Assembly: GCF_009908315.1 (NCBI RefSeq)
Contig: NZ_JAAATW010000005.1
Location: forward strand, 1-64,000
Origin: Paragemmobacter ruber
GTDB lineage: Bacteria; Pseudomonadota; Alphaproteobacteria; Rhodobacterales; Rhodobacteraceae
DNA: 64,000 nucleotides
Reading direction: 5' to 3'
Shown: in pieces, positions 1 through 64,000 of the stretch
Numbering within the stretch: position 1 is the first letter of the stretch
Layout: each line of letters begins with the position of its first letter
Made by a program: the position numbers and the translations under genes
The notes under the pieces: generated by a model
Databases searched by the model: none
What the model saw: the letters and a program-made list of their open reading frames with translations, nothing else
What the model was told of the DNA's origin: nothing

Positions 1-8
1 TCGAGAAC

Positions 9-431
9 GTGAAGATGCGGCGCGTTGCATGGAAGATGCTGCCGGAAGGGGCGCATCCGTGGCCGAGGCTCGAACGTCACTTGGCAGATGTTCTCAGGCC
101 CTATTCTGACAACACGAAGGCGGTGATCTTCGATCGCCAGAAGACGATTCTGAGCCATCACCCGGAAGAATTCTTCGTCGGAACGGGCGGCTTCTCAGAC
201 TACATCGCCTACGTCTTTCCGCACCATGGACTGGTGATCCTAGAATGCATCCGCTGGGGCAACGCCATCTACGCCTTCGGACAAAACTGGGAAGCATTCA
301 CGAAGCTGACCAAGGCGGAGGTGATCAGCGCGGGTGTGCATGAAGCCCGCATCGTGCACACAGAAGGATGGAAAGAGCGCCTGGCCCGCCTTCTCGATAA
401 CCGCAATGCCAAACACCTGGCGGCGGAATAA
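9..431 (+). CDS. Hypothetical protein, possibly 5'-truncated by window edge
   Basis: Not recognised. 140 residues if it begins at GTG 9; ATG 15 is also possible, and the frame stays open to the window edge, so the true start may lie outside. The protein is soluble, mixed alpha/beta, with many aromatic residues (FVGTGGFSDYIAYVFP near residues 56-71) and a charged C-terminus. No signal peptide or membrane segment is seen. It ends 34 bp before a small Lys/Ala-rich gene on the same strand, so the two may be co-transcribed up to the terminator at 629-654. Confidence 0.6.
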   Translation: MKMRRVAWKMLPEGAHPWPRLERHLADVLRPYSDNTKAVIFDRQKTILSHHPEEFFVGTGGFSDYIAYVFPHHGLVILECIRWGNAIYAFGQNWEAFTKLTKAEVISAGVHEARIVHTEGWKERLARLLDNRNAKHLAAE

Positions 432-465
432 ACCAAAAAATTCATAGGGAAAGGAGGTGAGAAAT

Positions 466-603
466 ATGGCGAAAAACAACGAAGTGACGAGCAAGAAAGC
501 GGCATCAGCGGCAGGGAAAGTTCTGAGCGACCCCAAGTCGAGCAAGGCAGCCAAAACTGCGGCGGCATCAGCGCTGACCCAGCGGCCCAGCAAGAAGCGC
601 TGA
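466..603 (+). CDS. Small Lys/Ala/Ser-rich basic protein, 45 aa
   Basis: A 45-residue basic protein beginning MAKNNEVTSKKAASAAGKVL and ending SKKR. A near-perfect Shine-Dalgarno (AAGGAGGTGA, 451-460) lies just before ATG 466, which makes the call convincing despite its size. Composition is almost all K, A, S and T, with a TSKKAASAAGKVL pattern seen in a family of tiny uncharacterised proteobacterial proteins often found on plasmids (from memory). Its Lys/Ala helices could bind nucleic acid, but this is inference. A strong terminator follows 25 bp after the stop. Confidence 0.7.
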   Translation: MAKNNEVTSKKAASAAGKVLSDPKSSKAAKTAAASALTQRPSKKR

Positions 604-628
604 ACCGTGCCCTGCACCACGAAGACCC

Positions 629-654
629 TTTCCCCTGCCCGACGGCAGGGGAAA
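629..654 (+). terminator. Rho-independent terminator-like hairpin
   Basis: Perfect 11-bp stem TTTCCCCTGCC/GGCAGGGGAAA around a 4-nt loop, then a weakly T-rich tail (TCTATCTGTT). It lies 25 bp after the stop of the 45-aa gene. Its A/T ends give the hairpin some bidirectional character, so it may also serve the minus-strand acetyltransferase gene ending at 778. From 655 to 777 nothing else is seen. Confidence 0.7.
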
Positions 655-777
655 TCTATCTGTTCATTGAGTGGCTGAATTAAGCTTCTCGGACCAAGTG
701 CAGCTCATCCGAACCGTGGCTTGGCAAACCGAGCGTAGTTGCCGACCTATAGGTTGGCAGACTTGACCTTCAGGACT

Positions 778-1395
778 TCAACCTCGGTCAAACTCCTGTC
801 CGAGCCGCGCCAAATCCGCGAGTGCAGCGTCCTTTTTCTGCATATCATCCTCTTCAGCGATTAGCTTGCGAACCGTGCTGACGGACAGGAACATTCTGAG
901 CGGGTTCGAAGGCAACGGCTCAAACCCGTAGCTCTCGTAAAGCGCCTTGCGGCGCGCAACGCGGTCGGGATCGCCGCAGTCGAGCACATCGAGCATGACG
1001 ACCGCGACGCCAATTGCGTCGGCCGCAACGGCAATGCGCCGCAGGGCATCGACCAAGAGATCGCCGCCAAACCCGCCGCCGCTGAACCTCCGATCCCGCC
1101 CGATCATCGAGATATAGGCGGCAGGAATGTTGCCATGCGAAGGCCGGGTCCGCCCAAACTTCGCAGGAAGATCCGTAAACTGTACGGCATGCGCATTCAG
1201 GGCATAGAAGCCGATGACCGTGCTGTCTGGGTCAACCATCACATAGAGGCGGACATTGTCCGCCTTGGCGAGCTTGTTCGCGGTCTTCTGGAAATAGTTG
1301 TCGACTTGCTCGACGCCGCAAGAAAAAGCCGCTCGATCATGCCTCGAAGGATCGAACGGCTCGATGGTGTAGGCGACCGGTTGTGACGCGGCCAT
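778..1395 (-). CDS. GNAT acetyltransferase toxin (TacT/AtaT-like)
   Basis: 205-residue GCN5-related N-acetyltransferase of the toxin class, which acetylates aminoacyl-tRNA and blocks translation in characterised members (family knowledge). Visible signs: N-terminal IEPFDPSRHDRAAFSCGVEQVDNYF with the small-toxin YF pattern, a central AAYISMIGRDRRFSGGGFGGDLL matching the acetyl-CoA pyrophosphate loop, and a C-terminal KALYESYGFEPLP with the conserved Tyr. Its ATG lies directly against the stop of the upstream DUF1778 gene, the usual antitoxin-toxin order. Substrate specificity cannot be read from the sequence. Confidence 0.85.
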   Translation of the reverse strand: MAASQPVAYTIEPFDPSRHDRAAFSCGVEQVDNYFQKTANKLAKADNVRLYVMVDPDSTVIGFYALNAHAVQFTDLPAKFGRTRPSHGNIPAAYISMIGRDRRFSGGGFGGDLLVDALRRIAVAADAIGVAVVMLDVLDCGDPDRVARRKALYESYGFEPLPSNPLRMFLSVSTVRKLIAEEDDMQKKDAALADLARLGQEFDRG

Positions 1396-1704
1396 TTACT
1401 TCGACACAACCGTGTCGCTGTGTCGACGGAAGGCCGCGCGCAGGGCATCGGTCGGCGCAGATGGTGCATCGAGCGCCGCGAAGAACGCCTCATGATCGAC
1501 CGGCTGCAGCACGGTGCGTTCATGCGCAGCGATCGTTGCCAGCGCTGCCTGATAGGCGGCGTTCATCGTGAAGACGGAATCGTCGACGCCGGACAGTGCC
1601 GCGGCCTGCTGGATTGCAGTCTTGATGCGCGGCTTCGTCCGGAAATTCATCCGGGCCTCGTTGCGCTCATCGATTGCGCGCGTGGTATCGTGGAAACCGA
1701 GCAT
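1396..1704 (-). CDS. DUF1778 (TacA-like) antitoxin
   Basis: 102 residues with the ribbon-helix-helix-like start RMNFRTKPRIKTAIQQAAALSG followed by helices and a flexible C-terminal tail, as in TacA/AtaR antitoxins that neutralise GNAT toxins and repress their own operon. The start at 1704 is chosen because AGGAGG lies 5 nt upstream (1710-1715); an in-frame ATG at 1731 has no such site. The gene abuts the acetyltransferase downstream. A likely role is plasmid addiction. The 60 bp upstream probably hold the autoregulated promoter; a CGTACG palindrome occurs there. Confidence 0.82.
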   Translation of the reverse strand: MLGFHDTTRAIDERNEARMNFRTKPRIKTAIQQAAALSGVDDSVFTMNAAYQAALATIAAHERTVLQPVDHEAFFAALDAPSAPTDALRAAFRRHSDTVVSK

Positions 1705-1794
1705 GGTCGCCTCCTGAAATGTCTTGTCCATATGTACGCCAGATCGACGTACGTTTCAAGCGTGCGGTCGGGAAAGCTCTTCGAAGGGCGCGCC

Positions 1795-2439
1795 TCACCC
1801 GAAGCGGCGCCCTCCTTCGGTGAAGGTGTACTCGTTGACGATGATCCCCTCCTCTATGGCCTCGTCCGAGGTCAGGTGGTCGTATTCCGCCTCCAGCTGG
1901 CGGTAGAGCCAGCGGGCCAGATCGCGCAGCGCCTCGGTCACGATCTCCTCCGCATCGTCGGTCGGCGACTGCCAGGTCGGGCTGTCCCGCGTGACGTCTA
2001 CCGACATCGTGTACTCGTGGTAGTAGCGCCCGCGATGGCTGACCTCGGCGGCAAGCTGGTAGAAGTTGCGGCGCTGGATGGCCTGCAGCCGGTCGGCGAT
2101 GCTGTGCAAGGTTGCGTCCTGTGGCGCGTAATCCCGGATGCGCGTGGCCCCGCCCTTGGCGTGGGACCAGTAGCCCTCGAAGCATGCGCCGTCCCCCTGG
2201 CTGCAGAACCCGGAAAACCAGATGCATGGCTTCGCCCGCGTGCCACCGCCCATCAGGCGGACGGGGGTGGTCTTCAGAAGGATGCCGAGGATGTCGCAGA
2301 CCCGCTCGAAATCCTCGTAGACCGCGTCCCACCAGTCATCGTGGGGGCCAAGCTCGCGATACCAGTTGCGCGCCGTTTCCTTGGCCGCATCCGAAAGCTC
2401 GGGGAACTGGTAGACGGTGGTGCAGATGACCTCAGGCAT
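1795..2439 (-). CDS. Plasmid-borne hypothetical protein, 214 aa
   Basis: Not recognised at the level of function. 214 residues, acidic, soluble, rich in Trp and Tyr (RNWYRELGPHDDWWDAVYEDF near residues 24-44), Cys-containing centre (CIWFSGFCSQGDGACFEGYW, about 72-91) and C-terminal EYTFTEGGRRFG. Its ATG overlaps the previous gene by 8 bp and has TCCTCC on the plus strand (GGAGGA on the mRNA) just upstream, so it is translated from the same minus-strand operon as the following small plasmid genes. Likely a mobile-element maintenance protein; no activity can be assigned. Confidence 0.75.
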   Translation of the reverse strand: MPEVICTTVYQFPELSDAAKETARNWYRELGPHDDWWDAVYEDFERVCDILGILLKTTPVRLMGGGTRAKPCIWFSGFCSQGDGACFEGYWSHAKGGATRIRDYAPQDATLHSIADRLQAIQRRNFYQLAAEVSHRGRYYHEYTMSVDVTRDSPTWQSPTDDAEEIVTEALRDLARWLYRQLEAEYDHLTSDEAIEEGIIVNEYTFTEGGRRFG

Positions 2440-2851
2440 CGACGTCCTCCCCGTTCAGCGCGGCGGCGAGCCATTCCTGGCTGCTGGTCCAGCCGATGGA
2501 TTTGCGCGCGCCGAGGTCGATGACATGCGCGCCACCGCCGAAGGCGTCGAGGCGCGGCCGGGAGCAGGTCAGGGCGTACTGGAACCCCCAGAGGCCGACG
2601 AGGTCGATCTCTTCCGCAAGGCGCAACACGAAGCGGATGACGGCTTCGACATCGCCGTGGTCGTCGTCATGGATCCAGAGGGTGCTGTCCTCGGGCGCGT
2701 CCTGGCGCACGAGGTCGAAGCCTGCGACCTCCGGGTCGTCTGCGTCTTGATCCGCGGCGCGGAGTTCTTCGAACAGCGCGAGCGCGCGGGCGGCCTTGTC
2801 GGGGGTGCCGACATCGAGCAGGCACGAGAAATGGGTGAAGTAATCCGCCAT
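2432..2851 (-). CDS. Hypothetical acidic protein, 139 aa
   Basis: Acidic soluble protein beginning MADYFTHFSCLLDVGTPDKA with a patch WIHDDDHGDVEAVIRFV near residues 59-75. No catalytic motif or transmembrane segment is visible. AGGAGG lies about 5 nt before ATG 2851. It overlaps the next gene of the minus-strand accessory operon by 8 bp. The FTHFSC...EELRAADQD pattern recalls small proteins found beside antirestriction and DUF932 genes, but this is association only. Confidence 0.7.
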   Translation of the reverse strand: MADYFTHFSCLLDVGTPDKAARALALFEELRAADQDADDPEVAGFDLVRQDAPEDSTLWIHDDDHGDVEAVIRFVLRLAEEIDLVGLWGFQYALTCSRPRLDAFGGGAHVIDLGARKSIGWTSSQEWLAAALNGEDVDA

Positions 2852-2926
2852 GGGGACCTCCTGAATGGGGAAGACCCAGCCGAGAGGCCGGGCGTTGTGT
2901 TGGGATGAAGGGGTGGTCGGGGGCGA

Positions 2927-3124
2927 TTAGCCTGTGGAACTGTCGCCCGCCGCCTGTCGCGCGGCATGCGCGCAGAGCATCTGCCGGTAGAAGCGCTTGC
3001 GCGCCGCCCGGAATCCGCGAACGGCGCGCGTGTCGGGGTGAAGCGCCCGGACCGCTGCCCGAAGGACGGCGAAGGGCGAAGCCGTCGCTGGCACGCCGAG
3101 CCGCTGATAGGCTGGATCGGTCAT
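2927..3124 (-). CDS. Small basic protein with J-domain-like stretch, 65 aa
   Basis: 65 residues, basic. The start MTDPAYQRLGVPATASPFAVLRAAVRALHPDT resembles the first two helices of a J-domain, including a HPD triplet at residues 29-31 as in DnaJ proteins, but the rest of the domain is too short to be certain. It starts one base after the stop of the upstream DUF6915-like gene, which supports co-translation. If the HPD is functional it could recruit an Hsp70; that is inference. Confidence 0.55.
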   Translation of the reverse strand: MTDPAYQRLGVPATASPFAVLRAAVRALHPDTRAVRGFRAARKRFYRQMLCAHAARQAAGDSSTG

Positions 3125-3125
3125 C

Positions 3126-3503
3126 TCAGCTGACCTCGACCACGGGCGAGGCGAGATGCGGATCGACCAGCGCCTCGATCCGCGCCGACCGGCCCATCCA
3201 GGGCTCGGGCCGGATGGCCTTCACCCAGTCGGCAAAGCTCGGGATGAAGCCGAGGTCCTCCTTCACATGCTGCTCTCCCACCCAGCGGGTCGGAATGATG
3301 CGCCCGGTCGAGAGCGTGAGGGTCGGGCCGAAAATCGTCTCAGCCATGAAGATACCCTCCGCATGATGGCGGAGCGCCCGGTGCCGGAAGTCGGCGGTGA
3401 TCTCCTTGCTCTGGTCGAACCAGGCATGCACCGCCATGAAATCGTCGACCGTCCCGCCCAATTTCTTCACCGAGGACAGGGCGTGGTGATAGGGATGTGC
3501 CAT
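3126..3503 (-). CDS. DUF6915 family protein
   Basis: 125 residues starting MAHPYHHALSSVKKLGGTVD, the conserved head of DUF6915 proteins (family recalled, not searched). His-rich segments HHALSS and RHRALRHHAEGIFMAE (about residues 42-57) and TRWVGEQHVKEDLG are the family signature and could bind metal. The start at 3503 has GAGGGGG shortly upstream and avoids an unrelated 59-residue extension. It sits 10 bp after the DUF6878-like gene. Function is unknown; both families recur on alphaproteobacterial mobile elements. Confidence 0.75.
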   Translation of the reverse strand: MAHPYHHALSSVKKLGGTVDDFMAVHAWFDQSKEITADFRHRALRHHAEGIFMAETIFGPTLTLSTGRIIPTRWVGEQHVKEDLGFIPSFADWVKAIRPEPWMGRSARIEALVDPHLASPVVEVS

Positions 3504-3513
3504 CGACGCCCCC

Positions 3514-4005
3514 TCAGAAATCATGGGTGAAGAGTTCGGACGAGGTGTACCGCTCGTTGAACTCAAGATGGATGCAACGGGCGGACGCGTCGAAGCAGAA
3601 CTCGCCCCAGGCGCCGTCGTTGTTCTCCCAACCTCCATGGGTGTCGGAAAGGAAGTCGTAGGCGAGTTGCTCGACGACATCTTCCAGCGAGAGCTGCCGC
3701 ATCTCGACCTCGGGGTCGTCCCAGGTCAGCGCGGCGTATTCGATCTCGGTCGCGGGGAAATCGACGGCGGTCTCACCGGACCATGCGCCGATGCTTTCGA
3801 TCTGGCCACTGTCCCCGGCACCGTCGAAGGTCACGGTGACATGGGTGATGCCGGCGGCCGTGAGGCCGTCAAAAAGGCGGTCCTTGTTGCCGGGGCGCAG
3901 CGCTTCGATCCGCGCCGCGCGCTCGGCATGCGCCGCGAAGATCAGCGCCATGTCGACGGTCGAGGGCGCCATCGGGGGCGCGAGGGTGGGTTCACTCAGG
4001 GTCAT
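3514..4005 (-). CDS. DUF6878 family protein
   Basis: 163 residues. The segment NKDRLFDGLTAAGITHVTVTFDGAGDSGQIE (from about residue 40) is the DUF6878 signature, followed by acidic strands and a C-terminal HGGWENNDGAWGEFCFD...HLEFNERYTSSELFTHDF. No membrane segment. Start at ATG 4005 with CGGAGA about 8 nt upstream. It leads the block of small accessory genes running down to 1795. Its 5' leader (4006-4085) has a GGGAGAGAG core that partly resembles the structured leaders at 4638, 6511 and 22617. Confidence 0.72.
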   Translation of the reverse strand: MTLSEPTLAPPMAPSTVDMALIFAAHAERAARIEALRPGNKDRLFDGLTAAGITHVTVTFDGAGDSGQIESIGAWSGETAVDFPATEIEYAALTWDDPEVEMRQLSLEDVVEQLAYDFLSDTHGGWENNDGAWGEFCFDASARCIHLEFNERYTSSELFTHDF

Positions 4006-4106
4006 CGGGTGTCTCCGGTCAGGGGAAGGGATCGAAGCTGGGCCGGGCGATCTCTCTCCCCCGGACAAGCTCCAAATCCCCCCTGCCCTCCTCTGCCTCT
4101 CGGGCC

Positions 4107-4625
4107 TCAGGCAGCGACTTGCAGCGCCCGGGCGGCAAAGGCGCGCCAGAGCGGGTCTACGAGACGCCCATCCAGGAGATCGGCGCGGTGGCGCAGCCGC
4201 TCCGCCAGATCGGTCTCGCGCCAATCGGCTGCATGAACCGCCTGCGCTCGCAGCTGGCTCGCCTCGGCCACGACGCCACGTGCCTCAGCTGCGCTCGTCA
4301 CCGGGTGGCACCAGGCGACGGCGTGGTCACTGGCGGCCCCGGCCAGCACAAGGCGCTCGTCGCGGTCGAGGATCGCCAGAAGCTGGGGCGCGGTATCCGG
4401 AGCCATCCCCTCGGCATGGTCGATCGCGCCCTGCATGGCCTCGGCCAACGTCGCGAAGCGTGCGAGAACCAAGGGTGCGGCCCGGCCCGACATCAGATCC
4501 GCAGGCGTGCGGCGCGACAGGGTCAGGGCAAAGGGGTGGTTGGGATCAGCATCGCCCACAGCGAAAACCGGCGAGAAGCCTCGCGGGCCGGTGGTCGGGT
4601 GGATGGGCAGGGGCAAGTCGAACAT
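4107..4625 (-). CDS. Hypothetical plasmid protein, 172 aa
   Basis: 172 residues from MFDLPLPIHPTTGPRGFSPV. Ala-rich, with the pattern HPFALTLSRRTPADLMSGRAAPLVLARFATLAEAMQ near residues 32-67, then a helical C-terminus ending WRAFAARALQVAA. It resembles small proteins without assigned function that accompany DUF932 and RadC genes on Rhodobacterales and sphingomonad plasmids. The start at 4625 is preceded by GGAGA. Its leader contains one of the three structured RNA copies (4638-4674). Confidence 0.7.
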   Translation of the reverse strand: MFDLPLPIHPTTGPRGFSPVFAVGDADPNHPFALTLSRRTPADLMSGRAAPLVLARFATLAEAMQGAIDHAEGMAPDTAPQLLAILDRDERLVLAGAASDHAVAWCHPVTSAAEARGVVAEASQLRAQAVHAADWRETDLAERLRHRADLLDGRLVDPLWRAFAARALQVAA

Positions 4626-4637
4626 AGGAAAATCTCC

Positions 4638-4674
4638 GACGGCGCGGGAAGCCTCTCTCCCCGCCTCATCCGTC
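4638..4674 (-). promoter_or_regulatory. Structured 5' leader, copy C
   Basis: Read on the minus strand: outer stem GACGG/CCGTC (4670-4674 with 4638-4642), inner 6-bp stem GGGGAG/CTTCCC (4657-4662 with 4646-4651, one G-U) with loop AGAGG, then the Shine-Dalgarno GGAGA at once after the outer stem. The same architecture occurs at 6511-6554 and 22617-22661 before other plasmid genes. It may belong to the published radC RNA motif class (memory; not tested). Confidence 0.6.
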
Positions 4675-4731
4675 AAAGACAAAACCGCCGCCCTCTTCCT
4701 CGAAGGGGCGGCGGCAGGTCTGCTGGGACCA

Positions 4732-5172
4732 TCAGAGCTTGCCGAGGGCCCGCAGGCTCAGCTCCGTTCCGGCACCGACGATGATGTGGTCGTGCAGCGT
4801 CAGGCCGAGATACCTACACCCCTTCTGGATCTCCTTGGTCATGCTGAGATCGGCCTCCGACGGCGTCGGATCGCCCGAAGGGTGGTTGTGGATCAGGATC
4901 AAGGCGCTGGCGTTCAGCATCAGCGCCCGCTTGATCACCTCGCGCGGATAGACCGGGACATGGTCAACCGTGCCCGTCGAGAGAAGCTCATCGGAAATGA
5001 TGCGGTTCTTTCGGTCGAGATAGAGCACGTGGAAGCGCTCGATGGGCCCGCGGACGGTCAGCGCGCAATAGTCCATCAGCGCCTGCCAACTGCCGATGAC
5101 CGGGTTCTGGCTGAGGTAGCGGCCGAGGATGTCGCGGGCCTCGAGGATGACGGTTTCTTCCTGGGGGGTCAT
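4732..5172 (-). CDS. radC: RadC-type JAB-domain protein (short plasmid form)
   Basis: 146 residues covering only the C-terminal JAB/MPN metalloprotease-like domain of RadC. The zinc signature HNHPSGDPTPSEADLSMT is intact (H95, H97, D108), as is RFHVLYLDRKNRIISDELLSTGTV. Chromosomal RadC is about 220 residues with an N-terminal helix-hairpin-helix region, absent here. Such short forms are common on plasmids and ICEs next to antirestriction genes; despite the name, a DNA-repair role is not established. It belongs to the minus-strand block with the DUF932 gene upstream. Confidence 0.88.
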   Translation of the reverse strand: MTPQEETVILEARDILGRYLSQNPVIGSWQALMDYCALTVRGPIERFHVLYLDRKNRIISDELLSTGTVDHVPVYPREVIKRALMLNASALILIHNHPSGDPTPSEADLSMTKEIQKGCRYLGLTLHDHIIVGAGTELSLRALGKL

Positions 5173-5298
5173 GGGAGTTCTCGCTGAAATGCGCAGGCCG
5201 AAGCCCCCTACCCTCTCGGGGCGGGGCCAACGGCATGCATTTGAAAGAGGAGTGCGCGACCGCCGCCGATGCAGGCGGTCGCGTTGTCGATCCCGGCG

Positions 5299-6498
5299 TC
5301 AGCCGACCCGGTCGAGCAGCTTCTTGGCGCGCCCTTCCATGTCGAGGCGGGCATCCTGCTGGGTCTTGTCGCGCGCAAGCCGCGTGATGCCCTGCACGAA
5401 ATCGAAGATGCTCTCGGGCGGGCGGCCCTCTTCCATCAGCACCTTCTCGATGATCTTGCCGGATTCGGCTTTCGAGAAGCCGCGTTTGCGCAGGAAGTCA
5501 TCCCTGTCCTCGTCCGTACGCGCGACGATCTGCTGCCGCGCCGCCTTGATGCCGTTTACGAACCCCTGCGGCGAGGAATTGGCAAACCGCGTCAGCGCCG
5601 GGGCCGCCTCATGGGCGAAGCGCGATGCGGCGTACTTGGAATGACGGATCGTGATCTCCTGAAAATCCTCGACGCCCCAGAGGTTGCGGTTCTGGCACAC
5701 GGCCCGAAGGTAGAAGCTGGCCATGCCGAGGGTCTTCGCCCCCACCTCGGAGTTCCAGCAGTAGAAGCCCCGGAAGTAGAGATCGGGTGAGCCGTCGGGC
5801 AGGCGGCCCGCCTCGATCGGGTTGTGATCATCGACCAGGAACAGGAAGACGTCGCGGTCAGAGGCATAAAGCGTGGTCGTGTCGCGGCTGATTTCGACAT
5901 CGGGGTTGTAGACCCCGGTCGACCAGTCAAGCACGCCCGGCACCTTCCAGCGCGTGTCGCCCGTGCCATTGCCCGCGATGCGCTGCACGGCCTTGACCAG
6001 TTCATGGTCATGGATACGGCCATAGTCGGGGCCGGTCACTGCACGCAGTTCGGTGCGGCCGTCTTCCGTCTCGAAGGTCTTGACCTGCTCGGCGCGATGG
6101 TTGGTCAGACCGTATTGCAGGTTGATCCCTGCCAGCGGCGCGGGCAGCTGCCGCAGGTAGGAGGCCGGCGCGCCGACGATGCTGGCAAGCTGGCCGAACG
6201 CCCAGTGCGTGGGCACGACCGGTTCATGCGCTTTCGGCAGCATCAGGTGCAGCCGCTCGGGGTTGTCGCGCGCGGCCTCGACCCGGATATCCGCCGTCTG
6301 CACGACCCGGCTGCGGCTGCGTTCGGACCGGCCCTTCACCGATGCCCAGAGATCATCAAGCGACAGATACCGCTCGTCATCGGGCCGGTTGAACCATTCG
6401 GACGAGACCCGCCCGTTCCGCTCACCCCGGCTCGCATCCACTTTCCATCCACCTGCCCGCGCCGGTGCGACCGGATCCAGAACTTCCACAACGCCCAT
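5299..6498 (-). CDS. DUF932 domain protein
   Basis: 399 residues with the DUF932 (phage/plasmid-like protein, DUF945-related) core: VPTHWAFGQLASIVGAPASYLRQLP, then AVTGPDYGRIHDHELVKAVQRI, WKVPGVL..., DRDVFLFLVDDHNPIE, FRGFYCWNSEVGAKTLGMASFYLRAVCQNRNLWG. No catalytic residues are known for the family, which is widespread on plasmids beside ParB, RadC and Ssb genes. The start at 6498 follows GGGAGA and the structured leader 6511-6554. It is the first gene of the 1.8-6.5 kb minus-strand block. Confidence 0.85.
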   Translation of the reverse strand: MGVVEVLDPVAPARAGGWKVDASRGERNGRVSSEWFNRPDDERYLSLDDLWASVKGRSERSRSRVVQTADIRVEAARDNPERLHLMLPKAHEPVVPTHWAFGQLASIVGAPASYLRQLPAPLAGINLQYGLTNHRAEQVKTFETEDGRTELRAVTGPDYGRIHDHELVKAVQRIAGNGTGDTRWKVPGVLDWSTGVYNPDVEISRDTTTLYASDRDVFLFLVDDHNPIEAGRLPDGSPDLYFRGFYCWNSEVGAKTLGMASFYLRAVCQNRNLWGVEDFQEITIRHSKYAASRFAHEAAPALTRFANSSPQGFVNGIKAARQQIVARTDEDRDDFLRKRGFSKAESGKIIEKVLMEEGRPPESIFDFVQGITRLARDKTQQDARLDMEGRAKKLLDRVG

Positions 6499-6510
6499 CG
6501 GCTATCTCCC

Positions 6511-6554
6511 GTGACAGGCGCCGGAAGCCACTCTCCCAGCCCTCAACCCGTCAC
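6511..6554 (-). promoter_or_regulatory. Structured 5' leader, copy A
   Basis: On the minus strand GTGACGGG (6547-6554) pairs with CCTGTCAC (6511-6518) over 8 bp including one G-U. Inside, GGGAG (6533-6537) pairs with CTTCC (6523-6527) around the loop AGTGG. The ribosome binding site GGGAG (6506-6510) follows directly and the DUF932 start is 12 nt after the stem. The core CTTCCGGCGCC is identical to copy B at 22617-22661, where the outer stem has compensating differences. Confidence 0.65.
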
Positions 6555-6854
6555 CGGGAAACCGGCACGTCTCTCACTCTGGTCGACGTGAAGGGCAGAT
6601 AGCAGACGGCCGCCGCGATGTGCGGTTCCGTGACTGCGTCGCAAAGCAGCCATTCGATGGAGGGAATGGGCCTGATGTCCAACCTTGTTCAGTCTAAATT
6701 TTAATTTGAAGAAAGTTCTGCATCGCTTCCCCGGCTGCGGTTCTGGCGCATCCGCGACCGAACTACGTCGCGAAGACGACAATCATCTAGTGGCGCGATC
6801 TTCGGCTGTTCCAGCGTGACACTCCGCCTTGACGATCTTCGGTCGAGCGCCTGA
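6555..6854. other. 300 bp without a convincing gene
   Basis: Lies between the DUF932 leader and the YnfA gene. It contains an AT-rich stretch (about 6690-6720) unlike its surroundings and no ORF with credible composition; a 79-codon minus-strand frame at 6543-6782 has no family resemblance and overlaps the leader RNA. It probably contains the left junction of the metal-resistance island, but no inverted or direct repeats marking it were recognised. Confidence 0.5.
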
Positions 6855-7196
6855 CTAGCTCCCCATCGCCCTTGGACCGAACAGGATGACCGCCGCGCCG
6901 AAGAGGCAGATCGCCCCGCCTGTCAGGTCCCAGGCGTCCGGCCGCTGCTTTTCGACCATCCAGAGCCAGAGGAGCGATGCGGCGATGTAGACCCCGCCGT
7001 AGGCCGCATAGGCGCGCCCGGCGAAGTCGGATGGGGCGAGCGCGAGCAGCCATGCGAAGGCGGCGAGGCTCGCCACTCCGGGGACAAGCCAGATGGCGCT
7101 CGCCCCCTGCCGCATCCAGGCCCAGACCGCGAAGCAGCCCGCGATCTCGGCCAAGGCGGCACCGGCATAGATGGCGAGTGTGCCGGGCGCGGTCAC
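6855..7196 (-). CDS. ynfA: YnfA/UPF0060 small membrane protein
   Basis: 113 residues, four predicted hydrophobic helices, with family marks [62 protein letters not shown]. YnfA proteins are small inner-membrane proteins with an SMR-like fold; function is poorly defined. The GTG start at 7196 overlaps the MerR gene stop in GTGA, so the two are translationally coupled. Placement under a metal-sensing MerR gene suggests induction or autoregulation together with metal response. An upstream in-frame extension is only the overlapping MerR reading frame. Confidence 0.85.
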
Positions 7197-7633
7197 GGAC
7201 CGGCCTCGCTCTCCGGATGGCGGTGGTCGGTGGAGCAGAGGGAATGGTCGCCCAGCACCTCGATCACCCGGCAATCGGCAATCTTGCCGCCCGCGCATTG
7301 CACGACCATCCGCTCCAGTTCGGCCTTCAGCGCCGTCAGCCGCGCGAGGCGGCGCTCCACCTCCGCAAGCTGCGCGCGCGCGATGGCGTCGGCTGCGACG
7401 CAAGGCTGTTCGGGATTGTCCGAGAGGCTGAGAAGGTCACGGATCGCCTCGAGCGTGAAGCCGAGGTCCCGTGCGTGGCGGATGAAGGCAAGCCGTTCCA
7501 ACGCCTTGCGTCCGTAGAGCCGCTGGTTGCCGGCGCTGCGCCCGGCCTCGGGCAGAAGCCCGATCTGTTCGTAGTAGCGGATGGTCGGAACCTTCACTCC
7601 GGCCTGCGCCCCGAGTTTTCCGATGGTCAGCAT
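7193..7633 (-). CDS. MerR-family heavy-metal regulator (ZntR/CadR/PbrR-like)
   Basis: 146 residues. N-terminal winged helix ([26 protein letters not shown]), a long dimerisation helix (about 80-112) and metal-binding Cys C78, C113 and C121, the spacing typical of Hg/Pb/Cd/Zn sensors rather than of CueR. It is divergent from the P-type ATPase gene and controls the 19-bp-spaced promoter at 7644-7674. Start ATG 7633. Its last codons overlap ynfA. Which metal it senses cannot be decided; the C-terminal tail [11 protein letters not shown] is Cys/His containing and could contribute a ligand. Confidence 0.9.
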
Positions 7634-7643
7634 CAGATTCCCC

Positions 7644-7674
7644 TTGAAGCTATAGTTGCTAGAGACATTAGCTT
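7644..7674 (+). promoter_or_regulatory. MerR-type promoter/operator of the Zn/Cd/Pb ATPase operon
   Basis: -35 TTGAAG (7644-7649), a 19-bp spacer and -10 TAGCTT (7669-7674). The overlong spacer and the partial dyad CTATAGTTGCTAGAG within it match ZntR/PbrR-type operators (CTATAGTAACTAGAG-like), where the regulator untwists DNA to activate. It lies 10 bp upstream of the merR start on the opposite strand and 46 bp before the ATPase start. Confidence 0.75.
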
Positions 7675-7720
7675 CCCGACTCGATGAAGACAATCGCCCC
7701 GCGCGGGCCGAGGATTGACG

Positions 7721-10018
7721 ATGGCCGAAGCACGAAACGAAACCGCTTGCGACTGGACCGTGAGGGGCATGGATTGCGGATCCTGCGCCACCAAGATCAA
7801 GGATGCGGTGTCGCGCCTGCCGGGAGTGAGCGGTGTCGAGGTCGCCATCATGTCGGAACGTCTCCGTCTGACCCTCGACGAGGCGCAAACCGGGCGGGAC
7901 AGGATCGAGAGCGCCGTTCGTGCGCTCGGCTATGAGATCGCGCCACGGGCAGCATCGGCGAGGAAGGACTTTGTGCTGCCCGCGACGCCGACGGCAGGGG
8001 TGCCCGGCGAGAGGGATGGCGGGGCAGATCCATCGGGCCACGACCATGACGGTCATGACCATGCGACGCACGGGAAGGTTTCGCCGCGTGACGACTCGGG
8101 CCATGGCAGCGCGGGCCATGTCCACGATGACCCCGCCGACAGGGGCAAGCCCTGGTACCAGACCGGAAAGGGCAAGCTGGTCATCTTCACGGCAGTCCTG
8201 CTCGGCGCGGCCTGGATCGTCGAGTTGATCGCGCCGGACATCGGCCGATGGGCTTTTGTCGCGGCCTGCCTCATCGGGGTTGCTCCGGTCGCGCGGCGCG
8301 CCTTCGCCGCGCTGCGGATGGGCCAACCCTTCACCATCGAGAGCCTGATGACGATTGCCGCCGTCGGCGCGCTGTTCATCGACGCGGCGGAAGAGGCGGC
8401 GCTGGTCGTGTTCCTCTTCGCGGTCGGCGAGGTGCTTGAAGGTGTGGCGGCGGGCAAGGCGCGCGACGGCATCCGAGCCCTGGCCAAACTGGTGCCCAAG
8501 ACGGCGCTCCTCGAAGTGAACGGCACCACGCGCGAGGTTCCTGCGGCGAGCCTGGCCATTGGCCAGACCGTCCTGGTACGCCCGGGCGACCGCATCCCGG
8601 CGGACGGCGAGATCGTCGAGGGCACCTCGGGTGTGGATGAAAGCCCGGTCACCGGCGAAAGCGTGCCAAGGACGCGCGGACCCGGGGATGCGGTGTTTGC
8701 CGGGGCAATCAATACCGAAGCGGCCCTCCGTGTGGCGGTGACAAAAGGGGCCGAGGACAACACCATCGCGCGGATCATCCGGCTGGTCGAGGAAGCGGAG
8801 GAGGCGCGCGCGCCGACGGAACGCTTCATCGACAGGTTCAGCCGCTGGTACATGCCGGCCATCGTTGGCGTCGCGGCGCTGGTCGTGCTGGTGCCGCCAC
8901 TGGCCTTCGGCCAACCCTGGGATACTTGGGTCTATCGTGGCCTGGCGCTGCTTCTGATCGGCTGCCCCTGCGCGCTGGTGATCTCGGTTCCGGCCTCGAT
9001 CGCCTCGGCGCTGTCCTCCGGTGCGCGACGTGGGCTGCTGATGAAAGGCGGCGCGGTGATCGAGGCGGCGTCCAAGATCGGCTGGGTCGCCTTCGACAAG
9101 ACCGGTACCCTGACGCATGGCCGGCCGCAGGTGACCGATGTGGTGCCCTTCGGCAAGACGACCGAGGCCGAGCTTCTGGCTGTCGCCGCGGGCGTCGAGA
9201 CGGGGTCGAGCCACCCGTTGGCGGTCGCCATCCTGAACCGTGCGAAGGACGCGGGCGTCGCGCCGCTCGCCGCCAGCGACGCCAAGGCGCTGATGGGCAA
9301 GGGCGTCGTGGCGACGGTCGACGGCGCCCCGGCCTGGGTCGCCTCGCCCCGCTACGCCATGGACAACGGCGGCCTTGACGGGCTTGGACTGCGCCAGGCA
9401 ACGATCTTCGAAGAGGAGGGCAAGACCGCCGTCGCGGTGTTCCGCGCGAATTCCCCGCTCGGCCTGATCGCGATGCGCGACGAGCCGCGGGCGGATGCGA
9501 AGGATGCCGTGCGCCAGCTGACTGCCATGGGCCTGACCCCCGTCATCCTGACCGGCGACAACCCGCGGACGGCGGCGGCGATCGCGGGCGGCCTTGGCCT
9601 GAAGTTCGAGGCCGACATGCTTCCCGAGGACAAGCTCGCCTATATTCGCGAGATCGGGGCGAAGGACGGCGTCATGATGATCGGTGACGGCATCAACGAT
9701 GCGCCCGCCCTGAAGCAGGCGTCGGTCGGCGTCGCCATGGGATCGGGCACCGATGTGGCGCTGGAAACCGCCGATGCGGCGATCCTGCGCGACCGCGTGA
9801 CCGACATTCCCGCAACCATCCGCCTCTCGCGCGCGGCCATGGCCAACATCCGTCAGAACGTCACCATCGCCCTGGGGCTGAAGGCGGTGTTCCTCGTCAC
9901 CTCGGTCCTTGGCCTGACGGGCCTCTGGATCGCGATCCTGGCCGATACGGGTGCGACGGTGCTGGTGACGCTGAACGCGCTGCGTCTCTTGCGGTTCAAC
10001 CCCGAACGCGAGGCGTGA
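7721..10018 (+). CDS. zntA: Zn2+/Cd2+/Pb2+-exporting P-type ATPase (P1B-2)
   Basis: 765 residues. One N-terminal HMA domain (GMDCGSC, C19/C22), a His-rich linker (HDHDGHDHATHG ... HGSAGHVH, about 108-140), membrane helices, the CPC metal-site motif (IGCPCALVIS), DKTGTLTHG phosphorylation site, SSHPLAVAI and [12 protein letters not shown]. The last helices carry GLKAVFLV...LADTGATVLV with the Lys and Asp typical of ZntA-type pumps, which separates it from copper ATPases. It exports divalent soft metals from the cytosol. ATG 7721 has GAGG 7 nt upstream; TTG 7715 is less likely. First gene of a coupled operon with ICMT, LspA, DsbB and DsbA-like proteins. Confidence 0.93.
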   Translation: MAEARNETACDWTVRGMDCGSCATKIKDAVSRLPGVSGVEVAIMSERLRLTLDEAQTGRDRIESAVRALGYEIAPRAASARKDFVLPATPTAGVPGERDGGADPSGHDHDGHDHATHGKVSPRDDSGHGSAGHVHDDPADRGKPWYQTGKGKLVIFTAVLLGAAWIVELIAPDIGRWAFVAACLIGVAPVARRAFAALRMGQPFTIESLMTIAAVGALFIDAAEEAALVVFLFAVGEVLEGVAAGKARDGIRALAKLVPKTALLEVNGTTREVPAASLAIGQTVLVRPGDRIPADGEIVEGTSGVDESPVTGESVPRTRGPGDAVFAGAINTEAALRVAVTKGAEDNTIARIIRLVEEAEEARAPTERFIDRFSRWYMPAIVGVAALVVLVPPLAFGQPWDTWVYRGLALLLIGCPCALVISVPASIASALSSGARRGLLMKGGAVIEAASKIGWVAFDKTGTLTHGRPQVTDVVPFGKTTEAELLAVAAGVETGSSHPLAVAILNRAKDAGVAPLAASDAKALMGKGVVATVDGAPAWVASPRYAMDNGGLDGLGLRQATIFEEEGKTAVAVFRANSPLGLIAMRDEPRADAKDAVRQLTAMGLTPVILTGDNPRTAAAIAGGLGLKFEADMLPEDKLAYIREIGAKDGVMMIGDGINDAPALKQASVGVAMGSGTDVALETADAAILRDRVTDIPATIRLSRAAMANIRQNVTIALGLKAVFLVTSVLGLTGLWIAILADTGATVLVTLNALRLLRFNPEREA

Positions 10019-10022
10019 GGCG

Positions 10023-10646
10023 ATGATGTCGGCTTTCGGCTGGGCCGCGCTGGCCCTTCTCTTCGGCTATCTGGCACTGTTCCTCTGGGGGACCACGGCG
10101 GCGACGCAGGCGGCGGGCAGGCCGGTCTGGCTGTTCGGGCAGGCAAGGGGACGCGAGCGGCTGGCCGCCTTCGGGTTTCGTGCGGCCTTCGTGCTTGCCT
10201 TCTTCGGGCCGCTTCTCTGGCTGGCATGGCCTGTACTCCACAAGGCCGATCCGTTCTGGACCGAAGGCGGGGCGGTTGCCGCCGGGCTGATCGGTGTCTT
10301 CATCGCGGGCGTGGGGGCGATGGTCGCCTTTGCGGCGCAGATGTCGATGGGCGCCTCCTGGCGGGTAGGGGTTGTGCCCGGCGCGACGGGCGCCCTCGTC
10401 ACGGGCGGGCTCTACCGCTACAGCCGGAACCCCACCTTCGTGGGGCAGTTCGCCTTGCTGGCCGGTGTCGCGCTCGCGGCGTCTTCGCTGCCCACTGTCG
10501 TCGCGCCGCTCGTCTTCCTGTGGTCGGCTGTCACACAGGTGCGCACGGAGGAGACGGCCCTGCGGGCGGCACTCGGGGCGGACTACGACCGCTACACCGC
10601 CGCCGTGCCGCGCTGGATCGGGCTGCGCCAGGGAACCGCTCCATGA
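10023..10646 (+). CDS. Isoprenylcysteine methyltransferase (ICMT/PEMT)-family membrane protein
   Basis: 207 residues with about five hydrophobic helices and the SAM-binding C-terminal signature of the ICMT/phospholipid methyltransferase family (VTGGLYRYSRNPTFVGQF, then EETALRAALGADYDRYTAAVPRWI). Bacterial members next to heavy-metal ATPases have no defined substrate; a lipid or small-molecule methylation is inferred only. Starts 4 bp after the ATPase stop and ends overlapping lspA in ATGA, so it is an integral operon member. Alternative ATG at 10026. Confidence 0.85.
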   Translation: MMSAFGWAALALLFGYLALFLWGTTAATQAAGRPVWLFGQARGRERLAAFGFRAAFVLAFFGPLLWLAWPVLHKADPFWTEGGAVAAGLIGVFIAGVGAMVAFAAQMSMGASWRVGVVPGATGALVTGGLYRYSRNPTFVGQFALLAGVALAASSLPTVVAPLVFLWSAVTQVRTEETALRAALGADYDRYTAAVPRWIGLRQGTAP

Positions 10647-11122
10647 TCCGACCTGCGAATGTGGTGCTGGCCACGGTTCTGCTCGACCAGACCACCAAGG
10701 CGGCCGCGCTGTCCGGCCTGGTGCCCGGCCAGCCCGTTGCCATCCTTCCCGGTCTCGACCTGACGCTCGGTTTCAACGAAGGCGCGAGCTTCGGCCTCCT
10801 GTCCGGTCCGATGTCCGGTCGGCCGTTGCTGATGGCCGCCGTGACCGCCGGGCTGACGCTGGTGTTCGCCGTGATGGCCCTGCGCGCGCGCCATCCGGTC
10901 GAGCGCACCGGGTTCGCCCTGATCGTCGGCGGGGCGCTTGGCAACATCATCGACCGGCTGCGGCAGGGTGCGGTGACGGACTTCCTCGACGTCTTCTGGA
11001 AGGAATGGCACTGGCCGACGTTCAACGTCGCGGACATGGCGATCACCTTGGGAGCGGCCTGCCTCCTCGCGTCGTCCCTGCCACAGCGCCGCCGCAAGGA
11101 GCCCGTTCGTGACCAAGGCTGA
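10643..11122 (+). CDS. lspA: Lipoprotein signal peptidase II (PbrC-like)
   Basis: 159 residues, four membrane helices. The two catalytic Asp motifs of peptidase family A8 are visible: GNIIDRLRQGAVTDFLD and FNVADMAITLGA. It cleaves lipoprotein signal peptides in the inner membrane. A second LspA beside a MerR-controlled P-type ATPase parallels pbrC in the lead-resistance operon of Cupriavidus metallidurans. No lipoprotein gene is present in this operon, so its target here is unclear. Overlaps its neighbours by 4 bp (ICMT) and 14 bp (dsbB). Confidence 0.93.
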   Translation: MIRPANVVLATVLLDQTTKAAALSGLVPGQPVAILPGLDLTLGFNEGASFGLLSGPMSGRPLLMAAVTAGLTLVFAVMALRARHPVERTGFALIVGGALGNIIDRLRQGAVTDFLDVFWKEWHWPTFNVADMAITLGAACLLASSLPQRRRKEPVRDQG

Positions 11123-11546
11123 GGCTGACACCCCGTCCCGGGACGACCTTGCGGTGACGACCGCGTTCGTGATCGCTCTTGCCGCCACCCTCGGGGCTCT
11201 CTTCATCGGCGAGGTGCTGGGGCAGATGCCCTGCACCCTGTGCTGGTACCAGCGTATCGCCATGTTCCCGCTGGTCCCGATCCTTGGCCTGTCGATCTGG
11301 CGGGGCGACCGCCTGGCGCGGGTCTATGCCCTGCCGTTCGGTATCGCCGGGCTGGCGCTCGCGGCCTGGCATTCCGGACTTTACGCGGGGCTCCTGCCTG
11401 CTCCGGTCGTTCCCTGCACCGAGAACGGCCCTTCCTGCTCGGGCCCGGCGCAGGTGATCCTGGGATTGCCCATTCCTTACCTTTCGCTGGCGGCCTTTGC
11501 CGCCATCCTTGCCTGTCTGATCCTTCCAAGGGGGACCCGCGCATGA
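11109..11546 (+). CDS. dsbB: DsbB/BdbC-type disulfide oxidoreductase
   Basis: 145 residues, four membrane helices, with the quinone-proximal pair in MPCTLCWYQR and a second periplasmic Cys pair in VVPCTENGPSCSGPAQ. DsbB-family proteins reoxidise DsbA using quinone. Start GTG 11109, overlapping lspA by 14 bp; stop overlaps the next gene in ATGA. The pairing with a DsbA-like gene indicates a dedicated disulfide relay attached to the metal operon, as in BdbCD or some resistance plasmids. Confidence 0.9.
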   Translation: MTKAEADTPSRDDLAVTTAFVIALAATLGALFIGEVLGQMPCTLCWYQRIAMFPLVPILGLSIWRGDRLARVYALPFGIAGLALAAWHSGLYAGLLPAPVVPCTENGPSCSGPAQVILGLPIPYLSLAAFAAILACLILPRGTRA

Positions 11547-12202
11547 ACCGCCGCACTGTCTTGGTCGGGGCCTCAGCCATCGGGCTCGTCGCTTTCGGGG
11601 GCGGCGCCTTTGTCGTGAACACCCGGCGTCAGGCAGACGCCGATGCCCGCGCCGCCGCTGCGCCGCCCGTGGACGCAGCACTCCTCGTCCGCCCCTACTC
11701 GCCCAGCTTCGGCCCGGCCGATGCGCCCGTCACGCTGGTCGAGTTCTTCGACCCCTCCTGCGAGGCCTGCCGGGCGTACCATCCGGTCATCAAGGAGATC
11801 CTCCGGCTGTTCCCGGATCAGGTCCGCGTTGTGCTGCGCTATACCCTGTTCCACGAAGGGTCGGACGAGGCTGCCCGGATCCTCGAGGCGGCGCGGATGC
11901 AGGGCAAGTTCGAACCGGTGCTTGACGCCCTGTTCGAAGAGCAGCCGGGCTGGGCGGTCCACGGGGCGCCCGAGATGGACGTGGCCTGGGAGATCGCCGG
12001 GAATGCGGGCCTCGATCTGGATCGGGCCGAGACGGACAAGCTCTTTCCCGGCATCACCGGAACGATCAACCAGGACATGGCGGATGTCGAAGCCCTGGAC
12101 ATCCGGCAGACGCCGACCTTTTTCCTGAACGGCAAACGGCTGGAGAACTTCAGCGCGGAAAGCCTGATCGCCGATGTGCGCTTCGCCGTCGAGAACGCCT
12201 GA
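11543..12202 (+). CDS. DsbA-family thioredoxin-fold protein with Tat/Sec-type leader
   Basis: 219 residues. Signal region MNRRTVLVGASAIGLVAFGGGAF with twin Arg (RR at 3-4) suggests export, possibly by Tat. DSBA-like domain with redox centre FFDPSCEACRAYHP (C73/C76) and cis-Pro loop RQTPTFFLNGK. It likely oxidises periplasmic proteins and is recharged by the adjacent DsbB. CEAC is a DsbA/DsbG-like dipeptide variant. Overlaps dsbB by ATGA; last gene of the operon, convergent with mntR 8 bp away. Confidence 0.88.
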   Translation: MNRRTVLVGASAIGLVAFGGGAFVVNTRRQADADARAAAAPPVDAALLVRPYSPSFGPADAPVTLVEFFDPSCEACRAYHPVIKEILRLFPDQVRVVLRYTLFHEGSDEAARILEAARMQGKFEPVLDALFEEQPGWAVHGAPEMDVAWEIAGNAGLDLDRAETDKLFPGITGTINQDMADVEALDIRQTPTFFLNGKRLENFSAESLIADVRFAVENA

Positions 12203-12210
12203 CGCCGCCG

Positions 12211-12663
12211 TCAGGACTTGCTGGCGAAGGCCGCGAAGAGGGCCAGCGTGCGCGCGCTGACGTGATGCTCGATCCCCTCGGCGTCGCGCTCGGCGGTTTC
12301 GGGGTCGAGGCCCAGGCTCAGCAGGAACCGCAGCACGATCTCGTGCCGCCGACGGCACTCCCGGGCCAGCGCGCGGCCCTCGTCGGTCAGGAACACGGAC
12401 CGATACCGCGCCCGGGTGATCAGGCCCTCCCGGGCCAGACGGTCGAGCGTCTTGGTCACCGTCGGGACCCGGACGCCAAGCCGCGCGGCGATATCCACCG
12501 GCCGCGCCTCGCCGTGGTCGTGGATCAGTTCGGCGATCAGTTCGACATAGTCCTCGGCCAGCTCGCGGCTGCGCGCCGCGCGCACGCCCTGGAACGCCTC
12601 GGCCCGCAGGTCGGCGGCTCGGTCATCGGTGCCCATGCGGTTCTTCGGATCGATCCCTGTCAT
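12211..12663 (-). CDS. mntR: MntR/DtxR-family manganese-responsive repressor
   Basis: 150 residues. N-terminal winged helix ([48 protein letters not shown]), then a dimerisation domain with candidate Mn ligands in [12 protein letters not shown] and [13 protein letters not shown]. No SH3 domain, as in MntR. Divergent from mntH with a palindrome between them, so it likely represses mntH when Mn is plentiful. ATG 12663 and ATG 12636 are both possible starts; neither has a clear ribosome binding site. Confidence 0.9.
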
Positions 12664-12714
12664 CGCAGAAGCATCGCACGGGACGGATTGACAAGTAAAG
12701 CCGCGGGGAGAATT

Positions 12715-12730
12715 GTTAGCACCATCTAAC
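12715..12730. promoter_or_regulatory. Candidate MntR operator in mntH promoter
   Basis: Inverted repeat GTTAG-6-CTAAC in the mntR-mntH intergenic region, 47 bp before the mntH start. A TTGACA (12688-12693) lies upstream and could be the -35 element of the mntH promoter, placing the palindrome over the -10/start-site region, where a repressor would act. The -10 box is not clear. Confidence 0.55.
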
Positions 12731-12777
12731 ATATTGCGCCCGGCCTTTGCGGACGCGTCCTTCTGGGGCTTCCATCC

Positions 12778-14100
12778 ATGCCGATCCATGCCTGGCGTAC
12801 CGACAGCACCACGCCGTCCCTGTCCGAAGTGTTCCGTTCGATCGCAGTGCCGCGCGGCGCGTCGCCCTTCCGCCGCTTCCTTGCCTTCATCGGACCGGGC
12901 TACCTCGTCGCGGTCGGCTACATGGACCCCGGGAACTGGGCCACCTCGCTCGCCGGGGGGGCGGCCTTCGGCTACACGCTGCTCTTCGTTGCGCTGTTGT
13001 CGAACATCATGGCGATCCTTCTGCAGTCGCTCTGCGCGCGGCTCGCCATCGCCTCGGGCCGCGACCTGGCGCAGGCTTGCCGGGATGCCTTTCCGCGCTG
13101 GGTGTCGGTGCCGCTCTGGCTGTTTGCCGAAGCTGCGATCATCGCCACCGACCTCGCGGAGGTGATCGGCACGGCCATCGGCCTGAACCTTCTGTTCGGC
13201 ATCCCGCTCGAGATCGGCATCTTCATCACCGCGGCCGACGTGTTCCTGATCCTCTGGCTGCAGAACAAGGGATTTCGGTGGATCGAGGCTTTCATCATCG
13301 CACTTCTGGCGGTGATCGCGGCCTGTTTCTTCGTGCAGATCGCGATGGCCGACCCCGACTGGGGCGCGGTGATCGCGGGCTTTGCGCCCTCGACCGAGAT
13401 CGTGACCAATCCGCAGATGCTTTACATCGCGCTCGGAATCATCGGCGCGACGGTGATGCCGCACAACCTGTATCTCCATTCCGGGATCGTGCAGACCCGG
13501 GCCTTCGGACAGGATCCGGGCGGCAAGCGCGATGCGCTGCGGCTTGCGACCTGGGATTCGACCATCGCGCTGATGCTGGCGCTTCTGGTCAACTCGTCGA
13601 TCCTGATCCTCGCCGCCGCGACGTTCCACGCCAGCGGCACAACCGAAATCGTCGAGATCGATCAGGCGCATGCGTTGCTTTCGCCGCTGCTTGGCAGCGC
13701 CATCGCCCCGACCCTGTTCGGCATCGCGCTTCTGTGCTGTGGGCTGAACGCGACCGTGACAGCCACGATGTCAGGGCAGATCGTGATGGAAGGGTTCATC
13801 GCCTTCCGCATCAGCCCGGTGTTGCGGCGGCTGATCACCCGGCTGATCGCCATTGTCCCGGCGATGGCCGTGATCCTGCTTTACGGCAGCGAGGAGACCG
13901 GCCAGCTCCTGATCCTGAGCCAGGTCGTGCTGTCCTTCCAGCTTCCCTTCGCCATCGTGCCGCTGGTGATGTTCACGGCAAGCCGGGCCAAGATGGGCGA
14001 TCTGGTGGCCCCCCGCTGGCTTACTGCGCTCTGCGCACTGATCGCGGCCACGATCATCGTGCTGAATGTCAATCTGCTGGCGACGGTTCTGCTCGGCTGA
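12778..14100 (+). CDS. mntH: Nramp-family Mn2+/H+ symporter
   Basis: 440 residues, 11 hydrophobic helices. Metal-site motifs are complete: DPGNW in helix 1 (D50, N53) and MPHNLYLHS in helix 6 (M228, H230). Imports Mn2+ (and some Fe2+) with protons across the inner membrane. Divergent from mntR, so uptake is probably repressed in high Mn. It is followed by 89 bp without a clear terminator before the SCO gene. Confidence 0.95.
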
Positions 14101-14189
14101 CGCCTCATCTTTCCGTGACACCGGGCTTTTTCGCTTGAACCTCAAGCCGCTGGAGGGTTTAGGCACACCGCATCATAGACAGGGGCCGC

Positions 14190-14783
14190 ATGAGACTGAC
14201 AACATTCCAGAAAGCCCTTTGGGCAGCCGCGGGCCTGGTCTGTCTGGCCTATGGAACCTGGGTTCTGGTGGCCGATCCGGCAACCCCGCCCCGGGCCGAG
14301 GCCGCGTTTCGCCCGGTGTTCTCGTTGTCCGACGCCGAGGGCCGGATCCGCACCGAGGCGGACTTCGCGGGAAAGCACCTTCTGGTGTTCTTCGGCTTCA
14401 CGAGCTGTCCGGACGTGTGCCCCACCACGCTGTCCGAGGTCGCGCAGGTCATGGATGACCTCGGATCGGACGCCGACAAGGTGCAACCGATCTTCATCTC
14501 CGTCGATCCCGTCCGCGACCGCCGTCTGGGGCTTGCCGCCTACACATCCGCCTTCCACCCGGCGATCCTGGGCCTCGCCGGAGACGAGGTGCAGACGCGC
14601 GCCGCCGCGGAGAGCTTCCACATCTACTTCGAACGCCAGGACGACCCGGCCGCGCCGGATGGCTACACCATGTCGCACAGCCCGGCGCTCTACCTGATCG
14701 GGCCCGATGGCGACTGGCTGCGCCAGTTCGCCTACGGCACGCCCGCCAGTGACATCCTGAATGACCTTCGCTCCAGACTGTGA
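14190..14783 (+). CDS. SCO1/SenC/PrrC-family copper chaperone (first copy)
   Basis: 197 residues: N-terminal membrane anchor (about 8-28), then thioredoxin fold with the copper site FGFTSCPDVCPTT (C73/C77) and the distal His in YTMSHSPALYL (H163). SCO proteins help load copper into cytochrome oxidase subunit II (CuA) or act as thiol reductases in the periplasm. First gene of a copper cluster with PCuAC and a second SCO, 6 bp before the PCuAC gene. Confidence 0.9.
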   Translation: MRLTTFQKALWAAAGLVCLAYGTWVLVADPATPPRAEAAFRPVFSLSDAEGRIRTEADFAGKHLLVFFGFTSCPDVCPTTLSEVAQVMDDLGSDADKVQPIFISVDPVRDRRLGLAAYTSAFHPAILGLAGDEVQTRAAAESFHIYFERQDDPAAPDGYTMSHSPALYLIGPDGDWLRQFAYGTPASDILNDLRSRL

Positions 14784-14789
14784 GGCTCC

Positions 14790-15263
14790 ATGAGAACCCC
14801 CATCCTTGCCGCCCTTCTGTCCCTTGTCGGCCTGCCTGCCATGGCCTGCGAAACCTTCACCATCGGAAATCTGATGATCGAGCACGCATGGTCCCGCGCG
14901 ACGATCGGCGCCGAACGCCCCGGCGTGCTCTATGTCGAGATCACCAACACAGGCAGCGCCGATGACGCGCTGGTCGGCATCGCGACGCCCGTCGCGGAAA
15001 TGCCGATGCTGCACGAAACCGTCGTGACGGACGGCGTCGCCTCGATGCCGCACGCCATGTCGGTTCCGGTTCCGGCGGGACAGACGGTGGCGCTGGCGCC
15101 CGGGGGCTATCACGGAATGCTGATGGGCCTGACCACCACCCTGAAGGAAGGCGAGGGCTTCCCCGTGACATTGACCTTCCGCGACGCGGGCGAGGTGACG
15201 GTGCCGGTCGAGGTCCTGTCCATGCAGGCGGAGGGGCCGGATTGCGAACACGCAGGGCAGTGA
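14790..15263 (+). CDS. PCu(A)C periplasmic copper chaperone (DUF461)
   Basis: 157 residues with a cleavable leader (MRTPILAALLSLVGLPAMA). The Cu(I) motif HX10MX21HXM-like set is visible in EMPMLHETVVTDGVASMPHAM and GYHGMLMGL. PCuAC delivers Cu(I) to SCO or to the CuA site. It sits between two SCO genes and overlaps the second by 22 bp, so all three are expressed together. The C-terminal DCEHAGQ adds Cys and His that may bind metal. Confidence 0.9.
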   Translation: MRTPILAALLSLVGLPAMACETFTIGNLMIEHAWSRATIGAERPGVLYVEITNTGSADDALVGIATPVAEMPMLHETVVTDGVASMPHAMSVPVPAGQTVALAPGGYHGMLMGLTTTLKEGEGFPVTLTFRDAGEVTVPVEVLSMQAEGPDCEHAGQ

Positions 15264-15844
15264 TCCTCGGCCTCGGCGGGGTGGCGGGGGCGCTGGCTTT
15301 CACGCTCGGCCTCGGGGCATGGCGCAGCCGCGGCACCGCGCCTGCCACAGACCCACGTCTGCCTTTGCCGATCGCCGAAATGGACTTCACGCTGACCGAC
15401 CAGTGCGGCGCAACCGTCCGGCCGTCCGACTGGATCGGGCGCCCGACCATGATCTTCTTCGGCTTTACCTTCTGTCCCGACGTCTGTCCGACCACGCTCA
15501 GCGACATCTCGGGCTGGCTCGAGGATCTCGGTCCCGAGGCTGACCGCCTGAACGTCACCCTGATCTCGGTGGACCCTGAACGTGACACGCCGGCGGTCCT
15601 GTCCGACTACCTCGCGAATTTCGATCCGCGCATCACCGGCCTGACGGGCCCGCTGGCCGAGGTCGAACGCGCCGCCGCGGGGTTGCGCGCGTCGTTCGAG
15701 AAGGTGCCGCGCGATGGCGATTATACGGTCAACCATACAGCCGGGGTGTTCCTGTTCCACCCGGACGGGCGCTTTGCCAGCATCATTGATTATCACGAGG
15801 ATCGGCGTTTCGCCGTTCCGAAGATCCGCCGAACCCTCAGCTGA
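15242..15844 (+). CDS. SCO-family copper chaperone (second copy)
   Basis: 200 residues. N-terminal anchor (about 6-27), copper motif FGFTFCPDVCPTT (C78/C82) and distal His in YTVNHTAGVFLF (H165). It diverges clearly from the first SCO, so this is an old pair rather than a recent duplication. Start is TTG 15242 with GGAGG about 7 nt upstream; it overlaps the PCuAC gene by 22 bp. Two SCOs flanking PCuAC suggest one acts as Cu donor and the other as thiol reductase (inference from studied SCO/PCuAC pairs). Confidence 0.88.
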   Translation: MRTRRAVILGLGGVAGALAFTLGLGAWRSRGTAPATDPRLPLPIAEMDFTLTDQCGATVRPSDWIGRPTMIFFGFTFCPDVCPTTLSDISGWLEDLGPEADRLNVTLISVDPERDTPAVLSDYLANFDPRITGLTGPLAEVERAAAGLRASFEKVPRDGDYTVNHTAGVFLFHPDGRFASIIDYHEDRRFAVPKIRRTLS

Positions 15845-15860
15845 AAGGTCATTCTGCCAG

Positions 15861-17024
15861 ATGATCCGCTCTGCCCTCATCGTCCTCGTCGCCACCACTC
15901 TTGTGCCCTTGCGGGCTGTTGCCGACCCGCCGACCGCGCACGGTCCAGCCGTGATCGATGTGACGATCGCCTCAGGCGACACGCTCGACAGCGTGCTTGA
16001 CCGCGCAGGTGTCCCCGCGGGCATCCGGGCCGAGGCCGCCCTGGCGCTTGCGGGGGTCTACGACCTGACCGACCTGCGACCCAGTCATCGCGTCGAGTGG
16101 ACGGCCGCATCGGGCGATCCGACCAGCCTGACGCGCCTGTCGCTTTTCGTGGAAGATGGCGTCGAGATTGCATTGACGTTCAATGGCCAGGTGACAGTCG
16201 AGCGCCTTCATCCTCCGATCCGTGAAGCAGACCGGCGGGAAACGCTTGTCCTTGACGGCACGCTTTACGAAGCCCTCGTCGCGCGCAACGCGCCGGAGCG
16301 CTTCGCCGTGGACCTGACCGCGCTCCTCGCGGGCCAGGTCGATTTCCGGCGCGATCTGCAGGGCGGCGAGACCTTCGCGCTGGTCTGGCAGGAAGACCAG
16401 CTTCCTGACGGCAGCATCGCGGGTGAGCCCCGGCTGAACTATGCGCGGCTGGAACTTGCAGACCGGGTGCTTGAGCTTGTCGCCACCGAAGCCGCAGGAC
16501 CCGTCATCGTGTTCGAGGACGGGGAAGCCGTCCAGCGGTCTGCCGCGCCGATCCTCGGTGCCCGGCTGTCGTCTGTCTTCGGGCGACGCAACCATCCTGT
16601 TCTCGGGGGCGTGCGGATGCACACCGGGATCGACTATGCCGCTCCGGTCGGAACCGAGGTCTCGGCCACCGGTGCCGGGCGTGTGGTCTTTGCCGGTACG
16701 ATCCGAGGTTACGGTCTGACCATCGACATCGATCACGGCGGCGGGGTTGTGACGCGCTATGCCCATCTGTCCGAGATTGCCGAGGATGTTCGGGAAGGCA
16801 CCCGGGTCAAGGCCGGTGACAGCATCGGTGCCGTTGGCGCGACGGGCCTCGTAAGTGGCCCGAACCTGCACTACGAGGTCCGCGTTGACGGTCGGCCGGT
16901 CGATCCGACGGACCGGGACGCCCTGCCGGAACAAGAGATTGCCTCGTCCGAGGATCTTGATGCGCTGACGACATGGCGCCGCGAGACGGGCTTTGAAGCT
17001 TTGGTAGTAGGAGATCGGGGATGA
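15861..17024 (+). CDS. M23-family murein endopeptidase, exported
   Basis: 387 residues. Signal peptide (MIRSALIVLVATTLVPLRAVA), an N-terminal LysM/opacity-associated-like region, a middle beta domain and a C-terminal lysostaphin-type M23 domain: FGRRNHPVLGGVRMHTGIDYAAP (H254, D258) and GPNLHYEVRVDGRPVDP (H337). These are the Zn ligands and catalytic residues of DD-endopeptidases. Why a peptidoglycan hydrolase sits in a copper cluster is not evident; cell-wall opening for assembly is speculation. ATG 15861; stop overlaps DUF411 in ATGA. Confidence 0.88.
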   Translation: MIRSALIVLVATTLVPLRAVADPPTAHGPAVIDVTIASGDTLDSVLDRAGVPAGIRAEAALALAGVYDLTDLRPSHRVEWTAASGDPTSLTRLSLFVEDGVEIALTFNGQVTVERLHPPIREADRRETLVLDGTLYEALVARNAPERFAVDLTALLAGQVDFRRDLQGGETFALVWQEDQLPDGSIAGEPRLNYARLELADRVLELVATEAAGPVIVFEDGEAVQRSAAPILGARLSSVFGRRNHPVLGGVRMHTGIDYAAPVGTEVSATGAGRVVFAGTIRGYGLTIDIDHGGGVVTRYAHLSEIAEDVREGTRVKAGDSIGAVGATGLVSGPNLHYEVRVDGRPVDPTDRDALPEQEIASSEDLDALTTWRRETGFEALVVGDRG

Positions 17025-17500
17025 GCGGGCAGCACATCCGACGACGCAACCTGCTGCTTGCGGCAGCGGCGAGCGTCGCGGTCCCGGGGCGCGCCGCCTG
17101 GTCGCAAGCGGAACCACCGATCCATGTCGTCAAGGGACGCGGCTGTGAATGCTGCGATGCCTGGGTCGACTACCTGCGCGAGCAAGGCTTCACCGTGACG
17201 GACGAAGTGTCGATGGGAACGCTGCTGATCCGCTTCAAGATGGACCATGGCGTCCCGGCGAAGGCTTTCTCCTGTCATACCGGCGTGGTCGATGGCTATG
17301 CGCTTGAAGGCCACGTTCCTGCCGCCGACATCCGGCGCCTGCTGGCCGAACGCCCCGATGCGGTCGGACTTGCGGTCCCTGGTATGCCCTACGGCTCGCC
17401 CGGCATGGGGCCGGAGGACCAGCGCGATGCCTATGACGTCCTGCTGATCCGTCGCGACGGTTCGCTGGATGTGTACTCCCGGAACGCAGCGAGATCCTGA
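17021..17500 (+). CDS. DUF411 copper-associated metal-binding protein
   Basis: 159 residues with a Tat-like leader (RRRNLLLAAAASVAVPGRAAW) and the DUF411 signature VVKGRGCECCDAWVDYLREQGF and FSCHTGVVDGYALEGHVPAADI. Cys C41, C43, C44 and the SCHT Cys are likely copper ligands. Found next to copper resistance genes (CopG-like group). Last gene of the SCO-PCuAC-SCO-M23-DUF411 run; overlaps the M23 gene by 4 bp. Confidence 0.87.
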   Translation: MSGQHIRRRNLLLAAAASVAVPGRAAWSQAEPPIHVVKGRGCECCDAWVDYLREQGFTVTDEVSMGTLLIRFKMDHGVPAKAFSCHTGVVDGYALEGHVPAADIRRLLAERPDAVGLAVPGMPYGSPGMGPEDQRDAYDVLLIRRDGSLDVYSRNAARS

Positions 17501-17530
17501 GCCACCCGCGAGCTGCGGCAGGCGAGAAGC

Positions 17531-17839
17531 CTAGAAGTCGGTTTTCAGGTAGACCCCGGCGCAGTCGCAGGCGACGGCAGCGACCGTCGCGCCGGTGTTC
17601 ATGAACAGCCGCGGCGAAAGGAACTGCGTCGTGGCGGGCAGGTCGGCGGTGATTTCCTGCTCGAAGACCGCGCCCGAAATCTCGCCGACGACGCGCATCC
17701 AGACGGAGCTGCCATTCGGCGGGGCGGCGATGAACAGTGTCAGCACGCCGCCGGTGGCAATGGCGAAACTCGCCCCCATGTCGGTGAGCGTCGGCGCGCC
17801 TGTGCGGTTGCTTGCGACAAGCCGTAAGGCAGGCCTAGT
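17531..17839 (-). pseudogene. C-terminal remnant of a phage-tail/structural-type protein
   Basis: Open frame beginning directly after a TAG at 17840-17842 with no ribosome binding site: TRPALRLVASNRTGAPTLTDMGASFAIATGG... and ending VACDCAGVYLKTDF. The beta-rich, Gly/Thr-rich composition recalls C-terminal domains of phage minor structural proteins, but identity is uncertain. The sequence looks continuous through the ATG at 17779, so this is a 5'-deleted gene. It sits at the right border of the metal island and may mark an old phage or recombination junction. Confidence 0.45.
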
Positions 17840-17916
17840 CTAAGCATTCGAACGACCGCTTGCTAGGGTGCAGCGCAATGAGCCCGACCGGCAGGTATGG
17901 GCCGAAAACGACGGAA

Positions 17917-17938
17917 CCCGGCGGGTTTCCCCGCCGGG
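17917..17938 (-). terminator. Terminator-like hairpin downstream of ssb
   Basis: Perfect 9-bp stem CCCGGCGGG/CCCGCCGGG with a 4-nt loop, 25 bp after the ssb stop on the minus strand. The following bases (TTCCGTCGTTTTC) are moderately T-rich. Confidence 0.6.
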
Positions 17939-17962
17939 CCCTAGGGGGAGACCCCGTTCTTT

Positions 17963-18367
17963 TCAGAACGGAATCTCGTCGTCGCGATCGACCAACTCTG
18001 GGTTTTCGTTCTCGGCCGACTTCGGGCGGCTCAGGAAGTCGACCTTCTCGGCGATGATCTCGCAGCCGTAGCGGTCGTTCCCCATGCTGTCGATCCACTT
18101 GGTGTAGTGGATGCGGCCGTGGACGAGGACCTTCATGCCCTTCTCGCAGTGCTCTGCGACGGTCTTGCCGAGACCATTGAAGCAGGTGATGCGGTGCCAC
18201 TCGGTGTCCATGACCCGGTAGCCGTTCTCGTCGCGCATCACGCGACCTTCCGAGAGGCGGGGCCGCGAGGTGGCCAGGGTGAAGTTGGTGATCTTGGTAC
18301 CGCTTTGGGTCGAGCGCACTTCGGGCTTTTGACCGATGTTGCCGGCGAGGATGACGATGTTCTGCAT
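17963..18367 (-). CDS. ssb: Single-stranded DNA-binding protein (plasmid copy)
   Basis: 134 residues. OB-fold start MQNIVILAGNIGQKPEVRSTQSGTKITNFTLATS, then WHRITCFNGLGKTVAEHCEKGMKVLVHGRIH, and the acidic protein-interaction tip DDEIPF. Shorter than chromosomal SSB (about 170), typical of plasmid forms that bind and protect ssDNA during replication or transfer. ATG 18367 with AGGAG 8 nt upstream. A short palindrome GTCCCAGGGAC about 40 nt upstream of the start may be an operator. Confidence 0.93.
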   Translation of the reverse strand: MQNIVILAGNIGQKPEVRSTQSGTKITNFTLATSRPRLSEGRVMRDENGYRVMDTEWHRITCFNGLGKTVAEHCEKGMKVLVHGRIHYTKWIDSMGNDRYGCEIIAEKVDFLSRPKSAENENPELVDRDDEIPF

Positions 18368-18791
18368 TTTGTAGCTCCTGTGTTTCCTGTCCCTGGGACC
18401 GTCCCTTCGACAAGACCCGGAAAAAGCCTGTCGGCTGAGGTGTGCACGGGAGACGGAACGTCGACCGGAAACCCCCAGAGGACCGGGGTGGAGCGGGCAG
18501 TCCCGAAGGGGCAACACGGCCCGGACTGACGCGGGGTTGCGCGCCAGAGGACGAACAGGCTTAGGGGATTGTCAGTCGAAGGGATGGCACCGGGGATAGG
18601 GGCGACCTGGGGCTCTCGCAGAACTCGACCTTCCTGGCCAAGGTAACGGGGTTGAAGCCCTTTCGAGAGCATCGACCCGGCGACTCAAGCCAACCTCATC
18701 CCCCTGCCCTATTGCGGTGACCTCCACGGGAGTTGCGATGTTGCAACCTGACGGCTATCCCGGACGCATCAGTCAGGACGCGAGGGGCCCA
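18368..18791. other. Divergent intergenic region between ssb and the H-NS-like gene
   Basis: About 420 bp that must hold promoters for ssb (minus) and the H-NS-like gene (plus). Apart from the GTCCCAGGGAC palindrome next to ssb, no convincing promoter pair, ORF or RNA structure was recognised. It is GC-rich, with several short G/C-rich inverted repeats that may be chance. Confidence 0.4.
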
Positions 18792-19109
18792 ATGGCTGAT
18801 TTCAATCTCGAGGCACTGTCGCTCAAGGATCTGCGGCAAATGCAGAAAGACCTCGCCAAGGCGATTTCCACCTATGGGGACCGGCACAAGGCAGAAGCCC
18901 GTGCCAAGCTGGAAGCCATCGCCAAGGAGATGGGATACTCCCTCGCCGAACTGATCGGTATTGAGGTGAAAGCCACCCGTGCGCCAGCAGTGGCGAAGTA
19001 TCGTCACCCTGAGAATGCGGCTCTCACCTGGTCTGGCCGTGGCCGGAAACCGCAATGGTTCGCGGATCATATCAATGCGGGCAGAGACCCGAGCGAGCTC
19101 GCTGTCTAG
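18792..19109 (+). CDS. H-NS-family nucleoid-associated protein
   Basis: 105 residues. Coiled N-terminus (LKDLRQMQKDLAKAISTYGDRHKAEARAKLEAIAKEMG, about 12-50) for oligomerisation, then the C-terminal H-NS DNA-binding motif KYRHPENAALTWSGRGRKPQWFADHI, where RGRKP is the AT-hook-like minor-groove contact. Plasmid H-NS proteins silence AT-rich acquired genes and reduce fitness cost. ATG 18792 fits the family length; a 25-residue upstream extension has no similarity. Transcribed opposite to ssb. Confidence 0.88.
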   Translation: MADFNLEALSLKDLRQMQKDLAKAISTYGDRHKAEARAKLEAIAKEMGYSLAELIGIEVKATRAPAVAKYRHPENAALTWSGRGRKPQWFADHINAGRDPSELAV

Positions 19110-19305
19110 GGACAGCGAAGTGGGAACGGCCAATTCGCCGGCGGCAGACAGCTGATCGCAACTTCCCAAGAGCAGCGGTGATCGCCCATTTGGCGTGCCG
19201 ACCACCGTCGGCTCATTCTGCCGTTCGGCCCGGGATGGCAGACAGGCGAAAGGCCCGGATCGGAGCCTTCGCTCCGCCTCCGAACCTCAGGAGAATCCGT
19301 GGGCC

Positions 19306-19470
19306 TTACGCCCACGGATCGACCTCGGCGACCACTTGCACCTCGTCTCCGTCGATTTCATCGGCGGGGACAGCGCCGAAGGTTCCATCCCCTGCCTGGA
19401 AGACGACGATCGAGACCATGAGCGTGGCGGCGAGGGAGGCGGCGAAGGCGTGAGCATCTTTGCGGGACAT
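19306..19470 (-). CDS. Small single-pass membrane or secreted protein, 54 aa
   Basis: 54 residues: MSRKDAHAFAASLAATLMVSIVVFQ is a basic head plus one hydrophobic helix (about 8-25), followed by an acidic tail ending DGDEVQVVAEVDPWA. AGGAG lies 8 nt before ATG 19470, and that site falls inside the hairpin at 19480-19520. Not recognised; related small genes occur beside ssb and ParB-like genes on plasmids (memory only). Composition and the elaborate leader argue that it is real. Confidence 0.6.
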   Translation of the reverse strand: MSRKDAHAFAASLAATLMVSIVVFQAGDGTFGAVPADEIDGDEVQVVAEVDPWA

Positions 19471-19479
19471 CTGTTTGGC

Positions 19480-19520
19480 TCCTGTCTTGGAGGCGGGGGA
19501 CCATCCCCCGCGCGACAGGA
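19480..19520 (-). promoter_or_regulatory. Shine-Dalgarno-sequestering two-stem hairpin
   Basis: In the minus-strand mRNA: TCCTGTC (19514-19520) pairs with GACAGGA (19480-19486), closing an inner perfect stem GCGGGGGA/TCCCCCGC (19504-19511 with 19493-19500) with a TGG loop. The 3' strand of the outer stem contains AGGA of the ribosome binding site for the gene starting at 19470. It could act as a thermometer, protein-controlled or translation-coupled switch; GC content suggests it is very stable. Confidence 0.65.
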
Positions 19521-19813
19521 CCCCGCAGGCCCGAAGACTGGCTGACATCACTGGGTGCGTTCGGCTCGCCCGAATCCGCCCGGCGGCACGGGCTTGCCCG
19601 TAGTCCGACCCCTTGCGGGTTGATCTCGAAGACGGGATTCAGGGCAAGGAAGGGAATGGCGAGCGGGGGACGGTCCCCCAACGTCAGGAGCCAGTTGTCC
19701 CGCTGATGCTTGGAACGCCGCCAGCCTCCCGGGCAGGCTTGTGGTTGAAGACCTCCGTCTTTGGGGATGGATCCTATGGTGCCCCGCGGCATCGCGGGAC
19801 GAGGGTGCGGTCG
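19521..19813. other. Non-coding stretch upstream of the 54-aa gene
   Basis: About 290 bp between the hairpin leader and the terminator of the next minus-strand gene. It should contain a minus-strand promoter. Frames present in it have no recognisable products. Nothing else is seen. Confidence 0.4.
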
Positions 19814-19845
19814 GTGAGAGGCCCGCCCTTCGGCAGGCCCCTCAC
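19814..19845 (-). terminator. Long imperfect hairpin after the 157-aa gene
   Basis: Stem GTGAG-GGCC-GCC against GGC-GGCC-CTCAC with single mismatches and a CTTC/GAAG tetraloop, starting 14 bp past the stop of the minus-strand gene. No clear U-run follows, so it could be a processing or pause structure rather than a terminator. Confidence 0.45.
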
Positions 19846-19858
19846 GCAGTATCAGGGC

Positions 19859-20332
19859 TCAGGCGGCCAAGTCCGCGCCCCCCGCCCTATCGCCGTCCTC
19901 GGCACCGACGATTTCTAGCCGCGCGTTTCGGTAGCCTTCGCGTGCGATCCAGAGCTCGGCCGCAGTGATGGACTCCGCCAGATGCAGCAGCTCGGTGTTG
20001 CCACCGAAGTCCAGCAGGACGCGCACCTGCCCGGGCTTCGGTTCCTCGGCCACTTCGAAGATCAGCCGGCTGTCGGCGGAATGGCTGCGCATGATGGTGA
20101 CGAGGATCACCCCGTCCGAGGAAAAGTTCCCTTCATGCAGCGTGAAGGAGGCCGGCGCCGTCCAAGTCTGATATGCCCTGGGCGGTTCCTTCTTCACAAG
20201 GCGGCCGACGCCGTTCGAGCGCTCCCAGGCCGCGAGCTTCTTGGTGAAACGTGCCGGCGGCTTGGGACTGCCGTCGGTATAGCGGATCAGCGCCCCGAGG
20301 GGGGCTATGTCGATGATGGTTGTTGCAGACAT
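19859..20332 (-). CDS. Hypothetical plasmid protein, 157 aa
   Basis: 157 residues starting MSATTIIDIAPLGALIRYTDGSPKPPARFTKKLAAWE. Middle part EGNFSSDGVILVTIMRSHSADSRLIFEVAEEPKPGQVRVLLDFG looks beta-rich; the C-terminus is AEDGDRAGGADLAA. No known motif. ATG 20332 has GAGG 8 nt upstream; the longer frame adds residues encoded by the inverted repeat at 20347-20366 and is less likely. Lies 100 bp downstream of the large ParB-like gene on the same strand. Confidence 0.65.
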   Translation of the reverse strand: MSATTIIDIAPLGALIRYTDGSPKPPARFTKKLAAWERSNGVGRLVKKEPPRAYQTWTAPASFTLHEGNFSSDGVILVTIMRSHSADSRLIFEVAEEPKPGQVRVLLDFGGNTELLHLAESITAAELWIAREGYRNARLEIVGAEDGDRAGGADLAA

Positions 20333-20346
20333 GATTTCCTCGTTTC

Positions 20347-20366
20347 GAATGCGAGACGTCGCATTC
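20347..20366 (-). promoter_or_regulatory. 8-bp inverted repeat before the 157-aa gene
   Basis: GAATGCGA-GACG-TCGCATTC, perfect arms around 4 bases, ending 14 bp upstream of the start codon and abutting the ribosome binding site. It could be an operator for a dimeric repressor or an RNA hairpin just 5' of the Shine-Dalgarno. Confidence 0.5.
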
Positions 20367-20432
20367 ATCATATGGATATTGCTGTACTTTGTGAGACCGG
20401 GGGCGAGTTTCCTCGCCCCCGGATGGCTCAGA

Positions 20433-22604
20433 TCACTCTGCGGCCATCATCGACGCGGCGCTGTCCGGCAAATCGGCAGTCAGGAAGGCGGGGAGATCGA
20501 CATCCTCGGGCTGTTCCGCGTCCTCCCCCTGCCCTTCTGCGATCTCCTCGCCGTCGGACACCACCAGATCGGCCCGGCGCAGGACCTCGGGCAACCAACC
20601 GCTGCCCTTCAGAAGCCGCTCGGCCTCGGTCGCCATTTCGCCCTTCTTCAGATGATCGAGCAGCTGCGCGGTCCCCTCGCCCTTCGCCTCGCGCACGGCC
20701 TCGAGGATCCGGGCCTTGGGCACGCGGTTGAGATAGCCGTCGACCGTCGGCTCCCAGCCCGCCTCGACCATGTCGAGATCGACCGCGCGCGCCACCAGAT
20801 CGGCATGGGTCATGCGGCGGGTCAGACCGCTGGCGGAGATGCCAGCCCCATAGGGATTCACCTTCTCATGGAGCGCGTTGATCCCGAAGCTGAGGCAGTG
20901 CGCCAGCAGCGCCAGACGGCTGCCGTGGTCGAGGACCGTCAGATAGTCCCAGAGGGCGGCATCATCGCCGAGAGGCAGATCAGCCTCCCAGGCGGCGTGA
21001 CGCTCGTCGACCAGCTTGGCCACGACGCTGTCCTTCAGATCGGGCGCCTGGGCCGACATGTAGACATGACGCACCGAGGCTTCCAGACAGCTGCCCGAGG
21101 CAGAAGAGGTGCGGAAGGTATCCGTCACCAGCTTCAGGAGCAGGAGCGTCAGCGCCACGTCCGGCGACCGCCCGATGGCCTCGCGCAGCGCGAGGGTCCG
21201 GTGGGCCGTCAGTTCCATGACCAGTCGCTCGGGCAACGGCTTCAGCGCACCGTCATCTTCCTCATCGGAAGCATCCGCGCCGATCGGCTGACCGCCCGAA
21301 GTGATGACGGTGCCTCCGGCGGAGGTCGCCGACGGTTTCCAGGTAGAAACACCGACATCACCCCCCTGCCCCATGGCATCTGCTCCATCACCATCCTGGA
21401 CCGCGGTCTCCTCGCGCGGCTCATCCTCGGGCCGGACATAACCGCGATAGACCGCAAGGCTGCCGTCCCGATCCAGCGTCACGAAGACACCCGCGCGCGC
21501 GATCTCGGCCTCATCGTAAATCAGCGGCCGCTGCTCAAGCGCTTCCATCGCCATCTCGAGCTGACCGAGCCGCGCATCGATCTCCTCGGGGTATTCGTCC
21601 TGGCCGGAGTATTCTTCCTCTAGCGCCCGATACTCGGCGAGGAGCGAAGCGTGGGCCGCGCTTTCCTCGTCGGTCATCGGCGCAGGATCACCGGCCAGAC
21701 GCCGCAGACCGTGGCTGTAGCCATAGGGCAGGTCGGTCGCGACCTCGATCCACTTCCATCCCTCCGAAGCCAGAGCCTCGGCTTCCGCCTGAAGCTTCGC
21801 GGCCACCAGCCGGTCGAGCAGGGCAGGGTCTTCGAGCCAGCCACCGTCGTCACCCTGGAAGAGGTCGCGCAGCACGACACCTCCCGCCGCCTCATAGGCA
21901 TCGACACCCACGAAGACCGCGCGACGATCCGAGGCCCGCACCGAGGTCTCGGTCAGCATGCGCCGGATGGCATAGGGCTCCTTGTTCCAGGAGTTCTTCA
22001 CCGCTTCCCAGACCTGCACCTGACGCCCGTGGTCAGGGTTCACCGTGAACGCCATTAGCTGCTCGAGCGTCATGCCATCGTCGGCATAGACATCGAGCAG
22101 GGCAGGGGCCACGGAGGCCAACTTCAGGCGCTGCTTGACGATCTGCGGCGTAACGAAGAAGGCAGCCGCAATCGCTTCCTCGCCTTGACCCTTCTCGCGC
22201 AGAGCCTGGAACGCACGGAACTGGTCGAGCGGATGCAGGGCAACGCGCTGCATGTTTTCTGCCAGCGAGTCGTCCTCGGCGAGGATCTCCGACGCGGCAT
22301 CCCGCACTATGCAAGGGATCGGCGCCGACTTCGCCAGCCGCTTCTGCTTCACCAGCAGCGACAGCGCCTGGAAGCGCCGCCCACCGGCCGGGATCTCGAA
22401 CATGCCGGTCTCGACACCCTCGGCATCGAGCATGGGCCGGACGTTCAAGCCCTGCAAAAGCCCGCGCCGGGCGATGTCCTCGGCCAGTTCCTCGACCGAG
22501 ACGCCTGCCTTGATGCGCCGCACGTTGGACTGGCTCAGCACAAGCTTGTCGAAGGGGATGTCCCGCGAGGGGGACAGGGTAACTTTCTGGGCAAGTTTCG
22601 CCAT
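20433..22604 (-). CDS. Large ParB/RepB/Spo0J-domain protein, 723 aa
   Basis: 723 residues. N-terminal ParB-like nuclease/CTPase-type domain (DIPFDKLVLSQSNVRRIKAGVSVEELAEDIARRGLLQGLNVRP, then EIPAGGRRFQALSLLV and ENMQRVALHPLDQFRAFQAL), a ParB-type HTH (EAIAAAFFVTPQIVKQRLKLASVAPALLDVY), then a long acidic, Ala-rich region without known motifs. It is more than twice the size of RepB in this window, and such giants recur on alphaproteobacterial plasmids beside ssb and DUF932 genes; a partition role is unproven. ATG 22604 follows GGAGA and structured leader copy B. Confidence 0.82.
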   Translation of the reverse strand: MAKLAQKVTLSPSRDIPFDKLVLSQSNVRRIKAGVSVEELAEDIARRGLLQGLNVRPMLDAEGVETGMFEIPAGGRRFQALSLLVKQKRLAKSAPIPCIVRDAASEILAEDDSLAENMQRVALHPLDQFRAFQALREKGQGEEAIAAAFFVTPQIVKQRLKLASVAPALLDVYADDGMTLEQLMAFTVNPDHGRQVQVWEAVKNSWNKEPYAIRRMLTETSVRASDRRAVFVGVDAYEAAGGVVLRDLFQGDDGGWLEDPALLDRLVAAKLQAEAEALASEGWKWIEVATDLPYGYSHGLRRLAGDPAPMTDEESAAHASLLAEYRALEEEYSGQDEYPEEIDARLGQLEMAMEALEQRPLIYDEAEIARAGVFVTLDRDGSLAVYRGYVRPEDEPREETAVQDGDGADAMGQGGDVGVSTWKPSATSAGGTVITSGGQPIGADASDEEDDGALKPLPERLVMELTAHRTLALREAIGRSPDVALTLLLLKLVTDTFRTSSASGSCLEASVRHVYMSAQAPDLKDSVVAKLVDERHAAWEADLPLGDDAALWDYLTVLDHGSRLALLAHCLSFGINALHEKVNPYGAGISASGLTRRMTHADLVARAVDLDMVEAGWEPTVDGYLNRVPKARILEAVREAKGEGTAQLLDHLKKGEMATEAERLLKGSGWLPEVLRRADLVVSDGEEIAEGQGEDAEQPEDVDLPAFLTADLPDSAASMMAAE

Positions 22605-22616
22605 CAGATCTTCTCC

Positions 22617-22661
22617 GCGACGGGCGCCGGAAGCCACTCTCCCGATCTCACTTCCCGTCAC
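22617..22661 (-). promoter_or_regulatory. Structured 5' leader, copy B
   Basis: On the minus strand GTGACGGG (22654-22661) pairs with CCCGTCGC (22617-22624), 8 bp with one T-G pair; GGGAG (22639-22643) pairs with CTTCC (22629-22633) around AGTGG. Relative to copy A, the outer stem swaps a G-U for G-C and an A-U for G-U, keeping the pairing. The GGAGA ribosome site follows at once and the ParB-like start is 12 nt after the stem. Confidence 0.65.
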
Positions 22662-22718
22662 CCCTCAAACCCCCAGCCTTTCCCTCTCTTCGTTCATCGT
22701 CTCGCGACCTGTCATGTA

Positions 22719-22734
22719 GTTCACAGCTGTGAAC
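22719..22734. repeat. parS: parS-like palindrome, copy 1
   Basis: Perfect 16-bp palindrome GTTCACAGCTGTGAAC, 36 bp beyond the repC stop. RepABC plasmids carry one or more 16-bp RepB-binding palindromes of the GTT-N10-AAC type close to the operon. Identical to copy 2, with 19 bp between them. Confidence 0.88.
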
Positions 22735-22753
22735 TCTCGTCCCGCGCGAGCCA

Positions 22754-22769
22754 GTTCACAGCTGTGAAC
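22754..22769. repeat. parS: parS-like palindrome, copy 2
   Basis: Second perfect GTTCACAGCTGTGAAC, ending 1 bp from the last base of the repC stop codon. The exact repetition of a 16-bp palindrome beside repC is strong evidence for the partition centromere recognised by RepB. No further copy was seen in the window. Confidence 0.88.
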
Positions 22770-22770
22770 A

Positions 22771-23982
22771 TTATGCCGCGGTTCGCCGGGACATCAGCGC
22801 CATGATCATCGGCCCGCAAGAGAACTCGCCCGCTGCCGCCTTCGATGTCAGCGCGCGGAGGTAGCCACCGGGCGATCGGATATCGGCAAAGCGTTCCAAC
22901 ATGGCAACGACAACGATCGATGCCTGCTCGGGGCCCATGAACCGTTGTGCTTCTTCCCAAGCGGACGCACTGATCCCCATGGCCGGCCGTACATGGCAAG
23001 CCGCGTCGAAGAGCTGATGCCAGTGGCGGATATCGCCCTGGTAGAAGGTTTTAAGCGACGGGCAGCCCGCAATCACCAGATGGAGCGGAATCTTTGGCAC
23101 GCGTCTTGTGTCCGCTTCTTCAACGTCAGCACCAGGTGCATCCGTTTCAACATCTGGCGCGTCGGCTGCCGCCCCGCCTTTTTCTAAGGCAGGTTCAAGA
23201 TCTATAGATTCTTCATTTGAATTATGATGGTGACGCTCAGTATTGGCACCATTGGTGTTCATTTCTTCTGTTTCAGGCCCATCAATGACGTTGCGTGCGT
23301 GATCGAGAAGGGCGTCGAGGTCGGTCCGATATGCGGAGAGCTCCTCAAGCGTGAGCTTGCGGCGCAGGGCGCGCGCAGTAAGGACAGCCTTGTCGCGAAG
23401 CTGATCCCAGAGGCCAAGGCCTGGCCGGATCTCCTCTCCAAACTCCGCCACGGCAGCGAGATCGCGCCGCATGAGGCTCACGGCCTCCCGCAGCCGGCGC
23501 ACACGGTCCTCGGCCTCACGCACGGCCTCTGCGGCCCGTGCCACCTCTTCGGACCGGCAGTAGAGTGGCGAGAGATCAAAGCCGAACGCCACGCGCTCTT
23601 CGCCGTGCTTGCGGACATATCGCTTCCCGTTGGGGCTATCGCGCCGCATGAGCAAGCCTGCCTCGACAAGGCGGGCCAGGTGACGGCGCATCGTAGAGCA
23701 GGGCATGCCATTCAGCCGCTCGCAGATTGCCTTGTTGGACGGGAAGACGACCATTTCATCGTTCCCACCAAGCGCATCATCCGGAAAGAAGCTGAGAAGC
23801 CCCTGCAGAACGGTCAGATCGCGCTCGGAAACGCCAAATGCGGCCTGCGCCTTCGAAAGCTCGCGAAGGAGTTCCCACTTGTTGACGGGCTTGCCCGGAA
23901 CGGACGCCTCAGGCCGCTCGACCACGCGCAGATGGGCGTGCGAGATCGGCCGCATAAACGGCGAAATCGGTGTGTACTCCAT
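22771..23982 (-). CDS. repC: RepC replication initiator
   Basis: 403 residues of the RepC family. N-terminal winged-helix region (KWELLRELSKAQAAFGVSERDLTVLQGLLSFFPDDAL...VFPSNKAICERLNGMPCSTMRRHLARLVEAGLLMRRDSPNGKRY), coiled centre, low-complexity acidic linker (about 240-285) and conserved C-terminal domain (PLHLVIAGCP...GGYLRALTSKAAAGEFS). RepC opens the origin within its own gene. Third gene of repABC, separated from repB by 183 bp that encode the counter-transcribed RNA. Confidence 0.95.
   Translation of the reverse strand: MEYTPISPFMRPISHAHLRVVERPEASVPGKPVNKWELLRELSKAQAAFGVSERDLTVLQGLLSFFPDDALGGNDEMVVFPSNKAICERLNGMPCSTMRRHLARLVEAGLLMRRDSPNGKRYVRKHGEERVAFGFDLSPLYCRSEEVARAAEAVREAEDRVRRLREAVSLMRRDLAAVAEFGEEIRPGLGLWDQLRDKAVLTARALRRKLTLEELSAYRTDLDALLDHARNVIDGPETEEMNTNGANTERHHHNSNEESIDLEPALEKGGAAADAPDVETDAPGADVEEADTRRVPKIPLHLVIAGCPSLKTFYQGDIRHWHQLFDAACHVRPAMGISASAWEEAQRFMGPEQASIVVVAMLERFADIRSPGGYLRALTSKAAAGEFSCGPMIMALMSRRTAA
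23181..23275. other. Candidate oriV: AT-rich block inside repC
   Basis: A locally AT-rich segment in otherwise GC-rich repC, containing AGATCTATAGATTCTTC and GAATTATGATGG, coinciding with the linker-coding part of repC. In studied repABC replicons the origin lies in just such an AT-rich region within repC. This is a positional inference. Confidence 0.55.
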
Positions 23983-24033
23983 GATGTCAGTTCACGAAGG
24001 CATAGAAAGACCGTTCCGCGAATCACATATGAC

Positions 24034-24062
24034 TTGCGGTTTGCGCGCTGGCCCACTACCTT
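24034..24062 (+). promoter_or_regulatory. Promoter of the counter-transcribed RNA
   Basis: TTGCGG (24034-24039), 17-bp spacer, TACCTT (24057-24062), on the strand opposite to repABC in the repB-repC gap. Its position and direction match the ctRNA promoter of characterised repABC plasmids. Confidence 0.55.
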
Positions 24063-24068
24063 GAAGGT

Positions 24069-24123
24069 GCTAAGATCAAAGTTGGGGTCTCGTGGAGCGC
24101 AAGCTTTGCGGGACCTTTTCTTT
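24069..24123 (+). ncRNA. repABC counter-transcribed antisense RNA (inc-alpha)
   Basis: Predicted transcript of about 55 nt from the promoter at 24034-24062, antisense to the repB-repC leader. It ends in a hairpin (24086-24115: GGTC outer arm, inner CGCAA/TTGCG, outer GGACC) followed by TTTTCTTT. Size, position between repB and repC and terminator fit the RepE/IncA-type ctRNAs that limit repC expression and set incompatibility. Exact ends are estimates. Confidence 0.7.
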
Positions 24124-24165
24124 AGCCTGTACCGTGCCTCCTTTTTGTTGCTGCTCTGCCTCTCT

Positions 24166-25158
24166 TCATGTCTCGCGTCTCCAGCGATCATGAAGCTCGT
24201 CGAGGACGTCCTGCGCACGGGCGTCGAGCCACTGCGCAAAGGCATCGTCCACATCCGTAAGGTCCAGCCTGACCGCCCGAGCCGACCGCTTTATGGCGCC
24301 CGCAGGCGCGCCATCGATCAAAAGAGGCGTCGCTTTGGGTCTCGGCTTCCTGCCAAGAGAAGGACCAGTGGTCTTCTTCACATGGCGGACAACGGCTTCA
24401 AATGCCGTGACCGAAGGATCAAGCTGGGGCTCCTCTTCGGCCTGTTCGACTGCAGCCGCTTTGCCTCGGGCATCACTTGCAACACGGCAAAGCTCGTCCA
24501 TGCCCATGCCGGTATTGGAGAGTTCCTTCGCCAACGATTCCCATCTGGGGCGCCCGATTCCATGAGCCGGTCCAATCGCACGGGCCAAGTCGGTCCCGAT
24601 CGACTTGGCAACCGAGATCGACATCGACACAGCAGAACGGGTCACATTCAGCACTTCGGCAATCTGAGCCTGCGAACCAAAGCCGTTGGCGAGCAGTTCC
24701 TGGGCGAAGAGGGCGCGTTCGATATAGCTCAGATCGCGCCTTCCAGTGTTTTCGGAAACCTGGGCACGCAGCGCGGCCGTGTCGTCCAGGTTCGCGATAA
24801 GCGCTCGAACCTTCTTGACCTTGTCGGAGGCACGAATGGCCTCAAGACGGCGGCGTCCATAGACGAGTAGATAGCGATTGGTCTCGGCCGGGTGGCGCCT
24901 TACGAGAATGGGGACGGTCTGGCCGTTCTGCTCGATCGACGCACGAAGATCATCCACATCCTTGGGGTCGAGGCGATCCGAATACCTCTCGTCCTCGATC
25001 TCGACCGGGTCGAGTTCCCAGACATGATGGGCATCTACGGCATCACGCGCGGAGCGCAGGGCCCGATTGCTTGACATCATGCTGCCCGGGGCAGGGGGCG
25101 TCCCCGCTGCTGCCAGACTGTCGAGCATGGACATGCGCTTTTTCTTGCTATCGGTCAT
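24166..25158 (-). CDS. repB: RepB partition protein (ParB family)
   Basis: 330 residues. ParB N-domain (VWELDPVEIEDERYSDRLDPKDVDDLRASIEQNGQTVPILVRRHP, then YLLVYGRRRLEAIRA and SENTGRRDLSYIERALFAQELL), HTH (GSQAQIAEVLNVTRSAVSMSISVAKSIG) and a C-terminal dimerisation part. Binds the twin palindromes at 22719-22769. The start ATG 25158 overlaps the repA stop in TGATG; a longer frame from 25170 lacks support. Co-represses the operon with RepA. Confidence 0.95.
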   Translation of the reverse strand: MTDSKKKRMSMLDSLAAAGTPPAPGSMMSSNRALRSARDAVDAHHVWELDPVEIEDERYSDRLDPKDVDDLRASIEQNGQTVPILVRRHPAETNRYLLVYGRRRLEAIRASDKVKKVRALIANLDDTAALRAQVSENTGRRDLSYIERALFAQELLANGFGSQAQIAEVLNVTRSAVSMSISVAKSIGTDLARAIGPAHGIGRPRWESLAKELSNTGMGMDELCRVASDARGKAAAVEQAEEEPQLDPSVTAFEAVVRHVKKTTGPSLGRKPRPKATPLLIDGAPAGAIKRSARAVRLDLTDVDDAFAQWLDARAQDVLDELHDRWRRET

Positions 25159-26342
25159 CAGCGCCCCCACGTCCTCTGAATGAGCTGGGCAATCTCATCG
25201 TTGACGGCATTCAGACTTTCGACTGCCCGGTCATAGGTTGTCCGGGTGAAGGCGCTCCGTTCGACCTCGTACAGAGTCTGCTTTGTCAGGCCGGCATCCG
25301 AGATGGCCGTCGACTTGAGCATCGGTGCGTTCAATACCTTGTCTCCGTACATAGTTCGCAGGAAGGCAACGATGCGATTCTGTGGTGCATCCGTCGGCTC
25401 GTAGCGGGTCAAGAGATAGCGCATCCAGTCATGCGACATGTCGGCTCCGCTATCGGCGATGACATCCATGAGGTCGGCCGTCATCCTGAGGAACTGGCTC
25501 ATCGACATCACGTCGAGCATCTCGGGATGGATCGTCACCAGAACGCCCGTCGCGGCAGACAGCGCCGACATGGTCAAGAACCCGAGCTGCGGAGGACAGT
25601 CGATAACGACGACATCGTACCGGTCATCGACCTGCGCCAGAGCTTCCTTCACGCGGAAGAAGAACAAGCCCGCGTTGCCGCGAGACAGTGCCCGCGGCGT
25701 TTCGTGCTCGAACTCCATGAGTTCGAGGTTTCCGGGAATCAGATCCAAGTTTGGTATGTAGGTCTTGCGGATGACCTGGGCGATCGGAACAGGATCTTCG
25801 TAGCGGATCGCATCGTAGAGCGTGCCGCCGTCAAGCAGGTCAAATTCCGGCTGAACCCCGTGCAAGGCCGTGAGCGAGGCCTGCGGATCAAGGTCGATCG
25901 CCAAGACACGGTACCCCTTGAGGGCCAACCTTTGAGCAAGATGCGCCGAGGAGGTTGTCTTGCCGCTTCCACCTTTGAAGTTCATTACCCCGATGATCTG
26001 AAGATGGTCTCCAGCACGACGACCAGGCAGGTAATCTCCCGGCTTGCGAGCCGTTTTCTCCAGCAGTATCCGTAAGTTATGAATATCTTCGGCCGAGTAG
26101 TGCCTCCTGTTCCCCGATGAGACTTCGGGCGACGGCCCCTTGCCATCAAGGTGAAGCTTTCTGAGGTATGAGTCGTTGACGCCCAGCAGAGCAGCAGCTT
26201 CACCTGAGGTGAATTTGCGCATGGTCTTAGAAGCATCGGGCGGGAAAAGGCTCTCACGCTGCGAATGTAGTTGCGCCGCCAGCAACTCAGAGTGCTGACG
26301 GATCACAGCGTTCAGGTCTTCAGGTGTCTCGGCTCTGCTCAT
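25158..26342 (-). CDS. repA: RepA partition ATPase (ParA family)
   Basis: 394 residues. N-terminal MerR-like HTH (MRKFTSGEAAALLGVNDSYLRKLHLDG, about 41-67), then the ParA deviant Walker A FKGGSGKTT (122-130), Walker A' IDLDPQASLT and Walker B VVIDCPPQLG. Provides the ATPase for segregation and autoregulates repABC. The start at 26342 is preceded by GAGGG; the frame continues upstream to 26510 without similarity. The promoter must lie in 26343-26550, shared with the divergent VapB gene. Confidence 0.95.
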   Translation of the reverse strand: MSRAETPEDLNAVIRQHSELLAAQLHSQRESLFPPDASKTMRKFTSGEAAALLGVNDSYLRKLHLDGKGPSPEVSSGNRRHYSAEDIHNLRILLEKTARKPGDYLPGRRAGDHLQIIGVMNFKGGSGKTTSSAHLAQRLALKGYRVLAIDLDPQASLTALHGVQPEFDLLDGGTLYDAIRYEDPVPIAQVIRKTYIPNLDLIPGNLELMEFEHETPRALSRGNAGLFFFRVKEALAQVDDRYDVVVIDCPPQLGFLTMSALSAATGVLVTIHPEMLDVMSMSQFLRMTADLMDVIADSGADMSHDWMRYLLTRYEPTDAPQNRIVAFLRTMYGDKVLNAPMLKSTAISDAGLTKQTLYEVERSAFTRTTYDRAVESLNAVNDEIAQLIQRTWGR

Positions 26343-26557
26343 CTGCCCTCTCGCGTCCGTGGCGTGTTCACGGATTTCGGCGTTTAGTCGCCCTTTTCCG
26401 TGACTATTGCCGGAGGACTCAGATTCGTGCAAGACCTTTCTAAATCTGGTGTCAGCCGCTGCGGGACGCACAAGAGTAGCCCGGGTACGGGTACAAGCTT
26501 GTCGGCGCAACCCATTTGATATACATTACGAAACGTAGATCAACGCAGGAGGTCACG

Positions 26558-26785
26558 ATGCAGGTCGCAAAATGGGGCAACTCGCTCGCCGTCCGCTTGC
26601 CCGCGGAGCTTGTCCGGGAACTTGGCCTCAAGGAAGGCGATCAGATCGATCTGGTCAAGGACGACGGCCAGGTCAGAGTCCGTCGTCTGGCGCGCGCGGA
26701 TGAGGTGCTTACGGGTCTGCGCCGCTTCCGGGGCAAGCTGCCCGCTGCAGAGCGCCTGAGCCGCGATGACGCGCATGAGCGCTGA
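26558..26785 (+). CDS. vapB: AbrB/MazE-like antitoxin (VapB type)
   Basis: 75 residues with the SpoVT-AbrB fold: MQVAKWGNSLAVRLPAELVRELGLKEGDQIDLV, then a short C-terminal toxin-binding tail. AGGAGG (26547-26552) precedes ATG 26558. Overlaps the PIN-domain gene by 20 bp. Divergent from repA with a shared 200-bp promoter region, so the addiction module sits directly on the replicon core. Confidence 0.9.
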   Translation: MQVAKWGNSLAVRLPAELVRELGLKEGDQIDLVKDDGQVRVRRLARADEVLTGLRRFRGKLPAAERLSRDDAHER

Positions 26786-27170
26786 GTTCGCGGACACGAA
26801 TGTCGTTCTTTACCTGCTCGACGATGGCCCAAAGGCCGATCGCGCCGAGATTATCCTGGGGCAGGGGCCCCGGATCAGCGTTCAGGTCCTAAACGAGACG
26901 CTGGTGAACTGTCGCCGCAAGGCTGGCCTAAGCTGGGAAGAAGCAGGGGCGTTTCTCGAAGGAGTGCGTGCTTTGTGCCCCGTCGAAGACCTGACCCCCC
27001 AGACCCATGACGTCGGCCGTGCCTTGGCGGAACGCTACGGCTTCTCGATCTACGACGCGATGATCGTGGCCAGCGCTTTGGTTGCGGGCTGCACCACGCT
27101 GTGGAGCGAGGACATGCAAGATGGCCTGCTGGTCGAAGGCCAGCTTCGCATCATCAACCCCTTTGCGTGA
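26766..27170 (+). CDS. vapC: PIN-domain ribonuclease toxin (VapC type)
   Basis: 134 residues (131 if ATG 26775 is used). PIN-domain acidic residues are visible: FADTNVVLYLLDD (D10), NETLVNCRRK (E44), and YGFSIYDAMIVASAL (D near 97), ending in LWSEDMQDG. VapC toxins cleave tRNA or rRNA when released from VapB. Start choice between 26766 and 26775 is open; both overlap vapB. Confidence 0.9.
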   Translation: MTRMSAEFADTNVVLYLLDDGPKADRAEIILGQGPRISVQVLNETLVNCRRKAGLSWEEAGAFLEGVRALCPVEDLTPQTHDVGRALAERYGFSIYDAMIVASALVAGCTTLWSEDMQDGLLVEGQLRIINPFA

Positions 27171-27248
27171 GCAGAGAGTTTCTGAGCATGGCGCTGGCCA
27201 AAACCTTGTAATCCTTCCATGTCGTGGAGAATTTGCAAGGTATCTCGA

Positions 27249-28136
27249 CTACGCAAGCAGCCCCAGCCTCTCAGCCCTCTCCAGCAGCATCTTCACCGAG
27301 GAGGGTTGCCAGCTTGTCCGCCCGCGGGGCGTACGCTCGCGCATCGCTTCCAGTCGAGTGCAGATCGCCTGAAGTGTGATGTCGGGGTCCGCGCCCTTGA
27401 TGGCGGCGACGATGGCGGGCAGGCGGTCGTTGGTTTCGCGGCGGCCGGCGCGGTCCAGTACCGTCGGCGGTAGGAAGCCGTCCCGAACATAGGCGTTGAC
27501 CGCGCGCAGAAGCCGACTTTGCGTCCATTGGCGCTCGCGGGGCAGGGGGCCGTTGACGATGCGCAGAACGTCTTCCCAGGCCATGTCGGGCCGCATGCGA
27601 CGGACATGGGGCACCCAATCCTGCGCCGTCTCGTTCAGGCGTTCGATGTAGCCATCCTCCCGCGCCAGCCGCACCTTGCGCAGTGCGGCCGGATCGCGGG
27701 CGCGTAAACCCGGGTTCCCGCCGATCCGCCCCTTGGTGCGCGCCGAGGCCAGCCCCGCCTTGGTGCGTTCCCGGATCAGGGCCCGCTCGAACTCGGCCGC
27801 GGCGCCCAGGACCTGCAGTGTGAATTTGCCCTGCGGGGAGGACGTGTCGATCGGGTCCATGAGTGAACGGAAGAAAGCGCCCTTCGCCTCCAGCCGTTCG
27901 ATCACCTCAAGGAGATGCGAGAGCGACCGCGCCAGCCGGTCTATACGCACGACGACCAGTGTGTCGCCTTTGCTGATCCGCTCCAGCACCCGCGCCAGCA
28001 CCGGCCGCGCGCGGTTCCCGCCCGAGGCTTGCTCTTCATGGATCTCTGCACAGCCCACGGATTTCAGGGCCTGCGACTGGGGCAGGGGGGTCTGATCCTC
28101 GGTCGAGACGCGCGCGTAGCCGATCAGGGGCATCAA
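27249..28136 (-). CDS. Serine recombinase (resolvase/invertase family)
   Basis: 295 residues. N-terminal catalytic domain IGYARVSTEDQ (Ser at residue 11), then VVRIDRLARSLSHLLEVIERL and LVAAEFERALIRERTKAGLA-type helix E (here LGAAAEFERALIRERTKAGL), ending in GRIGGNPGL. The following 150 residues are not a simple Hin HTH but an extended C-terminus with repeated helical units, as in plasmid-borne multimer resolvases of Rhodobacterales. May resolve plasmid dimers at 28141-28190. Start M1 or M2 uncertain. Confidence 0.87.
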   Translation of the reverse strand: MMPLIGYARVSTEDQTPLPQSQALKSVGCAEIHEEQASGGNRARPVLARVLERISKGDTLVVVRIDRLARSLSHLLEVIERLEAKGAFFRSLMDPIDTSSPQGKFTLQVLGAAAEFERALIRERTKAGLASARTKGRIGGNPGLRARDPAALRKVRLAREDGYIERLNETAQDWVPHVRRMRPDMAWEDVLRIVNGPLPRERQWTQSRLLRAVNAYVRDGFLPPTVLDRAGRRETNDRLPAIVAAIKGADPDITLQAICTRLEAMRERTPRGRTSWQPSSVKMLLERAERLGLLA

Positions 28137-28140
28137 AACA

Positions 28141-28190
28141 GGCCGTTTGCAGTTTCATATAGCGCCAATAAACGACCGTTTGTAAACGGA
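28141..28190. promoter_or_regulatory. Candidate res site/operator of the recombinase
   Basis: Directly upstream of the recombinase start: perfect palindrome CCGTTT-GT-AAACGG (28176-28189) and a half-site GGCCGTTTGC (28141-28150) with related sequence about 27 bp apart. Serine resolvases bind paired 12-bp inverted sites next to their gene, so this could be res and the operator together. Confidence 0.5.
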
Positions 28191-28334
28191 AGCAAGGGCG
28201 CTCTTTGCGGTGCTGTCCATCGAAAAGCCCTTGGTTTCCTGAGGCTGACCACGGTCAGAGAGGTCTCGAAGACCATCGCGCGCGCGTGCTATATACAACT
28301 GTGTCGACGCCCCCCAACAAAACCCTATGGTAAA

Positions 28335-28358
28335 GTGCAAACTGCACGTATTTTGCAC
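28335..28358. promoter_or_regulatory. Operator-like repeat before DUF1403 gene
   Basis: Perfect inverted repeat GTGCA-AAC-TGCAC plus a third TGCAC 6 bp later, ending 2 bp before the ATG of the DUF1403 gene. Such clustered half-sites over the translation start suggest binding by a repressor, possibly the gene product itself, whose C-terminus looks like a helix-turn-helix. Confidence 0.5.
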
Positions 28359-28360
28359 AT

Positions 28361-29428
28361 ATGAAACCTCAAGCATCCGTCTTGCATGATGATTTCGAGG
28401 TACCTCCCATTGCCGTTGGAGAGGTCGATGAGACGTCAGACAACAATCTGTGGTTCCTGCCCGGTCCGATCGAAGAGGAAACCGACGATCTGCCGCCTGG
28501 ACCACGGGCGGAGCCCCGCGAGATGGCGGTTCTCGACGACTGGCGGAAGGCCGAGGCGGGGCATGCCGCGCGCCTCGCCCGCGTCGCGGGTCGGCTTGGA
28601 GCGCTGGATGAACGGCTAAAGCGCGGACCAGAGGGGTGGCGGCACAGACTGGCCCTGATCGAGGCGGCCGACCTGAGTTGGTTCGCCGGGGATCGAGTCG
28701 CGCCGGATAGGTTGGCACTGTGGATCTCCATGCGCCTTTCGGGAGTCCAAGACGACACAACAGCGCTGGCGCGGGTGGGGTGGGCGGTGCGGCGCCTGAC
28801 GGGTGGGCCGGGGCCAGACGTCGACCTGTCTGCCTTCCTGGATCGCCGTGACCCCGAGAACATGGATGATGTGGCAGAACCATTCTCCGATCGAGCCGAG
28901 GGGTGGCTGGACCTTATGGCGCAAGCTGACGATCTGCACCCGATCACCCGCGCCTGCATGGGCTTCCACCTTTGGAACCTAGCAGGACTCGGGCAGCACA
29001 GTGACCGGATGGAAGCGGCGGTGACCGCCGCACGCATCTCGGCCAGCGAAGGGAGGGGCGCAGTCTTTACGCCGCTGGCGATGGGCGGGGCAGGGGGCCT
29101 GCGCGCAGGTGGCTCACAGACTGTCCGTCTGGCGCGCTGGCTCGACGGGATGGAAACAGCAAGCCTGACCGCGATGCGGCACCTCGACGATATCGAAGAA
29201 TGGTCAGCGCGGGCAGAAATCGAGATGTCACCGCTCTCGGGAAAGACACCGCGGGCGCTGCGCGCTGTACTGACCGAATGGCCCCTCGTCTCGGCCCCCA
29301 TGGCCGAGACCATGACCGGCGCCAGTCGAGCGGCCGTGCAGCGCAACCTTGCCTGGATGGAAGCGCGGGGTCTGATCCGCGAGATGACAGGCCAGGGGCG
29401 ATACCGGATGTGGCGCGCGACGAACTAG
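28361..29428 (+). CDS. DUF1403 family protein (intact copy)
   Basis: 355 residues. Family marks: LDDWRKAEAGHAARLARVAGRLGALDERL, DLSWFAGDRVAPDRLALWISMRL, ALARVGWAVRRL, FLDRRDPENM, ACMGFHLWNLAGLG, EAAVTAARI and a C-terminal MAETMTGASRAAVQRNLAWMEARGLIREMTGQGRYRMWRA that has winged-helix character. DUF1403 proteins occur mostly on alphaproteobacterial plasmids; function unknown. The wHTH tail suggests DNA binding (inference). A truncated homologue, closely similar at DNA level, lies at 58680-59351. Confidence 0.85.
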   Translation: MKPQASVLHDDFEVPPIAVGEVDETSDNNLWFLPGPIEEETDDLPPGPRAEPREMAVLDDWRKAEAGHAARLARVAGRLGALDERLKRGPEGWRHRLALIEAADLSWFAGDRVAPDRLALWISMRLSGVQDDTTALARVGWAVRRLTGGPGPDVDLSAFLDRRDPENMDDVAEPFSDRAEGWLDLMAQADDLHPITRACMGFHLWNLAGLGQHSDRMEAAVTAARISASEGRGAVFTPLAMGGAGGLRAGGSQTVRLARWLDGMETASLTAMRHLDDIEEWSARAEIEMSPLSGKTPRALRAVLTEWPLVSAPMAETMTGASRAAVQRNLAWMEARGLIREMTGQGRYRMWRATN

Positions 29429-29549
29429 GGTCGCCGTATCAGGTGTCAGCCATCGGGCAATATGATTGCATCGTCAACGAAGATGGAGCGCGATGAGCGA
29501 AGTCCTGTCCTTTCGAAACCGGGCGCCGTCCTATTGAGCCCAACAACGC

Positions 29550-30215
29550 TCAGCCCACGTCGATGAGCACTGGTCTTCCATCCTCACGCCATTCAGGCAA
29601 ACCACCTTCCAGCCGCCGCGCGTTTAGACCGTGGCGGCGCAAAGTGGCGACGGCCTGATGGGCATAGACGCAGTATGGGCCGCGGCAATAGGCGACAATC
29701 TCGGCGTCATGCGCAAGTGTTGGGAGGATTTGCTCCAACTGCGCCAGGGTGGCGTTCCGCGCACCGGGGATGTGGCCCGCAGCGTATTCGTCGGAGGGCC
29801 GGACATCGAGAACAGTGACAGAGCCTTCCGCGAGCCGTGCGGCGAGGACCGCGCGACTGACCGGTTCGGGCGCGTCATAGCCGCCCGAGAGGCCCCGCAG
29901 GATGCGCTCGACTTGTGCCAGGTTACGTTCGGCCACGATGCGCAAAAGGTCCATGAGCGCGAGCGTCTTCGCGTCGGTCAGCCGGTAGATCACTGCTTTG
30001 CCGTCACGGCGGCTGGTGACGAGAGCGGCCCGTCGCAACTGTTGCAGGTGCTGCGAGCAGTTGGCGATGGTCAGGCCGGTCTTGTCGGCCAGTGCCTCCA
30101 CCCCGCGCTCGCCTTGCGCCAGTTGTTCCAGCAGCATCAGACGCGCCGGTGCCGACAGGGCGCGCGCGACGAGGGCGTATTCCTCCAACAGGGCCAGCTT
30201 CGGGCTGATTGACAA
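29550..30215 (-). CDS. ArsR-type regulator fused to rhodanese domain
   Basis: 221 residues. ArsR/SmtB winged helix (ALSAPARLMLLEQLAQGERGVEALADKTGLTIANCSQHLQQLRRAALVTSRRDGKAVIYRL, about 18-80) followed by a rhodanese domain (VLDVRPSDEYAAGHIPGARN; active-site loop CRGPYC with C177, then HQAVATLRRHGLNARRLEGGLPEW). C53 in the recognition region and C177/C182 may sense persulfide or other sulfur species, as in related fusions. Divergent from the hydroxylase gene with a palindrome between them. Confidence 0.9.
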   Translation of the reverse strand: MSISPKLALLEEYALVARALSAPARLMLLEQLAQGERGVEALADKTGLTIANCSQHLQQLRRAALVTSRRDGKAVIYRLTDAKTLALMDLLRIVAERNLAQVERILRGLSGGYDAPEPVSRAVLAARLAEGSVTVLDVRPSDEYAAGHIPGARNATLAQLEQILPTLAHDAEIVAYCRGPYCVYAHQAVATLRRHGLNARRLEGGLPEWREDGRPVLIDVG

Positions 30216-30238
30216 GGACTGTCTCCTGACGCTACATC

Positions 30239-30258
30239 ATTCAAGCGATAACTTGAAT
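30239..30258. promoter_or_regulatory. ArsR-type operator between divergent genes
   Basis: Perfect inverted repeat ATTCAAG-6-CTTGAAT, 24 bp upstream of the ArsR-rhodanese start and 46 bp upstream of the hydroxylase start. ArsR/SmtB repressors bind such AT-rich imperfect dyads, so both genes are likely controlled from here. Confidence 0.7.
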
Positions 30259-30303
30259 AATAGCGATTCCAGCGCGCCCCACAAGCCCCAAGGCCAGCGA
30301 TCC

Positions 30304-31158
30304 ATGTCCGAGACCATCCTTGCCACCGAGGCTACCATCCGTCTTGCCATCTTTCTGGGTGTTCTGGCGGCAATGGCGCTTTGGGAAGTGGCAGCCCCCC
30401 GTCGCAGACGGGAGATCCCGCGGGTGATCCGCTGGACCAATAATCTTGCGCTCGTGGTGGTCGATACGGTCATCCTGCGGCTGTCGTTCCCGATCCTCGC
30501 TGTCGGGCTGGCCGTCATGGCCGAGGATCGCGGCTGGGGCCTGTTTAACAATCTCGATGTGCCAGTCTGGGTCGCAATCATCGTCTCGATGCTGCTGCTC
30601 GATCTGGCGATCTACCTTCAGCACGTGATGTTCCACGCCGTGCCCGGGCTCTGGCGGCTGCACCGGATGCACCACGCCGATCTCGATTTCGACGCAACCA
30701 CGGGACTGCGTTTCCATCCCGTGGAAATCCTCATTTCAATGGGGATCAAGCTGGCAGTGGTCGCGGCGCTCGGCCCGCCCGCCGTCGCGGTGCTGCTCTT
30801 CGAGGTGGTCCTGAACGCCACCGCGCTGTTCAACCACGCCAATATCGACCTGCCACGCCCGGTGGACCGCGTGCTGCGCCTGTTCGTCGTGACGCCGGAC
30901 ATGCACCGCGTCCACCATTCCAAAGACCCGCGCGAGACCAACTCGAACTACGGCTTCAACTTGCCGTGGTGGGACCGGCTGCTCGGGACCTACATCGCTC
31001 AGCCCGCCAAGGGGCACGAAGGGATGGAAATCGGTATCGAACAGTTTCGTACACAGCGTGATTTGTGGCTCGACCAGATGCTGGCTCAACCCCTTCGTGG
31101 ACCAGCGAGCGGCTACGCCCTCGATCCAAATTCCGGGCTGAAGGATCCCGCAGAATGA
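30304..31158 (+). CDS. Sterol desaturase / fatty acid hydroxylase family protein
   Basis: 284 residues, membrane protein with the di-iron histidine boxes HVMFH, HRMHH, FNHANI and MHRVHH in order, the mark of the FA hydroxylase superfamily. Substrate is unknown: a lipid, carotenoid or hopanoid in the inner membrane is likely. Divergent control by the ArsR-rhodanese fusion would make it sulfur- or redox-responsive, which is unusual for the family. Confidence 0.9.
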   Translation: MSETILATEATIRLAIFLGVLAAMALWEVAAPRRRREIPRVIRWTNNLALVVVDTVILRLSFPILAVGLAVMAEDRGWGLFNNLDVPVWVAIIVSMLLLDLAIYLQHVMFHAVPGLWRLHRMHHADLDFDATTGLRFHPVEILISMGIKLAVVAALGPPAVAVLLFEVVLNATALFNHANIDLPRPVDRVLRLFVVTPDMHRVHHSKDPRETNSNYGFNLPWWDRLLGTYIAQPAKGHEGMEIGIEQFRTQRDLWLDQMLAQPLRGPASGYALDPNSGLKDPAE

Positions 31159-31227
31159 TTTTACGTCTGTCTTCGTCGGGAGTGCCGCGCTGATTGCGCC
31201 AGATCGAACTTACGCCTACAGTGGCGG

Positions 31228-32167
<940 letters not shown>

Positions 32168-32212
32168 TATCGCGGCAGGCCGCATGGTGCCCTGTGAAAG
32201 GATTGCCTTCCG

Positions 32213-32593
32213 TCATGCGCGACTGGCATTTTCCCTTGCCGCCACGACGCTGATCACCACCCAGATCGCCAGGCGCAGCGCCATCGCACCCATCGTCCGC
32301 GCCTCGTATGCAGTCCCGCGCCAGACCTCCAAGAGAAACACCGCAAAGATCGCTCCGGTCGCAAGGGTGATGGCGATGGCAAGGCCGGGTGCCCAGCCAG
32401 TCCTATACCAAAGCCCCAGACCCGCGATGATGTAGGCAAACCCTGCTAGGAAGTTGAACCACAGAACGAACGGGACGACGGCCCCCATGTCGGCGCCACC
32501 AAAAAGGGCGCGGCCTCCAGAAACGATGGTCAGGAGACCGAAGACGATTGCGACAACGGCGACGGCCGTCAGGGGCTTTCTGCGGGCGGGCAT
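32213..32593 (-). CDS. Four-helix membrane protein of unknown function
   Basis: 126 residues with about four hydrophobic helices (VAVVAIVFGLLTIVSGG; VPFVLWFNFLAGFAYIIAGLGLWY; PGLAIAITLATGAIFAVFLLEVW; GAMALRLAIWVVISVVAA). No family recognised beyond small membrane proteins. Last gene of the TetR-controlled exporter cluster, 15 bp after the ATPase gene, so it may be an accessory to the transporter. Confidence 0.7.
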   Translation of the reverse strand: MPARRKPLTAVAVVAIVFGLLTIVSGGRALFGGADMGAVVPFVLWFNFLAGFAYIIAGLGLWYRTGWAPGLAIAITLATGAIFAVFLLEVWRGTAYEARTMGAMALRLAIWVVISVVAARENASRA

Positions 32594-32608
32594 GGCCTTC
32601 TCCTTGGT

Positions 32609-33301
32609 TCAGCTGTCCACGAGACGACCATCGCGCAGGTGGATCAGGCGGTCGAAACGGTCGAAGATCTTTTCATCATGCGTCACGGCGATGATGCAGG
32701 CCTTCTGGTCGCTGGCGAGCTTTCGCAGAAGGTCCATCACAAGCTGCGCCCGACCACTGTCCAACGCAGCCGTGGGTTCATCGGCCAGGATGATCCGGGG
32801 GCGGTTCGCCAGCGCGCGGGCAATGGCGACGCGTTGCGCTTCGCCCCCGGAAAGCAGGGCCGGCTTCACCTTGGCCCGATGCCCGACTTCAAGGTAATCA
32901 AGCAGTTCGCGTGCCCGTTCGCGGCCTCTTTCGGCAGGCCAGCCCGCAAGGTCCAGCACGACCGAGACGTTCTCTTCGGCGGTCAGAAAGGGCAACAGGT
33001 TGTGCGCCTGAAAGATAAAGCCGATCTTGTCCAGGCGCAGCCGTCGCAGATCGCTGCGGAGCCATTTGCCGTCGAACACCGCATCGCCATCCAGTTCGAC
33101 CCGGCCCGCAGTCGGGGCAAGAATGCAGCCGATCACGTTCAGCAGCGTCGTCTTGCCCGAACCGGACGGGCCCAGCAGCGCGATGACTTCGCCGACATGC
33201 ACCCGCAGATCCACGGACCGCAAGGCATCGACACGGGTTTCGCCTTCGCCATAATGCTTGGCGACGCCCCGCACATCGACCAGAATGTCGCCCGACGCCA
33301 T
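32609..33301 (-). CDS. ABC transporter ATPase (LolD/MacB/DevA-like)
   Basis: 230 residues: Walker A GPSGSGKTT (44-52), Q-loop GFIFQAHNLLPFLTAEEN, signature LSGGEAQRVAIARAL (150-164), Walker B ILADEPTAALD and H-loop VTHDEKIF. The length and Q-loop context place it with LolD/MacB-type ATPases that power substrate extrusion from the periplasm. Three bases separate it from the permease gene. Confidence 0.93.
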   Translation of the reverse strand: MASGDILVDVRGVAKHYGEGETRVDALRSVDLRVHVGEVIALLGPSGSGKTTLLNVIGCILAPTAGRVELDGDAVFDGKWLRSDLRRLRLDKIGFIFQAHNLLPFLTAEENVSVVLDLAGWPAERGRERARELLDYLEVGHRAKVKPALLSGGEAQRVAIARALANRPRIILADEPTAALDSGRAQLVMDLLRKLASDQKACIIAVTHDEKIFDRFDRLIHLRDGRLVDS

Positions 33302-33304
33302 GGG

Positions 33305-34438
33305 TCAGCCCCCGAGCGCTGTGGCAGGGTCAACCTTCAGCGCCGCGCGGACGCCAAGACCCGAGGCAACAAGGCAGACCATCAGGATGATGCCGGTCAG
33401 CACCAGCGCGTTGAACGGCTCAAGCACAACGCGTCGGGGAAAGCTGTCCTTGACCAGAAAGATCAGGGCCAGCCCGATCGCAAGGCCAGAGATGCCAAGG
33501 ATCAGCGCCTGTTGCACGATCAGGCCCACGATGGTTCGATCCGGGGCGCCGATCAGCTTCAGGGTAGCGATCTGCTTCAGCTTCTCCATGGTCATAGTGT
33601 AGATGATAAGGGCGATCACCACGGCGCTGACAGACAGCAGGATCCCCAGGAACAGCCCGATCTGGCGCCGCGCCCGGTCCACCACCGAGGCAAGCAGAAG
33701 CTGCTCCTGTTCACCTTGGCTGAGGGCGGAGAGGTGTTTCCATTGCCGAACTGTCGCGGTCAGAAGCGCCACATCTGCACCGGGCTGCAGCCGGGCAACA
33801 ACGGCGGCCACCGTCGGTGGGCGCAGGCCACCATCGCCCCGGGCCGCCTGCACCCGGGCAGCGGCCGGGTCCATCGCCGTCTGCAACGTCAATGCATCAG
33901 CCAAAGTCACATAGACCGCCGGATCGCCGCCTGAGTTCATCGCATCCTCGACCAATCCCACGACGGTAAAGCGGTCGCGTCCCAGCCGGATGGTCTCTCC
34001 GGCCACCAGACCCGTCTTGCGATCTGACAGCAGTTCAAAGTGGCTTCTGCCCAGCCCCCGCCCTTCGGCAATGCGCTGCGGTCCGCCGGGACGACCGGGT
34101 TCAAAGCCGATGACATAGAGCCGCAAGGTCTTGCCGGCATGGCTGGCCTCGATCGTCTGGTAGGTGATGGCCCCGGCCTCAGCTACTCCGGGCATGCGGG
34201 CCACGGCGTCCCGGGTCGTGGCCGGGATGCTTGACGCTTCGGCAAAGGGGCCCTGTGTGCCAGCCTCGACCACCCAGACATCAGCGGCAGGGGCCTTCAC
34301 GACGGCCAGGGCATCGGCGACAAGGCCGTTGTAGATGCCGATCATCGCGAGCACGACCGTCATCAGAAGCCCAAGTCCCAAACAGGTCAGGACAAAGCGG
34401 AAGAGACCGTGGCGGATATCCTTGATGGCAAGGTTCAT
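33305..34438 (-). CDS. FtsX/DevC-like ABC permease
   Basis: 377 residues: one N-terminal helix (about 14-38), a large periplasmic domain, then three C-terminal helices (QIGLFLGILLSVSAVVIALIIYTMTMEKLKQIATLKLIGAPDRTI..., typical FtsX/MacB permease end). The closest described type is DevC of DevBCA exporters. Overlaps the adaptor gene by 4 bp (ATGA). Confidence 0.88.
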   Translation of the reverse strand: MNLAIKDIRHGLFRFVLTCLGLGLLMTVVLAMIGIYNGLVADALAVVKAPAADVWVVEAGTQGPFAEASSIPATTRDAVARMPGVAEAGAITYQTIEASHAGKTLRLYVIGFEPGRPGGPQRIAEGRGLGRSHFELLSDRKTGLVAGETIRLGRDRFTVVGLVEDAMNSGGDPAVYVTLADALTLQTAMDPAAARVQAARGDGGLRPPTVAAVVARLQPGADVALLTATVRQWKHLSALSQGEQEQLLLASVVDRARRQIGLFLGILLSVSAVVIALIIYTMTMEKLKQIATLKLIGAPDRTIVGLIVQQALILGISGLAIGLALIFLVKDSFPRRVVLEPFNALVLTGIILMVCLVASGLGVRAALKVDPATALGG

Positions 34439-35580
34439 GGCGCGGCTCCGATGCGGGCAGGCCGACCTTCATCCACGCCTTGCAGCGGGACGGCCACGAC
34501 CTGCGCAGCATCGGGCAACCCGCCCGTCACTTCCACCCGGCCCCGGTCGTCACGCGCGCCGAATGTCAGGTCGGCGCGCGAAAGCCTCCCGTCCTGGACG
34601 ATCCAGACCGTGCCGCGATACCCGTCGAAGCCCATAATCGCCACTTCAGGCACCATCAGGGCCGTGGCGCGTGTGGCAGTCAGGATGCGCACCTCGGCTT
34701 GTTCGCCCAGAAACATCTGCGGCGGGCAATCCGAGCAGGTCAGCCAGACGCGGCGTTCCTCATTCACCCGGTCGCTTTCCACTCCGATGCGGGTGATCGT
34801 GCCCATGAATTCGCTGGCAGGCTGAGACCGCAGACGGATGGTGCCGGGCTGGCCAAGGGCCAGCTGACCAGCGCGTTCTTCGTCAATGTAGGCCTGAATC
34901 CAAATCGTATCGGGGTCGATCAGGGTAAAGATCGGATCGCCTGACCGAACCACGGCCCCGGTTTCGGCCAGGCGTGTCACAACCAGCGCATCAAAGGGCG
35001 CGGTCAAGCGGTGACGGTCCAGCAGCGTCTGTTCAAGTTGCAGAGCAGCGACTGCATCCTGCCCTTGAGCGCGAATGACGGCGAGTTCCGCTTCGGCAAC
35101 TTTCACGTCAGCACGAGCGACGTCTTCATCTCGCTGCGCCTCCTCCGCGCGCTGGATGGATGCGGCTTCCTGTCGGGTCAACTCGGCCTGCCGGCGGTTG
35201 GCCGCCTCGCGCTGCGCCAGGATTGCCGTGGCGCGGAGGACAGCCGCTTCGGCCTTGGCCTGATTGGCAGCATTCGCCGCCACGGCGGCCTGGGCACGCG
35301 CGAGCCGCGCCTCCTGCTCATCCTGATTCAGCGCGGCTAGCGCTTGCCCCTGTGCCACGCGGTCACCTGCATCGACCGTAAGCGACATCAGTGTTCCGCT
35401 GGACTCAAATCCTACGCGCGCCAGTACCCTCGCCTCGACGGTTCCGAGCCCGTAGATGCGAAGGGCCACATCGGTTTCGGGCTGCACGACCGCCACCGTC
35501 AACGGACGCTCGGTCAGGTACATCGCTCCTGCACCGATGCTCAGGGTCGCCACCACCGCGATGATCCAGATGGTCCGCAT
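34435..35580 (-). CDS. HlyD/DevB-like membrane-fusion adaptor
   Basis: 381 residues. Signal anchor (MRTIWIIAVVATLSIGAGAMYL), first lipoyl half GTVEARVLARVGFESSGTLMSL, long coiled-coil hairpin (about 85-190, Ala/Gln/Arg/Glu-rich), second half LTAPFDALVVTRLAETGAVVRSGDPIFTLID, then beta-barrel and MP domains. Links the inner-membrane ABC unit to the outer membrane. Forms with the permease and ATPase a DevBCA/MacAB-like exporter; substrate unknown. TolC-type gene absent. Confidence 0.9.
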   Translation of the reverse strand: MRTIWIIAVVATLSIGAGAMYLTERPLTVAVVQPETDVALRIYGLGTVEARVLARVGFESSGTLMSLTVDAGDRVAQGQALAALNQDEQEARLARAQAAVAANAANQAKAEAAVLRATAILAQREAANRRQAELTRQEAASIQRAEEAQRDEDVARADVKVAEAELAVIRAQGQDAVAALQLEQTLLDRHRLTAPFDALVVTRLAETGAVVRSGDPIFTLIDPDTIWIQAYIDEERAGQLALGQPGTIRLRSQPASEFMGTITRIGVESDRVNEERRVWLTCSDCPPQMFLGEQAEVRILTATRATALMVPEVAIMGFDGYRGTVWIVQDGRLSRADLTFGARDDRGRVEVTGGLPDAAQVVAVPLQGVDEGRPARIGAAP

Positions 35581-35583
35581 CGG

Positions 35584-36180
35584 TCAGCCTCCTTCCACCC
35601 CAAGCAGGTGCAGCTGGACATCCAGAAGGCGCAGCCCTTCGGCCTGCAGGCCAAAGTCGCGCGCGCCCAGTGACCAGCGGATCGCCACCCCCTGCACCAG
35701 GGAAGTCAGCAAGACCGCCACATCCGCTGCTGCAACGTCATCGCGCAGGGTATGGGACTGCTGGCCCAGCTCGACTTCGCGCATAAGATGGCCATGGAAA
35801 GCGGTCAGCCGCCCGTGGAATGCCGTGCGCAGGGCCGCGTTCTCGACATTCAGTTCGCGGGAAAACAGCAGCATGGGCATCGCGGGTGTTGCTGCGATCT
35901 GGTCCAGTTGCGCCCGGATCAGGGCCCTGATCCTGTCAACCGGCAGCTCACTCAGTGCCACAGCCGCATTCCAGGCATGGGTCAGCGTTTCGGCCACCTG
36001 GTCGGCCGCGGCACTCCACATTGCAGCCTTTGTTGGAAAATGCCTGAACAGGGCAGCCTGCGTCACGCCGACTTCGTTGGCGACGGCGCCTGTCGTCACC
36101 CGGTCCGGGCCGATCTGGTCGGCCAAGGCTAGGATCGTTGCCACGATTTCGGCCTTGCGGAGATCTGACGTCTTGCGCAT
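35584..36180 (-). CDS. TetR/AcrR-family repressor
   Basis: 198 residues. N-terminal HTH (RKAEIVATILALADQIGPDRVTTGAVANEVGVTQAALFRHFPTKAAMW) and an all-helical ligand domain. ATG 36180 or 36192. A perfect 20-bp palindrome lies immediately upstream, so it very likely represses itself and the exporter genes that follow 3 bp after its stop; the exporter substrate is probably the inducer. Confidence 0.9.
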   Translation of the reverse strand: MRKTSDLRKAEIVATILALADQIGPDRVTTGAVANEVGVTQAALFRHFPTKAAMWSAAADQVAETLTHAWNAAVALSELPVDRIRALIRAQLDQIAATPAMPMLLFSRELNVENAALRTAFHGRLTAFHGHLMREVELGQQSHTLRDDVAAADVAVLLTSLVQGVAIRWSLGARDFGLQAEGLRLLDVQLHLLGVEGG

Positions 36181-36196
36181 CGATTCATCCAAGAAA

Positions 36197-36216
36197 GTAA
36201 GTGATTAATCACTTAC
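36197..36216. promoter_or_regulatory. TetR operator, perfect 20-bp palindrome
   Basis: GTAAGTGATTAATCACTTAC reads the same on both strands and lies 16 bp before the regulator's ATG 36180, as expected for a TetR autoregulatory operator that overlaps the promoter. Confidence 0.8.
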
Positions 36217-36233
36217 ATAATCGGATGAAGGAG

Positions 36234-36509
36234 TCAACGTTCCAAGTCAGACGATCGGTCCCGCACCGGAAAGCGAGAACTCGACAGGATCGTTCCTGCC
36301 TCGTCGACCGTGAACCGGAGGGCGCGATTAATGTAACGGAACGTCAGGCGCCAGCGTCCCGCGTCCGTCCCCACCCCGGCCTCGCAGATCGATGTCAGGG
36401 CGCCGGTGCGCATCGACTCGCGAACGTCGGACTCGGTCAGTCCGAATGCTTCGGCGAGCAAGATTGCCGGGACGACAAAGCCTGCACCGTCACGTTCCAC
36501 CTGCGTCAT
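36234..36509 (-). CDS. Small DUF6522-like protein
   Basis: 91 residues: MTQVERDGAGFVVPAILLAEAFGLTESDVRESMRTGALTSICEAG, then GRWRLTFRYINRALRFTVDEAGTIL. It resembles DUF6522 proteins found beside NsrR/NnrS genes (family recalled with moderate certainty). Overlaps the Rrf2 regulator by ATGA, so the two are co-translated. Likely a small soluble accessory of the NO response; biochemical role unknown. Confidence 0.65.
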   Translation of the reverse strand: MTQVERDGAGFVVPAILLAEAFGLTESDVRESMRTGALTSICEAGVGTDAGRWRLTFRYINRALRFTVDEAGTILSSSRFPVRDRSSDLER

Positions 36510-36937
36510 TGCGACACCACGAGGTTCTTTGGCAGCGGGGGCAGGGCGATATCGGCCAGTGTCGATCGGTCGAGATCCGTGAGAAAAGCTGCTTCCGCAG
36601 AACGCAGACGCGCCTTGAGCCGACAGCGCGTGTCTATCGAACAGGCACCCCCATCGGCCCCGAAACACTCGACCAAGGGCTGCCCTTCTTCCAACAACCG
36701 GATGACCTGGCCAAGCCGGATCTCGGACGCCGGTCGGGCCAGCACGGCACCACCGCCGCCGCCGCGCCGGGTTTCGATCAGGCCTGCGCGCGCCAGATGC
36801 TGGATGATCTTGGCCAGATGATTGCGGGACAGGCCCAAGGCTTCGGCCAGTTCGGCCGTGGAGATGGCGCGCGACGGATCGGCGGCCATTCGCATCAGCA
36901 TCCGTAGCCCGAAGTCGGTGAAGGAGGTCAGCCGCAT
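36506..36937 (-). CDS. nsrR: Rrf2-family NO-sensing regulator (NsrR-like)
   Basis: 143 residues. Winged helix MRLTSFTDFGLRMLMRMAADPSRAISTAELAEALGLSRNHLAKIIQHLARAGLIETRRGGGGG and three Cys C91, C99, C105 (CFGADGGACSIDTRC), the ligands of the [4Fe-4S] cluster that reacts with NO in NsrR. Probably represses the divergent haemoglobin-NnrS genes. A longer frame extends to 37414 antisense to the haemoglobin gene and is not real. Confidence 0.9.
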   Translation of the reverse strand: MRLTSFTDFGLRMLMRMAADPSRAISTAELAEALGLSRNHLAKIIQHLARAGLIETRRGGGGGAVLARPASEIRLGQVIRLLEEGQPLVECFGADGGACSIDTRCRLKARLRSAEAAFLTDLDRSTLADIALPPLPKNLVVSQ

Positions 36938-36957
36938 GAGGTCGGTTTCCTTGAATA

Positions 36958-36972
36958 GGTATTTACAATACC
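36958..36972. promoter_or_regulatory. Rrf2/NsrR-type operator
   Basis: Inverted repeat GGTATT-TAC-AATACC, AT-rich, 21 bp upstream of nsrR and 41 bp upstream of the haemoglobin gene. Rrf2 regulators bind short AT-rich dyads; location between the divergent genes supports control of both. Confidence 0.6.
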
Positions 36973-37012
36973 AATTAGCAGGCCTAAGCCAAAGCGCAAG
37001 ACGGAGACTCAG

Positions 37013-37471
37013 ATGTCCAGCGCAACTGTCAGCTTGTCCATCCCGACAACCAGGCCGGAAGTGACGGCCGCCCTTATGGTAGAGACGGGTCTTAGCCCCG
37101 ATGTTCTGCGCGATCTGGTACACCGCTTTTACGGCTGTGTCCGTGCCGATGCCGTTCTGGGGCCGATCTTTGCGGCCCGCATCACCGATTGGGCCGTGCA
37201 TCTTGAGCGGATGGTGACGTTCTGGTCTTCGGTCGCCTTGATGACCGGGCAGTATCATGGCCGGCCGGTGCCCGCGCATACTCCGTTGCCGATCAATGCG
37301 GCACATTTTGACCGCTGGCTTGCGCTGTTCCGCGCGACAGCTGTTGATACTTGCACGCCCGCGGGTGCCTTGCACCTGATCGAGCGCGCCGAGCGGATCG
37401 CCCATTCCCTGCACATCGCCGTTCAGTCAGCCCAAAGCGACCCCGTCGCCCCACCCAAACTGTTCTTCTGA
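37013..37471 (+). CDS. Group III truncated haemoglobin
   Basis: 152 residues: LSPDVLRDLVHRFYGCVRADAVLGPIFAARITDWAVHLERMVTFWSSVALMTGQYHGRPVPAHTPLPINAAHFDRWLALF. F/Y at the B helix, HLERMVTFWSSV and the proximal His in NAAHFDRW fit trHbIII. Such globins detoxify NO or assist in respiration under nitrosative stress. Start ATG 37013 with CGGAGA upstream. First gene of a plus-strand NO cluster, divergent from nsrR. Confidence 0.85.
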   Translation: MSSATVSLSIPTTRPEVTAALMVETGLSPDVLRDLVHRFYGCVRADAVLGPIFAARITDWAVHLERMVTFWSSVALMTGQYHGRPVPAHTPLPINAAHFDRWLALFRATAVDTCTPAGALHLIERAERIAHSLHIAVQSAQSDPVAPPKLFF

Positions 37472-37484
37472 CAGGAGACCTCAC

Positions 37485-37973
37485 ATGACCGAAGCTGCAG
37501 CGCCGTCCGAGCCGACCGCCCTGACCCGGCACATCGAGGAGCGCTACCATGCCCGCCACAGGGAGCAGCTGCCGCAACTGGTGGCAATGGCCGAGCGTGT
37601 CGAGGACGTGCACTTCGGCGACGTGGGCGTGCCGGACGGACTGTCGGCCTTGCTGCACCAGATGCTCGGCGAATTGGAGGTGCATATGAAGAAAGAGGAA
37701 CTGATCCTGTTTCCCGCGATCCGCAAGGGCGGGATGCCCGGCATCGAGACTCCGATCGCGGTGATGCGCGCCGATCATGCCGGGCATGACCGCGAGCTGG
37801 CCGAGATCCTCCGACTGACCGCAAACCTGACCTTGCCCGACGGGGCCTGCGGCACCTGGACCGGGCTTTACCGTGGACTGGATGAGTTCGCCCGTGACCT
37901 GACCGAGCACATGCGGCTGGAGAACGACGTGCTGTTCCCGCAGTTCGAGGCGGAGCGGCGCGCCGATGTCTGA
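37485..37973 (+). CDS. Hemerythrin-domain protein related to RIC/DnrN
   Basis: 162 residues, helical, with His/Glu ligands of a di-iron site: HIEERYHARHREQL, HMKKEELILFPAI, RADHAGHDRE and HMRLENDVLFPQFE. It resembles the C-terminal domain of YtfE/DnrN proteins that repair Fe-S centres damaged by NO, but lacks the N-terminal DUF542 region with its Cys pair. Placed between the globin and a cyclo-ligase-like gene, overlapping the latter by 8 bp. Confidence 0.85.
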   Translation: MTEAAAPSEPTALTRHIEERYHARHREQLPQLVAMAERVEDVHFGDVGVPDGLSALLHQMLGELEVHMKKEELILFPAIRKGGMPGIETPIAVMRADHAGHDRELAEILRLTANLTLPDGACGTWTGLYRGLDEFARDLTEHMRLENDVLFPQFEAERRADV

Positions 37974-38649
37974 GCCGGGCCCATTCGCCTCGTCCCCCTG
38001 CATGGCTTGCGAGATCGCCCCGGACTACTTCGATCCGTTGGCTGTGGACCAAGAGCAGGCGCGCGACGTCGCCCGCTGGCGCAAGGCCGAGCGCGCGCGA
38101 TTGCTCGCAGACCGTCAGGCCCTGTCCGTGTCGCAGCGTCGTGCAGCGGCAGACATGATTGCCGCGCGTGTCGATACCCTCCTTGCTGAACGTTTCCCGA
38201 GCGTCGACGGGCTGACGCTCTCGGCTTGGTGGCCGATCAAGGCGGAACTGAACTTGCGGCCCTGGCTGGAAAGCCTGCTCGCACGCGGCGCGCGCGTCAC
38301 ATTGCCCGTGGTCACAGCGCCCTCTGCACCACTGGCGTTCCGCCTATGGACGCCGGATTGCAGGATGGTGCAGGGCTTCTGGAAGATCCCGGTCCCGGCT
38401 GACGGGCCAGAGGTGGTGCCTGACCTGACCCTTGCCCCCTTGGTGGGCTGGGACCCAGCAGGGTTTCGGCTGGGCTACGGCGGGGGGTACTTTGACCGCA
38501 CGCTCGCCGTGCTGTCGCCTCGCCCGATGACAATCGGTATCGGTCTGCAATCTGCCCGGCTTGCCACCATCTTTCCCCAACCCCACGACATCGCACTGGA
38601 CGTCATCCTGACCGAGGCCGGGGTCCAGTACGAACAGAAGGACGCATGA
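37966..38649 (+). CDS. 5-formyltetrahydrofolate cyclo-ligase family protein with CxxC head
   Basis: 227 residues. From about residue 40 it follows the 5-FTHF cyclo-ligase fold: WRKAERARLLADRQALSVSQRRAAADMI, SAWWPIKAELNLRPWLESLLARGARVTLPVV, and the phosphate loop LVGWDPAGFRLGYGGGYFDRTLA. Ahead of it lies an unusual 35-residue head with CMACEIAPDYFDP (CxxC at 12-15). The normal enzyme converts 5-formyl-THF to methenyl-THF with ATP. In a NO cluster it may have another role. Overlaps nnrS by ATGA. Confidence 0.82.
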   Translation: MSEPGPFASSPCMACEIAPDYFDPLAVDQEQARDVARWRKAERARLLADRQALSVSQRRAAADMIAARVDTLLAERFPSVDGLTLSAWWPIKAELNLRPWLESLLARGARVTLPVVTAPSAPLAFRLWTPDCRMVQGFWKIPVPADGPEVVPDLTLAPLVGWDPAGFRLGYGGGYFDRTLAVLSPRPMTIGIGLQSARLATIFPQPHDIALDVILTEAGVQYEQKDA

Positions 38650-39854
38650 TGACCACCACTGCCGAACAGATGCGCGCCTGGACCGGCCCTGCGATCCTGA
38701 CCTACGGGTTCCGGCCATTCTTCTTCGGGGCCGCGATCTGGACTGCGCTGGCCATGACGCTATGGGTGCCGATGCTGTCGGGTCATCTGACGCTGCCCAC
38801 TGCCTTTGACCCAGTCAGCTGGCACGCGCACGAATTCCTGTTCGGCTACCTCGGCGCGGTGATCGCGGGGTTTCTCTTGACCGCTGTGCCAAACTGGACA
38901 GGCCGGTTGCCCATCGTGGGCTGGCCGCTTGGCGGGCTGTTCCTTCTGTGGCTGGCCGGGCGCGTGGCAGTTGCCATGTCGGGCACCCTGCCTGCCGGGG
39001 TGGCGGCGACGGTCGATCTGTCCTTTCCGCTGGTTCTGGCCGCGGCCATTGGGCGTGAGATCATGGCGGGCAAGAACTGGCGCAATCTGATCGTGCTGGC
39101 GATGCTGGCGGTCTTTGCCCTTGGCAACGGACTGTACCACTGGGAGGCGGCGCGGGGGGATTATGCCGCCCAAGGTTATGGCCTGCGTCTGGGGTTGGCG
39201 GCGGGTGTCATGATGATCGCGGTCATCGGTGGGCGGATTGTACCGTCCTTTACCCGCAACTGGCTGGTGCGGCGCGGGCCGGGAAAACTGCCCGCCCCGC
39301 CGATGCAGGGGTTCGACAAGGTGGCCCTGCTGGCTCTCTTGGCGGCGCTGCTCATGTGGGTCGCGCTGCCGACGTCCTTGGTGACCGCCGTCTTGCTGGG
39401 GCTGGCAGGTGCTCTGCATGCTATCCGACTGGCGCGATGGGCGGGCATCCGCACGGCGGCGGAGCCACTCGTCCTGGTGCTGCATGCTGGTTATGCTTTC
39501 CTGCCTCTGGGGGCCATCGCGCTCTCGGCCGATATCCTAATGCCGGATGTCTTCGGCATGGCCGCAGCACAGCATCTCTGGATGGGCGGCGCTGTCGGGT
39601 TGATGACACTCGCGGTGATGACGCGGGCAACCCTGGGCCATACTGGGCAAGAGTTGCACGCAGGCCCCGGCACAGTGGCGATCTATCTGGCGCTGGTCAC
39701 CGCTGTCCTGGCGCGCGTGGCCGCGGGAGTCTGGACCGATGAGGCGATGGCGCTGCACAGCCTGGCTGGAGTGGCTTGGACCTGCGCCTTTGGCGGCTTT
39801 GCCGTTCTGTACGGGCGGTTTCTGCTGCGCCTGCCGCCTGCGAAACGGCTCTGA
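38646..39854 (+). CDS. nnrS: NnrS haem-copper membrane protein
   Basis: 402 residues, about 12 hydrophobic helices. Family marks: ILTYGFRPFFFGAAIW, SWHAHEFLFGYLGAVIAGFLLTAVPNWTGR, GGRIVPSFTRNWLVRRG, and HTGQELHAGPG. NnrS protects against NO and is induced by NNR/NsrR-type regulators in denitrifiers. ATG 38646 (or 38649) overlaps the cyclo-ligase-like stop. Confidence 0.93.
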   Translation: MMTTTAEQMRAWTGPAILTYGFRPFFFGAAIWTALAMTLWVPMLSGHLTLPTAFDPVSWHAHEFLFGYLGAVIAGFLLTAVPNWTGRLPIVGWPLGGLFLLWLAGRVAVAMSGTLPAGVAATVDLSFPLVLAAAIGREIMAGKNWRNLIVLAMLAVFALGNGLYHWEAARGDYAAQGYGLRLGLAAGVMMIAVIGGRIVPSFTRNWLVRRGPGKLPAPPMQGFDKVALLALLAALLMWVALPTSLVTAVLLGLAGALHAIRLARWAGIRTAAEPLVLVLHAGYAFLPLGAIALSADILMPDVFGMAAAQHLWMGGAVGLMTLAVMTRATLGHTGQELHAGPGTVAIYLALVTAVLARVAAGVWTDEAMALHSLAGVAWTCAFGGFAVLYGRFLLRLPPAKRL

Positions 39855-39860
39855 CCGGGC

Positions 39861-40523
39861 ATGGGCTGGAACGAATTCGCCTTTGCCTTCGGGGCCTTCT
39901 TCCTGACCCACTCCATTCCGATCCGCCCGCCGTTGCGGCCCTGGGCGGTGGCAAGGCTGGGGCATGCAGGCTTTGGCATCGCCTATTCGGCTCTCTCACT
40001 TGGCGTGCTGGCATGGTTGATCGCGGCAGCGGGTCGAGCGCCCTATGTGCCGCTTTGGGACTGGGCGCCGTGGCAGAACCATGTCGTGCTGGCCGTGATG
40101 CTGCCGGTCTGCGTGATCCTGTCGCTGGCAATTGCACGACCGAACCCCTTTTCCTTCGGCGGCGCGCAAAATGACCGGTTCGACCCGGCGAGCCCCGGAA
40201 TCGTCCGCCTGACGCGGCATCCCCTGCTTCTGGCGCTCGGGATATGGTCGGCGGCGCATATCCTGCCAAACGGCGACTTGGCGCATGTGATCCTGTTCGG
40301 CACCTTCGCCGGTTTCGCGATGCTTGGCGCCCGCCTTGTCGACCGGCGGCGACAGCGAGAGATGGGGCAGCGCTGGTACGACCTGCGCGCGGCCATTTCG
40401 GAAAGCCCCGCATCGCTATCCCTGACCGCCGGCACCCGTTTGCGCCTACTTGCCGGGCTCATGCTCTATGGGGGGTTGATCTGGCTTCACCCCCTGGTGA
40501 TCCGAGTGGACCCTCTGGTCTGA
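39861..40523 (+). CDS. nnrU: NnrU family membrane protein
   Basis: 220 residues, about six hydrophobic helices, with NnrU marks FFLTHSIPIRPPLR, GIVRLTRHPLLLALGIWSAAHILPNGDLAHVILFGTFAGFAMLGARLVDRR. NnrU is needed for expression or activity of NO reductase in Rhodobacter (family knowledge); it is related to the MAPEG/ICMT-like methyltransferases. Six bp after nnrS; convergent with the Crp/Fnr gene, 4 bp between stops. Confidence 0.9.
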   Translation: MGWNEFAFAFGAFFLTHSIPIRPPLRPWAVARLGHAGFGIAYSALSLGVLAWLIAAAGRAPYVPLWDWAPWQNHVVLAVMLPVCVILSLAIARPNPFSFGGAQNDRFDPASPGIVRLTRHPLLLALGIWSAAHILPNGDLAHVILFGTFAGFAMLGARLVDRRRQREMGQRWYDLRAAISESPASLSLTAGTRLRLLAGLMLYGGLIWLHPLVIRVDPLV

Positions 40524-40527
40524 CGCC

Positions 40528-41226
40528 TCAGGTGGACCCGTCGTCGATCAGCGGGTTCGGCTTGGCAAACCGCTCGAACTCTGCCTGGTTGGTGACTGTG
40601 ATACGTGTTCCGTCCACCTCCAGCCCATAGGGCTGCAACCCCTTGAAGGCGCGGCTCAGGTTTTCGGCGGTCATCCCAAGCACTGAAGCGAGGCGGCGCT
40701 TCTCGAAATCAAGGTCGAACGATGCTGCCCCACCGGCGCGCCTCTGCTGGCGCAGCAAATAGTTCGCCAGCCGCTCCAACGATGTCCGCAGCTTCAGGTC
40801 TTTCTGCGCCTTGATGACCGAGCGGTAGCACTGCGCCAGTTCTGTCACGATGGCGCGGGCAAAGTTGCCGTCAATGTCGAAAACGGCGCGCACATCCTGA
40901 CTGGGGATCAGCGCGATCCGGCTCTTCTCCAATGTGCGGGCTGACATGAGGTAAGGCGCATCCTTGATCGTAGCGGCTAGGATGAAGGTCGAGATGGGCC
41001 GAACGGTCGCAAGGCTGGTCTCACGGTCATTCCAGGCCGAGAAGAGGTCAACCGAACCGGAAAGCACAACATGCAGGAAGTCGCTCGGGTCGCCTTCAGT
41101 GATCAGTTCGATCTGCGCCGGGAAGTTCTGGACATAAGCACCGCGCATCAAGGCCGAGAAATTCTCGTCCGCCATCTGTGAAAACAGCGCGAGGTCGCGA
41201 ATCTCCCTGAATGATGAATCGGGCAT
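40528..41226 (-). CDS. Crp/Fnr-family regulator (NNR/DNR-like)
   Basis: 232 residues: cyclic-nucleotide-type beta roll without the four FNR cysteines (IELITEGDPSDFLHVVLSGSVDLFSAWNDRETSLATVRPISTFILAAT), then a dimer helix and wHTH (KRRLASVLGMTAENLSRAFKGLQPYGLEV). Lack of a Cys cluster places it with NNR/DNR or NarR types that sense NO or nitrite. Divergent from narK; an FNR-type box precedes each gene. ATG 41226. Confidence 0.88.
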   Translation of the reverse strand: MPDSSFREIRDLALFSQMADENFSALMRGAYVQNFPAQIELITEGDPSDFLHVVLSGSVDLFSAWNDRETSLATVRPISTFILAATIKDAPYLMSARTLEKSRIALIPSQDVRAVFDIDGNFARAIVTELAQCYRSVIKAQKDLKLRTSLERLANYLLRQQRRAGGAASFDLDFEKRRLASVLGMTAENLSRAFKGLQPYGLEVDGTRITVTNQAEFERFAKPNPLIDDGST

Positions 41227-41269
41227 CCTGTCGTCCTTAGAAGTGCTTTGGCAGAGTCCAATCCCACGA

Positions 41270-41283
41270 TTGATAATTGTCAA
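41270..41283. promoter_or_regulatory. FNR/NNR box in front of the Crp/Fnr gene
   Basis: TTGATAATTGTCAA, one mismatch from TTGAT-N4-ATCAA. It lies 43 bp upstream of the regulator's start and suggests autoregulation or FnrL control. A half-site TTGATCATCG follows about 10 bp on. Confidence 0.75.
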
Positions 41284-41382
41284 GCCAACAATTGATCATC
41301 GCAAGAGGAGCCTTGACTGACCCTGCAAGCGAACCTGACATTTTTCACTAAGCCATTTATTTCAATAAGAAATCCGCAACAG

Positions 41383-41396
41383 ATGATCTAGATCAA
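41383..41396. promoter_or_regulatory. FNR-type box upstream of narK
   Basis: ATGATCTAGATCAA (TTGATCTAGATCAT on the other strand), one mismatch from the FNR/NNR consensus, 79 bp before narK. If centred near -41.5, transcription would start around 41431. The nar genes would thus respond to low oxygen and/or NO/nitrite. Confidence 0.75.
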
Positions 41397-41475
41397 CCTC
41401 TTTGGCCTGCGTGGATCTCAGGACTGGCATCAACCCCACTGGGGAAACTGCCTCCCTCTTGCCGGAGATCCCGCC

Positions 41476-44193
41476 ATGCAGACCGCAACGACAGCCTCAC
41501 GCGCCGACCAGACCCGCGCCCTGACGCTGAGCACGATCGCCTTCACCGCCTGTTTCGCCGTCTGGACGATCTTTTCGATCATCGGCGTCGCCATCAAGGG
41601 CGAGCTGGGGCTGAACGATACGCAGTTTGGCCTCTTGGTCGCCACCCCGATCCTGACCGGTTCGTTGACACGCATCTTCCTTGGGGTCTGGACCGAGAAG
41701 TATGGCGGGCGGCTGGTGTTCTCGACGCAAATGCTGCTGGCGGCCTTGGCGACCTGGGCGCTGACCTTTGCCGACAGCTATCCGATGTATCTGTTGGCCG
41801 CATTGGGCGTTGGCCTAGCGGGCGGATCTTTCATCATCGGCGTCGCCTATGTCAGCCGCTGGTATGATGCGGGCCATCAGGGCACCGCGCTTGGCATCTT
41901 TGGCGCGGGGAATATCGGGGCAGCGGTGACCAAGTTCGTCGCGCCCTTCGTGATGGTGGGCTTTGGCTGGCAAGGGGTAGCGAATGTCTGGGCCGCAGGC
42001 CTGGCACTGATGGCGGTGATCTTCTTTGTTTTCGCCAAGGACGATCCCTCGCTCGTTGAACGTCGCCGGACCGGGGCAAAGCCGCCGAGTTTCGCCCAGC
42101 AGTTCGCGCCCCTGAAGAACCTGCAGGTCTGGCGCTTCTCGCTCTACTACTTCTTCGTCTTCGGCGCCTTCGTCGCGCTGGCGCTGTGGTTGCCGCACTA
42201 CCTGATCGACGTCTACGGCGTCGATGTGCGCACAGCCGGCATGGCGGCCGCCTCGTTCAGCCTGTCGGCCAGCCTGTTCCGGGCCTATGGCGGACACCTT
42301 TCCGACAAGTTCGGCGCGCGGTCGGTCATGTACTGGACCTTCGGCTTTTCGATGCTGTTCCTGTTCATGCTGTCGTACCCGCCGACCGACTATGTCATCC
42401 AGGGCAAGGATGGCGTCATCGCCTTTTCAACCAGCATGGGGCTGTGGCCCTTCATCGCCACGCTCTTCGCGCTTGGCTTCTTCATGAGCCTCGGCAAGGC
42501 GGCGGTGTTCAAGCACATCCCGGTCTACTACCCCAACAACGTCGGCGCAGTCGGTGGCCTTGTCGGCATGATCGGCGGGCTTGGCGGGTTCGTCCTCCCC
42601 ATCGCCTTTGGAGCCCTTTTGGACCTGACGGGCATCTATACCTCGTGCTTTGCGCTGCTGTTCGTGCTGGTCGGGATCGCGCTGACCTGGATGCACCTGT
42701 CGATCCGCGCCATGGAGCGCGCCGCGCATGGCGAGGTTCTGGACCGCCTGCCGCAGCTGCCTGAGATGCAGCCGATCCACCACCCCGAACGCACCGCCAT
42801 GCCGCGTGTGCTCGAGGATTGGCGGCCCGAGGATGCGACCTTCTGGGCCGACAAGGGCCGTGCCGTCGCACGCCGCAACCTATGGCTGTCGATCCCGGCG
42901 CTGCTTCTGGCCTTCTCGGTCTGGATGGTCTGGTCGATGGTCGTGGCGAAGCTTCCGCTGATCGGATTTGCCTTCACGCCGGAACAGCTGTTTTGGCTGG
43001 CCGCACTGCCTGCGCTTTCCGGGGCAACGCTGCGCATCTTCTACGGCTTCATGGTGCCGATCTTTGGTGGGCGGCTCTGGACGACGCTTTCCACCGCCTC
43101 GCTGCTGCTGCCCGCCATCGGCATCGGCTATGCCGTGCAGAACCCGGAAACCCCCTACTTCATCTTCCTGGTTCTGGCGCTTCTTTGCGGGCTTGGCGGG
43201 GCCAACTTCGCCTCTTCGATGGCCAACATCGGCTACTTCTTCCCGAAGGCGGAAAAGGGCAATGCGCTCGCTCTGAACGCAGGCCTTGGCAACCTGGGCG
43301 TCAGCGTCATGCAGTTCCTGGTGCCGCTGGTCATCACCGCCGGTGTCTTTGGTGCCGTGGGCGGCGAGGGCGTGGCTCTGCAGGATGGCGGCACGCTGTG
43401 GCTGCAAAACGCAGGCTTTATCTGGGTGCCGTTCATCCTGGCCTCGACCATCGCGGCGTGGTTGGGGATGAACGACATAGCCGATGCCAAGGCGAGTTTT
43501 GCCCAGCAATCAGTGATCTTTGGCCGCACGCAGAATTGGCTGATGTGCGTCCTCTACATCGGCACCTTCGGCAGCTTCATCGGCTATTCGGCAGGCTTCC
43601 CGCTGCTGTCCAAGATCGCTTTCCCGGATGTGAACGCGCTGCAATACGTCTTCCTCGGGCCGCTGGTCGGCGCGCTGAGCCGTGCCGGCACGGGCTGGGT
43701 TGCGGATCGGTTCGGCGGCGGCCGCGTCACCTTTTGGGTCTTCGCGGGGATGATCGCATCCGTTCTGGCCGTGATCTTCTCGCTGCAGGCCGGCAGTTTC
43801 CCTGGGTTCTTCGCAGGCTTCATCGCGCTGTTCTTCTTCACCGGGGTCGGCAATGCGTCCACCTTCCAGATGATCCCGGTCATCATGGGCCGCGAAGTGC
43901 CGCGCCTGATGCCGCAGCTGACCGGCGCCGACCGCGCCCGCCAGATCGCGATGGAGTCGAGCGGCATCGTCGCCTTCACCAGCGCCATCGGCGCCTATGG
44001 CGGTTTCTTCATCCCCAAGGCCTATGGCTCTTCCATCGCGATGACCGGCTCACCCGTCGGCGCACTGTGGCTGTTCCTTGCCTTCTACGTGATCTGCCTG
44101 GTCCTGACCTGGGTCGTCTACACCCGGCCCGGCGGACTTCTTCATGACATCGAGCGTGGTCGCGCTTTTGCGGCCCCCCACCCTGCCGAATAA
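41476..44193 (+). CDS. narK: Fused NarK1-NarK2 nitrate/nitrite transporter
   Basis: 905 residues, two complete 12-helix MFS units in tandem (about 1-430 and 460-895). The first has the FFLGV...GVGLAGGSFIIGVAYVSRWYD and GNIGAAVTKFVAPF nitrate signature; the second NTP-type GGANFASSMANIGYFFPKAEKGNALALNAGLGNLGVS. In Paracoccus the fused protein combines a nitrate/H+ symporter and a nitrate/nitrite antiporter. 15 bp before narG. Confidence 0.95.
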   Translation: MQTATTASRADQTRALTLSTIAFTACFAVWTIFSIIGVAIKGELGLNDTQFGLLVATPILTGSLTRIFLGVWTEKYGGRLVFSTQMLLAALATWALTFADSYPMYLLAALGVGLAGGSFIIGVAYVSRWYDAGHQGTALGIFGAGNIGAAVTKFVAPFVMVGFGWQGVANVWAAGLALMAVIFFVFAKDDPSLVERRRTGAKPPSFAQQFAPLKNLQVWRFSLYYFFVFGAFVALALWLPHYLIDVYGVDVRTAGMAAASFSLSASLFRAYGGHLSDKFGARSVMYWTFGFSMLFLFMLSYPPTDYVIQGKDGVIAFSTSMGLWPFIATLFALGFFMSLGKAAVFKHIPVYYPNNVGAVGGLVGMIGGLGGFVLPIAFGALLDLTGIYTSCFALLFVLVGIALTWMHLSIRAMERAAHGEVLDRLPQLPEMQPIHHPERTAMPRVLEDWRPEDATFWADKGRAVARRNLWLSIPALLLAFSVWMVWSMVVAKLPLIGFAFTPEQLFWLAALPALSGATLRIFYGFMVPIFGGRLWTTLSTASLLLPAIGIGYAVQNPETPYFIFLVLALLCGLGGANFASSMANIGYFFPKAEKGNALALNAGLGNLGVSVMQFLVPLVITAGVFGAVGGEGVALQDGGTLWLQNAGFIWVPFILASTIAAWLGMNDIADAKASFAQQSVIFGRTQNWLMCVLYIGTFGSFIGYSAGFPLLSKIAFPDVNALQYVFLGPLVGALSRAGTGWVADRFGGGRVTFWVFAGMIASVLAVIFSLQAGSFPGFFAGFIALFFFTGVGNASTFQMIPVIMGREVPRLMPQLTGADRARQIAMESSGIVAFTSAIGAYGGFFIPKAYGSSIAMTGSPVGALWLFLAFYVICLVLTWVVYTRPGGLLHDIERGRAFAAPHPAE

Positions 44194-44208
44194 CGAAAGG
44201 ACGCCAAG

Positions 44209-47200
44209 ATGAGCCACCTGCTCGACAGACTGAACTTCCTCCAGAAGAAGACGCTGGAAACCTTCTCGGACGGCTGGGGTGAAACCACGCGCGAGGATCG
44301 GGGGTGGGAGGACACCTATCGGAACCGCTGGCGGCACGACAAGATCGTGCGGTCAACCCACGGGGTGAACTGCACCGGATCGTGCAGCTGGAAGATCTAC
44401 GTCAAGTCCGGCATCGTGACCTGGGAGACGCAGCAGACCGACTATCCGCGCACCCGGGCGGGCCTGCCGAACCACGAACCGCGCGGCTGTGCACGGGGGG
44501 CGTCCTACAGCTGGTATCTGTATTCCGCGAACCGTGTGAAGAATCCGCTGATCCGGGGCAGCCTGATGCGCGCATGGCGCAAGCTTCGGGCGACGATGAC
44601 GCCCGTGGCTGCCTGGGCCGCGATCCAGAAAGATCCCGCCCTGCGCGCGAGCTATACCAAGACCCGCGGCAAGGGTGGTTTCGTCCGCGCCACCTGGGAC
44701 GAGGCGACCGAGATCGTCGCCGCCGCCAACGCGCATACCGCAAAGGTCTGGGGACCGGACCGAGTGTTCGGCTTCTCGCCCATCCCCGCGATGTCGATGG
44801 TCAGCTATGCGGCGGGGTCACGCTACCTGTCGCTTCTGGGCGGCACCTGCATGTCTTTCTACGACTGGTACTGCGACCTGCCGCCCGCCTCGCCGCAAAC
44901 CTGGGGCGAACAGACCGACGTGCCGGAATCGGCCGACTGGTACAACGCGGGCTTCCTGATGCTTTGGGGGTCGAACGTGCCGCAGACGCGCACGCCCGAC
45001 GCGCACTTCTATACCGAGGTCCGCTATCGCGGCACCAAGTCCGCCGTGGTCAGCCCCGACTATTCCGAAGCCGCGAAGTTCGGCGACATCTGGCTGAACC
45101 CGCAGGCGGGCACCGATGCGGCGCTGGCGATGGCCATGGGCCATGTGATCCTGCGTGAATTCCACCTCGACCGGCAGGCCGAGTATTTCGAGGATTACGC
45201 CCGCAAATACACCGACATGCCGATGCTGGTGGTGCTGGACGAACAGGACGGCCGCCTTGTTCCAGGACGGATGCTGCGGGCCGAGGATTTCGACGACAAG
45301 CTGGGCGAGGCGAACAACCCCGACTGGAAGACCGTCGCCTTCGATGAGGCGACGGGTCGCTTCGTTGCCCCCAACGGCTCCATCGGCTTCCGCTGGGGTG
45401 AGGAGGGCAAGTGGAATCTGGTCGAAGAAGCTGGCCATGCCGAGACGCGGTTGCGCCTGAGCCAGATCCTTGATGAACACCACGACAGTATCGTCGGTGT
45501 GGACTTTCCCTATTTCGGCGGTGCCGCGACGGGCGACTTCGTCAAATGCGACGCGCCGGAGGTGCTGACCCGGAATATCCCCGCACGGAAAGTGAAATTG
45601 GCCGATGGGCGTGAGGCGCTGGTTGCCACAGTCTTTGACCTTTTCTGCGCCAACTACGGGCTGGACCGGGGCTTGGGTGGCGAGTGGGTGTCGAAAAACT
45701 TCGACGACGACACCCCCTATACCCCCGCCTGGGCGGAGAAGATCACAGGTGTCGCGCGCGAAAAGATCATCGCGGTGGCCCGTGAATTCGCTGGCAACGC
45801 AGAAAAGACCCGGGGCAAGTCCATGGTCATCCTAGGGGCCGGTCTGAACCACTGGTACCACATGGACATGAACTACCGCGGCATCATCAACATGCTGGTG
45901 ATGTGCGGTTGCATCGGCCAGGAAGGCGGCGGCTGGTCGCACTATGTGGGGCAGGAAAAACTGCGGCCACAGACCGGCTGGGCGCCGCTGGCCTTCGCGC
46001 TGGACTGGAACCGCCCGCCGCGGCACATGAACTCGACCAGCGCCTGGTACGCCCATACCGACCAGTGGCGGTATGAGACGTTGCGCGCGGGTGAAATCCT
46101 GTCGCCCACGGCGCCCAAGGGCGACTGGGACATCAGCCTCATTGACTACAACATCCGGGCGGAACGGATGGGCTGGCTGCCATCGGCCCCGCAGCTGAAG
46201 ACCAACCCGCTGGAGGTGTCGAAGGCCGCCAAGGCAGCGGGCAAGGACATCAAGGAGTTCGTTGCCGCTGAACTGAAATCCGGCAATCTGGAAATGTCCT
46301 GCCAGGACCCGGATGCGCCGGAAAACTGGCCGCGCAACCTGTTCGTGTGGCGGTCCAACCTGCTGGGGTCGTCGGGCAAGGGGCACGAATACTTTCTGAA
46401 GCACCTTCTGGGAACCGACCACGGCGTCATGGGCAAGGATCTGGGCGAGGAAGGCCATGCCAAGCCCGTTGAGACCGTCTGGCATGACGAGGCACCGAAG
46501 GGCAAGCTGGACCTGCTGGTCTGCATCGACTTCCGCATGTCGACGACGGCGGTCTATTCCGACATCGTGCTGCCCACCGCGTCCTGGTATGAAAAGGACG
46601 ACTTGAACACGTCTGACATGCACCCCTTCATCCATCCGCTGCAGGCGGCGGTGGACCCGGCCTATGAATCGAAGTCGGATTGGGAAATCTTCAAATCCAT
46701 CGCGAAGAAGTTCAGCGAAGTGGCCCCTGAAGTGTTGGGGGTCGAAACCGACATCGTTCAGCTGCCGCTCCTCCACGACACCGCCGCCGAACTGGCTCAG
46801 GCGCATGTGAAGGACTGGAAAAAGGGCGAATGCGACCTGATCCCCGGCAAGACCGCGCCGAACTACATCGCGGTCGAGCGGGACTATCCCAACCTCTACA
46901 AGAAGTTCACCTCGGTCGGTCCACTGCTGGAAAAGCTTGGCAACGGTGGCAAGGGGATCAACTGGGATACCAAGGTCGAGGTCGGGCATCTGCGCGACCT
47001 GAACGGGGTGGTGCAGGACGAGGGCGTGTCTAAGGGCCTTGCCAGACTGAACACCGCCATCGACGCGGCAGAAATGATCCTGATGCTGGCGCCTGAGACC
47101 AATGGTGAGGTCGCGGTCAAGGCCTGGGAGGAACTGGAGAAGCCTACAGGCCAGCACCACACCCATCTCGCCGAGGGCGCGCATCACACCAAGATCCGCT

Positions 47201-47955
47201 TCCGCGACATCGCGGCGCAACCGCGCAAGATCATCTCTTCGCCCACCTGGTCCGGGATTGAGTCGGAAACGGTCTGCTACAATGCGGGCTACACCAACGT
47301 CCACGAGCTGATCCCGTGGCGGACGCTGACGGGACGGCAGCAGCTCTATCAGGATCACCTCTGGATGCGGGCCTTCGGTGAAGGTTTCGTCAGCTATCGA
47401 CCGCCGGTGGACCTGAAGACCATCACCAAGGCCGTCAACAACGACGCGGCCGAGGGCAACCCGCATGTCGTGCTGAACTTCATCACGCCCCACCAGAAAT
47501 GGGGCATCCATTCCACCTATACCGACAACCTCCTGATGCTGACGCTGAACCGCGGCGGGCCTGTCGTCTGGATGTCCGAGGTGGATGCGAAGAAGGCGGG
47601 CCTTGTCGATAACGACTGGGTCGAGGCCTACAACGTCAACGGCGCGCTGACGGCGCGGGTGGTGGTGTCCCAGCGGATCAAGCAGGGCACGCTCTTCATG
47701 TATCACGCACAGGAAAAGATCGTGAACACACCCGGGTCGGAAAAGACTGGCAACCGGGGCGGCATCCACAATTCGGTCACTCGCGCCACGCTGAAACCCA
47801 CCCACATGATCGGCGGCTATGCGCAACTGTCCTACGGGTTCAACTACTACGGCACCGTCGGCTCGAACCGGGACGAGTTCGTGATCGTCCGCAAGATGAA
47901 GAAGGTCGATTGGCTCGACCGTCCCGCAACCAAAGGTCTGGAGGCAGCGGAATGA
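44209..47955 (+). CDS. narG: Respiratory nitrate reductase alpha subunit
   Basis: 1248 residues. N-terminal FS0 cluster HGVNCTGSCSW (H51, C55, C59), Mo-bis-MGD regions, and YDWYCDLPPASPQTWGEQTDVPESADWYN containing the Asp ligand of Mo. Catalyses quinol-driven reduction of nitrate to nitrite at the cytoplasmic face. No Tat signal, as expected for NarG. Full family length. Overlaps narH by 4 bp. Confidence 0.97.
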   Translation: MSHLLDRLNFLQKKTLETFSDGWGETTREDRGWEDTYRNRWRHDKIVRSTHGVNCTGSCSWKIYVKSGIVTWETQQTDYPRTRAGLPNHEPRGCARGASYSWYLYSANRVKNPLIRGSLMRAWRKLRATMTPVAAWAAIQKDPALRASYTKTRGKGGFVRATWDEATEIVAAANAHTAKVWGPDRVFGFSPIPAMSMVSYAAGSRYLSLLGGTCMSFYDWYCDLPPASPQTWGEQTDVPESADWYNAGFLMLWGSNVPQTRTPDAHFYTEVRYRGTKSAVVSPDYSEAAKFGDIWLNPQAGTDAALAMAMGHVILREFHLDRQAEYFEDYARKYTDMPMLVVLDEQDGRLVPGRMLRAEDFDDKLGEANNPDWKTVAFDEATGRFVAPNGSIGFRWGEEGKWNLVEEAGHAETRLRLSQILDEHHDSIVGVDFPYFGGAATGDFVKCDAPEVLTRNIPARKVKLADGREALVATVFDLFCANYGLDRGLGGEWVSKNFDDDTPYTPAWAEKITGVAREKIIAVAREFAGNAEKTRGKSMVILGAGLNHWYHMDMNYRGIINMLVMCGCIGQEGGGWSHYVGQEKLRPQTGWAPLAFALDWNRPPRHMNSTSAWYAHTDQWRYETLRAGEILSPTAPKGDWDISLIDYNIRAERMGWLPSAPQLKTNPLEVSKAAKAAGKDIKEFVAAELKSGNLEMSCQDPDAPENWPRNLFVWRSNLLGSSGKGHEYFLKHLLGTDHGVMGKDLGEEGHAKPVETVWHDEAPKGKLDLLVCIDFRMSTTAVYSDIVLPTASWYEKDDLNTSDMHPFIHPLQAAVDPAYESKSDWEIFKSIAKKFSEVAPEVLGVETDIVQLPLLHDTAAELAQAHVKDWKKGECDLIPGKTAPNYIAVERDYPNLYKKFTSVGPLLEKLGNGGKGINWDTKVEVGHLRDLNGVVQDEGVSKGLARLNTAIDAAEMILMLAPETNGEVAVKAWEELEKPTGQHHTHLAEGAHHTKIRFRDIAAQPRKIISSPTWSGIESETVCYNAGYTNVHELIPWRTLTGRQQLYQDHLWMRAFGEGFVSYRPPVDLKTITKAVNNDAAEGNPHVVLNFITPHQKWGIHSTYTDNLLMLTLNRGGPVVWMSEVDAKKAGLVDNDWVEAYNVNGALTARVVVSQRIKQGTLFMYHAQEKIVNTPGSEKTGNRGGIHNSVTRATLKPTHMIGGYAQLSYGFNYYGTVGSNRDEFVIVRKMKKVDWLDRPATKGLEAAE

Positions 47956-49478
47956 AAGTTCGTGCGCAAATCGGCAAGGTCCTGAACCTGGACAAGTGCA
48001 TCGGCTGTCATACCTGCTCGGTCACCTGCAAGAACGTCTGGACGACGCGGGAAGGCGTTGAATACGCCTGGTTCAACAACGTCGAAACCAAGCCCGGCAC
48101 CGGCTATCCCACTGACTGGGAGAACCAGAAACGCTGGAATGGCGGATGGGTCCGCAGCGCCTCGGGCAAGCTTCAGCCGAAGCAGGGGGCCAAATGGCGG
48201 ATTCTGGCGAATATCTTCGCGAACCCCTCGATGCCGGAAATCGACGACTACTACGAGCCGTTCGATTTCGACTATGACCACCTGAAATCTGCCCCCGACA
48301 TGCAGGCCTTCCCAACCGCGCGCCCCCGGTCGAAAATCACCGGCGAGCGGATGGAGAAGATCGAGAGGGGCCCGAACTGGGAGGAGATCCTGGGTGGCGA
48401 ATTCGCCAAGCGGTCGGCGGACTACAACTTCGACAAGGTGCAGAAGGACATCTACGGCGAATACGAAAACACCTTCATGATGTATCTGCCGAGGCTGTGC
48501 GAGCACTGCCTCAACCCGACCTGCTCGGCCTCCTGCCCCTCGGGTGCGATCTACAAGCGCGAGGAGGATGGCATCGTCCTGATCGACCAGGAAAAATGCC
48601 GGGGCTGGCGGATGTGCATCTCGGGCTGCCCCTACAAGAAGGTCTATTACAACTGGGACACCGGCAAGTCCGAGAAATGCACCTTCTGCTATCCGCGCAT
48701 CGAAAGCGGCCAGCCGACGGTCTGTTCGGAAACCTGCGTGGGGCGCATCCGCTATCTGGGCGTCATCCTTTATGACGCCGACAAGATCGAGGCGGCCGCG
48801 AGCGCCGAGCGCGAGACCGACCTTTACGGCGCGCAGCTGGACGTGTTCCTCGACCCGAACGACCCCGAGGTGATCGCCGCCGCCCGCCGCGATGGCGTGC
48901 CGGAGGATTGGATCGAGGCCGCCAAGATCAGCCCGGTCTGGAAGATGGCGATGGACTGGAAGGTGGCCTTCCCGCTGCACCCGGAATACCGCACCCTGCC
49001 GATGGTCTGGTACATTCCGCCGCTGTCGCCGATCCAGAACGCTGCTCAGGCGGGTCAGATCGCGATGAGTGACCAGATGCCCGACGTGCGGTCCCTGCGC
49101 ATTCCAGTGAAATACCTCGCCAACATGCTGACGGCGGGAGATGAGGAACCCATTGTTTCGGCGCTGGAACGCATGTCGGCGATGCGCCTCTACATGCGCG
49201 CACTGACGGTGGATGGCGTGCGCGACGAGGGCATCGCCGCCCGCGTGGGAATGTCGGGCCGGATGATCGAGGACATGTACAAGATCATGGCGATTGCGGA
49301 TTACGAGGACCGTTTCGCAATCCCCACCGCGCACCGCGAACAGAACGAGGCCGGCGCAGACATTCGTGGCGGCTGCGGCTTCACCGACGGCAACGGCTGT
49401 TCTGACGGCGAGAGCGGCAAGACCAGCCTGTTCGGCGGCAAGAAAAAGTCCTTCGCCCTTCCGCTGGAGTCGTTCTGA
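47952..49478 (+). CDS. narH: Respiratory nitrate reductase beta subunit
   Basis: 508 residues with four Fe-S cluster motifs: DKCIGCHTCSVTCKNVW, CEHCLNPTCSASCPSGAI, DQEKCRGWRMCISGCPYKKVYYN (the Trp replacing one Cys gives the [3Fe-4S] cluster) and KCTFCYPRI...CSETCVGRIR. Passes electrons from NarI haems to NarG. ATG 47952 overlaps the narG stop; narJ starts on the last base of its stop. Confidence 0.97.
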   Translation: MKVRAQIGKVLNLDKCIGCHTCSVTCKNVWTTREGVEYAWFNNVETKPGTGYPTDWENQKRWNGGWVRSASGKLQPKQGAKWRILANIFANPSMPEIDDYYEPFDFDYDHLKSAPDMQAFPTARPRSKITGERMEKIERGPNWEEILGGEFAKRSADYNFDKVQKDIYGEYENTFMMYLPRLCEHCLNPTCSASCPSGAIYKREEDGIVLIDQEKCRGWRMCISGCPYKKVYYNWDTGKSEKCTFCYPRIESGQPTVCSETCVGRIRYLGVILYDADKIEAAASAERETDLYGAQLDVFLDPNDPEVIAAARRDGVPEDWIEAAKISPVWKMAMDWKVAFPLHPEYRTLPMVWYIPPLSPIQNAAQAGQIAMSDQMPDVRSLRIPVKYLANMLTAGDEEPIVSALERMSAMRLYMRALTVDGVRDEGIAARVGMSGRMIEDMYKIMAIADYEDRFAIPTAHREQNEAGADIRGGCGFTDGNGCSDGESGKTSLFGGKKKSFALPLESF

Positions 49479-50173
49479 TGGACCGCACCCTCAAATCCTT
49501 GTCGCTGATCCTGAGCTATCCCTCGGCCGAACTGCAAGAAACGATGCCCGCCATCGCCGACGTCTTCGCAGCCGATCCTCGGCTGCCGCTTGCCACCCGC
49601 GCTGCGCTCGAGGCCCTCGCCTATCAGCTGGCCCATTCCGACCTCTATGACCTGCAAGAGCGGTATGTGATGCTGTTCGACCGGTCGCGGACACTGTCGC
49701 TCAACCTTTTTGAACACGTCCACGGCGAAAGCCGCGAGCGGGGCGGCGCGATGGTCAGTCTGATCGAGACCTACCGCGATGGCGGGTTTGAACCCGCCAC
49801 TTCGGAACTGCCCGACCACCTTCCGGTGCTTCTGGAATTCCTGGCGACGCGCCCCACACGCGAAGCGCAGGAAACCTTGGCGGACGCGGCGCATATCCTC
49901 GACGCCCTCTCGGGTCGCCTCGAGCGGCGCGAGAGCGGGTATGCCGCTGCGTTCGCCGCCCTTTCCGCACTGGCCGGGGGCAATGCAGATTCCGATGCCG
50001 TGGCCGGAATGCTGGGCCAGCCCGACGATGACCCGACCGATCTGGCGGCGCTGGATGCGGTCTGGGAGGAAACCGAAGTTACCTTCGGCCCCGACCCCAA
50101 TGCAGGCTGTCCACAGGTCCGCGACATGCTGGCCCTGATGGACCAACCCGCCCCGCAGCACAGGAGTGCATGA
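49478..50173 (+). CDS. narJ: Nitrate reductase molybdenum-cofactor chaperone
   Basis: 231 residues, all-helical NarJ/TorD family: LKSLSLILSYPSAELQETM, then YVMLFDRSRTLSLNLFEHVHGESRERGGAMVSLI and NELPDHLPVLLEFLA-type motif (here TSELPDHLPVLLEFLA). Inserts Mo cofactor and haem into NarGHI. Start ATG 49478 uses the last A of narH's TGA. Confidence 0.95.
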   Translation: MDRTLKSLSLILSYPSAELQETMPAIADVFAADPRLPLATRAALEALAYQLAHSDLYDLQERYVMLFDRSRTLSLNLFEHVHGESRERGGAMVSLIETYRDGGFEPATSELPDHLPVLLEFLATRPTREAQETLADAAHILDALSGRLERRESGYAAAFAALSALAGGNADSDAVAGMLGQPDDDPTDLAALDAVWEETEVTFGPDPNAGCPQVRDMLALMDQPAPQHRSA

Positions 50174-50174
50174 C

Positions 50175-50960
50175 ATGTTCGAGAGCTTCGACATCAACTT
50201 CGTCATCTTCGGGGTCATGCCCTATGTCGCGCTGACCGTGTTTCTGGTGGGCTCCATCGCCCGCTATGAGCGCGATCCCTTCACCTGGAAATCCTCGTCC
50301 AGTCAGCTTTTGCGGCGCAAGCAGCTGATCTGGGGGTCGATCCTGTTCCATGTCGGCATCCTGACGGTGTTCTTCGGCCACCTTGTCGGCCTGTTCACAC
50401 CTGTCTGGGTGCTGGATGCCTTGGCTGTGCCTTATGGTCTGAAGCAGTGGATGGCAGTTCTGATCGGCGGGCCTGCGGGTCTTGCGGCGCTGATCGGCGG
50501 CACCATGCTGATCCATCGGCGACTGACCGATCCGCGCATCCGCGCCACGTCAACCACCCTCGACATCCTGATCATGATCCTGATCTGGCTTCAGCTTGCC
50601 ATTGGCCTGCTGACCATCACGCAGTCCCTTCAGCACATGGACGGGGCAGAGATGATCCGCTTCATGGAATGGTCGCAAAGCGTGGTGACATGGAACATCA
50701 ACGCCTGGGTCACAGTGGTGGACGTGCACTGGCTGTTCAAGCTGCACATCTTCCTCGGCCTGATCATCACCATGCTCTTTCCGTTCACGCGGCTGGTGCA
50801 CATCTGGTCGGGCTTCGCGGCGCCCTTCCGCTATCTTGTGGCCCGCTCCGGCTACCAGATCGTGCGGTCCCGTCGCCGCCGCCCGCTGGAAGAACGCCGC
50901 CGCGCCTTTGACAGGCGGCAGGGCGTTGAGGGACCCAAAGCCCATACCCCGGCGGAGTGA
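50175..50960 (+). CDS. narI: Nitrate reductase gamma subunit, cytochrome b
   Basis: 261 residues, five membrane helices. Haem ligands in LFHVGILTVFFGHLVG (helix 2) and VHWLFKLHIFLGLIITMLFPFTRLVHIWS (helix 5). Oxidises quinol on the periplasmic side. ATG 50175 starts 1 bp after narJ; a GTG at 50166 in the same frame is less likely. C-terminal tail is Arg-rich. Confidence 0.95.
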   Translation: MFESFDINFVIFGVMPYVALTVFLVGSIARYERDPFTWKSSSSQLLRRKQLIWGSILFHVGILTVFFGHLVGLFTPVWVLDALAVPYGLKQWMAVLIGGPAGLAALIGGTMLIHRRLTDPRIRATSTTLDILIMILIWLQLAIGLLTITQSLQHMDGAEMIRFMEWSQSVVTWNINAWVTVVDVHWLFKLHIFLGLIITMLFPFTRLVHIWSGFAAPFRYLVARSGYQIVRSRRRRPLEERRRAFDRRQGVEGPKAHTPAE

Positions 50961-50965
50961 GTGCG

Positions 50966-51760
50966 ATGAACATGTCCCTTTTCCCCGATGTCGTGGTGAA
51001 CGGCGAAACCATCCCCTCGGCGGCAATCGCCGCCGAGGCCCAGAACCACAGCGCACCGAAGGACAAGCCGGGCATCGCCTGGCGCAAGGCGGCGCAGGCC
51101 ATGGCGATCCGGGCGCTGCTGCTGCAAGAGGCCCGGGCGCGCGGGCTGGCTGCTGAACCGCTCGCACTTGCCCCCGGGCGGTGGGAAACGGAAGACGAAG
51201 CCCTGATCCGCGTCTTGCTGGAAGAGGCGGTCTTGCCCGATCCGGTGACCGATGACGCGATCCGTGCCGAATGGGCGCGAGACCCCTCGCGTTATCGCTC
51301 GGCCCCTCTTTGGGACGTCTCGCATATCCTGTGCGCATGCGACCCCCGCGATCAGACTGAGACGGCCGCTGCCGAGGCGCGTGCACAGGCACTTCTGGCC
51401 CGACTCGGAGAGGGGCCCAAGGACTTCGCCCACGCCGCCCGCAAAAGCGACTGCGGGTCAAAGGCACAAGGGGGCCATCTGGGCCAGATCGGCCCCGGCG
51501 ATACAGTGCCCGAGTTCGAAGCCGCTCTGCGCTGCTTGTCCGAAGGCCAGACGACCCCGGCCCCGGTCCTGTCGCGGCATGGCTGGCACATCATCCGCTT
51601 GAATGCACTCGCCCCAGGGCAGGTACTGCCGTTCGAAACGGTGCGGCCAAGGATCGCCGAGGCACTCGAAAAGGCCGCCTGGGCCCGTGCCTCGCGCGAC
51701 TTCGTGAACAGGCTTGGCCAGAAGGCTACGATCACCGGCGCAAGCCTGGCCCCGATCTGA
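50966..51760 (+). CDS. Parvulin-type peptidyl-prolyl isomerase (NifM/PpiC-like)
   Basis: 264 residues. N-terminal helical region, then a rotamase domain: PLWDVSHILCACDPRD, LARLGEGPKDFAHAARKSDCGSKAQGGHLGQIGPGDTVPEFEAALRCLSEGQTTPAPVLSRHGWHIIRLN. No signal peptide, so cytoplasmic, as for nar-linked PpiC that helps NarG maturation in some bacteria. Start ATG 50966 has GGAG 8 nt upstream; GTG 50957 overlaps narI in GTGA. Confidence 0.88.
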   Translation: MNMSLFPDVVVNGETIPSAAIAAEAQNHSAPKDKPGIAWRKAAQAMAIRALLLQEARARGLAAEPLALAPGRWETEDEALIRVLLEEAVLPDPVTDDAIRAEWARDPSRYRSAPLWDVSHILCACDPRDQTETAAAEARAQALLARLGEGPKDFAHAARKSDCGSKAQGGHLGQIGPGDTVPEFEAALRCLSEGQTTPAPVLSRHGWHIIRLNALAPGQVLPFETVRPRIAEALEKAAWARASRDFVNRLGQKATITGASLAPI

Positions 51761-51780
51761 TCCACGGTCAGGAGCGTCCC

Positions 51781-52350
51781 ATGAAGCGGTCAGAACCAGC
51801 GCGACGTGGCAGCGGCCAAGGCCCCACCGATCCGGGCCTTTTGGCCCGGCCGCTGGACTTCATCAGCGAGGACCATCTGCGCGAACGCCAGATCTGCGCT
51901 GAGATAGACCGCCTCGTCGCCGCCGAGACCTTCGACCGCCCGGCAGGCGTCACCATCCTGCGTTTTCTGAACGAAGAGCTTGGCGTGCATCTGCGGGATG
52001 AGGTGGAAGACCTGTTCCCCACCCTTGCGCGGCGCTGCACCGATGAAGATTCCATCGCCTCCGTCTTGGGCCGCATCCGCCACGATCAGGAGCAGGCCCT
52101 GTCCCTGCTGCCTTCAGTGCGTGGGGCCATCGCCAACTGCCTCGACGCTGGGGCCGACCTTTCCAGCGAAGACCGCGAGGTTCTTGCGCGTTTCGCCGCT
52201 CATGTCCGCCGCCATCTGGTGGCGGAGAACGCTATCCTCCTGCCCATAGCCCGCGCCCGGTTGACGCGGGGCGACTTGCGCCGTCTGGCCAATCACATGC
52301 GGTTGCGGCGCGGGCTTCCCACCAGCCAGGGGGTGACCAGTGCTGAGTGA
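51781..52350 (+). CDS. Hemerythrin HHE-domain protein
   Basis: 189 residues, helical. His/Glu ligands: FISEDHLRERQICAEID, LNEELGVHLRDEVEDLFP, IRHDQEQAL and AHVRRHLVAENAILLPIA. Likely binds O2 or NO in the cytoplasm. Distant from the shorter hemerythrin-like protein at 37485. Follows the parvulin gene by 20 bp and overlaps the carbonic anhydrase gene by 11 bp, so it is part of the extended nar operon. Confidence 0.85.
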   Translation: MKRSEPARRGSGQGPTDPGLLARPLDFISEDHLRERQICAEIDRLVAAETFDRPAGVTILRFLNEELGVHLRDEVEDLFPTLARRCTDEDSIASVLGRIRHDQEQALSLLPSVRGAIANCLDAGADLSSEDREVLARFAAHVRRHLVAENAILLPIARARLTRGDLRRLANHMRLRRGLPTSQGVTSAE

Positions 52351-52957
52351 TATCCTTGCCCGCAACCGCGACTGGTCGGCCAAAAGACAGGCGCAGGAAC
52401 CTGGATACTTTACCCGTCTCGCAGCCCTGCAAGCCCCGGAATTCTTCTGGATCGGATGTTCGGACAGCCGTGTTCCGGCCAACGTCGTGGCGGGGCTCGA
52501 CCCAGGCGAGGTCTTTGTCCATCGCAACGTGGCGAACATCATTCATTCCTCTGATATGAACATGCTGTCCGCGCTGGAATTCGCGGTCGAAGCGTTGAAG
52601 GTGCGCGAGATCATCGTCTGCGGCCACTACGGCTGCGGCGGGGTCAAGGCAGCAACCGAGGATCTTCCTCACGGTCTTGCCGACCACTGGCTGGAGCCGA
52701 TCCGACGCCTTTCCCGCGCCTATGCGGTCGATCTGAGCCGCCAGCCGGACCTTGAGGCGCAGCGCGACCGGTTGGCCGAGTTCAACGTGGTCGAAGGCGT
52801 CCGCCGGGTCTGCGAGACGCCTATCCTGCAGCGAGCCTGGACGCGCGGCGCGAAAGTCCGGGTGCATGGGCTGATCTACGGTTTGAAGGACGGCCTGTTG
52901 CGCGACCTCGACTGCAGCGTGGGTCCAGGACATTTCAAGGAAGGAGCAGCACTATGA
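52340..52957 (+). CDS. Beta-carbonic anhydrase
   Basis: 205 residues with the zinc site WIGCSDSRVPA (C40, D42, R44) and VCGHYGCGG (H96, C99). Interconverts CO2 and bicarbonate, cytoplasmic. GTG start 52340 inside the hemerythrin gene; stop overlaps moeA in ATGA. Its place in a nitrate operon may reflect pH or bicarbonate balance during denitrification (inference). Confidence 0.93.
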   Translation: MLSDILARNRDWSAKRQAQEPGYFTRLAALQAPEFFWIGCSDSRVPANVVAGLDPGEVFVHRNVANIIHSSDMNMLSALEFAVEALKVREIIVCGHYGCGGVKAATEDLPHGLADHWLEPIRRLSRAYAVDLSRQPDLEAQRDRLAEFNVVEGVRRVCETPILQRAWTRGAKVRVHGLIYGLKDGLLRDLDCSVGPGHFKEGAAL

Positions 52958-54231
52958 GTATCCTTCAGCCAGTGACACGGACCGGCTGTGGCTGTGAGGG
53001 TCACGATACAAGCAAGAAGCTGATGACGATCGATGCCGCTCACGACCTGATTGGGCATTGCGTGACCATCGTCGACGGAACGGAAGACATCTGTCTTGGC
53101 AAGGCTTTGGGCCGCGTGCTTGCCGACCCTGTCAGTTCACGCAGCATGTCTCCTCCGTTCGACAACGCTGCAATGGACGGATTTGCCTTTTCCTCGGCGG
53201 CGCTGCGGGGTGATGGACCGTGGGTACTGGACGTAGCAGCGCGTATCCAGGCGGGGCAGTGCTCAGCCATGTCTCTGGTCGACCTGCAAGCCGCGCAAAT
53301 ATTCACTGGAGCAAAAGTTCCTGAAGGCGCGGACGTGGTCATGATGCAAGAAGAAGTCAAGCGGACGGGAAAGACGATCCGGGTAGCCACGCGACCAACG
53401 CCCGGGCTCAACATCCGCCGAGCCGGTAGTGAAATGGAGGCAGGGGTCACGGTGCTTGAGACGGGACGCCGGCTTGACGCGCGCGCGATTGCCGCCTGTG
53501 CTGCAGCCGGGGCGGGCTCTGTAACGGTGCGCAGGCGATTGCGCGTGGCGCTTCTGGTGACCGGCAACGAAATTCGCACGGCCGGTGCTCTGCGTGCCGA
53601 GGCTCAGATCTGGGACGTGAACACTCCCATGCTGACCGGCATTCTGACGCAGCCCCAGATCGATATTGTTGCTGTGGAACAGGGCATTGACAGTCGCGAC
53701 GGGTTGTTCCTGCAGATTGCGGAACTGGCTGCCAATGCTGATCTTGTCATCACCACCGGCGGAATTTCGGTCGGTGAGGAAGACCACATCAAACCTGCGC
53801 TGTTAGCTCTTGGCGGGGACATTCAATTTAGTGGCGTTGCGATCAAGCCGGGCAAGCCGGTATCCTTCGGTCGTATTCGGGGCGCATGGTGGCTGGGTTT
53901 GCCAGGCAATCCCTTGTCAGCCTTCGTCACCTGGCAGCTTTTCGGAACGCCGATTGTCGCCCGACTGACCGGTGAAACGGAGCGAGTTACCCGGCGCCAT
54001 GTCGTTACGGGAGCGGCGATTTCCAGGAAGCCCGGTCGCTGCGAGTTACGACCCGCGAGATGCGTAGGCTTTGACGGCCAAGGCCGTGAGGTCGTGACAT
54101 TTTATGCCGAAACTCATTCCGGCCATGTCCGCGGGTTACCCGAAGCAGACGGGTTGATCTTTTTGCCAGCCGACTGTGATTTCCTGCCCGAAGGCGCACT
54201 CGTCGAATTCCAACCCTTTTGTCCAAACTGA
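52954..54231 (+). CDS. moeA: Molybdopterin molybdenumtransferase
   Basis: 425 residues, MoeA domains I-IV: PPFDNAAMDGFAF, IFTGAKVPEGADVVMMQEEV, GLNIRRAGSEMEAG, LVTGNEIRTAG, WDVNTPML, ITTGGISVGEEDHIKPAL and KPGKPVSFGRIRGAWWLGLPGNPLSAF. Inserts Mo into adenylated molybdopterin, needed for NarG. N-terminal Cys-containing extension (TGCGCEGHDTSKK) is unusual. Overlaps the carbonic anhydrase gene by 4 bp. Confidence 0.94.
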   Translation: MSILQPVTRTGCGCEGHDTSKKLMTIDAAHDLIGHCVTIVDGTEDICLGKALGRVLADPVSSRSMSPPFDNAAMDGFAFSSAALRGDGPWVLDVAARIQAGQCSAMSLVDLQAAQIFTGAKVPEGADVVMMQEEVKRTGKTIRVATRPTPGLNIRRAGSEMEAGVTVLETGRRLDARAIAACAAAGAGSVTVRRRLRVALLVTGNEIRTAGALRAEAQIWDVNTPMLTGILTQPQIDIVAVEQGIDSRDGLFLQIAELAANADLVITTGGISVGEEDHIKPALLALGGDIQFSGVAIKPGKPVSFGRIRGAWWLGLPGNPLSAFVTWQLFGTPIVARLTGETERVTRRHVVTGAAISRKPGRCELRPARCVGFDGQGREVVTFYAETHSGHVRGLPEADGLIFLPADCDFLPEGALVEFQPFCPN

Positions 54232-54242
54232 GAAGGCCGAAG

Positions 54243-54764
54243 ATGAACCTCGCTTACACAATGGCGCCGGGCCGCGGCGATACTGATCTCATCCTCTTTA
54301 ATCTTTCAAGAGCAATGGCTTCGCGTGGTTTTCGGTGCTGCGGTACGGTCCAGATAAACTCCGAGCGCTCCGATGCAGGGCCGTGTGACATGGATGTGCA
54401 AGTCTTACCCAACGGTCCAATTCTACGGATCAGCCAGGACCTCGGCCGAGCATCGCGCGGTTGCAGGCTTGACCCGGCGGCTTTGGAGAAAGCAGTTGGC
54501 CTTGTATCAGCAAGCATGGTGCAAGGTGCAGACCTGCTGATCATAAACAAGTTTGGCAAACACGAAGCCGAAGGGCGCGGATTCCGAATGGTTGTAGCGG
54601 AAGCGCTATCCAACGGGATACCAGTTTTGGTAGGTGTCAACTCGCTCAACCTGTCTGCTTTCGAAGAGTTCGCAGGTGGCCTCGCAGTCCCATTGGCGCC
54701 TGAACCGAATGCCTTGGAGAGTTGGGCCATTCAGATGACCGGATCGAACCTTGCCACGGCGTGA
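54243..54764 (+). CDS. DUF2478 protein (THEP1-like NTPase, Mo-associated)
   Basis: 173 residues: MNLAYTMAPGRGDTDLILFNLSRAMASRGFRCCGTVQI, DLGRASRGCRLDPAALEKAVGLV, ADLLIINKFGKHEAEGRGFRMVVAEALSNGIPVLVGVN. This is the DUF2478 pattern, found next to molybdate transport and molybdoenzyme genes. It lacks a full Walker A (APGRGDTD). Role unknown. 11 bp after moeA; codon use is a little less GC-rich than the nar genes. Confidence 0.82.
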   Translation: MNLAYTMAPGRGDTDLILFNLSRAMASRGFRCCGTVQINSERSDAGPCDMDVQVLPNGPILRISQDLGRASRGCRLDPAALEKAVGLVSASMVQGADLLIINKFGKHEAEGRGFRMVVAEALSNGIPVLVGVNSLNLSAFEEFAGGLAVPLAPEPNALESWAIQMTGSNLATA

Positions 54765-54947
54765 GTCGCCGAGGATGTAACATCGGCCATGTTGCCTTCA
54801 CTCTCTGGGAGGGTCCTATCTGATATCGCCGCAAATTAGGCGCGGCAGTTGACCGTCAAAAATCTTTCACGAAATCACCGATAGACGTTGAGGTGCGCTC
54901 CGTCATCAGTTCCGATTGAGCGAACGGATCTGGGTGAGGCACGTAGA
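54765..54947. other. Intergenic region before chrA fragment
   Basis: 183 bp, less GC-rich than its neighbours, likely holding the chrA promoter (TTGACC near 54849 is a possible -35). No terminator for the nar operon was recognised. Nothing else is seen. Confidence 0.4.
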
Positions 54948-55176
54948 ATGATGGGCGATACGCAACTGTCTAGGGACAGTCAGACACTGCGCACGCCGGG
55001 CGAGGTGTTCACCACGTTCCTGAAGCTTGGCCTGACGTCATTTGGCGGCCCGATCGCCCATCTGGGCTACTTCCGCGAGGAGCTGGTCAACCGGCGCAAG
55101 TGGCTGTCCGACCACGCCTATGCAGACCTTGTGGCGCTCTGCCAGTTCCTGCCCGGTCCCGCCTCCAGTCAGGTGG
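54948..55176 (+). pseudogene. chrA: ChrA chromate transporter, N-terminal fragment cut by transposon
   Basis: First 76 codons of ChrA: TPGEVFTTFLKLGLTSFGGPIAHLGYFREELVNRRKWLSDHAYADLVALCQFLPGPASSQV, after which the family continues with G-x-ALG but the reading runs into the transposon end at 55177 and stops at 55262. About 80 percent of the gene is missing from the window, so chromate export is lost here. ATG 54948 or 54951. Confidence 0.88.
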
Positions 55177-55183
55177 TGTCGCG

Positions 55184-55284
55184 TAGCCCTTTAATGCGGC
55201 ATACGAAAGTCAACGAAATCAATGGGGCGGCTTTGCCATTAAATATGGTATCTTGCCTTTAAATCCGACATTCTTGCCATTAAA
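55184..55284 (+). repeat. Left-end transposase-binding repeats
   Basis: Direct copies of TTGCCATTAAA-like sequence at 55184 (TAGCCCTTTAA), 55233 (TTGCCATTAAA), 55253 (TTGCCTTTAAA) and 55274 (TTGCCATTAAA). The last three are about 20 bp apart. These are the presumed TniA-binding sites of the left end. Confidence 0.8.
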
Positions 55285-55322
55285 GCTGACACAGCGTGCG
55301 CGGGGTTGGACGGTTGGCAGCG

Positions 55323-56915
55323 ATGGAAGGTACTGACGAAGACTGTGGCGATGCCGGTGCTGAGGCGCTGCGTCGGGCATCGGTCCTTCGACCGCTTGTT
55401 CAGGCATATCTCAGCCGCACCGGGAGCTTGGAGAGCGGTATACGTGATGCAGTCTGGGAGCTGGGCGTCAGCAGGACCACTGTCTGGCGTTGGATCCGAC
55501 GGCTTGCAGAAGAAGGTGGCCGGACAAGCGCTCTTGTTCCCCGCAAACGCGGCCGACCCATGGGGTTGGTCATGGTGCCCGGTGATGTCGAGGACATCAT
55601 CGAAGAGCATCTTACCCGATACTACCTTCGGCGAGAACGCCCCAGCCTGGCGCGAGTTGTAACAGAAATCCGCAGTGCCTGCCGTGAGCGTGGGTTTCAG
55701 CCGCCGACGCGCCGCACCGTTCAGCGTCGCCTCGATGCGATCGATGCGCGCGAAGTCATGAAAGCGCGCGAGGGCGCAAAGGCAGCGCGCCAAAGGTTTG
55801 CGCCGGTGACGGGAAGGAATAGATCAGAACGACCGCTGGACGTTGTACAGATCGATCACACACCAGCGGACATCATCCTTGTCGACAGCTTCGAGCGCAA
55901 ACCCGTCGGCCGGCCTTGGGTGACCTTGGCGATCGACATCGCCACGCGCATGGTGACGGGATACCACGTCAGCTTCGAGGCGCCGTCCCGCCTTTCGGTG
56001 GCCTTGTGCCTCACGCGGGCCGTCGCCCCCAAAGCTGAATTTCTGGCAGACCTCGAGTGTAATGCACCGTGGCCCGCGCAGGGCAAGCCGGTCAGCATTC
56101 ACGTCGACAATGGCCGCGATTTCCGGTCCCAGGCCTTTCAGTCAGCGTGTGCGGAATGGGGGATCAACCTCATCTACCGGCCGCCAGGAAGCCCGCATTT
56201 TGGTGGGCATGTCGAGCGGATGATCGGCACGATGATGGGCGCGGTGCATCTCCTGCCGGGAACAACTCAGTCGTCGGTCGCGGCCAAAGGCGGCTACGAT
56301 GCCGAAGCCATGGCGGCGATGACCTTGCGAGAGTTTGATCGGTGGTTTGCCTTGGAAATCTGTCGCTACAACAACAGCATTCATTCGAGCCTTGGCTGCA
56401 CTCCTGTCGCCAAGTGGGAAGAGCTCGCCGGGGAAATGTCCGGCGACATCCCCTTCGACATGGAGGCGTTTCGGGTGAGTTTCCTGCCAAGTGAGCAGCG
56501 GCAAGTACGTCGTGACGGCATCCATCTGTTCGACCTGCGCTACTGGTCCGACGCCCTTGCTGGTTATGTTGGTCGCCGGGACGGAAAGGTGGTCGTACGC
56601 TACGATCCCCGCGATCTCTCGTCGGTCTGGATCGAACTGGACGGCGGCAGATGTGTGGAGGCCCGGTACCGCAACCTTGAAATCCCGCCGGTGTCGCTCT
56701 GGGAATACCGCGAGACCATGCAAAAGGCACGGGCCATGGGCAAAGTGGGCACGAATGAATTGGTCCTCGCCGAATTGATCCGGCAGCAACGCCAGATTGA
56801 GGGTGAAAGCCGTGCGCTGACCAAGGCAGAGCGCCGATCTCGAGAAAGTAATTCTTCGGGGTCTGGCCGCCGAGGATCGGGCATCCGAGGGGCTGCGACC
56901 AGTCGACACCGGTGA
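55323..56915 (+). CDS. tniA: TniA/TnsB-type DDE transposase
   Basis: 530 residues. N-terminal HTH (GIRDAVWELGVSRTTVWRWIRRLAEEGG), second DNA-binding part with RRTVQRRLD, integrase core with the DDE residues in VVQIDHTPADIILVD, IHVDNGRDFRSQAF and HFGGHVERMIGT, then Mu-transposase C-terminal domain. Catalyses strand transfer at the TTGCC repeats. ATG 55323. Stop overlaps tniB in GTGA. Confidence 0.93.
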   Translation: MEGTDEDCGDAGAEALRRASVLRPLVQAYLSRTGSLESGIRDAVWELGVSRTTVWRWIRRLAEEGGRTSALVPRKRGRPMGLVMVPGDVEDIIEEHLTRYYLRRERPSLARVVTEIRSACRERGFQPPTRRTVQRRLDAIDAREVMKAREGAKAARQRFAPVTGRNRSERPLDVVQIDHTPADIILVDSFERKPVGRPWVTLAIDIATRMVTGYHVSFEAPSRLSVALCLTRAVAPKAEFLADLECNAPWPAQGKPVSIHVDNGRDFRSQAFQSACAEWGINLIYRPPGSPHFGGHVERMIGTMMGAVHLLPGTTQSSVAAKGGYDAEAMAAMTLREFDRWFALEICRYNNSIHSSLGCTPVAKWEELAGEMSGDIPFDMEAFRVSFLPSEQRQVRRDGIHLFDLRYWSDALAGYVGRRDGKVVVRYDPRDLSSVWIELDGGRCVEARYRNLEIPPVSLWEYRETMQKARAMGKVGTNELVLAELIRQQRQIEGESRALTKAERRSRESNSSGSGRRGSGIRGAATSRHR

Positions 56916-57649
56916 TACATCGCGCCCCATGTTTAAGGTGGAGCGCTGGTGAATTGAGGGTAGAACCTGAAAAAGACGGCCGTATCGCCCTCATTCAATC
57001 GGACATCTGGATCGGTTTTCCGCGCGCAGAACAAGTGCTGGACCGGCTGCAGGGCCTGATTGAGATGCCGCGGCAGACCCGAATGCCGGGCCTCTTGGTG
57101 CATGGGGCCTCCGGCATCGGGAAGACGATGATCGCCCGCAACCTGTCGCGCAGGTACGCGCCAGAATACGATCCGAAATCAGGTATCACGCGCACCCCGC
57201 TGCTTCTTTTGCAGGCACCACCGGCCCCGGACGAACGGCGGTTCTATATGCACATCCTCGCTGCCGTCGGCGCCCCGTCATCGGCGCTAAGCTTGCGGGC
57301 CCAAAGCGTCGCTTCACTTGAGGTCCGCGTTGTTGGCCTTCTTCGCGACCTCGGGCTTCGGATGATCATGATTGACGAAGTCCACAACCTCCTCGCGGGA
57401 ACCCATCGCGAACAACGCCGCTTCCTGAATGTTCTGCGTTACCTCAGCAATGAACTCGAGGCATCGCTGGTTTGCTTTGGAGTCAGCGAAGCGGTCGATG
57501 CCATTCGCGGCGATGTCCAACTCGCCCGACGCCTCGATGAACACCACCTGCCAAACTGGCGCGACGATGCCGAGTTCTCGGACATGATCCAGACCTTGAT
57601 CGCGGCCATGCCGCTCGCGAAGAAGTCCAATCTGAAGGTCAATCGTTGA
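56912..57649 (+). CDS. tniB: TniB AAA+ ATPase, main part (frame ends early)
   Basis: 245 residues. Typical TniB head (IQSDIWIGFPRAEQVLDRLQGLIEMP), Walker A GASGIGKTM, Walker B RMIMIDEVHNLLAG and sensor region SLVCFGVSEAV..., ending MPLAKKSNLKVNR. Characterised TniB is about 300 residues and goes on into a lid helix, which here is encoded in the -1 frame at 57646-57831. The stop TGA overlaps a TTG in TTGA. Either a 1-base deletion or a coupled split; without the lid TniA activation may fail. Confidence 0.85.
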   Translation: MIHRAPCLRWSAGELRVEPEKDGRIALIQSDIWIGFPRAEQVLDRLQGLIEMPRQTRMPGLLVHGASGIGKTMIARNLSRRYAPEYDPKSGITRTPLLLLQAPPAPDERRFYMHILAAVGAPSSALSLRAQSVASLEVRVVGLLRDLGLRMIMIDEVHNLLAGTHREQRRFLNVLRYLSNELEASLVCFGVSEAVDAIRGDVQLARRLDEHHLPNWRDDAEFSDMIQTLIAAMPLAKKSNLKVNR

Positions 57650-57831
57650 AACAGATACTGGCGCTGACCGGCGGGGTAACTTCGCGCATCTTTTCCTTGG
57701 TCAAGGACCTCTCCATCGACGCAATCGTCACGGGCGAGGAATGCATCACGGATGAGGCTATTGCCAAATGGACACCGGTCTGGTCGCGCCATGCGAACGC
57801 CCAACGGCGGCTCGAGAAGGCCAGAGCGTGA
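57646..57831 (+). CDS. tniB: TniB C-terminal lid, separate frame
   Basis: 61 residues if begun at TTG 57646: KQILALTGGVTSRIFSLVKDLSIDAIVTGEECITDEAIAKW, which is the usual C-terminal lid of TniB/TnsC-like ATPases (compare LxxxTGGVTxRIFxLxxxxxxxAI). Together with the preceding frame it gives 306 residues, the expected total. Overlaps tniQ by GTGA. It could be a decayed 3' end or be translated by reinitiation. Confidence 0.7.
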   Translation: MKQILALTGGVTSRIFSLVKDLSIDAIVTGEECITDEAIAKWTPVWSRHANAQRRLEKARA

Positions 57832-58613
57832 AGCCGCGGCCGTTGCCGAAAACCGTCACGCCTCTTGCAGATGAGCTGCTTTCTGGATGGCTGACGCGAC
57901 TGGCGGTCACCAACCATTGTGAGGTCGACGAACTCCTGGCGCATATTGGAGTCGATACGCGACAGGTCGCCACGCTGGATTTTGACGTCGAGGTGGCCGC
58001 GACCACAGCAGAAAAGATATCGATTGCGGCCCGTGTTGCCGCTGAAACTGTTCAATCCCTTACCTTTGGGACAATGACCCAGACCGATGCCCTGATGACG
58101 GCGCAGGTCGCGTTCCAATCTTGTCCCGACTGCTCTCGGCGCGGTATAGCGCTCAAACAGTGGCGGAAGTTATGGGCATTCGACTGCCAGATCTGCGGCA
58201 CCCGACTTGTGTCGATCCTCATCAAGCCTGATCGCAGCCGACTATCCGAAAAGCTGGTGCGTCGTGCCCGAAGCGGGGCAGGGTTGCTCGAAAGCGCGGT
58301 GACGTCCAACTGCGTCAACAAACTTCGACGTGCCATGCGGGCGGCCACCTATGCCAAGGCGCTCAAGTCCGTTCGCGCGGATACAGCCTTTGCCCTTCAA
58401 AGTCCCAGACCCGACGTGAGACTCTTCTGCCTTGCCGCCATCTCCGTGGCTCAGTCACGTCCACTGGCCAAGGCTGCTATGTTCAGCACTGGCCTTGATG
58501 GGTACGCAAGAGTTGCCTTGCTTCGTGCGTTTGAAAGAGAGCCCCGTCTTCTTGCAGCAGTTGACCGGATTGTACTGCGAAACAGGGAAACGCGCCGCAT
58601 TGTCGGCGCTTGA
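57828..58613 (+). CDS. tniQ: TniQ/TnsD-type target-selection protein
   Basis: 261 residues. TniQ head KPRPLPKTVTPLADELLSGWLTRLAVTNHCEVDELL and a zinc-finger pair CPDCSRRG...DCQICGTRL, then helical C-terminus. In Tn5053 TniQ is needed for insertion; in Tn7 relatives it picks the target. GTG 57828 overlaps the TniB lid frame; an earlier ATG at 57768 has no similarity before it. Confidence 0.88.
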   Translation: MKPRPLPKTVTPLADELLSGWLTRLAVTNHCEVDELLAHIGVDTRQVATLDFDVEVAATTAEKISIAARVAAETVQSLTFGTMTQTDALMTAQVAFQSCPDCSRRGIALKQWRKLWAFDCQICGTRLVSILIKPDRSRLSEKLVRRARSGAGLLESAVTSNCVNKLRRAMRAATYAKALKSVRADTAFALQSPRPDVRLFCLAAISVAQSRPLAKAAMFSTGLDGYARVALLRAFEREPRLLAAVDRIVLRNRETRRIVGA

Positions 58614-58621
58614 ATATCACA

Positions 58622-58672
58622 TTTAAGGGCAACAACACCGCTCAACGCGCACTGTGCCGGATTTAATGGCAA
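58622..58672 (-). repeat. Right-end transposase-binding repeats
   Basis: Two copies in inverse orientation: TTTAAGGGCAA (58622-58632) and TTTAATGGCAA (58662-58672), 40 bp apart, giving TTGCC(C/A)TTAAA on the other strand. Fewer and more widely spaced than at the left end, the left/right asymmetry usual in Tn7-like elements. Confidence 0.8.
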
Positions 58673-58679
58673 CGCGACA

Positions 58680-59351
58680 GTCGCCCTGGCGCGGGTCGGA
58701 TGGGCGGTTCGGCGCCTGATAGGGGGGCCAAGGCCGGAGGTGGACCTGGCCGCTTTTGTGGATCGTCGTGACCCCGAGAACTTGGCGGATGAGGCGGAGC
58801 CCTTTGCGGATCGCGCGGGCGGTTGGCTGGACCTGATGGCGCAAGCTGCCGACCTGCACCCGATCAGCCGTGCCTGCATGGGCTTTCACATTTGGAGTTT
58901 GGCGGGTCTCGGGCAGCACGGAGACCGGATGGAAGCGGCTGTCACGGCCGCGCGGATTGCGACCGGAGAGGGCAGGGGAGCGATATTTGCCCCTCTCGCC
59001 ATGGGCGGGGCAGGCGGGCTGCGCGCCGGTGGCACTGCTGCTGACCGACTGGTGCGATGGCTCGACGGGATGGAGACAGCAAGCCGGACCGCGATGCGGC
59101 ACCTTGACGACATCGAGGCTTGGTCAGCGCGGTCCGAAACCGAGATGGTCACGCTCTCGGGCAAAACGCCCCCAGCCTTGCGCGCAGTTCTGACCGAATG
59201 GCCCCTTGTCTCCGCCCCAATGGCCGAGGCAATCACCGGCGCCAGTCGCGCGGCCGTTCAGCGGAACATGGCCTGGATGCAGGCGCGAGGTTTGATCCGA
59301 GAAGTGACCGGGCAGGGAAGATTTCGCATGTGGTGTGCACGCGCAGCCTAG
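58680..59351 (+). pseudogene. DUF1403 protein, 5'-truncated second copy
   Basis: Continues in frame from the transposon edge: VALARVGWAVRRLIGG..., DLAAFVDRRDPENLADEAEPFADRAGGWLDLMAQAADLHPISRACMGFHIWSLAGLGQHGDRMEAAVTAARI..., to RFRMWCARAA. It corresponds to about residues 133-355 of the intact protein at 28361-29428 and is closely alike in DNA sequence. The first third is missing and no start signal remains. An internal GTG at 58740 lacks a good ribosome site. Confidence 0.88.
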
Positions 59352-59362
59352 GTTGCCTTCTC

Positions 59363-60112
59363 TCACCCCGGCTCCGTCAAACCGTCAGCATCGGCCTTCG
59401 CGCCTGCTTCCGGCAAAAGCCGCAAGAGTGCGATGGCCAGCACCAGCCAACCGATCAGGTTCACGCTTAGCACGCGCGCCGCATAGAGCGCCGCAAGGTC
59501 GGGCGGCACTGCCGGGGCAGAAACGGGTGGCAAGGGCGCTCCGAAAAGGTGGGGTGCCAGGATCAGGGCAAGGCCCGCGAGCCGCCCGGGCCAGGACCGC
59601 AACCCCGCAGCAAAGAAAATGCCGGCAGCCGTCATCGCGACAGTCGCAACCCACCAGAGTTGCCGGTCCGCCAGTTCCGCTGCCTCCATTCCGGGCAGTT
59701 CGGGCGGAAGGTCGATTGCAGGCGCAAGGGACAGGACGGCAAAGCCGATAAGGCCGAGGGCTGTGGCCGGGATCCTCCCGCCGCCGGGCAGAGCCCGGAA
59801 CGCGGTCAGGCCGGCTCCGGCCAGCAGGCCAAAGCCCGCCCAGGTGAGGATCAGGGTCAGGACCGTCAAGCCATTGCGCACAAGCAAGTTGTCCGTATTT
59901 TCCGCGCCCTGCGCATCATGGCCGGGCGTTTCTAGCGGGTTAGGTGCAGGGTCGGGCTTGTTGCTCTCGATCCCGATCAGAACGAGTTCGCCCGTCTCAT
60001 ACCGTTCAGCCAAGACGATCAGGGGTTGGATGAGAAAGAACTGAAAAACGGCAGCCACGAGGCCCGCGATGGCACCCGCGATTACCCCGCCGGACAGCAA
60101 GGTCTTTGTCAT
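59363..60112 (-). CDS. cbtA: CbtA cobalt transporter subunit
   Basis: 249 residues, about six hydrophobic helices. CbtA marks: LLSGGVIAGAIAGLVAAVFQFFLIQPLIVLAERYE and NGLTVLTLILTWAGFGLLAGAGLTAFRAL, DLPPELPGMEAAELADRQLWW. Predicted B12-regulated cobalt importer with CbtB. Lies 18 bp downstream of cbtB in the riboswitch-controlled transcript; convergent with the truncated DUF1403. Confidence 0.9.
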   Translation of the reverse strand: MTKTLLSGGVIAGAIAGLVAAVFQFFLIQPLIVLAERYETGELVLIGIESNKPDPAPNPLETPGHDAQGAENTDNLLVRNGLTVLTLILTWAGFGLLAGAGLTAFRALPGGGRIPATALGLIGFAVLSLAPAIDLPPELPGMEAAELADRQLWWVATVAMTAAGIFFAAGLRSWPGRLAGLALILAPHLFGAPLPPVSAPAVPPDLAALYAARVLSVNLIGWLVLAIALLRLLPEAGAKADADGLTEPG

Positions 60113-60130
60113 GTCGATTATCCAGAAACG

Positions 60131-60307
60131 TCAGTGGCAGGGAAAACCGGTCGCATGACGTGTGTCATGCGTTGCAGCGTGCAATGCGTCAGGCGAAGCA
60201 AAACCAGCGGCAAAGATCAGCACTGCGCCAATAAGCGCGCTGGTCAGGATTGGTCCGAACTGGCTCTTCGATTGCTCCGCTGTGGCGGACAGGATTCTGG
60301 TGGACAT
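60131..60307 (-). CDS. cbtB: CbtB cobalt transporter subunit
   Basis: 58 residues: one membrane helix (PILTSALIGAVLIFAAGFASPDALHAA) and a His-rich tail HDTRHATGFPCH that likely binds Co2+. This is the CbtB form. ATG 60307 with CGGAGA upstream at the base of a hairpin. First gene after the cobalamin riboswitch. Confidence 0.9.
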   Translation of the reverse strand: MSTRILSATAEQSKSQFGPILTSALIGAVLIFAAGFASPDALHAATHDTRHATGFPCH

Positions 60308-60319
60308 GAAGGTTCTCCG

Positions 60320-60337
60320 CCCGTCACACCCGACGGG
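60320..60337 (-). promoter_or_regulatory. Riboswitch expression-platform hairpin at cbtB
   Basis: On the minus strand CCCGTC-6-GACGGG, ending just before the CGGAGAA ribosome binding site of cbtB. It can act as the switching helix that hides the site or terminates transcription when cobalamin is bound. Confidence 0.6.
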
Positions 60338-60351
60338 ATTAGGGTTGCGCC

Positions 60352-60516
60352 ATCGCTTGGCCGGTCTCCTGGCTCGCGGATTAACACAGTCCTTCGCCTT
60401 CCCGGGCATTGGCCCAGTGGCACGATGAAGGACCGCTACCGCATACAGTCGCGGGGGCGGCTGAGGCCTCGGGCGCCGCAATTGGGTCCGCCCTTCCTCA
60501 TTCCCGATTGAGTTCC
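60352..60516 (-). ncRNA. Cobalamin riboswitch upstream of cbtBA
   Basis: Landmarks in order on the minus strand: GCCGCCCCCGCGACTGTATGC, GTGCCACTGGGCC, CCGGGAAGGCGAAGGACTG and the classical B12 box GCGAGCCAGGAGACCGGCC (60359-60377). Predicted to switch off cobalt uptake when B12 is plentiful. Limits approximate. Confidence 0.92.
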
Positions 60517-60583
60517 AGGACTCTGCGCCCCTTGAACACCAAACAATGAGAGCTTTGCGCCGAACCCCCGCGAAGTCAACTGA

Positions 60584-61045
60584 CTACCGGGAGTGAAAAT
60601 GCTGCACCGGTACTGCTTTGCCGCTCTGCTGTGTCGTGCAATCAGATCCATGCTCCACCCCGTGCCCGAGGTCAGCCAGGATTGGGCAGTCGGGCCGGTG
60701 ATCGCCGCAGCATGCGTCGGCTAGGTGGCGCAGTGTGTCGATCATGGCCTGCATCTCGCGCACCTTCCGTTCGAGGCCGTCGATCTGGTCCGTCGCAAGG
60801 CGTTTCACATCCGCGCTTTGACGGGTCCGGTCGCGCCAGAGTGCCAGAAGCTCTTCGATCTTCTCGACCGAAAAGCCAAGGTCGCGGGACCGACGAATGA
60901 ACCGCAGCATCTGCACTTCAGTCGGAGAGTAGACGCGGTAGCCTGATCCGGTCCGCCCTGCGGTGGGAATAAGGCGAATAGATTCGTAGTAGCGGATCAT
61001 TTTGGCCGACACGCCCGAGGCCTTTGCCGCTTCACCAATGTTCAT
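60584..61045 (-). CDS. cueR: CueR-type Cu(I)-sensing MerR regulator
   Basis: 153 residues. HTH MNIGEAAKASGVSAKMIRYYESIRLIP and C-terminal metal loop ACCGDHRPDCPILADL with C112 and C120 in the exact CueR positions, plus C113. The tail is His/Cys-rich (GHGVEHGSDC...HFHSR). ATG 61045 with AGGAGG 7-8 nt upstream; 13 bp after copA, so expressed with it. Activates the two 19-bp-spaced promoters at 63571 and 63639. Confidence 0.92.
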   Translation of the reverse strand: MNIGEAAKASGVSAKMIRYYESIRLIPTAGRTGSGYRVYSPTEVQMLRFIRRSRDLGFSVEKIEELLALWRDRTRQSADVKRLATDQIDGLERKVREMQAMIDTLRHLADACCGDHRPDCPILADLGHGVEHGSDCTTQQSGKAVPVQHFHSR

Positions 61046-61058
61046 GATCATGCCTCCT

Positions 61059-63536
61059 TCAATGCACAACTGCGGCCTGGAACCGCCGCAGCCGGAGGGC
61101 GTTTCCAAGAACAAAGACCGACGACAAGGCCATCGCGGCGGCAGCGAAGATCGGTGACAGAAGAACGCCGAAGCTCGGCCACAGCACGCCCGCGGCAACA
61201 GGGATCAAGGCAGCGTTATAGGCAAAGGCCCAGAAGAGGTTCTGCCGGATGTTGCGCATCACGGCCTTGGACAGCGCGATGGCGTCCGATACCGCTGTCA
61301 GGCGACCGGTCATGAGCACGACGTCCGCCGCCTCGATTGCTACGTCGGTCCCCGTTCCGACAGCAAGGCCAACGTCAGCCTCGGCCAGGGCCGGGGCATC
61401 ATTGATGCCGTCGCCGACATAGGCGAGCTGTCCCAACGCCTTCAGTCGCTTGACTGCGGCGACCTTGCCGTCCGGCAGCACTTCGGCCACGATCTCGTCG
61501 ATGCCGAGTTGGCGGGCGATGGCGCCTGCGGTGCGGGCGTCGTCGCCAGTGATCATCGCAACTTTCAGCCCCATAGTGTGCAGGGCGCGGATTGCCGTTG
61601 GCGTGGTCTCCTTGATCGGGTCCGCGACAGCAAGGATGGCAGCGAGTTTGCCGTCGATGGCGGCACAGAGCGGCGACTTGCCTTCGTCTCCCAATCGAGC
61701 GGCAGTATTCCCAAAGGGCGATACGTCAATCCCCAGTCGGGCCATGTAGCGATCAGCGCCGATCTCGATCCGCTGCCCGCCCGCCTGTGCAGTGACGCCG
61801 AAGCCGGTAACGGAGTCGAAGGCTGTGACGGCGGGCAGGGACAAACCTTCGTCTTCTGCGGCCTTTACGATGGCGCGGGCGATCGGGTGCTCGGACTTCG
61901 CTTCGACGGCTGCCAAGAGTGACAGAACGGCGGCGCGATCGAAACCTGGTGCAAGATCGAGGTCGGTGAGGCTCGGCCTGCCCTCGGTTAGCGTGCCGGT
62001 CTTGTCGAGTGCCACGACCTTCACCCCCTGAAGAGACTGGAGCGCCTCGCCCTTGCGGAACAGCACCCCCATTTCGGCCCCGCGCCCGGTGCCCACCATG
62101 ATCGAGGTCGGCGTGGCGAGGCCCATGGCGCAGGGGCAAGCGATGATCAGCACGGCTACGGCATTGACAAGACCGAAGGTCAGCGCGGGGTCGGGGCCGA
62201 AGATCAGCCAGACGGCAAAGGTCAGTGCTGCAAGCGCCATCACTACCGGGACGAACCACATCGTGACCTTGTCGACGAGTGCCTGGATCGGCAGCTTGCC
62301 GCCCTGTGCCGCCTCGACCATGCGAATGATTTGAGCGAGCATCGTCGCCTCGCCCACCGCGGTGGCGCGGAACGTGAAGGCACCTGTCTGGTTTACAGTC
62401 CCGCCGGTTACCGCATTCCCAGCGGTCTTCTCCACCGGCAGCGGCTCGCCCGAAATCATGCTCTCGTCGATCCAGCTTGCGCCAGTCATTACCTCGCCAT
62501 CGACTGGCACCCGCTCACCGGGACGGACCTCGACGACATCTCCCGGGCGCACCTCGGAAACAGGCACCTCGACCACCCCGCCGCTGCGGATCACCCGGGC
62601 TGTCTTGGCCTGTAGGCCGACCAGCCGCTTGATCGCCTCGGACGTGCGTCCTTTGGCGCGCGCTTCGAGATAGCGACCGAGCAGGATCAGCGTGACGATC
62701 ACCGCCGCCGCCTCGTAGTAGACATATGTTGTCCCGGCAGGCAGGAGCCCTGGAGCGAAGGTGGCGACCAGCGAATAGCCGTAGGCGGCCGAGGTGCCGA
62801 CGGCGACCAGGCTGTTCATGTCGGGGGTGAGGCGGGCAAGCGCAGGCAGGCCCTTGCGGAAAAAGCGCAAGCCGGGGCCGAAGAGGACTGCCGAGGTCAG
62901 GGCGAACTGCAAATACCAACTGTTCTGCATCCCGATCGTGTTCATTACGGCCATGTGGACCGGCATGAACAGGTGCGACCCCATTTCCAGAACGAAGACC
63001 GGTAACGAAAGGGCGGCAGCGATTACAACATCTCGCTTCAGCAACGCTTCTTCTGCGGCCTTTTTCGCTGTCGCGCCATCATGCGCAGCCATAGCTGGGG
63101 CTGCGGGGCGGGCGTCATATCCCGCGTCTGCTACCGCTCGGGTCAGCGCCGCCACATCGGCCGATCCTCGCACTGTTGCCCGCTCGGTAGCTAGATTGAC
63201 GGTGGCAGACGCTACCCCCGGCACTGATGCCAACGCCCGTTCGACCCTCGCCACGCAAGAGGCACAGGTCATGCCTTCGATAGCGAGATCGATGGGCTTT
63301 ACTGGCACATCGTAGCCCGCATCTTCGACGGCCCTCACCAACGCACCGCGATCGAGCGCCACGCCCGTAACCTCGGCTCGCTCGGTGGCAAGGTTAACTG
63401 ATGCCGTCGTCACCCCCGGCACTGCTTTCAAAGCCCGTTCGACATGTGCGACGCAGGACGCGCAAGTCATCCCGTCGACGTCGATCGTCATAAGATCGGT
63501 ATCAATTCGAGACGATTGCTTTGCGAGCATGTTCAT
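61059..63536 (-). CDS. copA: Cu(I)-exporting P1B-1 ATPase
   Basis: 825 residues. Two HMA domains (GMTCASC at C25/C28 and C91/C94), eight membrane helices, CPC site [41 protein letters not shown], and C-terminal [17 protein letters not shown]...[18 protein letters not shown] with the Cu-site Asn and MxxSS. Exports Cu(I) to the periplasm. ATG 63536 has AAAGGA 8 nt upstream. Transcribed from the CueR promoter at 63571-63601. Confidence 0.95.
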
Positions 63537-63570
63537 CACGGAATTCCTTTCAGGGATGCCTCCGCCGTAT

Positions 63571-63601
63571 GAGATACGGCTTCCCATTATGGTAAGGTCA
63601 A
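63571..63601 (-). promoter_or_regulatory. CueR-type promoter of copA
   Basis: Minus strand: TTGACC (63596-63601), 19-bp spacer with dyad CCTTACCATAATGGGAAG, -10 TATCTC (63571-63576). The overlong spacer and the ACCTT...AAG dyad are typical of CueR activation sites. Confidence 0.82.
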
Positions 63602-63638
63602 GGGGCAACCTGAGATTCGTCATCACGGCTTTGTGGGC

Positions 63639-63669
63639 TTGACCTTACAACCGTGGGAAGCCCTATCAG
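63639..63669 (+). promoter_or_regulatory. CueR-type promoter of copZ
   Basis: Plus strand: TTGACC (63639-63644), 19-bp spacer (CCTTACAACCGTGGGAAG core), -10 TATCAG (63664-63669). Nearly the same as the copA promoter 38 bp away, facing the other way. Confidence 0.82.
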
Positions 63670-63704
63670 ATGACGCATGAGGCAAAACCCTGAAGGAGGC
63701 ACTC

Positions 63705-63893
63705 ATGCAGTTCCATATCGAGAACATGACCTGTGGCGGTTGCGCCAACAGTGTGACGAGGGCGATCCAGTCGGTGGATCCGGCCGCCGACGTCAAGGCG
63801 GACCCCAGCACGCAGAAGGTCGAAGTCACGTCCGCAGTTGCGCGTGATCGGCTGGTCGCGGCCCTGACCAAGGTTGGCTACGCCCCTGCCTGA
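63705..63893 (+). CDS. copZ: CopZ-like copper chaperone (HMA domain)
   Basis: 62 residues, a single HMA fold: MQFHIENMTCGGCANSVTRAIQSVDPAADVKADPSTQKVEV. The metal site is MTCGGC (C10, C13). Carries Cu(I) in the cytosol to CopA or CueR. GGAGG precedes the ATG by about 7 nt. Own CueR promoter. Confidence 0.92.
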   Translation: MQFHIENMTCGGCANSVTRAIQSVDPAADVKADPSTQKVEVTSAVARDRLVAALTKVGYAPA

Positions 63894-63923
63894 AGCATCC
63901 AAAACAATACAGGACATCCGAAA

Positions 63924-64000
63924 ATGAAAAAACGCACAGTAGTGCTCTCCGCAGCAGCCATTGCCGTTGTTGGCGGCCTTGCCATCGCCCAGACCATGGA
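63924..64000 (+). CDS. Exported protein, cut by window end
   Basis: Starts MKKRTVVLSAAAIAVVGGLA, a clear Sec signal peptide with a likely cut after AIA-Q, preceded by AGGA. Only 25 codons are in the window. It follows copZ by 30 bp under the same copper promoter, so a periplasmic copper protein is likely; the family cannot be told. Confidence 0.65.
   Translation, partial: MKKRTVVLSAAAIAVVGGLAIAQTM

What the first reader, a model, noticed from the sequence alone, without database searches (positions are those of the whole stretch)
4638..22661. Three copies of one structured leader RNA in front of unrelated plasmid genes
Seen: minus-strand elements at 4638-4674, 6511-6554 and 22617-22661 share an outer stem, an inner GGGAG/CTTCC hairpin with loop AG(T/A)GG, and a ribosome binding site placed right after the outer stem. 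Copies A and B have compensating changes (A-U to G-U, G-U to G-C) that keep 8 outer pairs. Known: the radC RNA motif described by comparative genomics lies before radC and other DNA-associated plasmid genes, so this may be that class (from memory, untested). Inference: a shared trans factor or ligand controls a DUF932 protein, a giant ParB-like protein and a hypothetical protein together.
Basis: partly seen in the sequence, partly recalled or inferred. Interest (0 to 1): 0.78.

Follow-up and report, generated by a model that had tools for sequence, protein, structure and literature searches.

The report
Shared leader RNA on plasmid genes
Several unrelated genes that mobile DNA of alphaproteobacteria carries close together, among them genes that shield incoming DNA from the new host, start with the same small folded RNA, apparently undescribed, that sits on or beside the ribosome's landing site and probably switches them together.

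Summary
The three copies are real: the 15-base core occurs exactly three times in the window and in none of 100 shuffles. They belong to a large family of ~50-nt leader elements found in no Rfam entry: 146 matches, 131 distinct, in 100 sources searched; 75 of 292 genomes of the order and 26 of 385 of the class have one. 14 of 16 base pairs change on both sides yet stay paired and G-U far outnumbers A-C (245 to 33), so the sense RNA folds. In 122 of 131 copies ATG lies 6-8 nt behind the element. Genes served: ParB-like, DUF932-like, ArdC antirestriction and an unnamed ~180-aa family. AGAGNNAGAG sits 15-17 nt before the outer stem. In 89 of 128 copies the ribosome-binding site is predicted to pair into an extension of that stem; C-type ParB leaders (0 of 25) are the exception, and their best single-sequence fold usually lacks the stem. 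The radC-motif idea fails. Best reading: an RNA operator co-regulating translation of conjugative 'establishment' genes, probably through a shared trans factor; factor, signal and direction are inferred.

The parts
4633..4676 (-). leader RNA copy A (outer stem, inner hairpin, ribosome-binding site GGAG at 4634-4637)
   Evidence: searches (40.2 bits with a model that held no A-type copy; 48.8 bits), fold
4693..4702 (-). purine motif of copy A (CGAGGAAGAG, one mismatch to AGAGNNAGAG), 16 nt before the element; lies in the loop and 3' arm of a G+C-rich hairpin behind radC
   Evidence: read; spacing of the motif in the family; hairpin
4107..4625 (-). gene behind copy A: 172-aa protein of an unnamed family
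   Evidence: no Pfam or NCBIfam match, no PDB sequence match below E 0.03; eight-member alignment with 23 invariant columns
4732..5172 (-). radC-like gene between the genes of copies B and A; bears no copy
   Evidence: Pfam RadC E 8e-41, no element
5299..6498 (-). gene behind copy B: 399-aa DUF932-like protein
   Evidence: DUF932 E 0.0013, below Pfam's cut-off; relatives annotated DUF932 in public plasmids
6506..6554 (-). leader RNA copy B (ribosome-binding site GGGAG at 6506-6510)
6571..6580 (-). purine motif of copy B (AGAGTGAGAG), 16 nt before the element
   Evidence: family spacing
20433..22604 (-). gene behind copy C: 723-aa ParB-like protein
   Evidence: Pfam ParB_N E 3.8e-6; PRTRC ParB and other ParB models below their cut-offs
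22612..22661 (-). leader RNA copy C (ribosome-binding site GGAG at 22613-22616); of the type that does not pair its ribosome-binding site with the upstream strand
   Evidence: fold uncertain
22678..22687 (-). purine motif of copy C (AGAGGGAAAG, one mismatch), 16 nt before the element
   Evidence: read; family spacing

Best explanation
The elements are a family of cis-acting leader RNAs that control translation initiation of the establishment module of alphaproteobacterial conjugative plasmids and islands. SHOWN by computation: a conserved RNA fold P1 (8 pairs, 5' strand GUGACGGG) - asymmetric internal loop - P2 (8 pairs) - loop AGWGG, an upstream purine motif at fixed distance, the Shine-Dalgarno sequence directly behind P1, and the start codon 6-8 nt further on. 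In most copies the nucleotides before P1 (UUUCC, CUUC) pair with the Shine-Dalgarno sequence, so P1 runs through it. INFERRED: this makes the default state translationally closed or weak; a shared trans factor, most likely a protein that reads the near-invariant GUGACGGG strand, the AGWGG hairpin and the AGAGNNAGAG motif, changes access of the ribosome and so tunes ArdC, ParB-like, DUF932-like and the ~180-aa proteins together, for example as a burst on entry into a recipient and silence afterwards.
For: Fold: 97.0% of 1656 cells paired against 91.9% in shuffles, 14 of 16 pairs with two-sided changes, 81 such cells against 16.1, covariation score 0.304 against 0.04-0.09 when slid; the same helices, extended two pairs into the Shine-Dalgarno sequence, from RNAalifold on 44 sequences aligned without the model; 243 of 254 and 433 of 452 cells paired in hits fetched after the models were built. 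Single-sequence folding of each leader in context contains the P1 core in 98 of 103 copies outside the C-type. Sense RNA: G-U 245, A-C 33 of 1656 cells; for the three window copies antisense folds like shuffles (z -0.30, -0.25, 0.23) and sense better (z -1.96, -2.55, -1.91). In P1's 3' strand, letters opposite C and A hardly vary (105 of 105 G; 104 of 105 T, the exception compensated), those opposite G and U vary mostly to the wobble partner. Start codon: 122 of 131 ATG at 6-8 nt; 8 at -1 to 1 nt, 1 none. Shine-Dalgarno pairing: >=4 contiguous pairs in 59 of 130 against mean 5.8, maximum 14 in 500 shuffles; P>=0.5 in 89 of 128 against 147 of 640 with the 16 nt shuffled. Purine motif: 76 of 131 exact, all at 15-17 nt, 50 more with one mismatch, 0 of 131 exact in a control window. 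Conservation starts there in the ParB and DUF932 classes. Context: ardC or DUF932 - ParB - large helicase - toprim - DUF2493.
Against: No transcript, protein or expression evidence. C-type ParB leaders, copy C among them, do not pair their Shine-Dalgarno sequence with the upstream strand (0 of 25) and their best single-sequence fold has the P1 core in only 3 of 25, so neither closure nor the fold itself is secure for that type. Relatives were found with models of this structure, which leans the pair counts; no phylogeny-corrected covariation test was run. Shared-factor test: within-locus leaders more alike (0 of 2000 permutations) but 12, 152 and 315 of 2000 reach the observed value as near-duplicates are removed. 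No regulator identified. The role of DUF932-like, ParB-like and ~180-aa proteins in establishment is inferred from company with ArdC; position relative to oriT was not tested. Part of the 16 nt upstream may serve a competing mini-hairpin instead.
Confidence: 0.6

Rival explanations
1. A constitutive translation module: the hairpin and purine motif act as a portable ribosome standby or mRNA-protecting leader that sets a fixed low output in many hosts, with no regulator.
For: Present in many genera of Alphaproteobacteria, near-constant distance to ATG, no regulator found, sits in front of unrelated genes.
Against: Near-invariance of GUGACGGG and the AGWGG loop while P2 drifts points to sequence-specific recognition; burying the ribosome-binding site in folds of about -44 to -54 kcal/mol (class means outside the C-type) is an odd way to secure constant output.
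Confidence: 0.2
2. A DNA-level element: a single-stranded-DNA promoter like Frpo, or a double-stranded operator/promoter with AGAGNNAGAG and GTGACGGG as two boxes about 16 bp apart.
For: Rigid 15-17 bp spacing, near-invariant 5' strand, genes of the kind that ssDNA promoters serve in other plasmids (PMC11541004, passages); for the C-type the RNA fold is insecure.
Against: G-U far exceeds A-C pairs. Folded as RNA only the sense strand of the three copies beats shuffles; folded as DNA neither strand clearly does (sense z -0.43, -1.55, -0.71; antisense 0.04, -0.25, 0.43). P1's 3' strand follows the 5' strand by wobble rules, which a promoter box does not require. No sigma-70-type site around A and B (0 found, 0.3 expected; C not scanned). 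Fixed distance to the start codon and overlap with the ribosome-binding site.
Confidence: 0.08
3. A small-molecule riboswitch of SAM-II or SAM/SAH size that senses a metabolite or nucleotide signal tied to DNA entry.
For: About 50 nt, directly on the ribosome-binding site, moderately conserved internal loop, possible alternative mini-hairpin before P1 (77 of 105 against mean 51.5, maximum 64 in 300 shuffles).
Against: Target genes are not metabolic; no Rfam riboswitch matches the elements; the most conserved positions are a helix strand and purine motifs rather than an evident pocket.
Confidence: 0.08
4. Target site of a small RNA encoded by the plasmids or hosts.
For: A purine motif at a fixed place is a plausible seed.
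Against: No sRNA was found; exact AGAGNNAGAG (4 sites, 1.8 expected) and GTGACGGG (7 sites, 3.6 expected) are little above chance in the window; no Rfam sRNA over the elements. No search for complementary sRNAs was made.
Confidence: 0.04

Closest known systems
radC RNA motif (Rfam RF01754; table entry in PMC2864571 seen in passages; gene association recalled)
   Same: Structured RNA before genes of DNA-related proteins in Proteobacteria.
   Different: 149 model positions against 49; no match; the window's radC lacks the element.
STAXI motif (PMC2864571, passage; RF01728)
   Same: Near genes for ssDNA-binding, topoisomerase, antirestriction and integrase proteins.
   Different: [quoted passage not shown] here single nested hairpins at the ribosome-binding site; no Rfam match.
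EGeRS1/EGeRS2 establishment-gene regulatory sequences of Bacillus pLS20-family plasmids (PMC8708921, abstract and passages)
   Same: One conserved upstream element repeated before ardC and other establishment genes of one plasmid, defining a regulon.
   Different: EGeRS1 is about 400-750 bp with many inverted repeats, EGeRS2 a promoter with operators of a repressor protein; ours is ~50-80 nt, at the ribosome-binding site, Alphaproteobacteria, and looks translational.
Frpo/ssi single-stranded-DNA promoters (PMC11541004, passages)
   Same: Folded element before early, anti-defence genes of incoming plasmids.
   Different: Works as DNA with -35/-10 boxes; ours folds as sense RNA and no such boxes were seen around A and B.
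SAM-II and SAM/SAH leader riboswitches (SAM/SAH: PMC2864571 passage; SAM-II recalled)
   Same: Short alphaproteobacterial leaders before the start codon.
   Different: Metabolic genes and known ligands; no Rfam match here.

Membership tests
radC RNA motif RF01754 | covariance-model match above the gathering score | tested here: not met
   direct search: 0 of 11 genomes over cut-off, nothing on contig C5
radC RNA motif RF01754 | located in the 5' leader of radC (recalled) | tested here: not met
   radC-like gene at 4732-5172 has no element
STAXI RF01728 | pseudoknot repeated two to three times in tandem | tested here: not met
   no Rfam match at the elements; consensus fold is nested (a method that cannot show pseudoknots)
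Frpo ssDNA promoter | -35 and -10 boxes in the folded strand | tested here: inconclusive
   no sigma-70-type site in 4500-6900, but the scan uses one consensus and did not cover copy C
Frpo ssDNA promoter | stable fold of the template strand as single-stranded DNA | tested here: not met
   antisense strand folds like shuffles with DNA and RNA parameters for the three copies; which strand is transferred was not tested
EGeRS-like establishment regulon | same element before ardC and other genes of one mobile element | tested here: met
   43 element sets with leaders on two or more gene families, 18 of them with ardC (at least one pair, L037 and L072, overlaps)
EGeRS-like establishment regulon | transient expression after entry into a recipient | not testable with these tools
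   needs expression data
structured cis-regulatory leader RNA (general kind) | covarying fold in a fixed relation to start codons | tested here: met
structured cis-regulatory leader RNA (general kind) | transcribed as part of the mRNA | not tested
   no transcript data at hand; the wobble pattern is indirect support

The most novel reading that the evidence does not exclude
Alphaproteobacterial conjugative plasmids and islands run an establishment regulon at the RNA level: key entry genes carry the same leader, in most of them with the ribosome-binding site folded away, and one factor, carried by the element or donated by the host, opens or closes them together when the DNA arrives in a new cell.
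Probability: 0.3. Interest if true: 0.88.

Novelty: new variant of a known kind. Interest (0 to 1): 0.72.

Why it matters
As far as I know, how alphaproteobacterial conjugative elements time the genes that protect incoming DNA is poorly understood. A single, easily searchable leader RNA marks such genes, names new candidate establishment or anti-defence proteins by association (the unnamed ~180-aa family, DUF932-like, ParB-like, DUF3768), and gives a direct handle for finding the factor that controls them. It would also add a family to the RNA catalogue.

Tried and rejected
radC motif: tested and rejected. Rfam on 13 further loci (61,969 bases, E<=1): no family over an element. Complementarity of GUGACGGG to the 16S decoding region (recalled): no 16S gene was found in the own assembly, so not tested; an 8-mer is a weak match and I give it little weight. 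A pseudoknot between the P1-P2 loop and the stretch before ATG, seen by eye in B and C, did not hold by eye in L011 and was dropped without a count. Alternative mini-hairpin before P1: only mildly above control. Co-evolution of leaders within a locus: 0 of 2000 permutations on 43 sets, then 12, 152 and 315 of 2000 after dereplication at 0.95, 0.90 and 0.85, 22 of 2000 without the ~180-aa family: inconclusive. AlphaFold model of the ~180-aa protein: mean pLDDT 65, no PDB fold at E<=0.001. That protein in viral contigs: none; the core pattern in viral contigs: none. One exact core match, L013, lacks the outer stem and looks like chance. Paper searches: no title or abstract start among the listed papers describes the element; six papers were opened, by word search only, supplements not at all, so a description elsewhere is not excluded.

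Rows left out before counts: 7 of 63 matches (weaker than E 1e-5) were not used for model R2; one search was given 100 of the 114 sources then held (cap; left out: four pattern loci without an element, L013, six copies of the window's own elements, L097, L112, L113); 15 of 146 matches were exact duplicates; one cut-off match was left out and two more with short downstream sequence.
Full report
WHAT WAS CLAIMED AND WHAT IS THERE. They are real. The core GGGAGAGWGGCTTCC occurs exactly three times in 64 kb and in none of 100 dinucleotide shuffles. A covariance model R1 built from 11 B- and C-type copies finds C (73 bits), B (71 bits) and, although no A-type copy was in its seed, A (40 bits, E 3.5e-7); the next best place in the window has 17 bits, E 0.1.

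NEIGHBOURHOOD. The three genes are a 723-aa ParB-like protein behind repC (C), a 399-aa DUF932-like protein (B; Pfam DUF932 E 0.0013, under the curated cut-off) and a 172-aa protein with no Pfam or NCBIfam match (A). A RadC-like gene (4732-5172) lies between B's and A's genes and has no copy. The replicon carries repC (22771-23982). Annotated relatives have repABC - ParB - ... - SSB - DUF932-like gene (annotated hypothetical) - radC - A gene - DUF6878 - ... - large helicase - toprim - DUF2493 (Martelella pMM259; Celeribacter). Other elements have ArdC or DUF932, then ParB, large helicase, toprim, DUF2493 (Mesorhizobium; Aminobacter), or the same without an annotated large helicase (Methylobacterium; Rhizobium, with DUF932). 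The large helicase is annotated strawberry notch and methyltransferase/DEAD box helicase.

SPREAD. Blastn with 71 bases at E<=1: B hits 167 plasmid records, A 78; an ArdC-type leader of 111 bases hits 218 at E<=0.01; the hosts named include Rhodobacterales, Rhizobiales and Sphingobium. With the models: 75 of 292 genomes of the order (E<=0.01, R1), 26 of 385 of the class (E<=0.001, R2), 24 of 299 drawn from the phylum, all 24 in the same family or class (how many of the 299 lie outside the class is not shown). These searches use filters that lose weak matches. An exact pattern finds 19 stretches in the named species genomes, all with alphaproteobacterial titles (Afipia, Azorhizobium, Chelativorans, Tistrella, Thioclava, Gemmobacter, Rhodobacter capsulatus and others) and none in viral contigs. 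Some hits lie on contigs of more than a megabase (G190:C3, G321:C1, G341:C4), consistent with integrated islands.

THE FOLD. Model R2 (56 matches) run over 100 sources gave 146 matches, 106 distinct aligned rows. Of 1656 cells 97.0% are standard pairs (shuffles 91.9%, sliding by 1-3 columns 23-51%); 14 of 16 pairs have two-sided changes, 81 cells against 16.1. RNAalifold on a MAFFT alignment of 44 chosen sequences, not fitted to the model, gives the same helices and adds two pairs into the ribosome-binding site. In 45 distinct rows fetched after the models were built, 243 of 254 and 433 of 452 cells pair. The relatives were found with the sequence or the structure model, so the counts lean to it; no tree-corrected test was run. 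Wobble pairs: G-U 245, A-C 33, other mismatches 17 of 1656 cells. That asymmetry, the near-invariance of 3'-strand letters opposite C and A, and the failure of the antisense strand to fold better than shuffles say that the sense RNA is what folds. Folding each leader by itself in its context gives the P1 core in 98 of 103 copies outside the C-type but only 3 of 25 of the C-type: for copy C the drawn fold rests on its conserved letters, not on its energy.

ANATOMY. 5' AGAGNNAGAG (76 of 131 distinct copies exact, those all 15-17 nt before P1; 50 more with one mismatch; 5 without; 0 of 131 exact in a control window) - about 16 nt - P1 GUGACGGG/CCCGUCRY - internal loop of 5-8 nt against 1-3 nt - P2 of up to 8 pairs - loop AGWGG - GGAG - ATG 6-8 nt behind the element in 122 of 131. 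In the ParB and DUF932 classes conservation rises from background at the purine motif and nothing further upstream is conserved; ArdC leaders have a further conserved stretch. The 5' strand of P1 is almost invariant while its 3' strand drifts mostly among wobble partners, so the 5' strand has a duty beyond pairing.

THE RIBOSOME-BINDING SITE. The 4-6 nt before P1 often read UUUCC, CUUC and the like and can pair with GGAGA behind P1. At least four contiguous such pairs exist in 59 of 130 copies; shuffling the 16 upstream nt gives 5.8 on average, 14 at most. In the thermodynamic ensemble the site is paired to the 5' side (P>=0.5) in 89 of 128 copies, against 147 of 640 shuffled versions: ArdC 17 of 17, ParB other than C-type 31 of 33, A-type 9 of 10, DUF932 22 of 28, other 10 of 15, C-type ParB 0 of 25. 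In the window: A 0.56, B 0.84, C 0.0004. So most leaders look closed by default; the C-type does not.

GENES SERVED. Of 131 distinct copies: ParB-like 58, DUF932-like 28, ArdC 17, A-type 10, other 18; eight of the 'other' belong to the family of the A gene (173-185 aa). ArdC was confirmed by Pfam for one member (ArdcN E 1e-43). One 'other' is DUF3768; several are broken or cut frames. 43 element sets carry leaders on two or more of the gene families, 18 with ardC (L037 and L072 overlap).

MECHANISM. I commit to a translational operator. The steps shown by computation are the fold, its place on or beside the ribosome-binding site, the predicted closure in most members, and the shared use by a module that in part of the loci contains ArdC. 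The steps inferred are that the mRNA carries the element, that a common factor reads GUGACGGG, the AGWGG hairpin and the purine motif, and that the purpose is timed expression during establishment in a recipient. [quoted passage not shown] that is the functional analogy. A test for leaders of one replicon being more alike than leaders of different replicons, which a factor carried by the element would predict, gave 0.744 against 0.725 (0 of 2000 permutations) but weakened to 12, 152 and 315 of 2000 as near-duplicates were removed: suggestive at most.

KNOWN FAMILIES. Not the radC motif; not STAXI; no Rfam match over an element in 13 further loci. Frpo-like ssDNA promoters are disfavoured by the wobble pattern and by the lack of a stable DNA fold; the -35/-10 scan is inconclusive. 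Nine answered paper searches listed no paper whose title or abstract start describes this element; the library is open-access only and supplements were not read.

VERDICT. A well-supported new family of structured leader RNAs that ties together genes of the establishment module of alphaproteobacterial mobile elements, with one divergent type (that of copy C) whose fold is less sure. Regulation and its factor are open and directly testable.

Noticed in passing
window 5173-5298 (-): The radC gene has a different structured leader: a terminator-like hairpin followed by a long hairpin, similar in L008, L009 and L080 but not in L077.
   Followed up: partly
window 22719-22734 and 22754-22769: Two perfect palindromes GTTCACAGCTGTGAAC between repC and the ParB-like gene; they look like repABC parS sites (recalled, not tested).
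   Followed up: partly
window 31215-31401 (+) and 60342-60558 (-): Two cobalamin riboswitches.
   Followed up: no
window 4107-4625 and relatives L065:8079-8636, L072:2195-2719, L118 near 20415: An unnamed 172-185 aa protein family with a conserved D....L.L.G........W..PV core, often behind the leader; no Pfam, NCBIfam or confident PDB match.
   Followed up: partly
L124:16376-16424 (+): A weak match (33 bits) with normal P1 but a different P2 and no purine motif, before another small protein; perhaps a divergent subtype.
   Followed up: no
ArdC-class leaders, about 30-45 nt upstream of P1 (e.g. L085, L087): An extra conserved stretch near CCCCGCAACGCCCC upstream of the purine motif, shared by some DUF932 leaders (L090, L091, L095).
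   Followed up: no
L067:7181-7245 (+): Sub-threshold match to the cyanobacterial sRNA Yfr1 (33.2 of 38 bits, E 0.009) just behind the ParB-like gene; probably chance.
   Followed up: no
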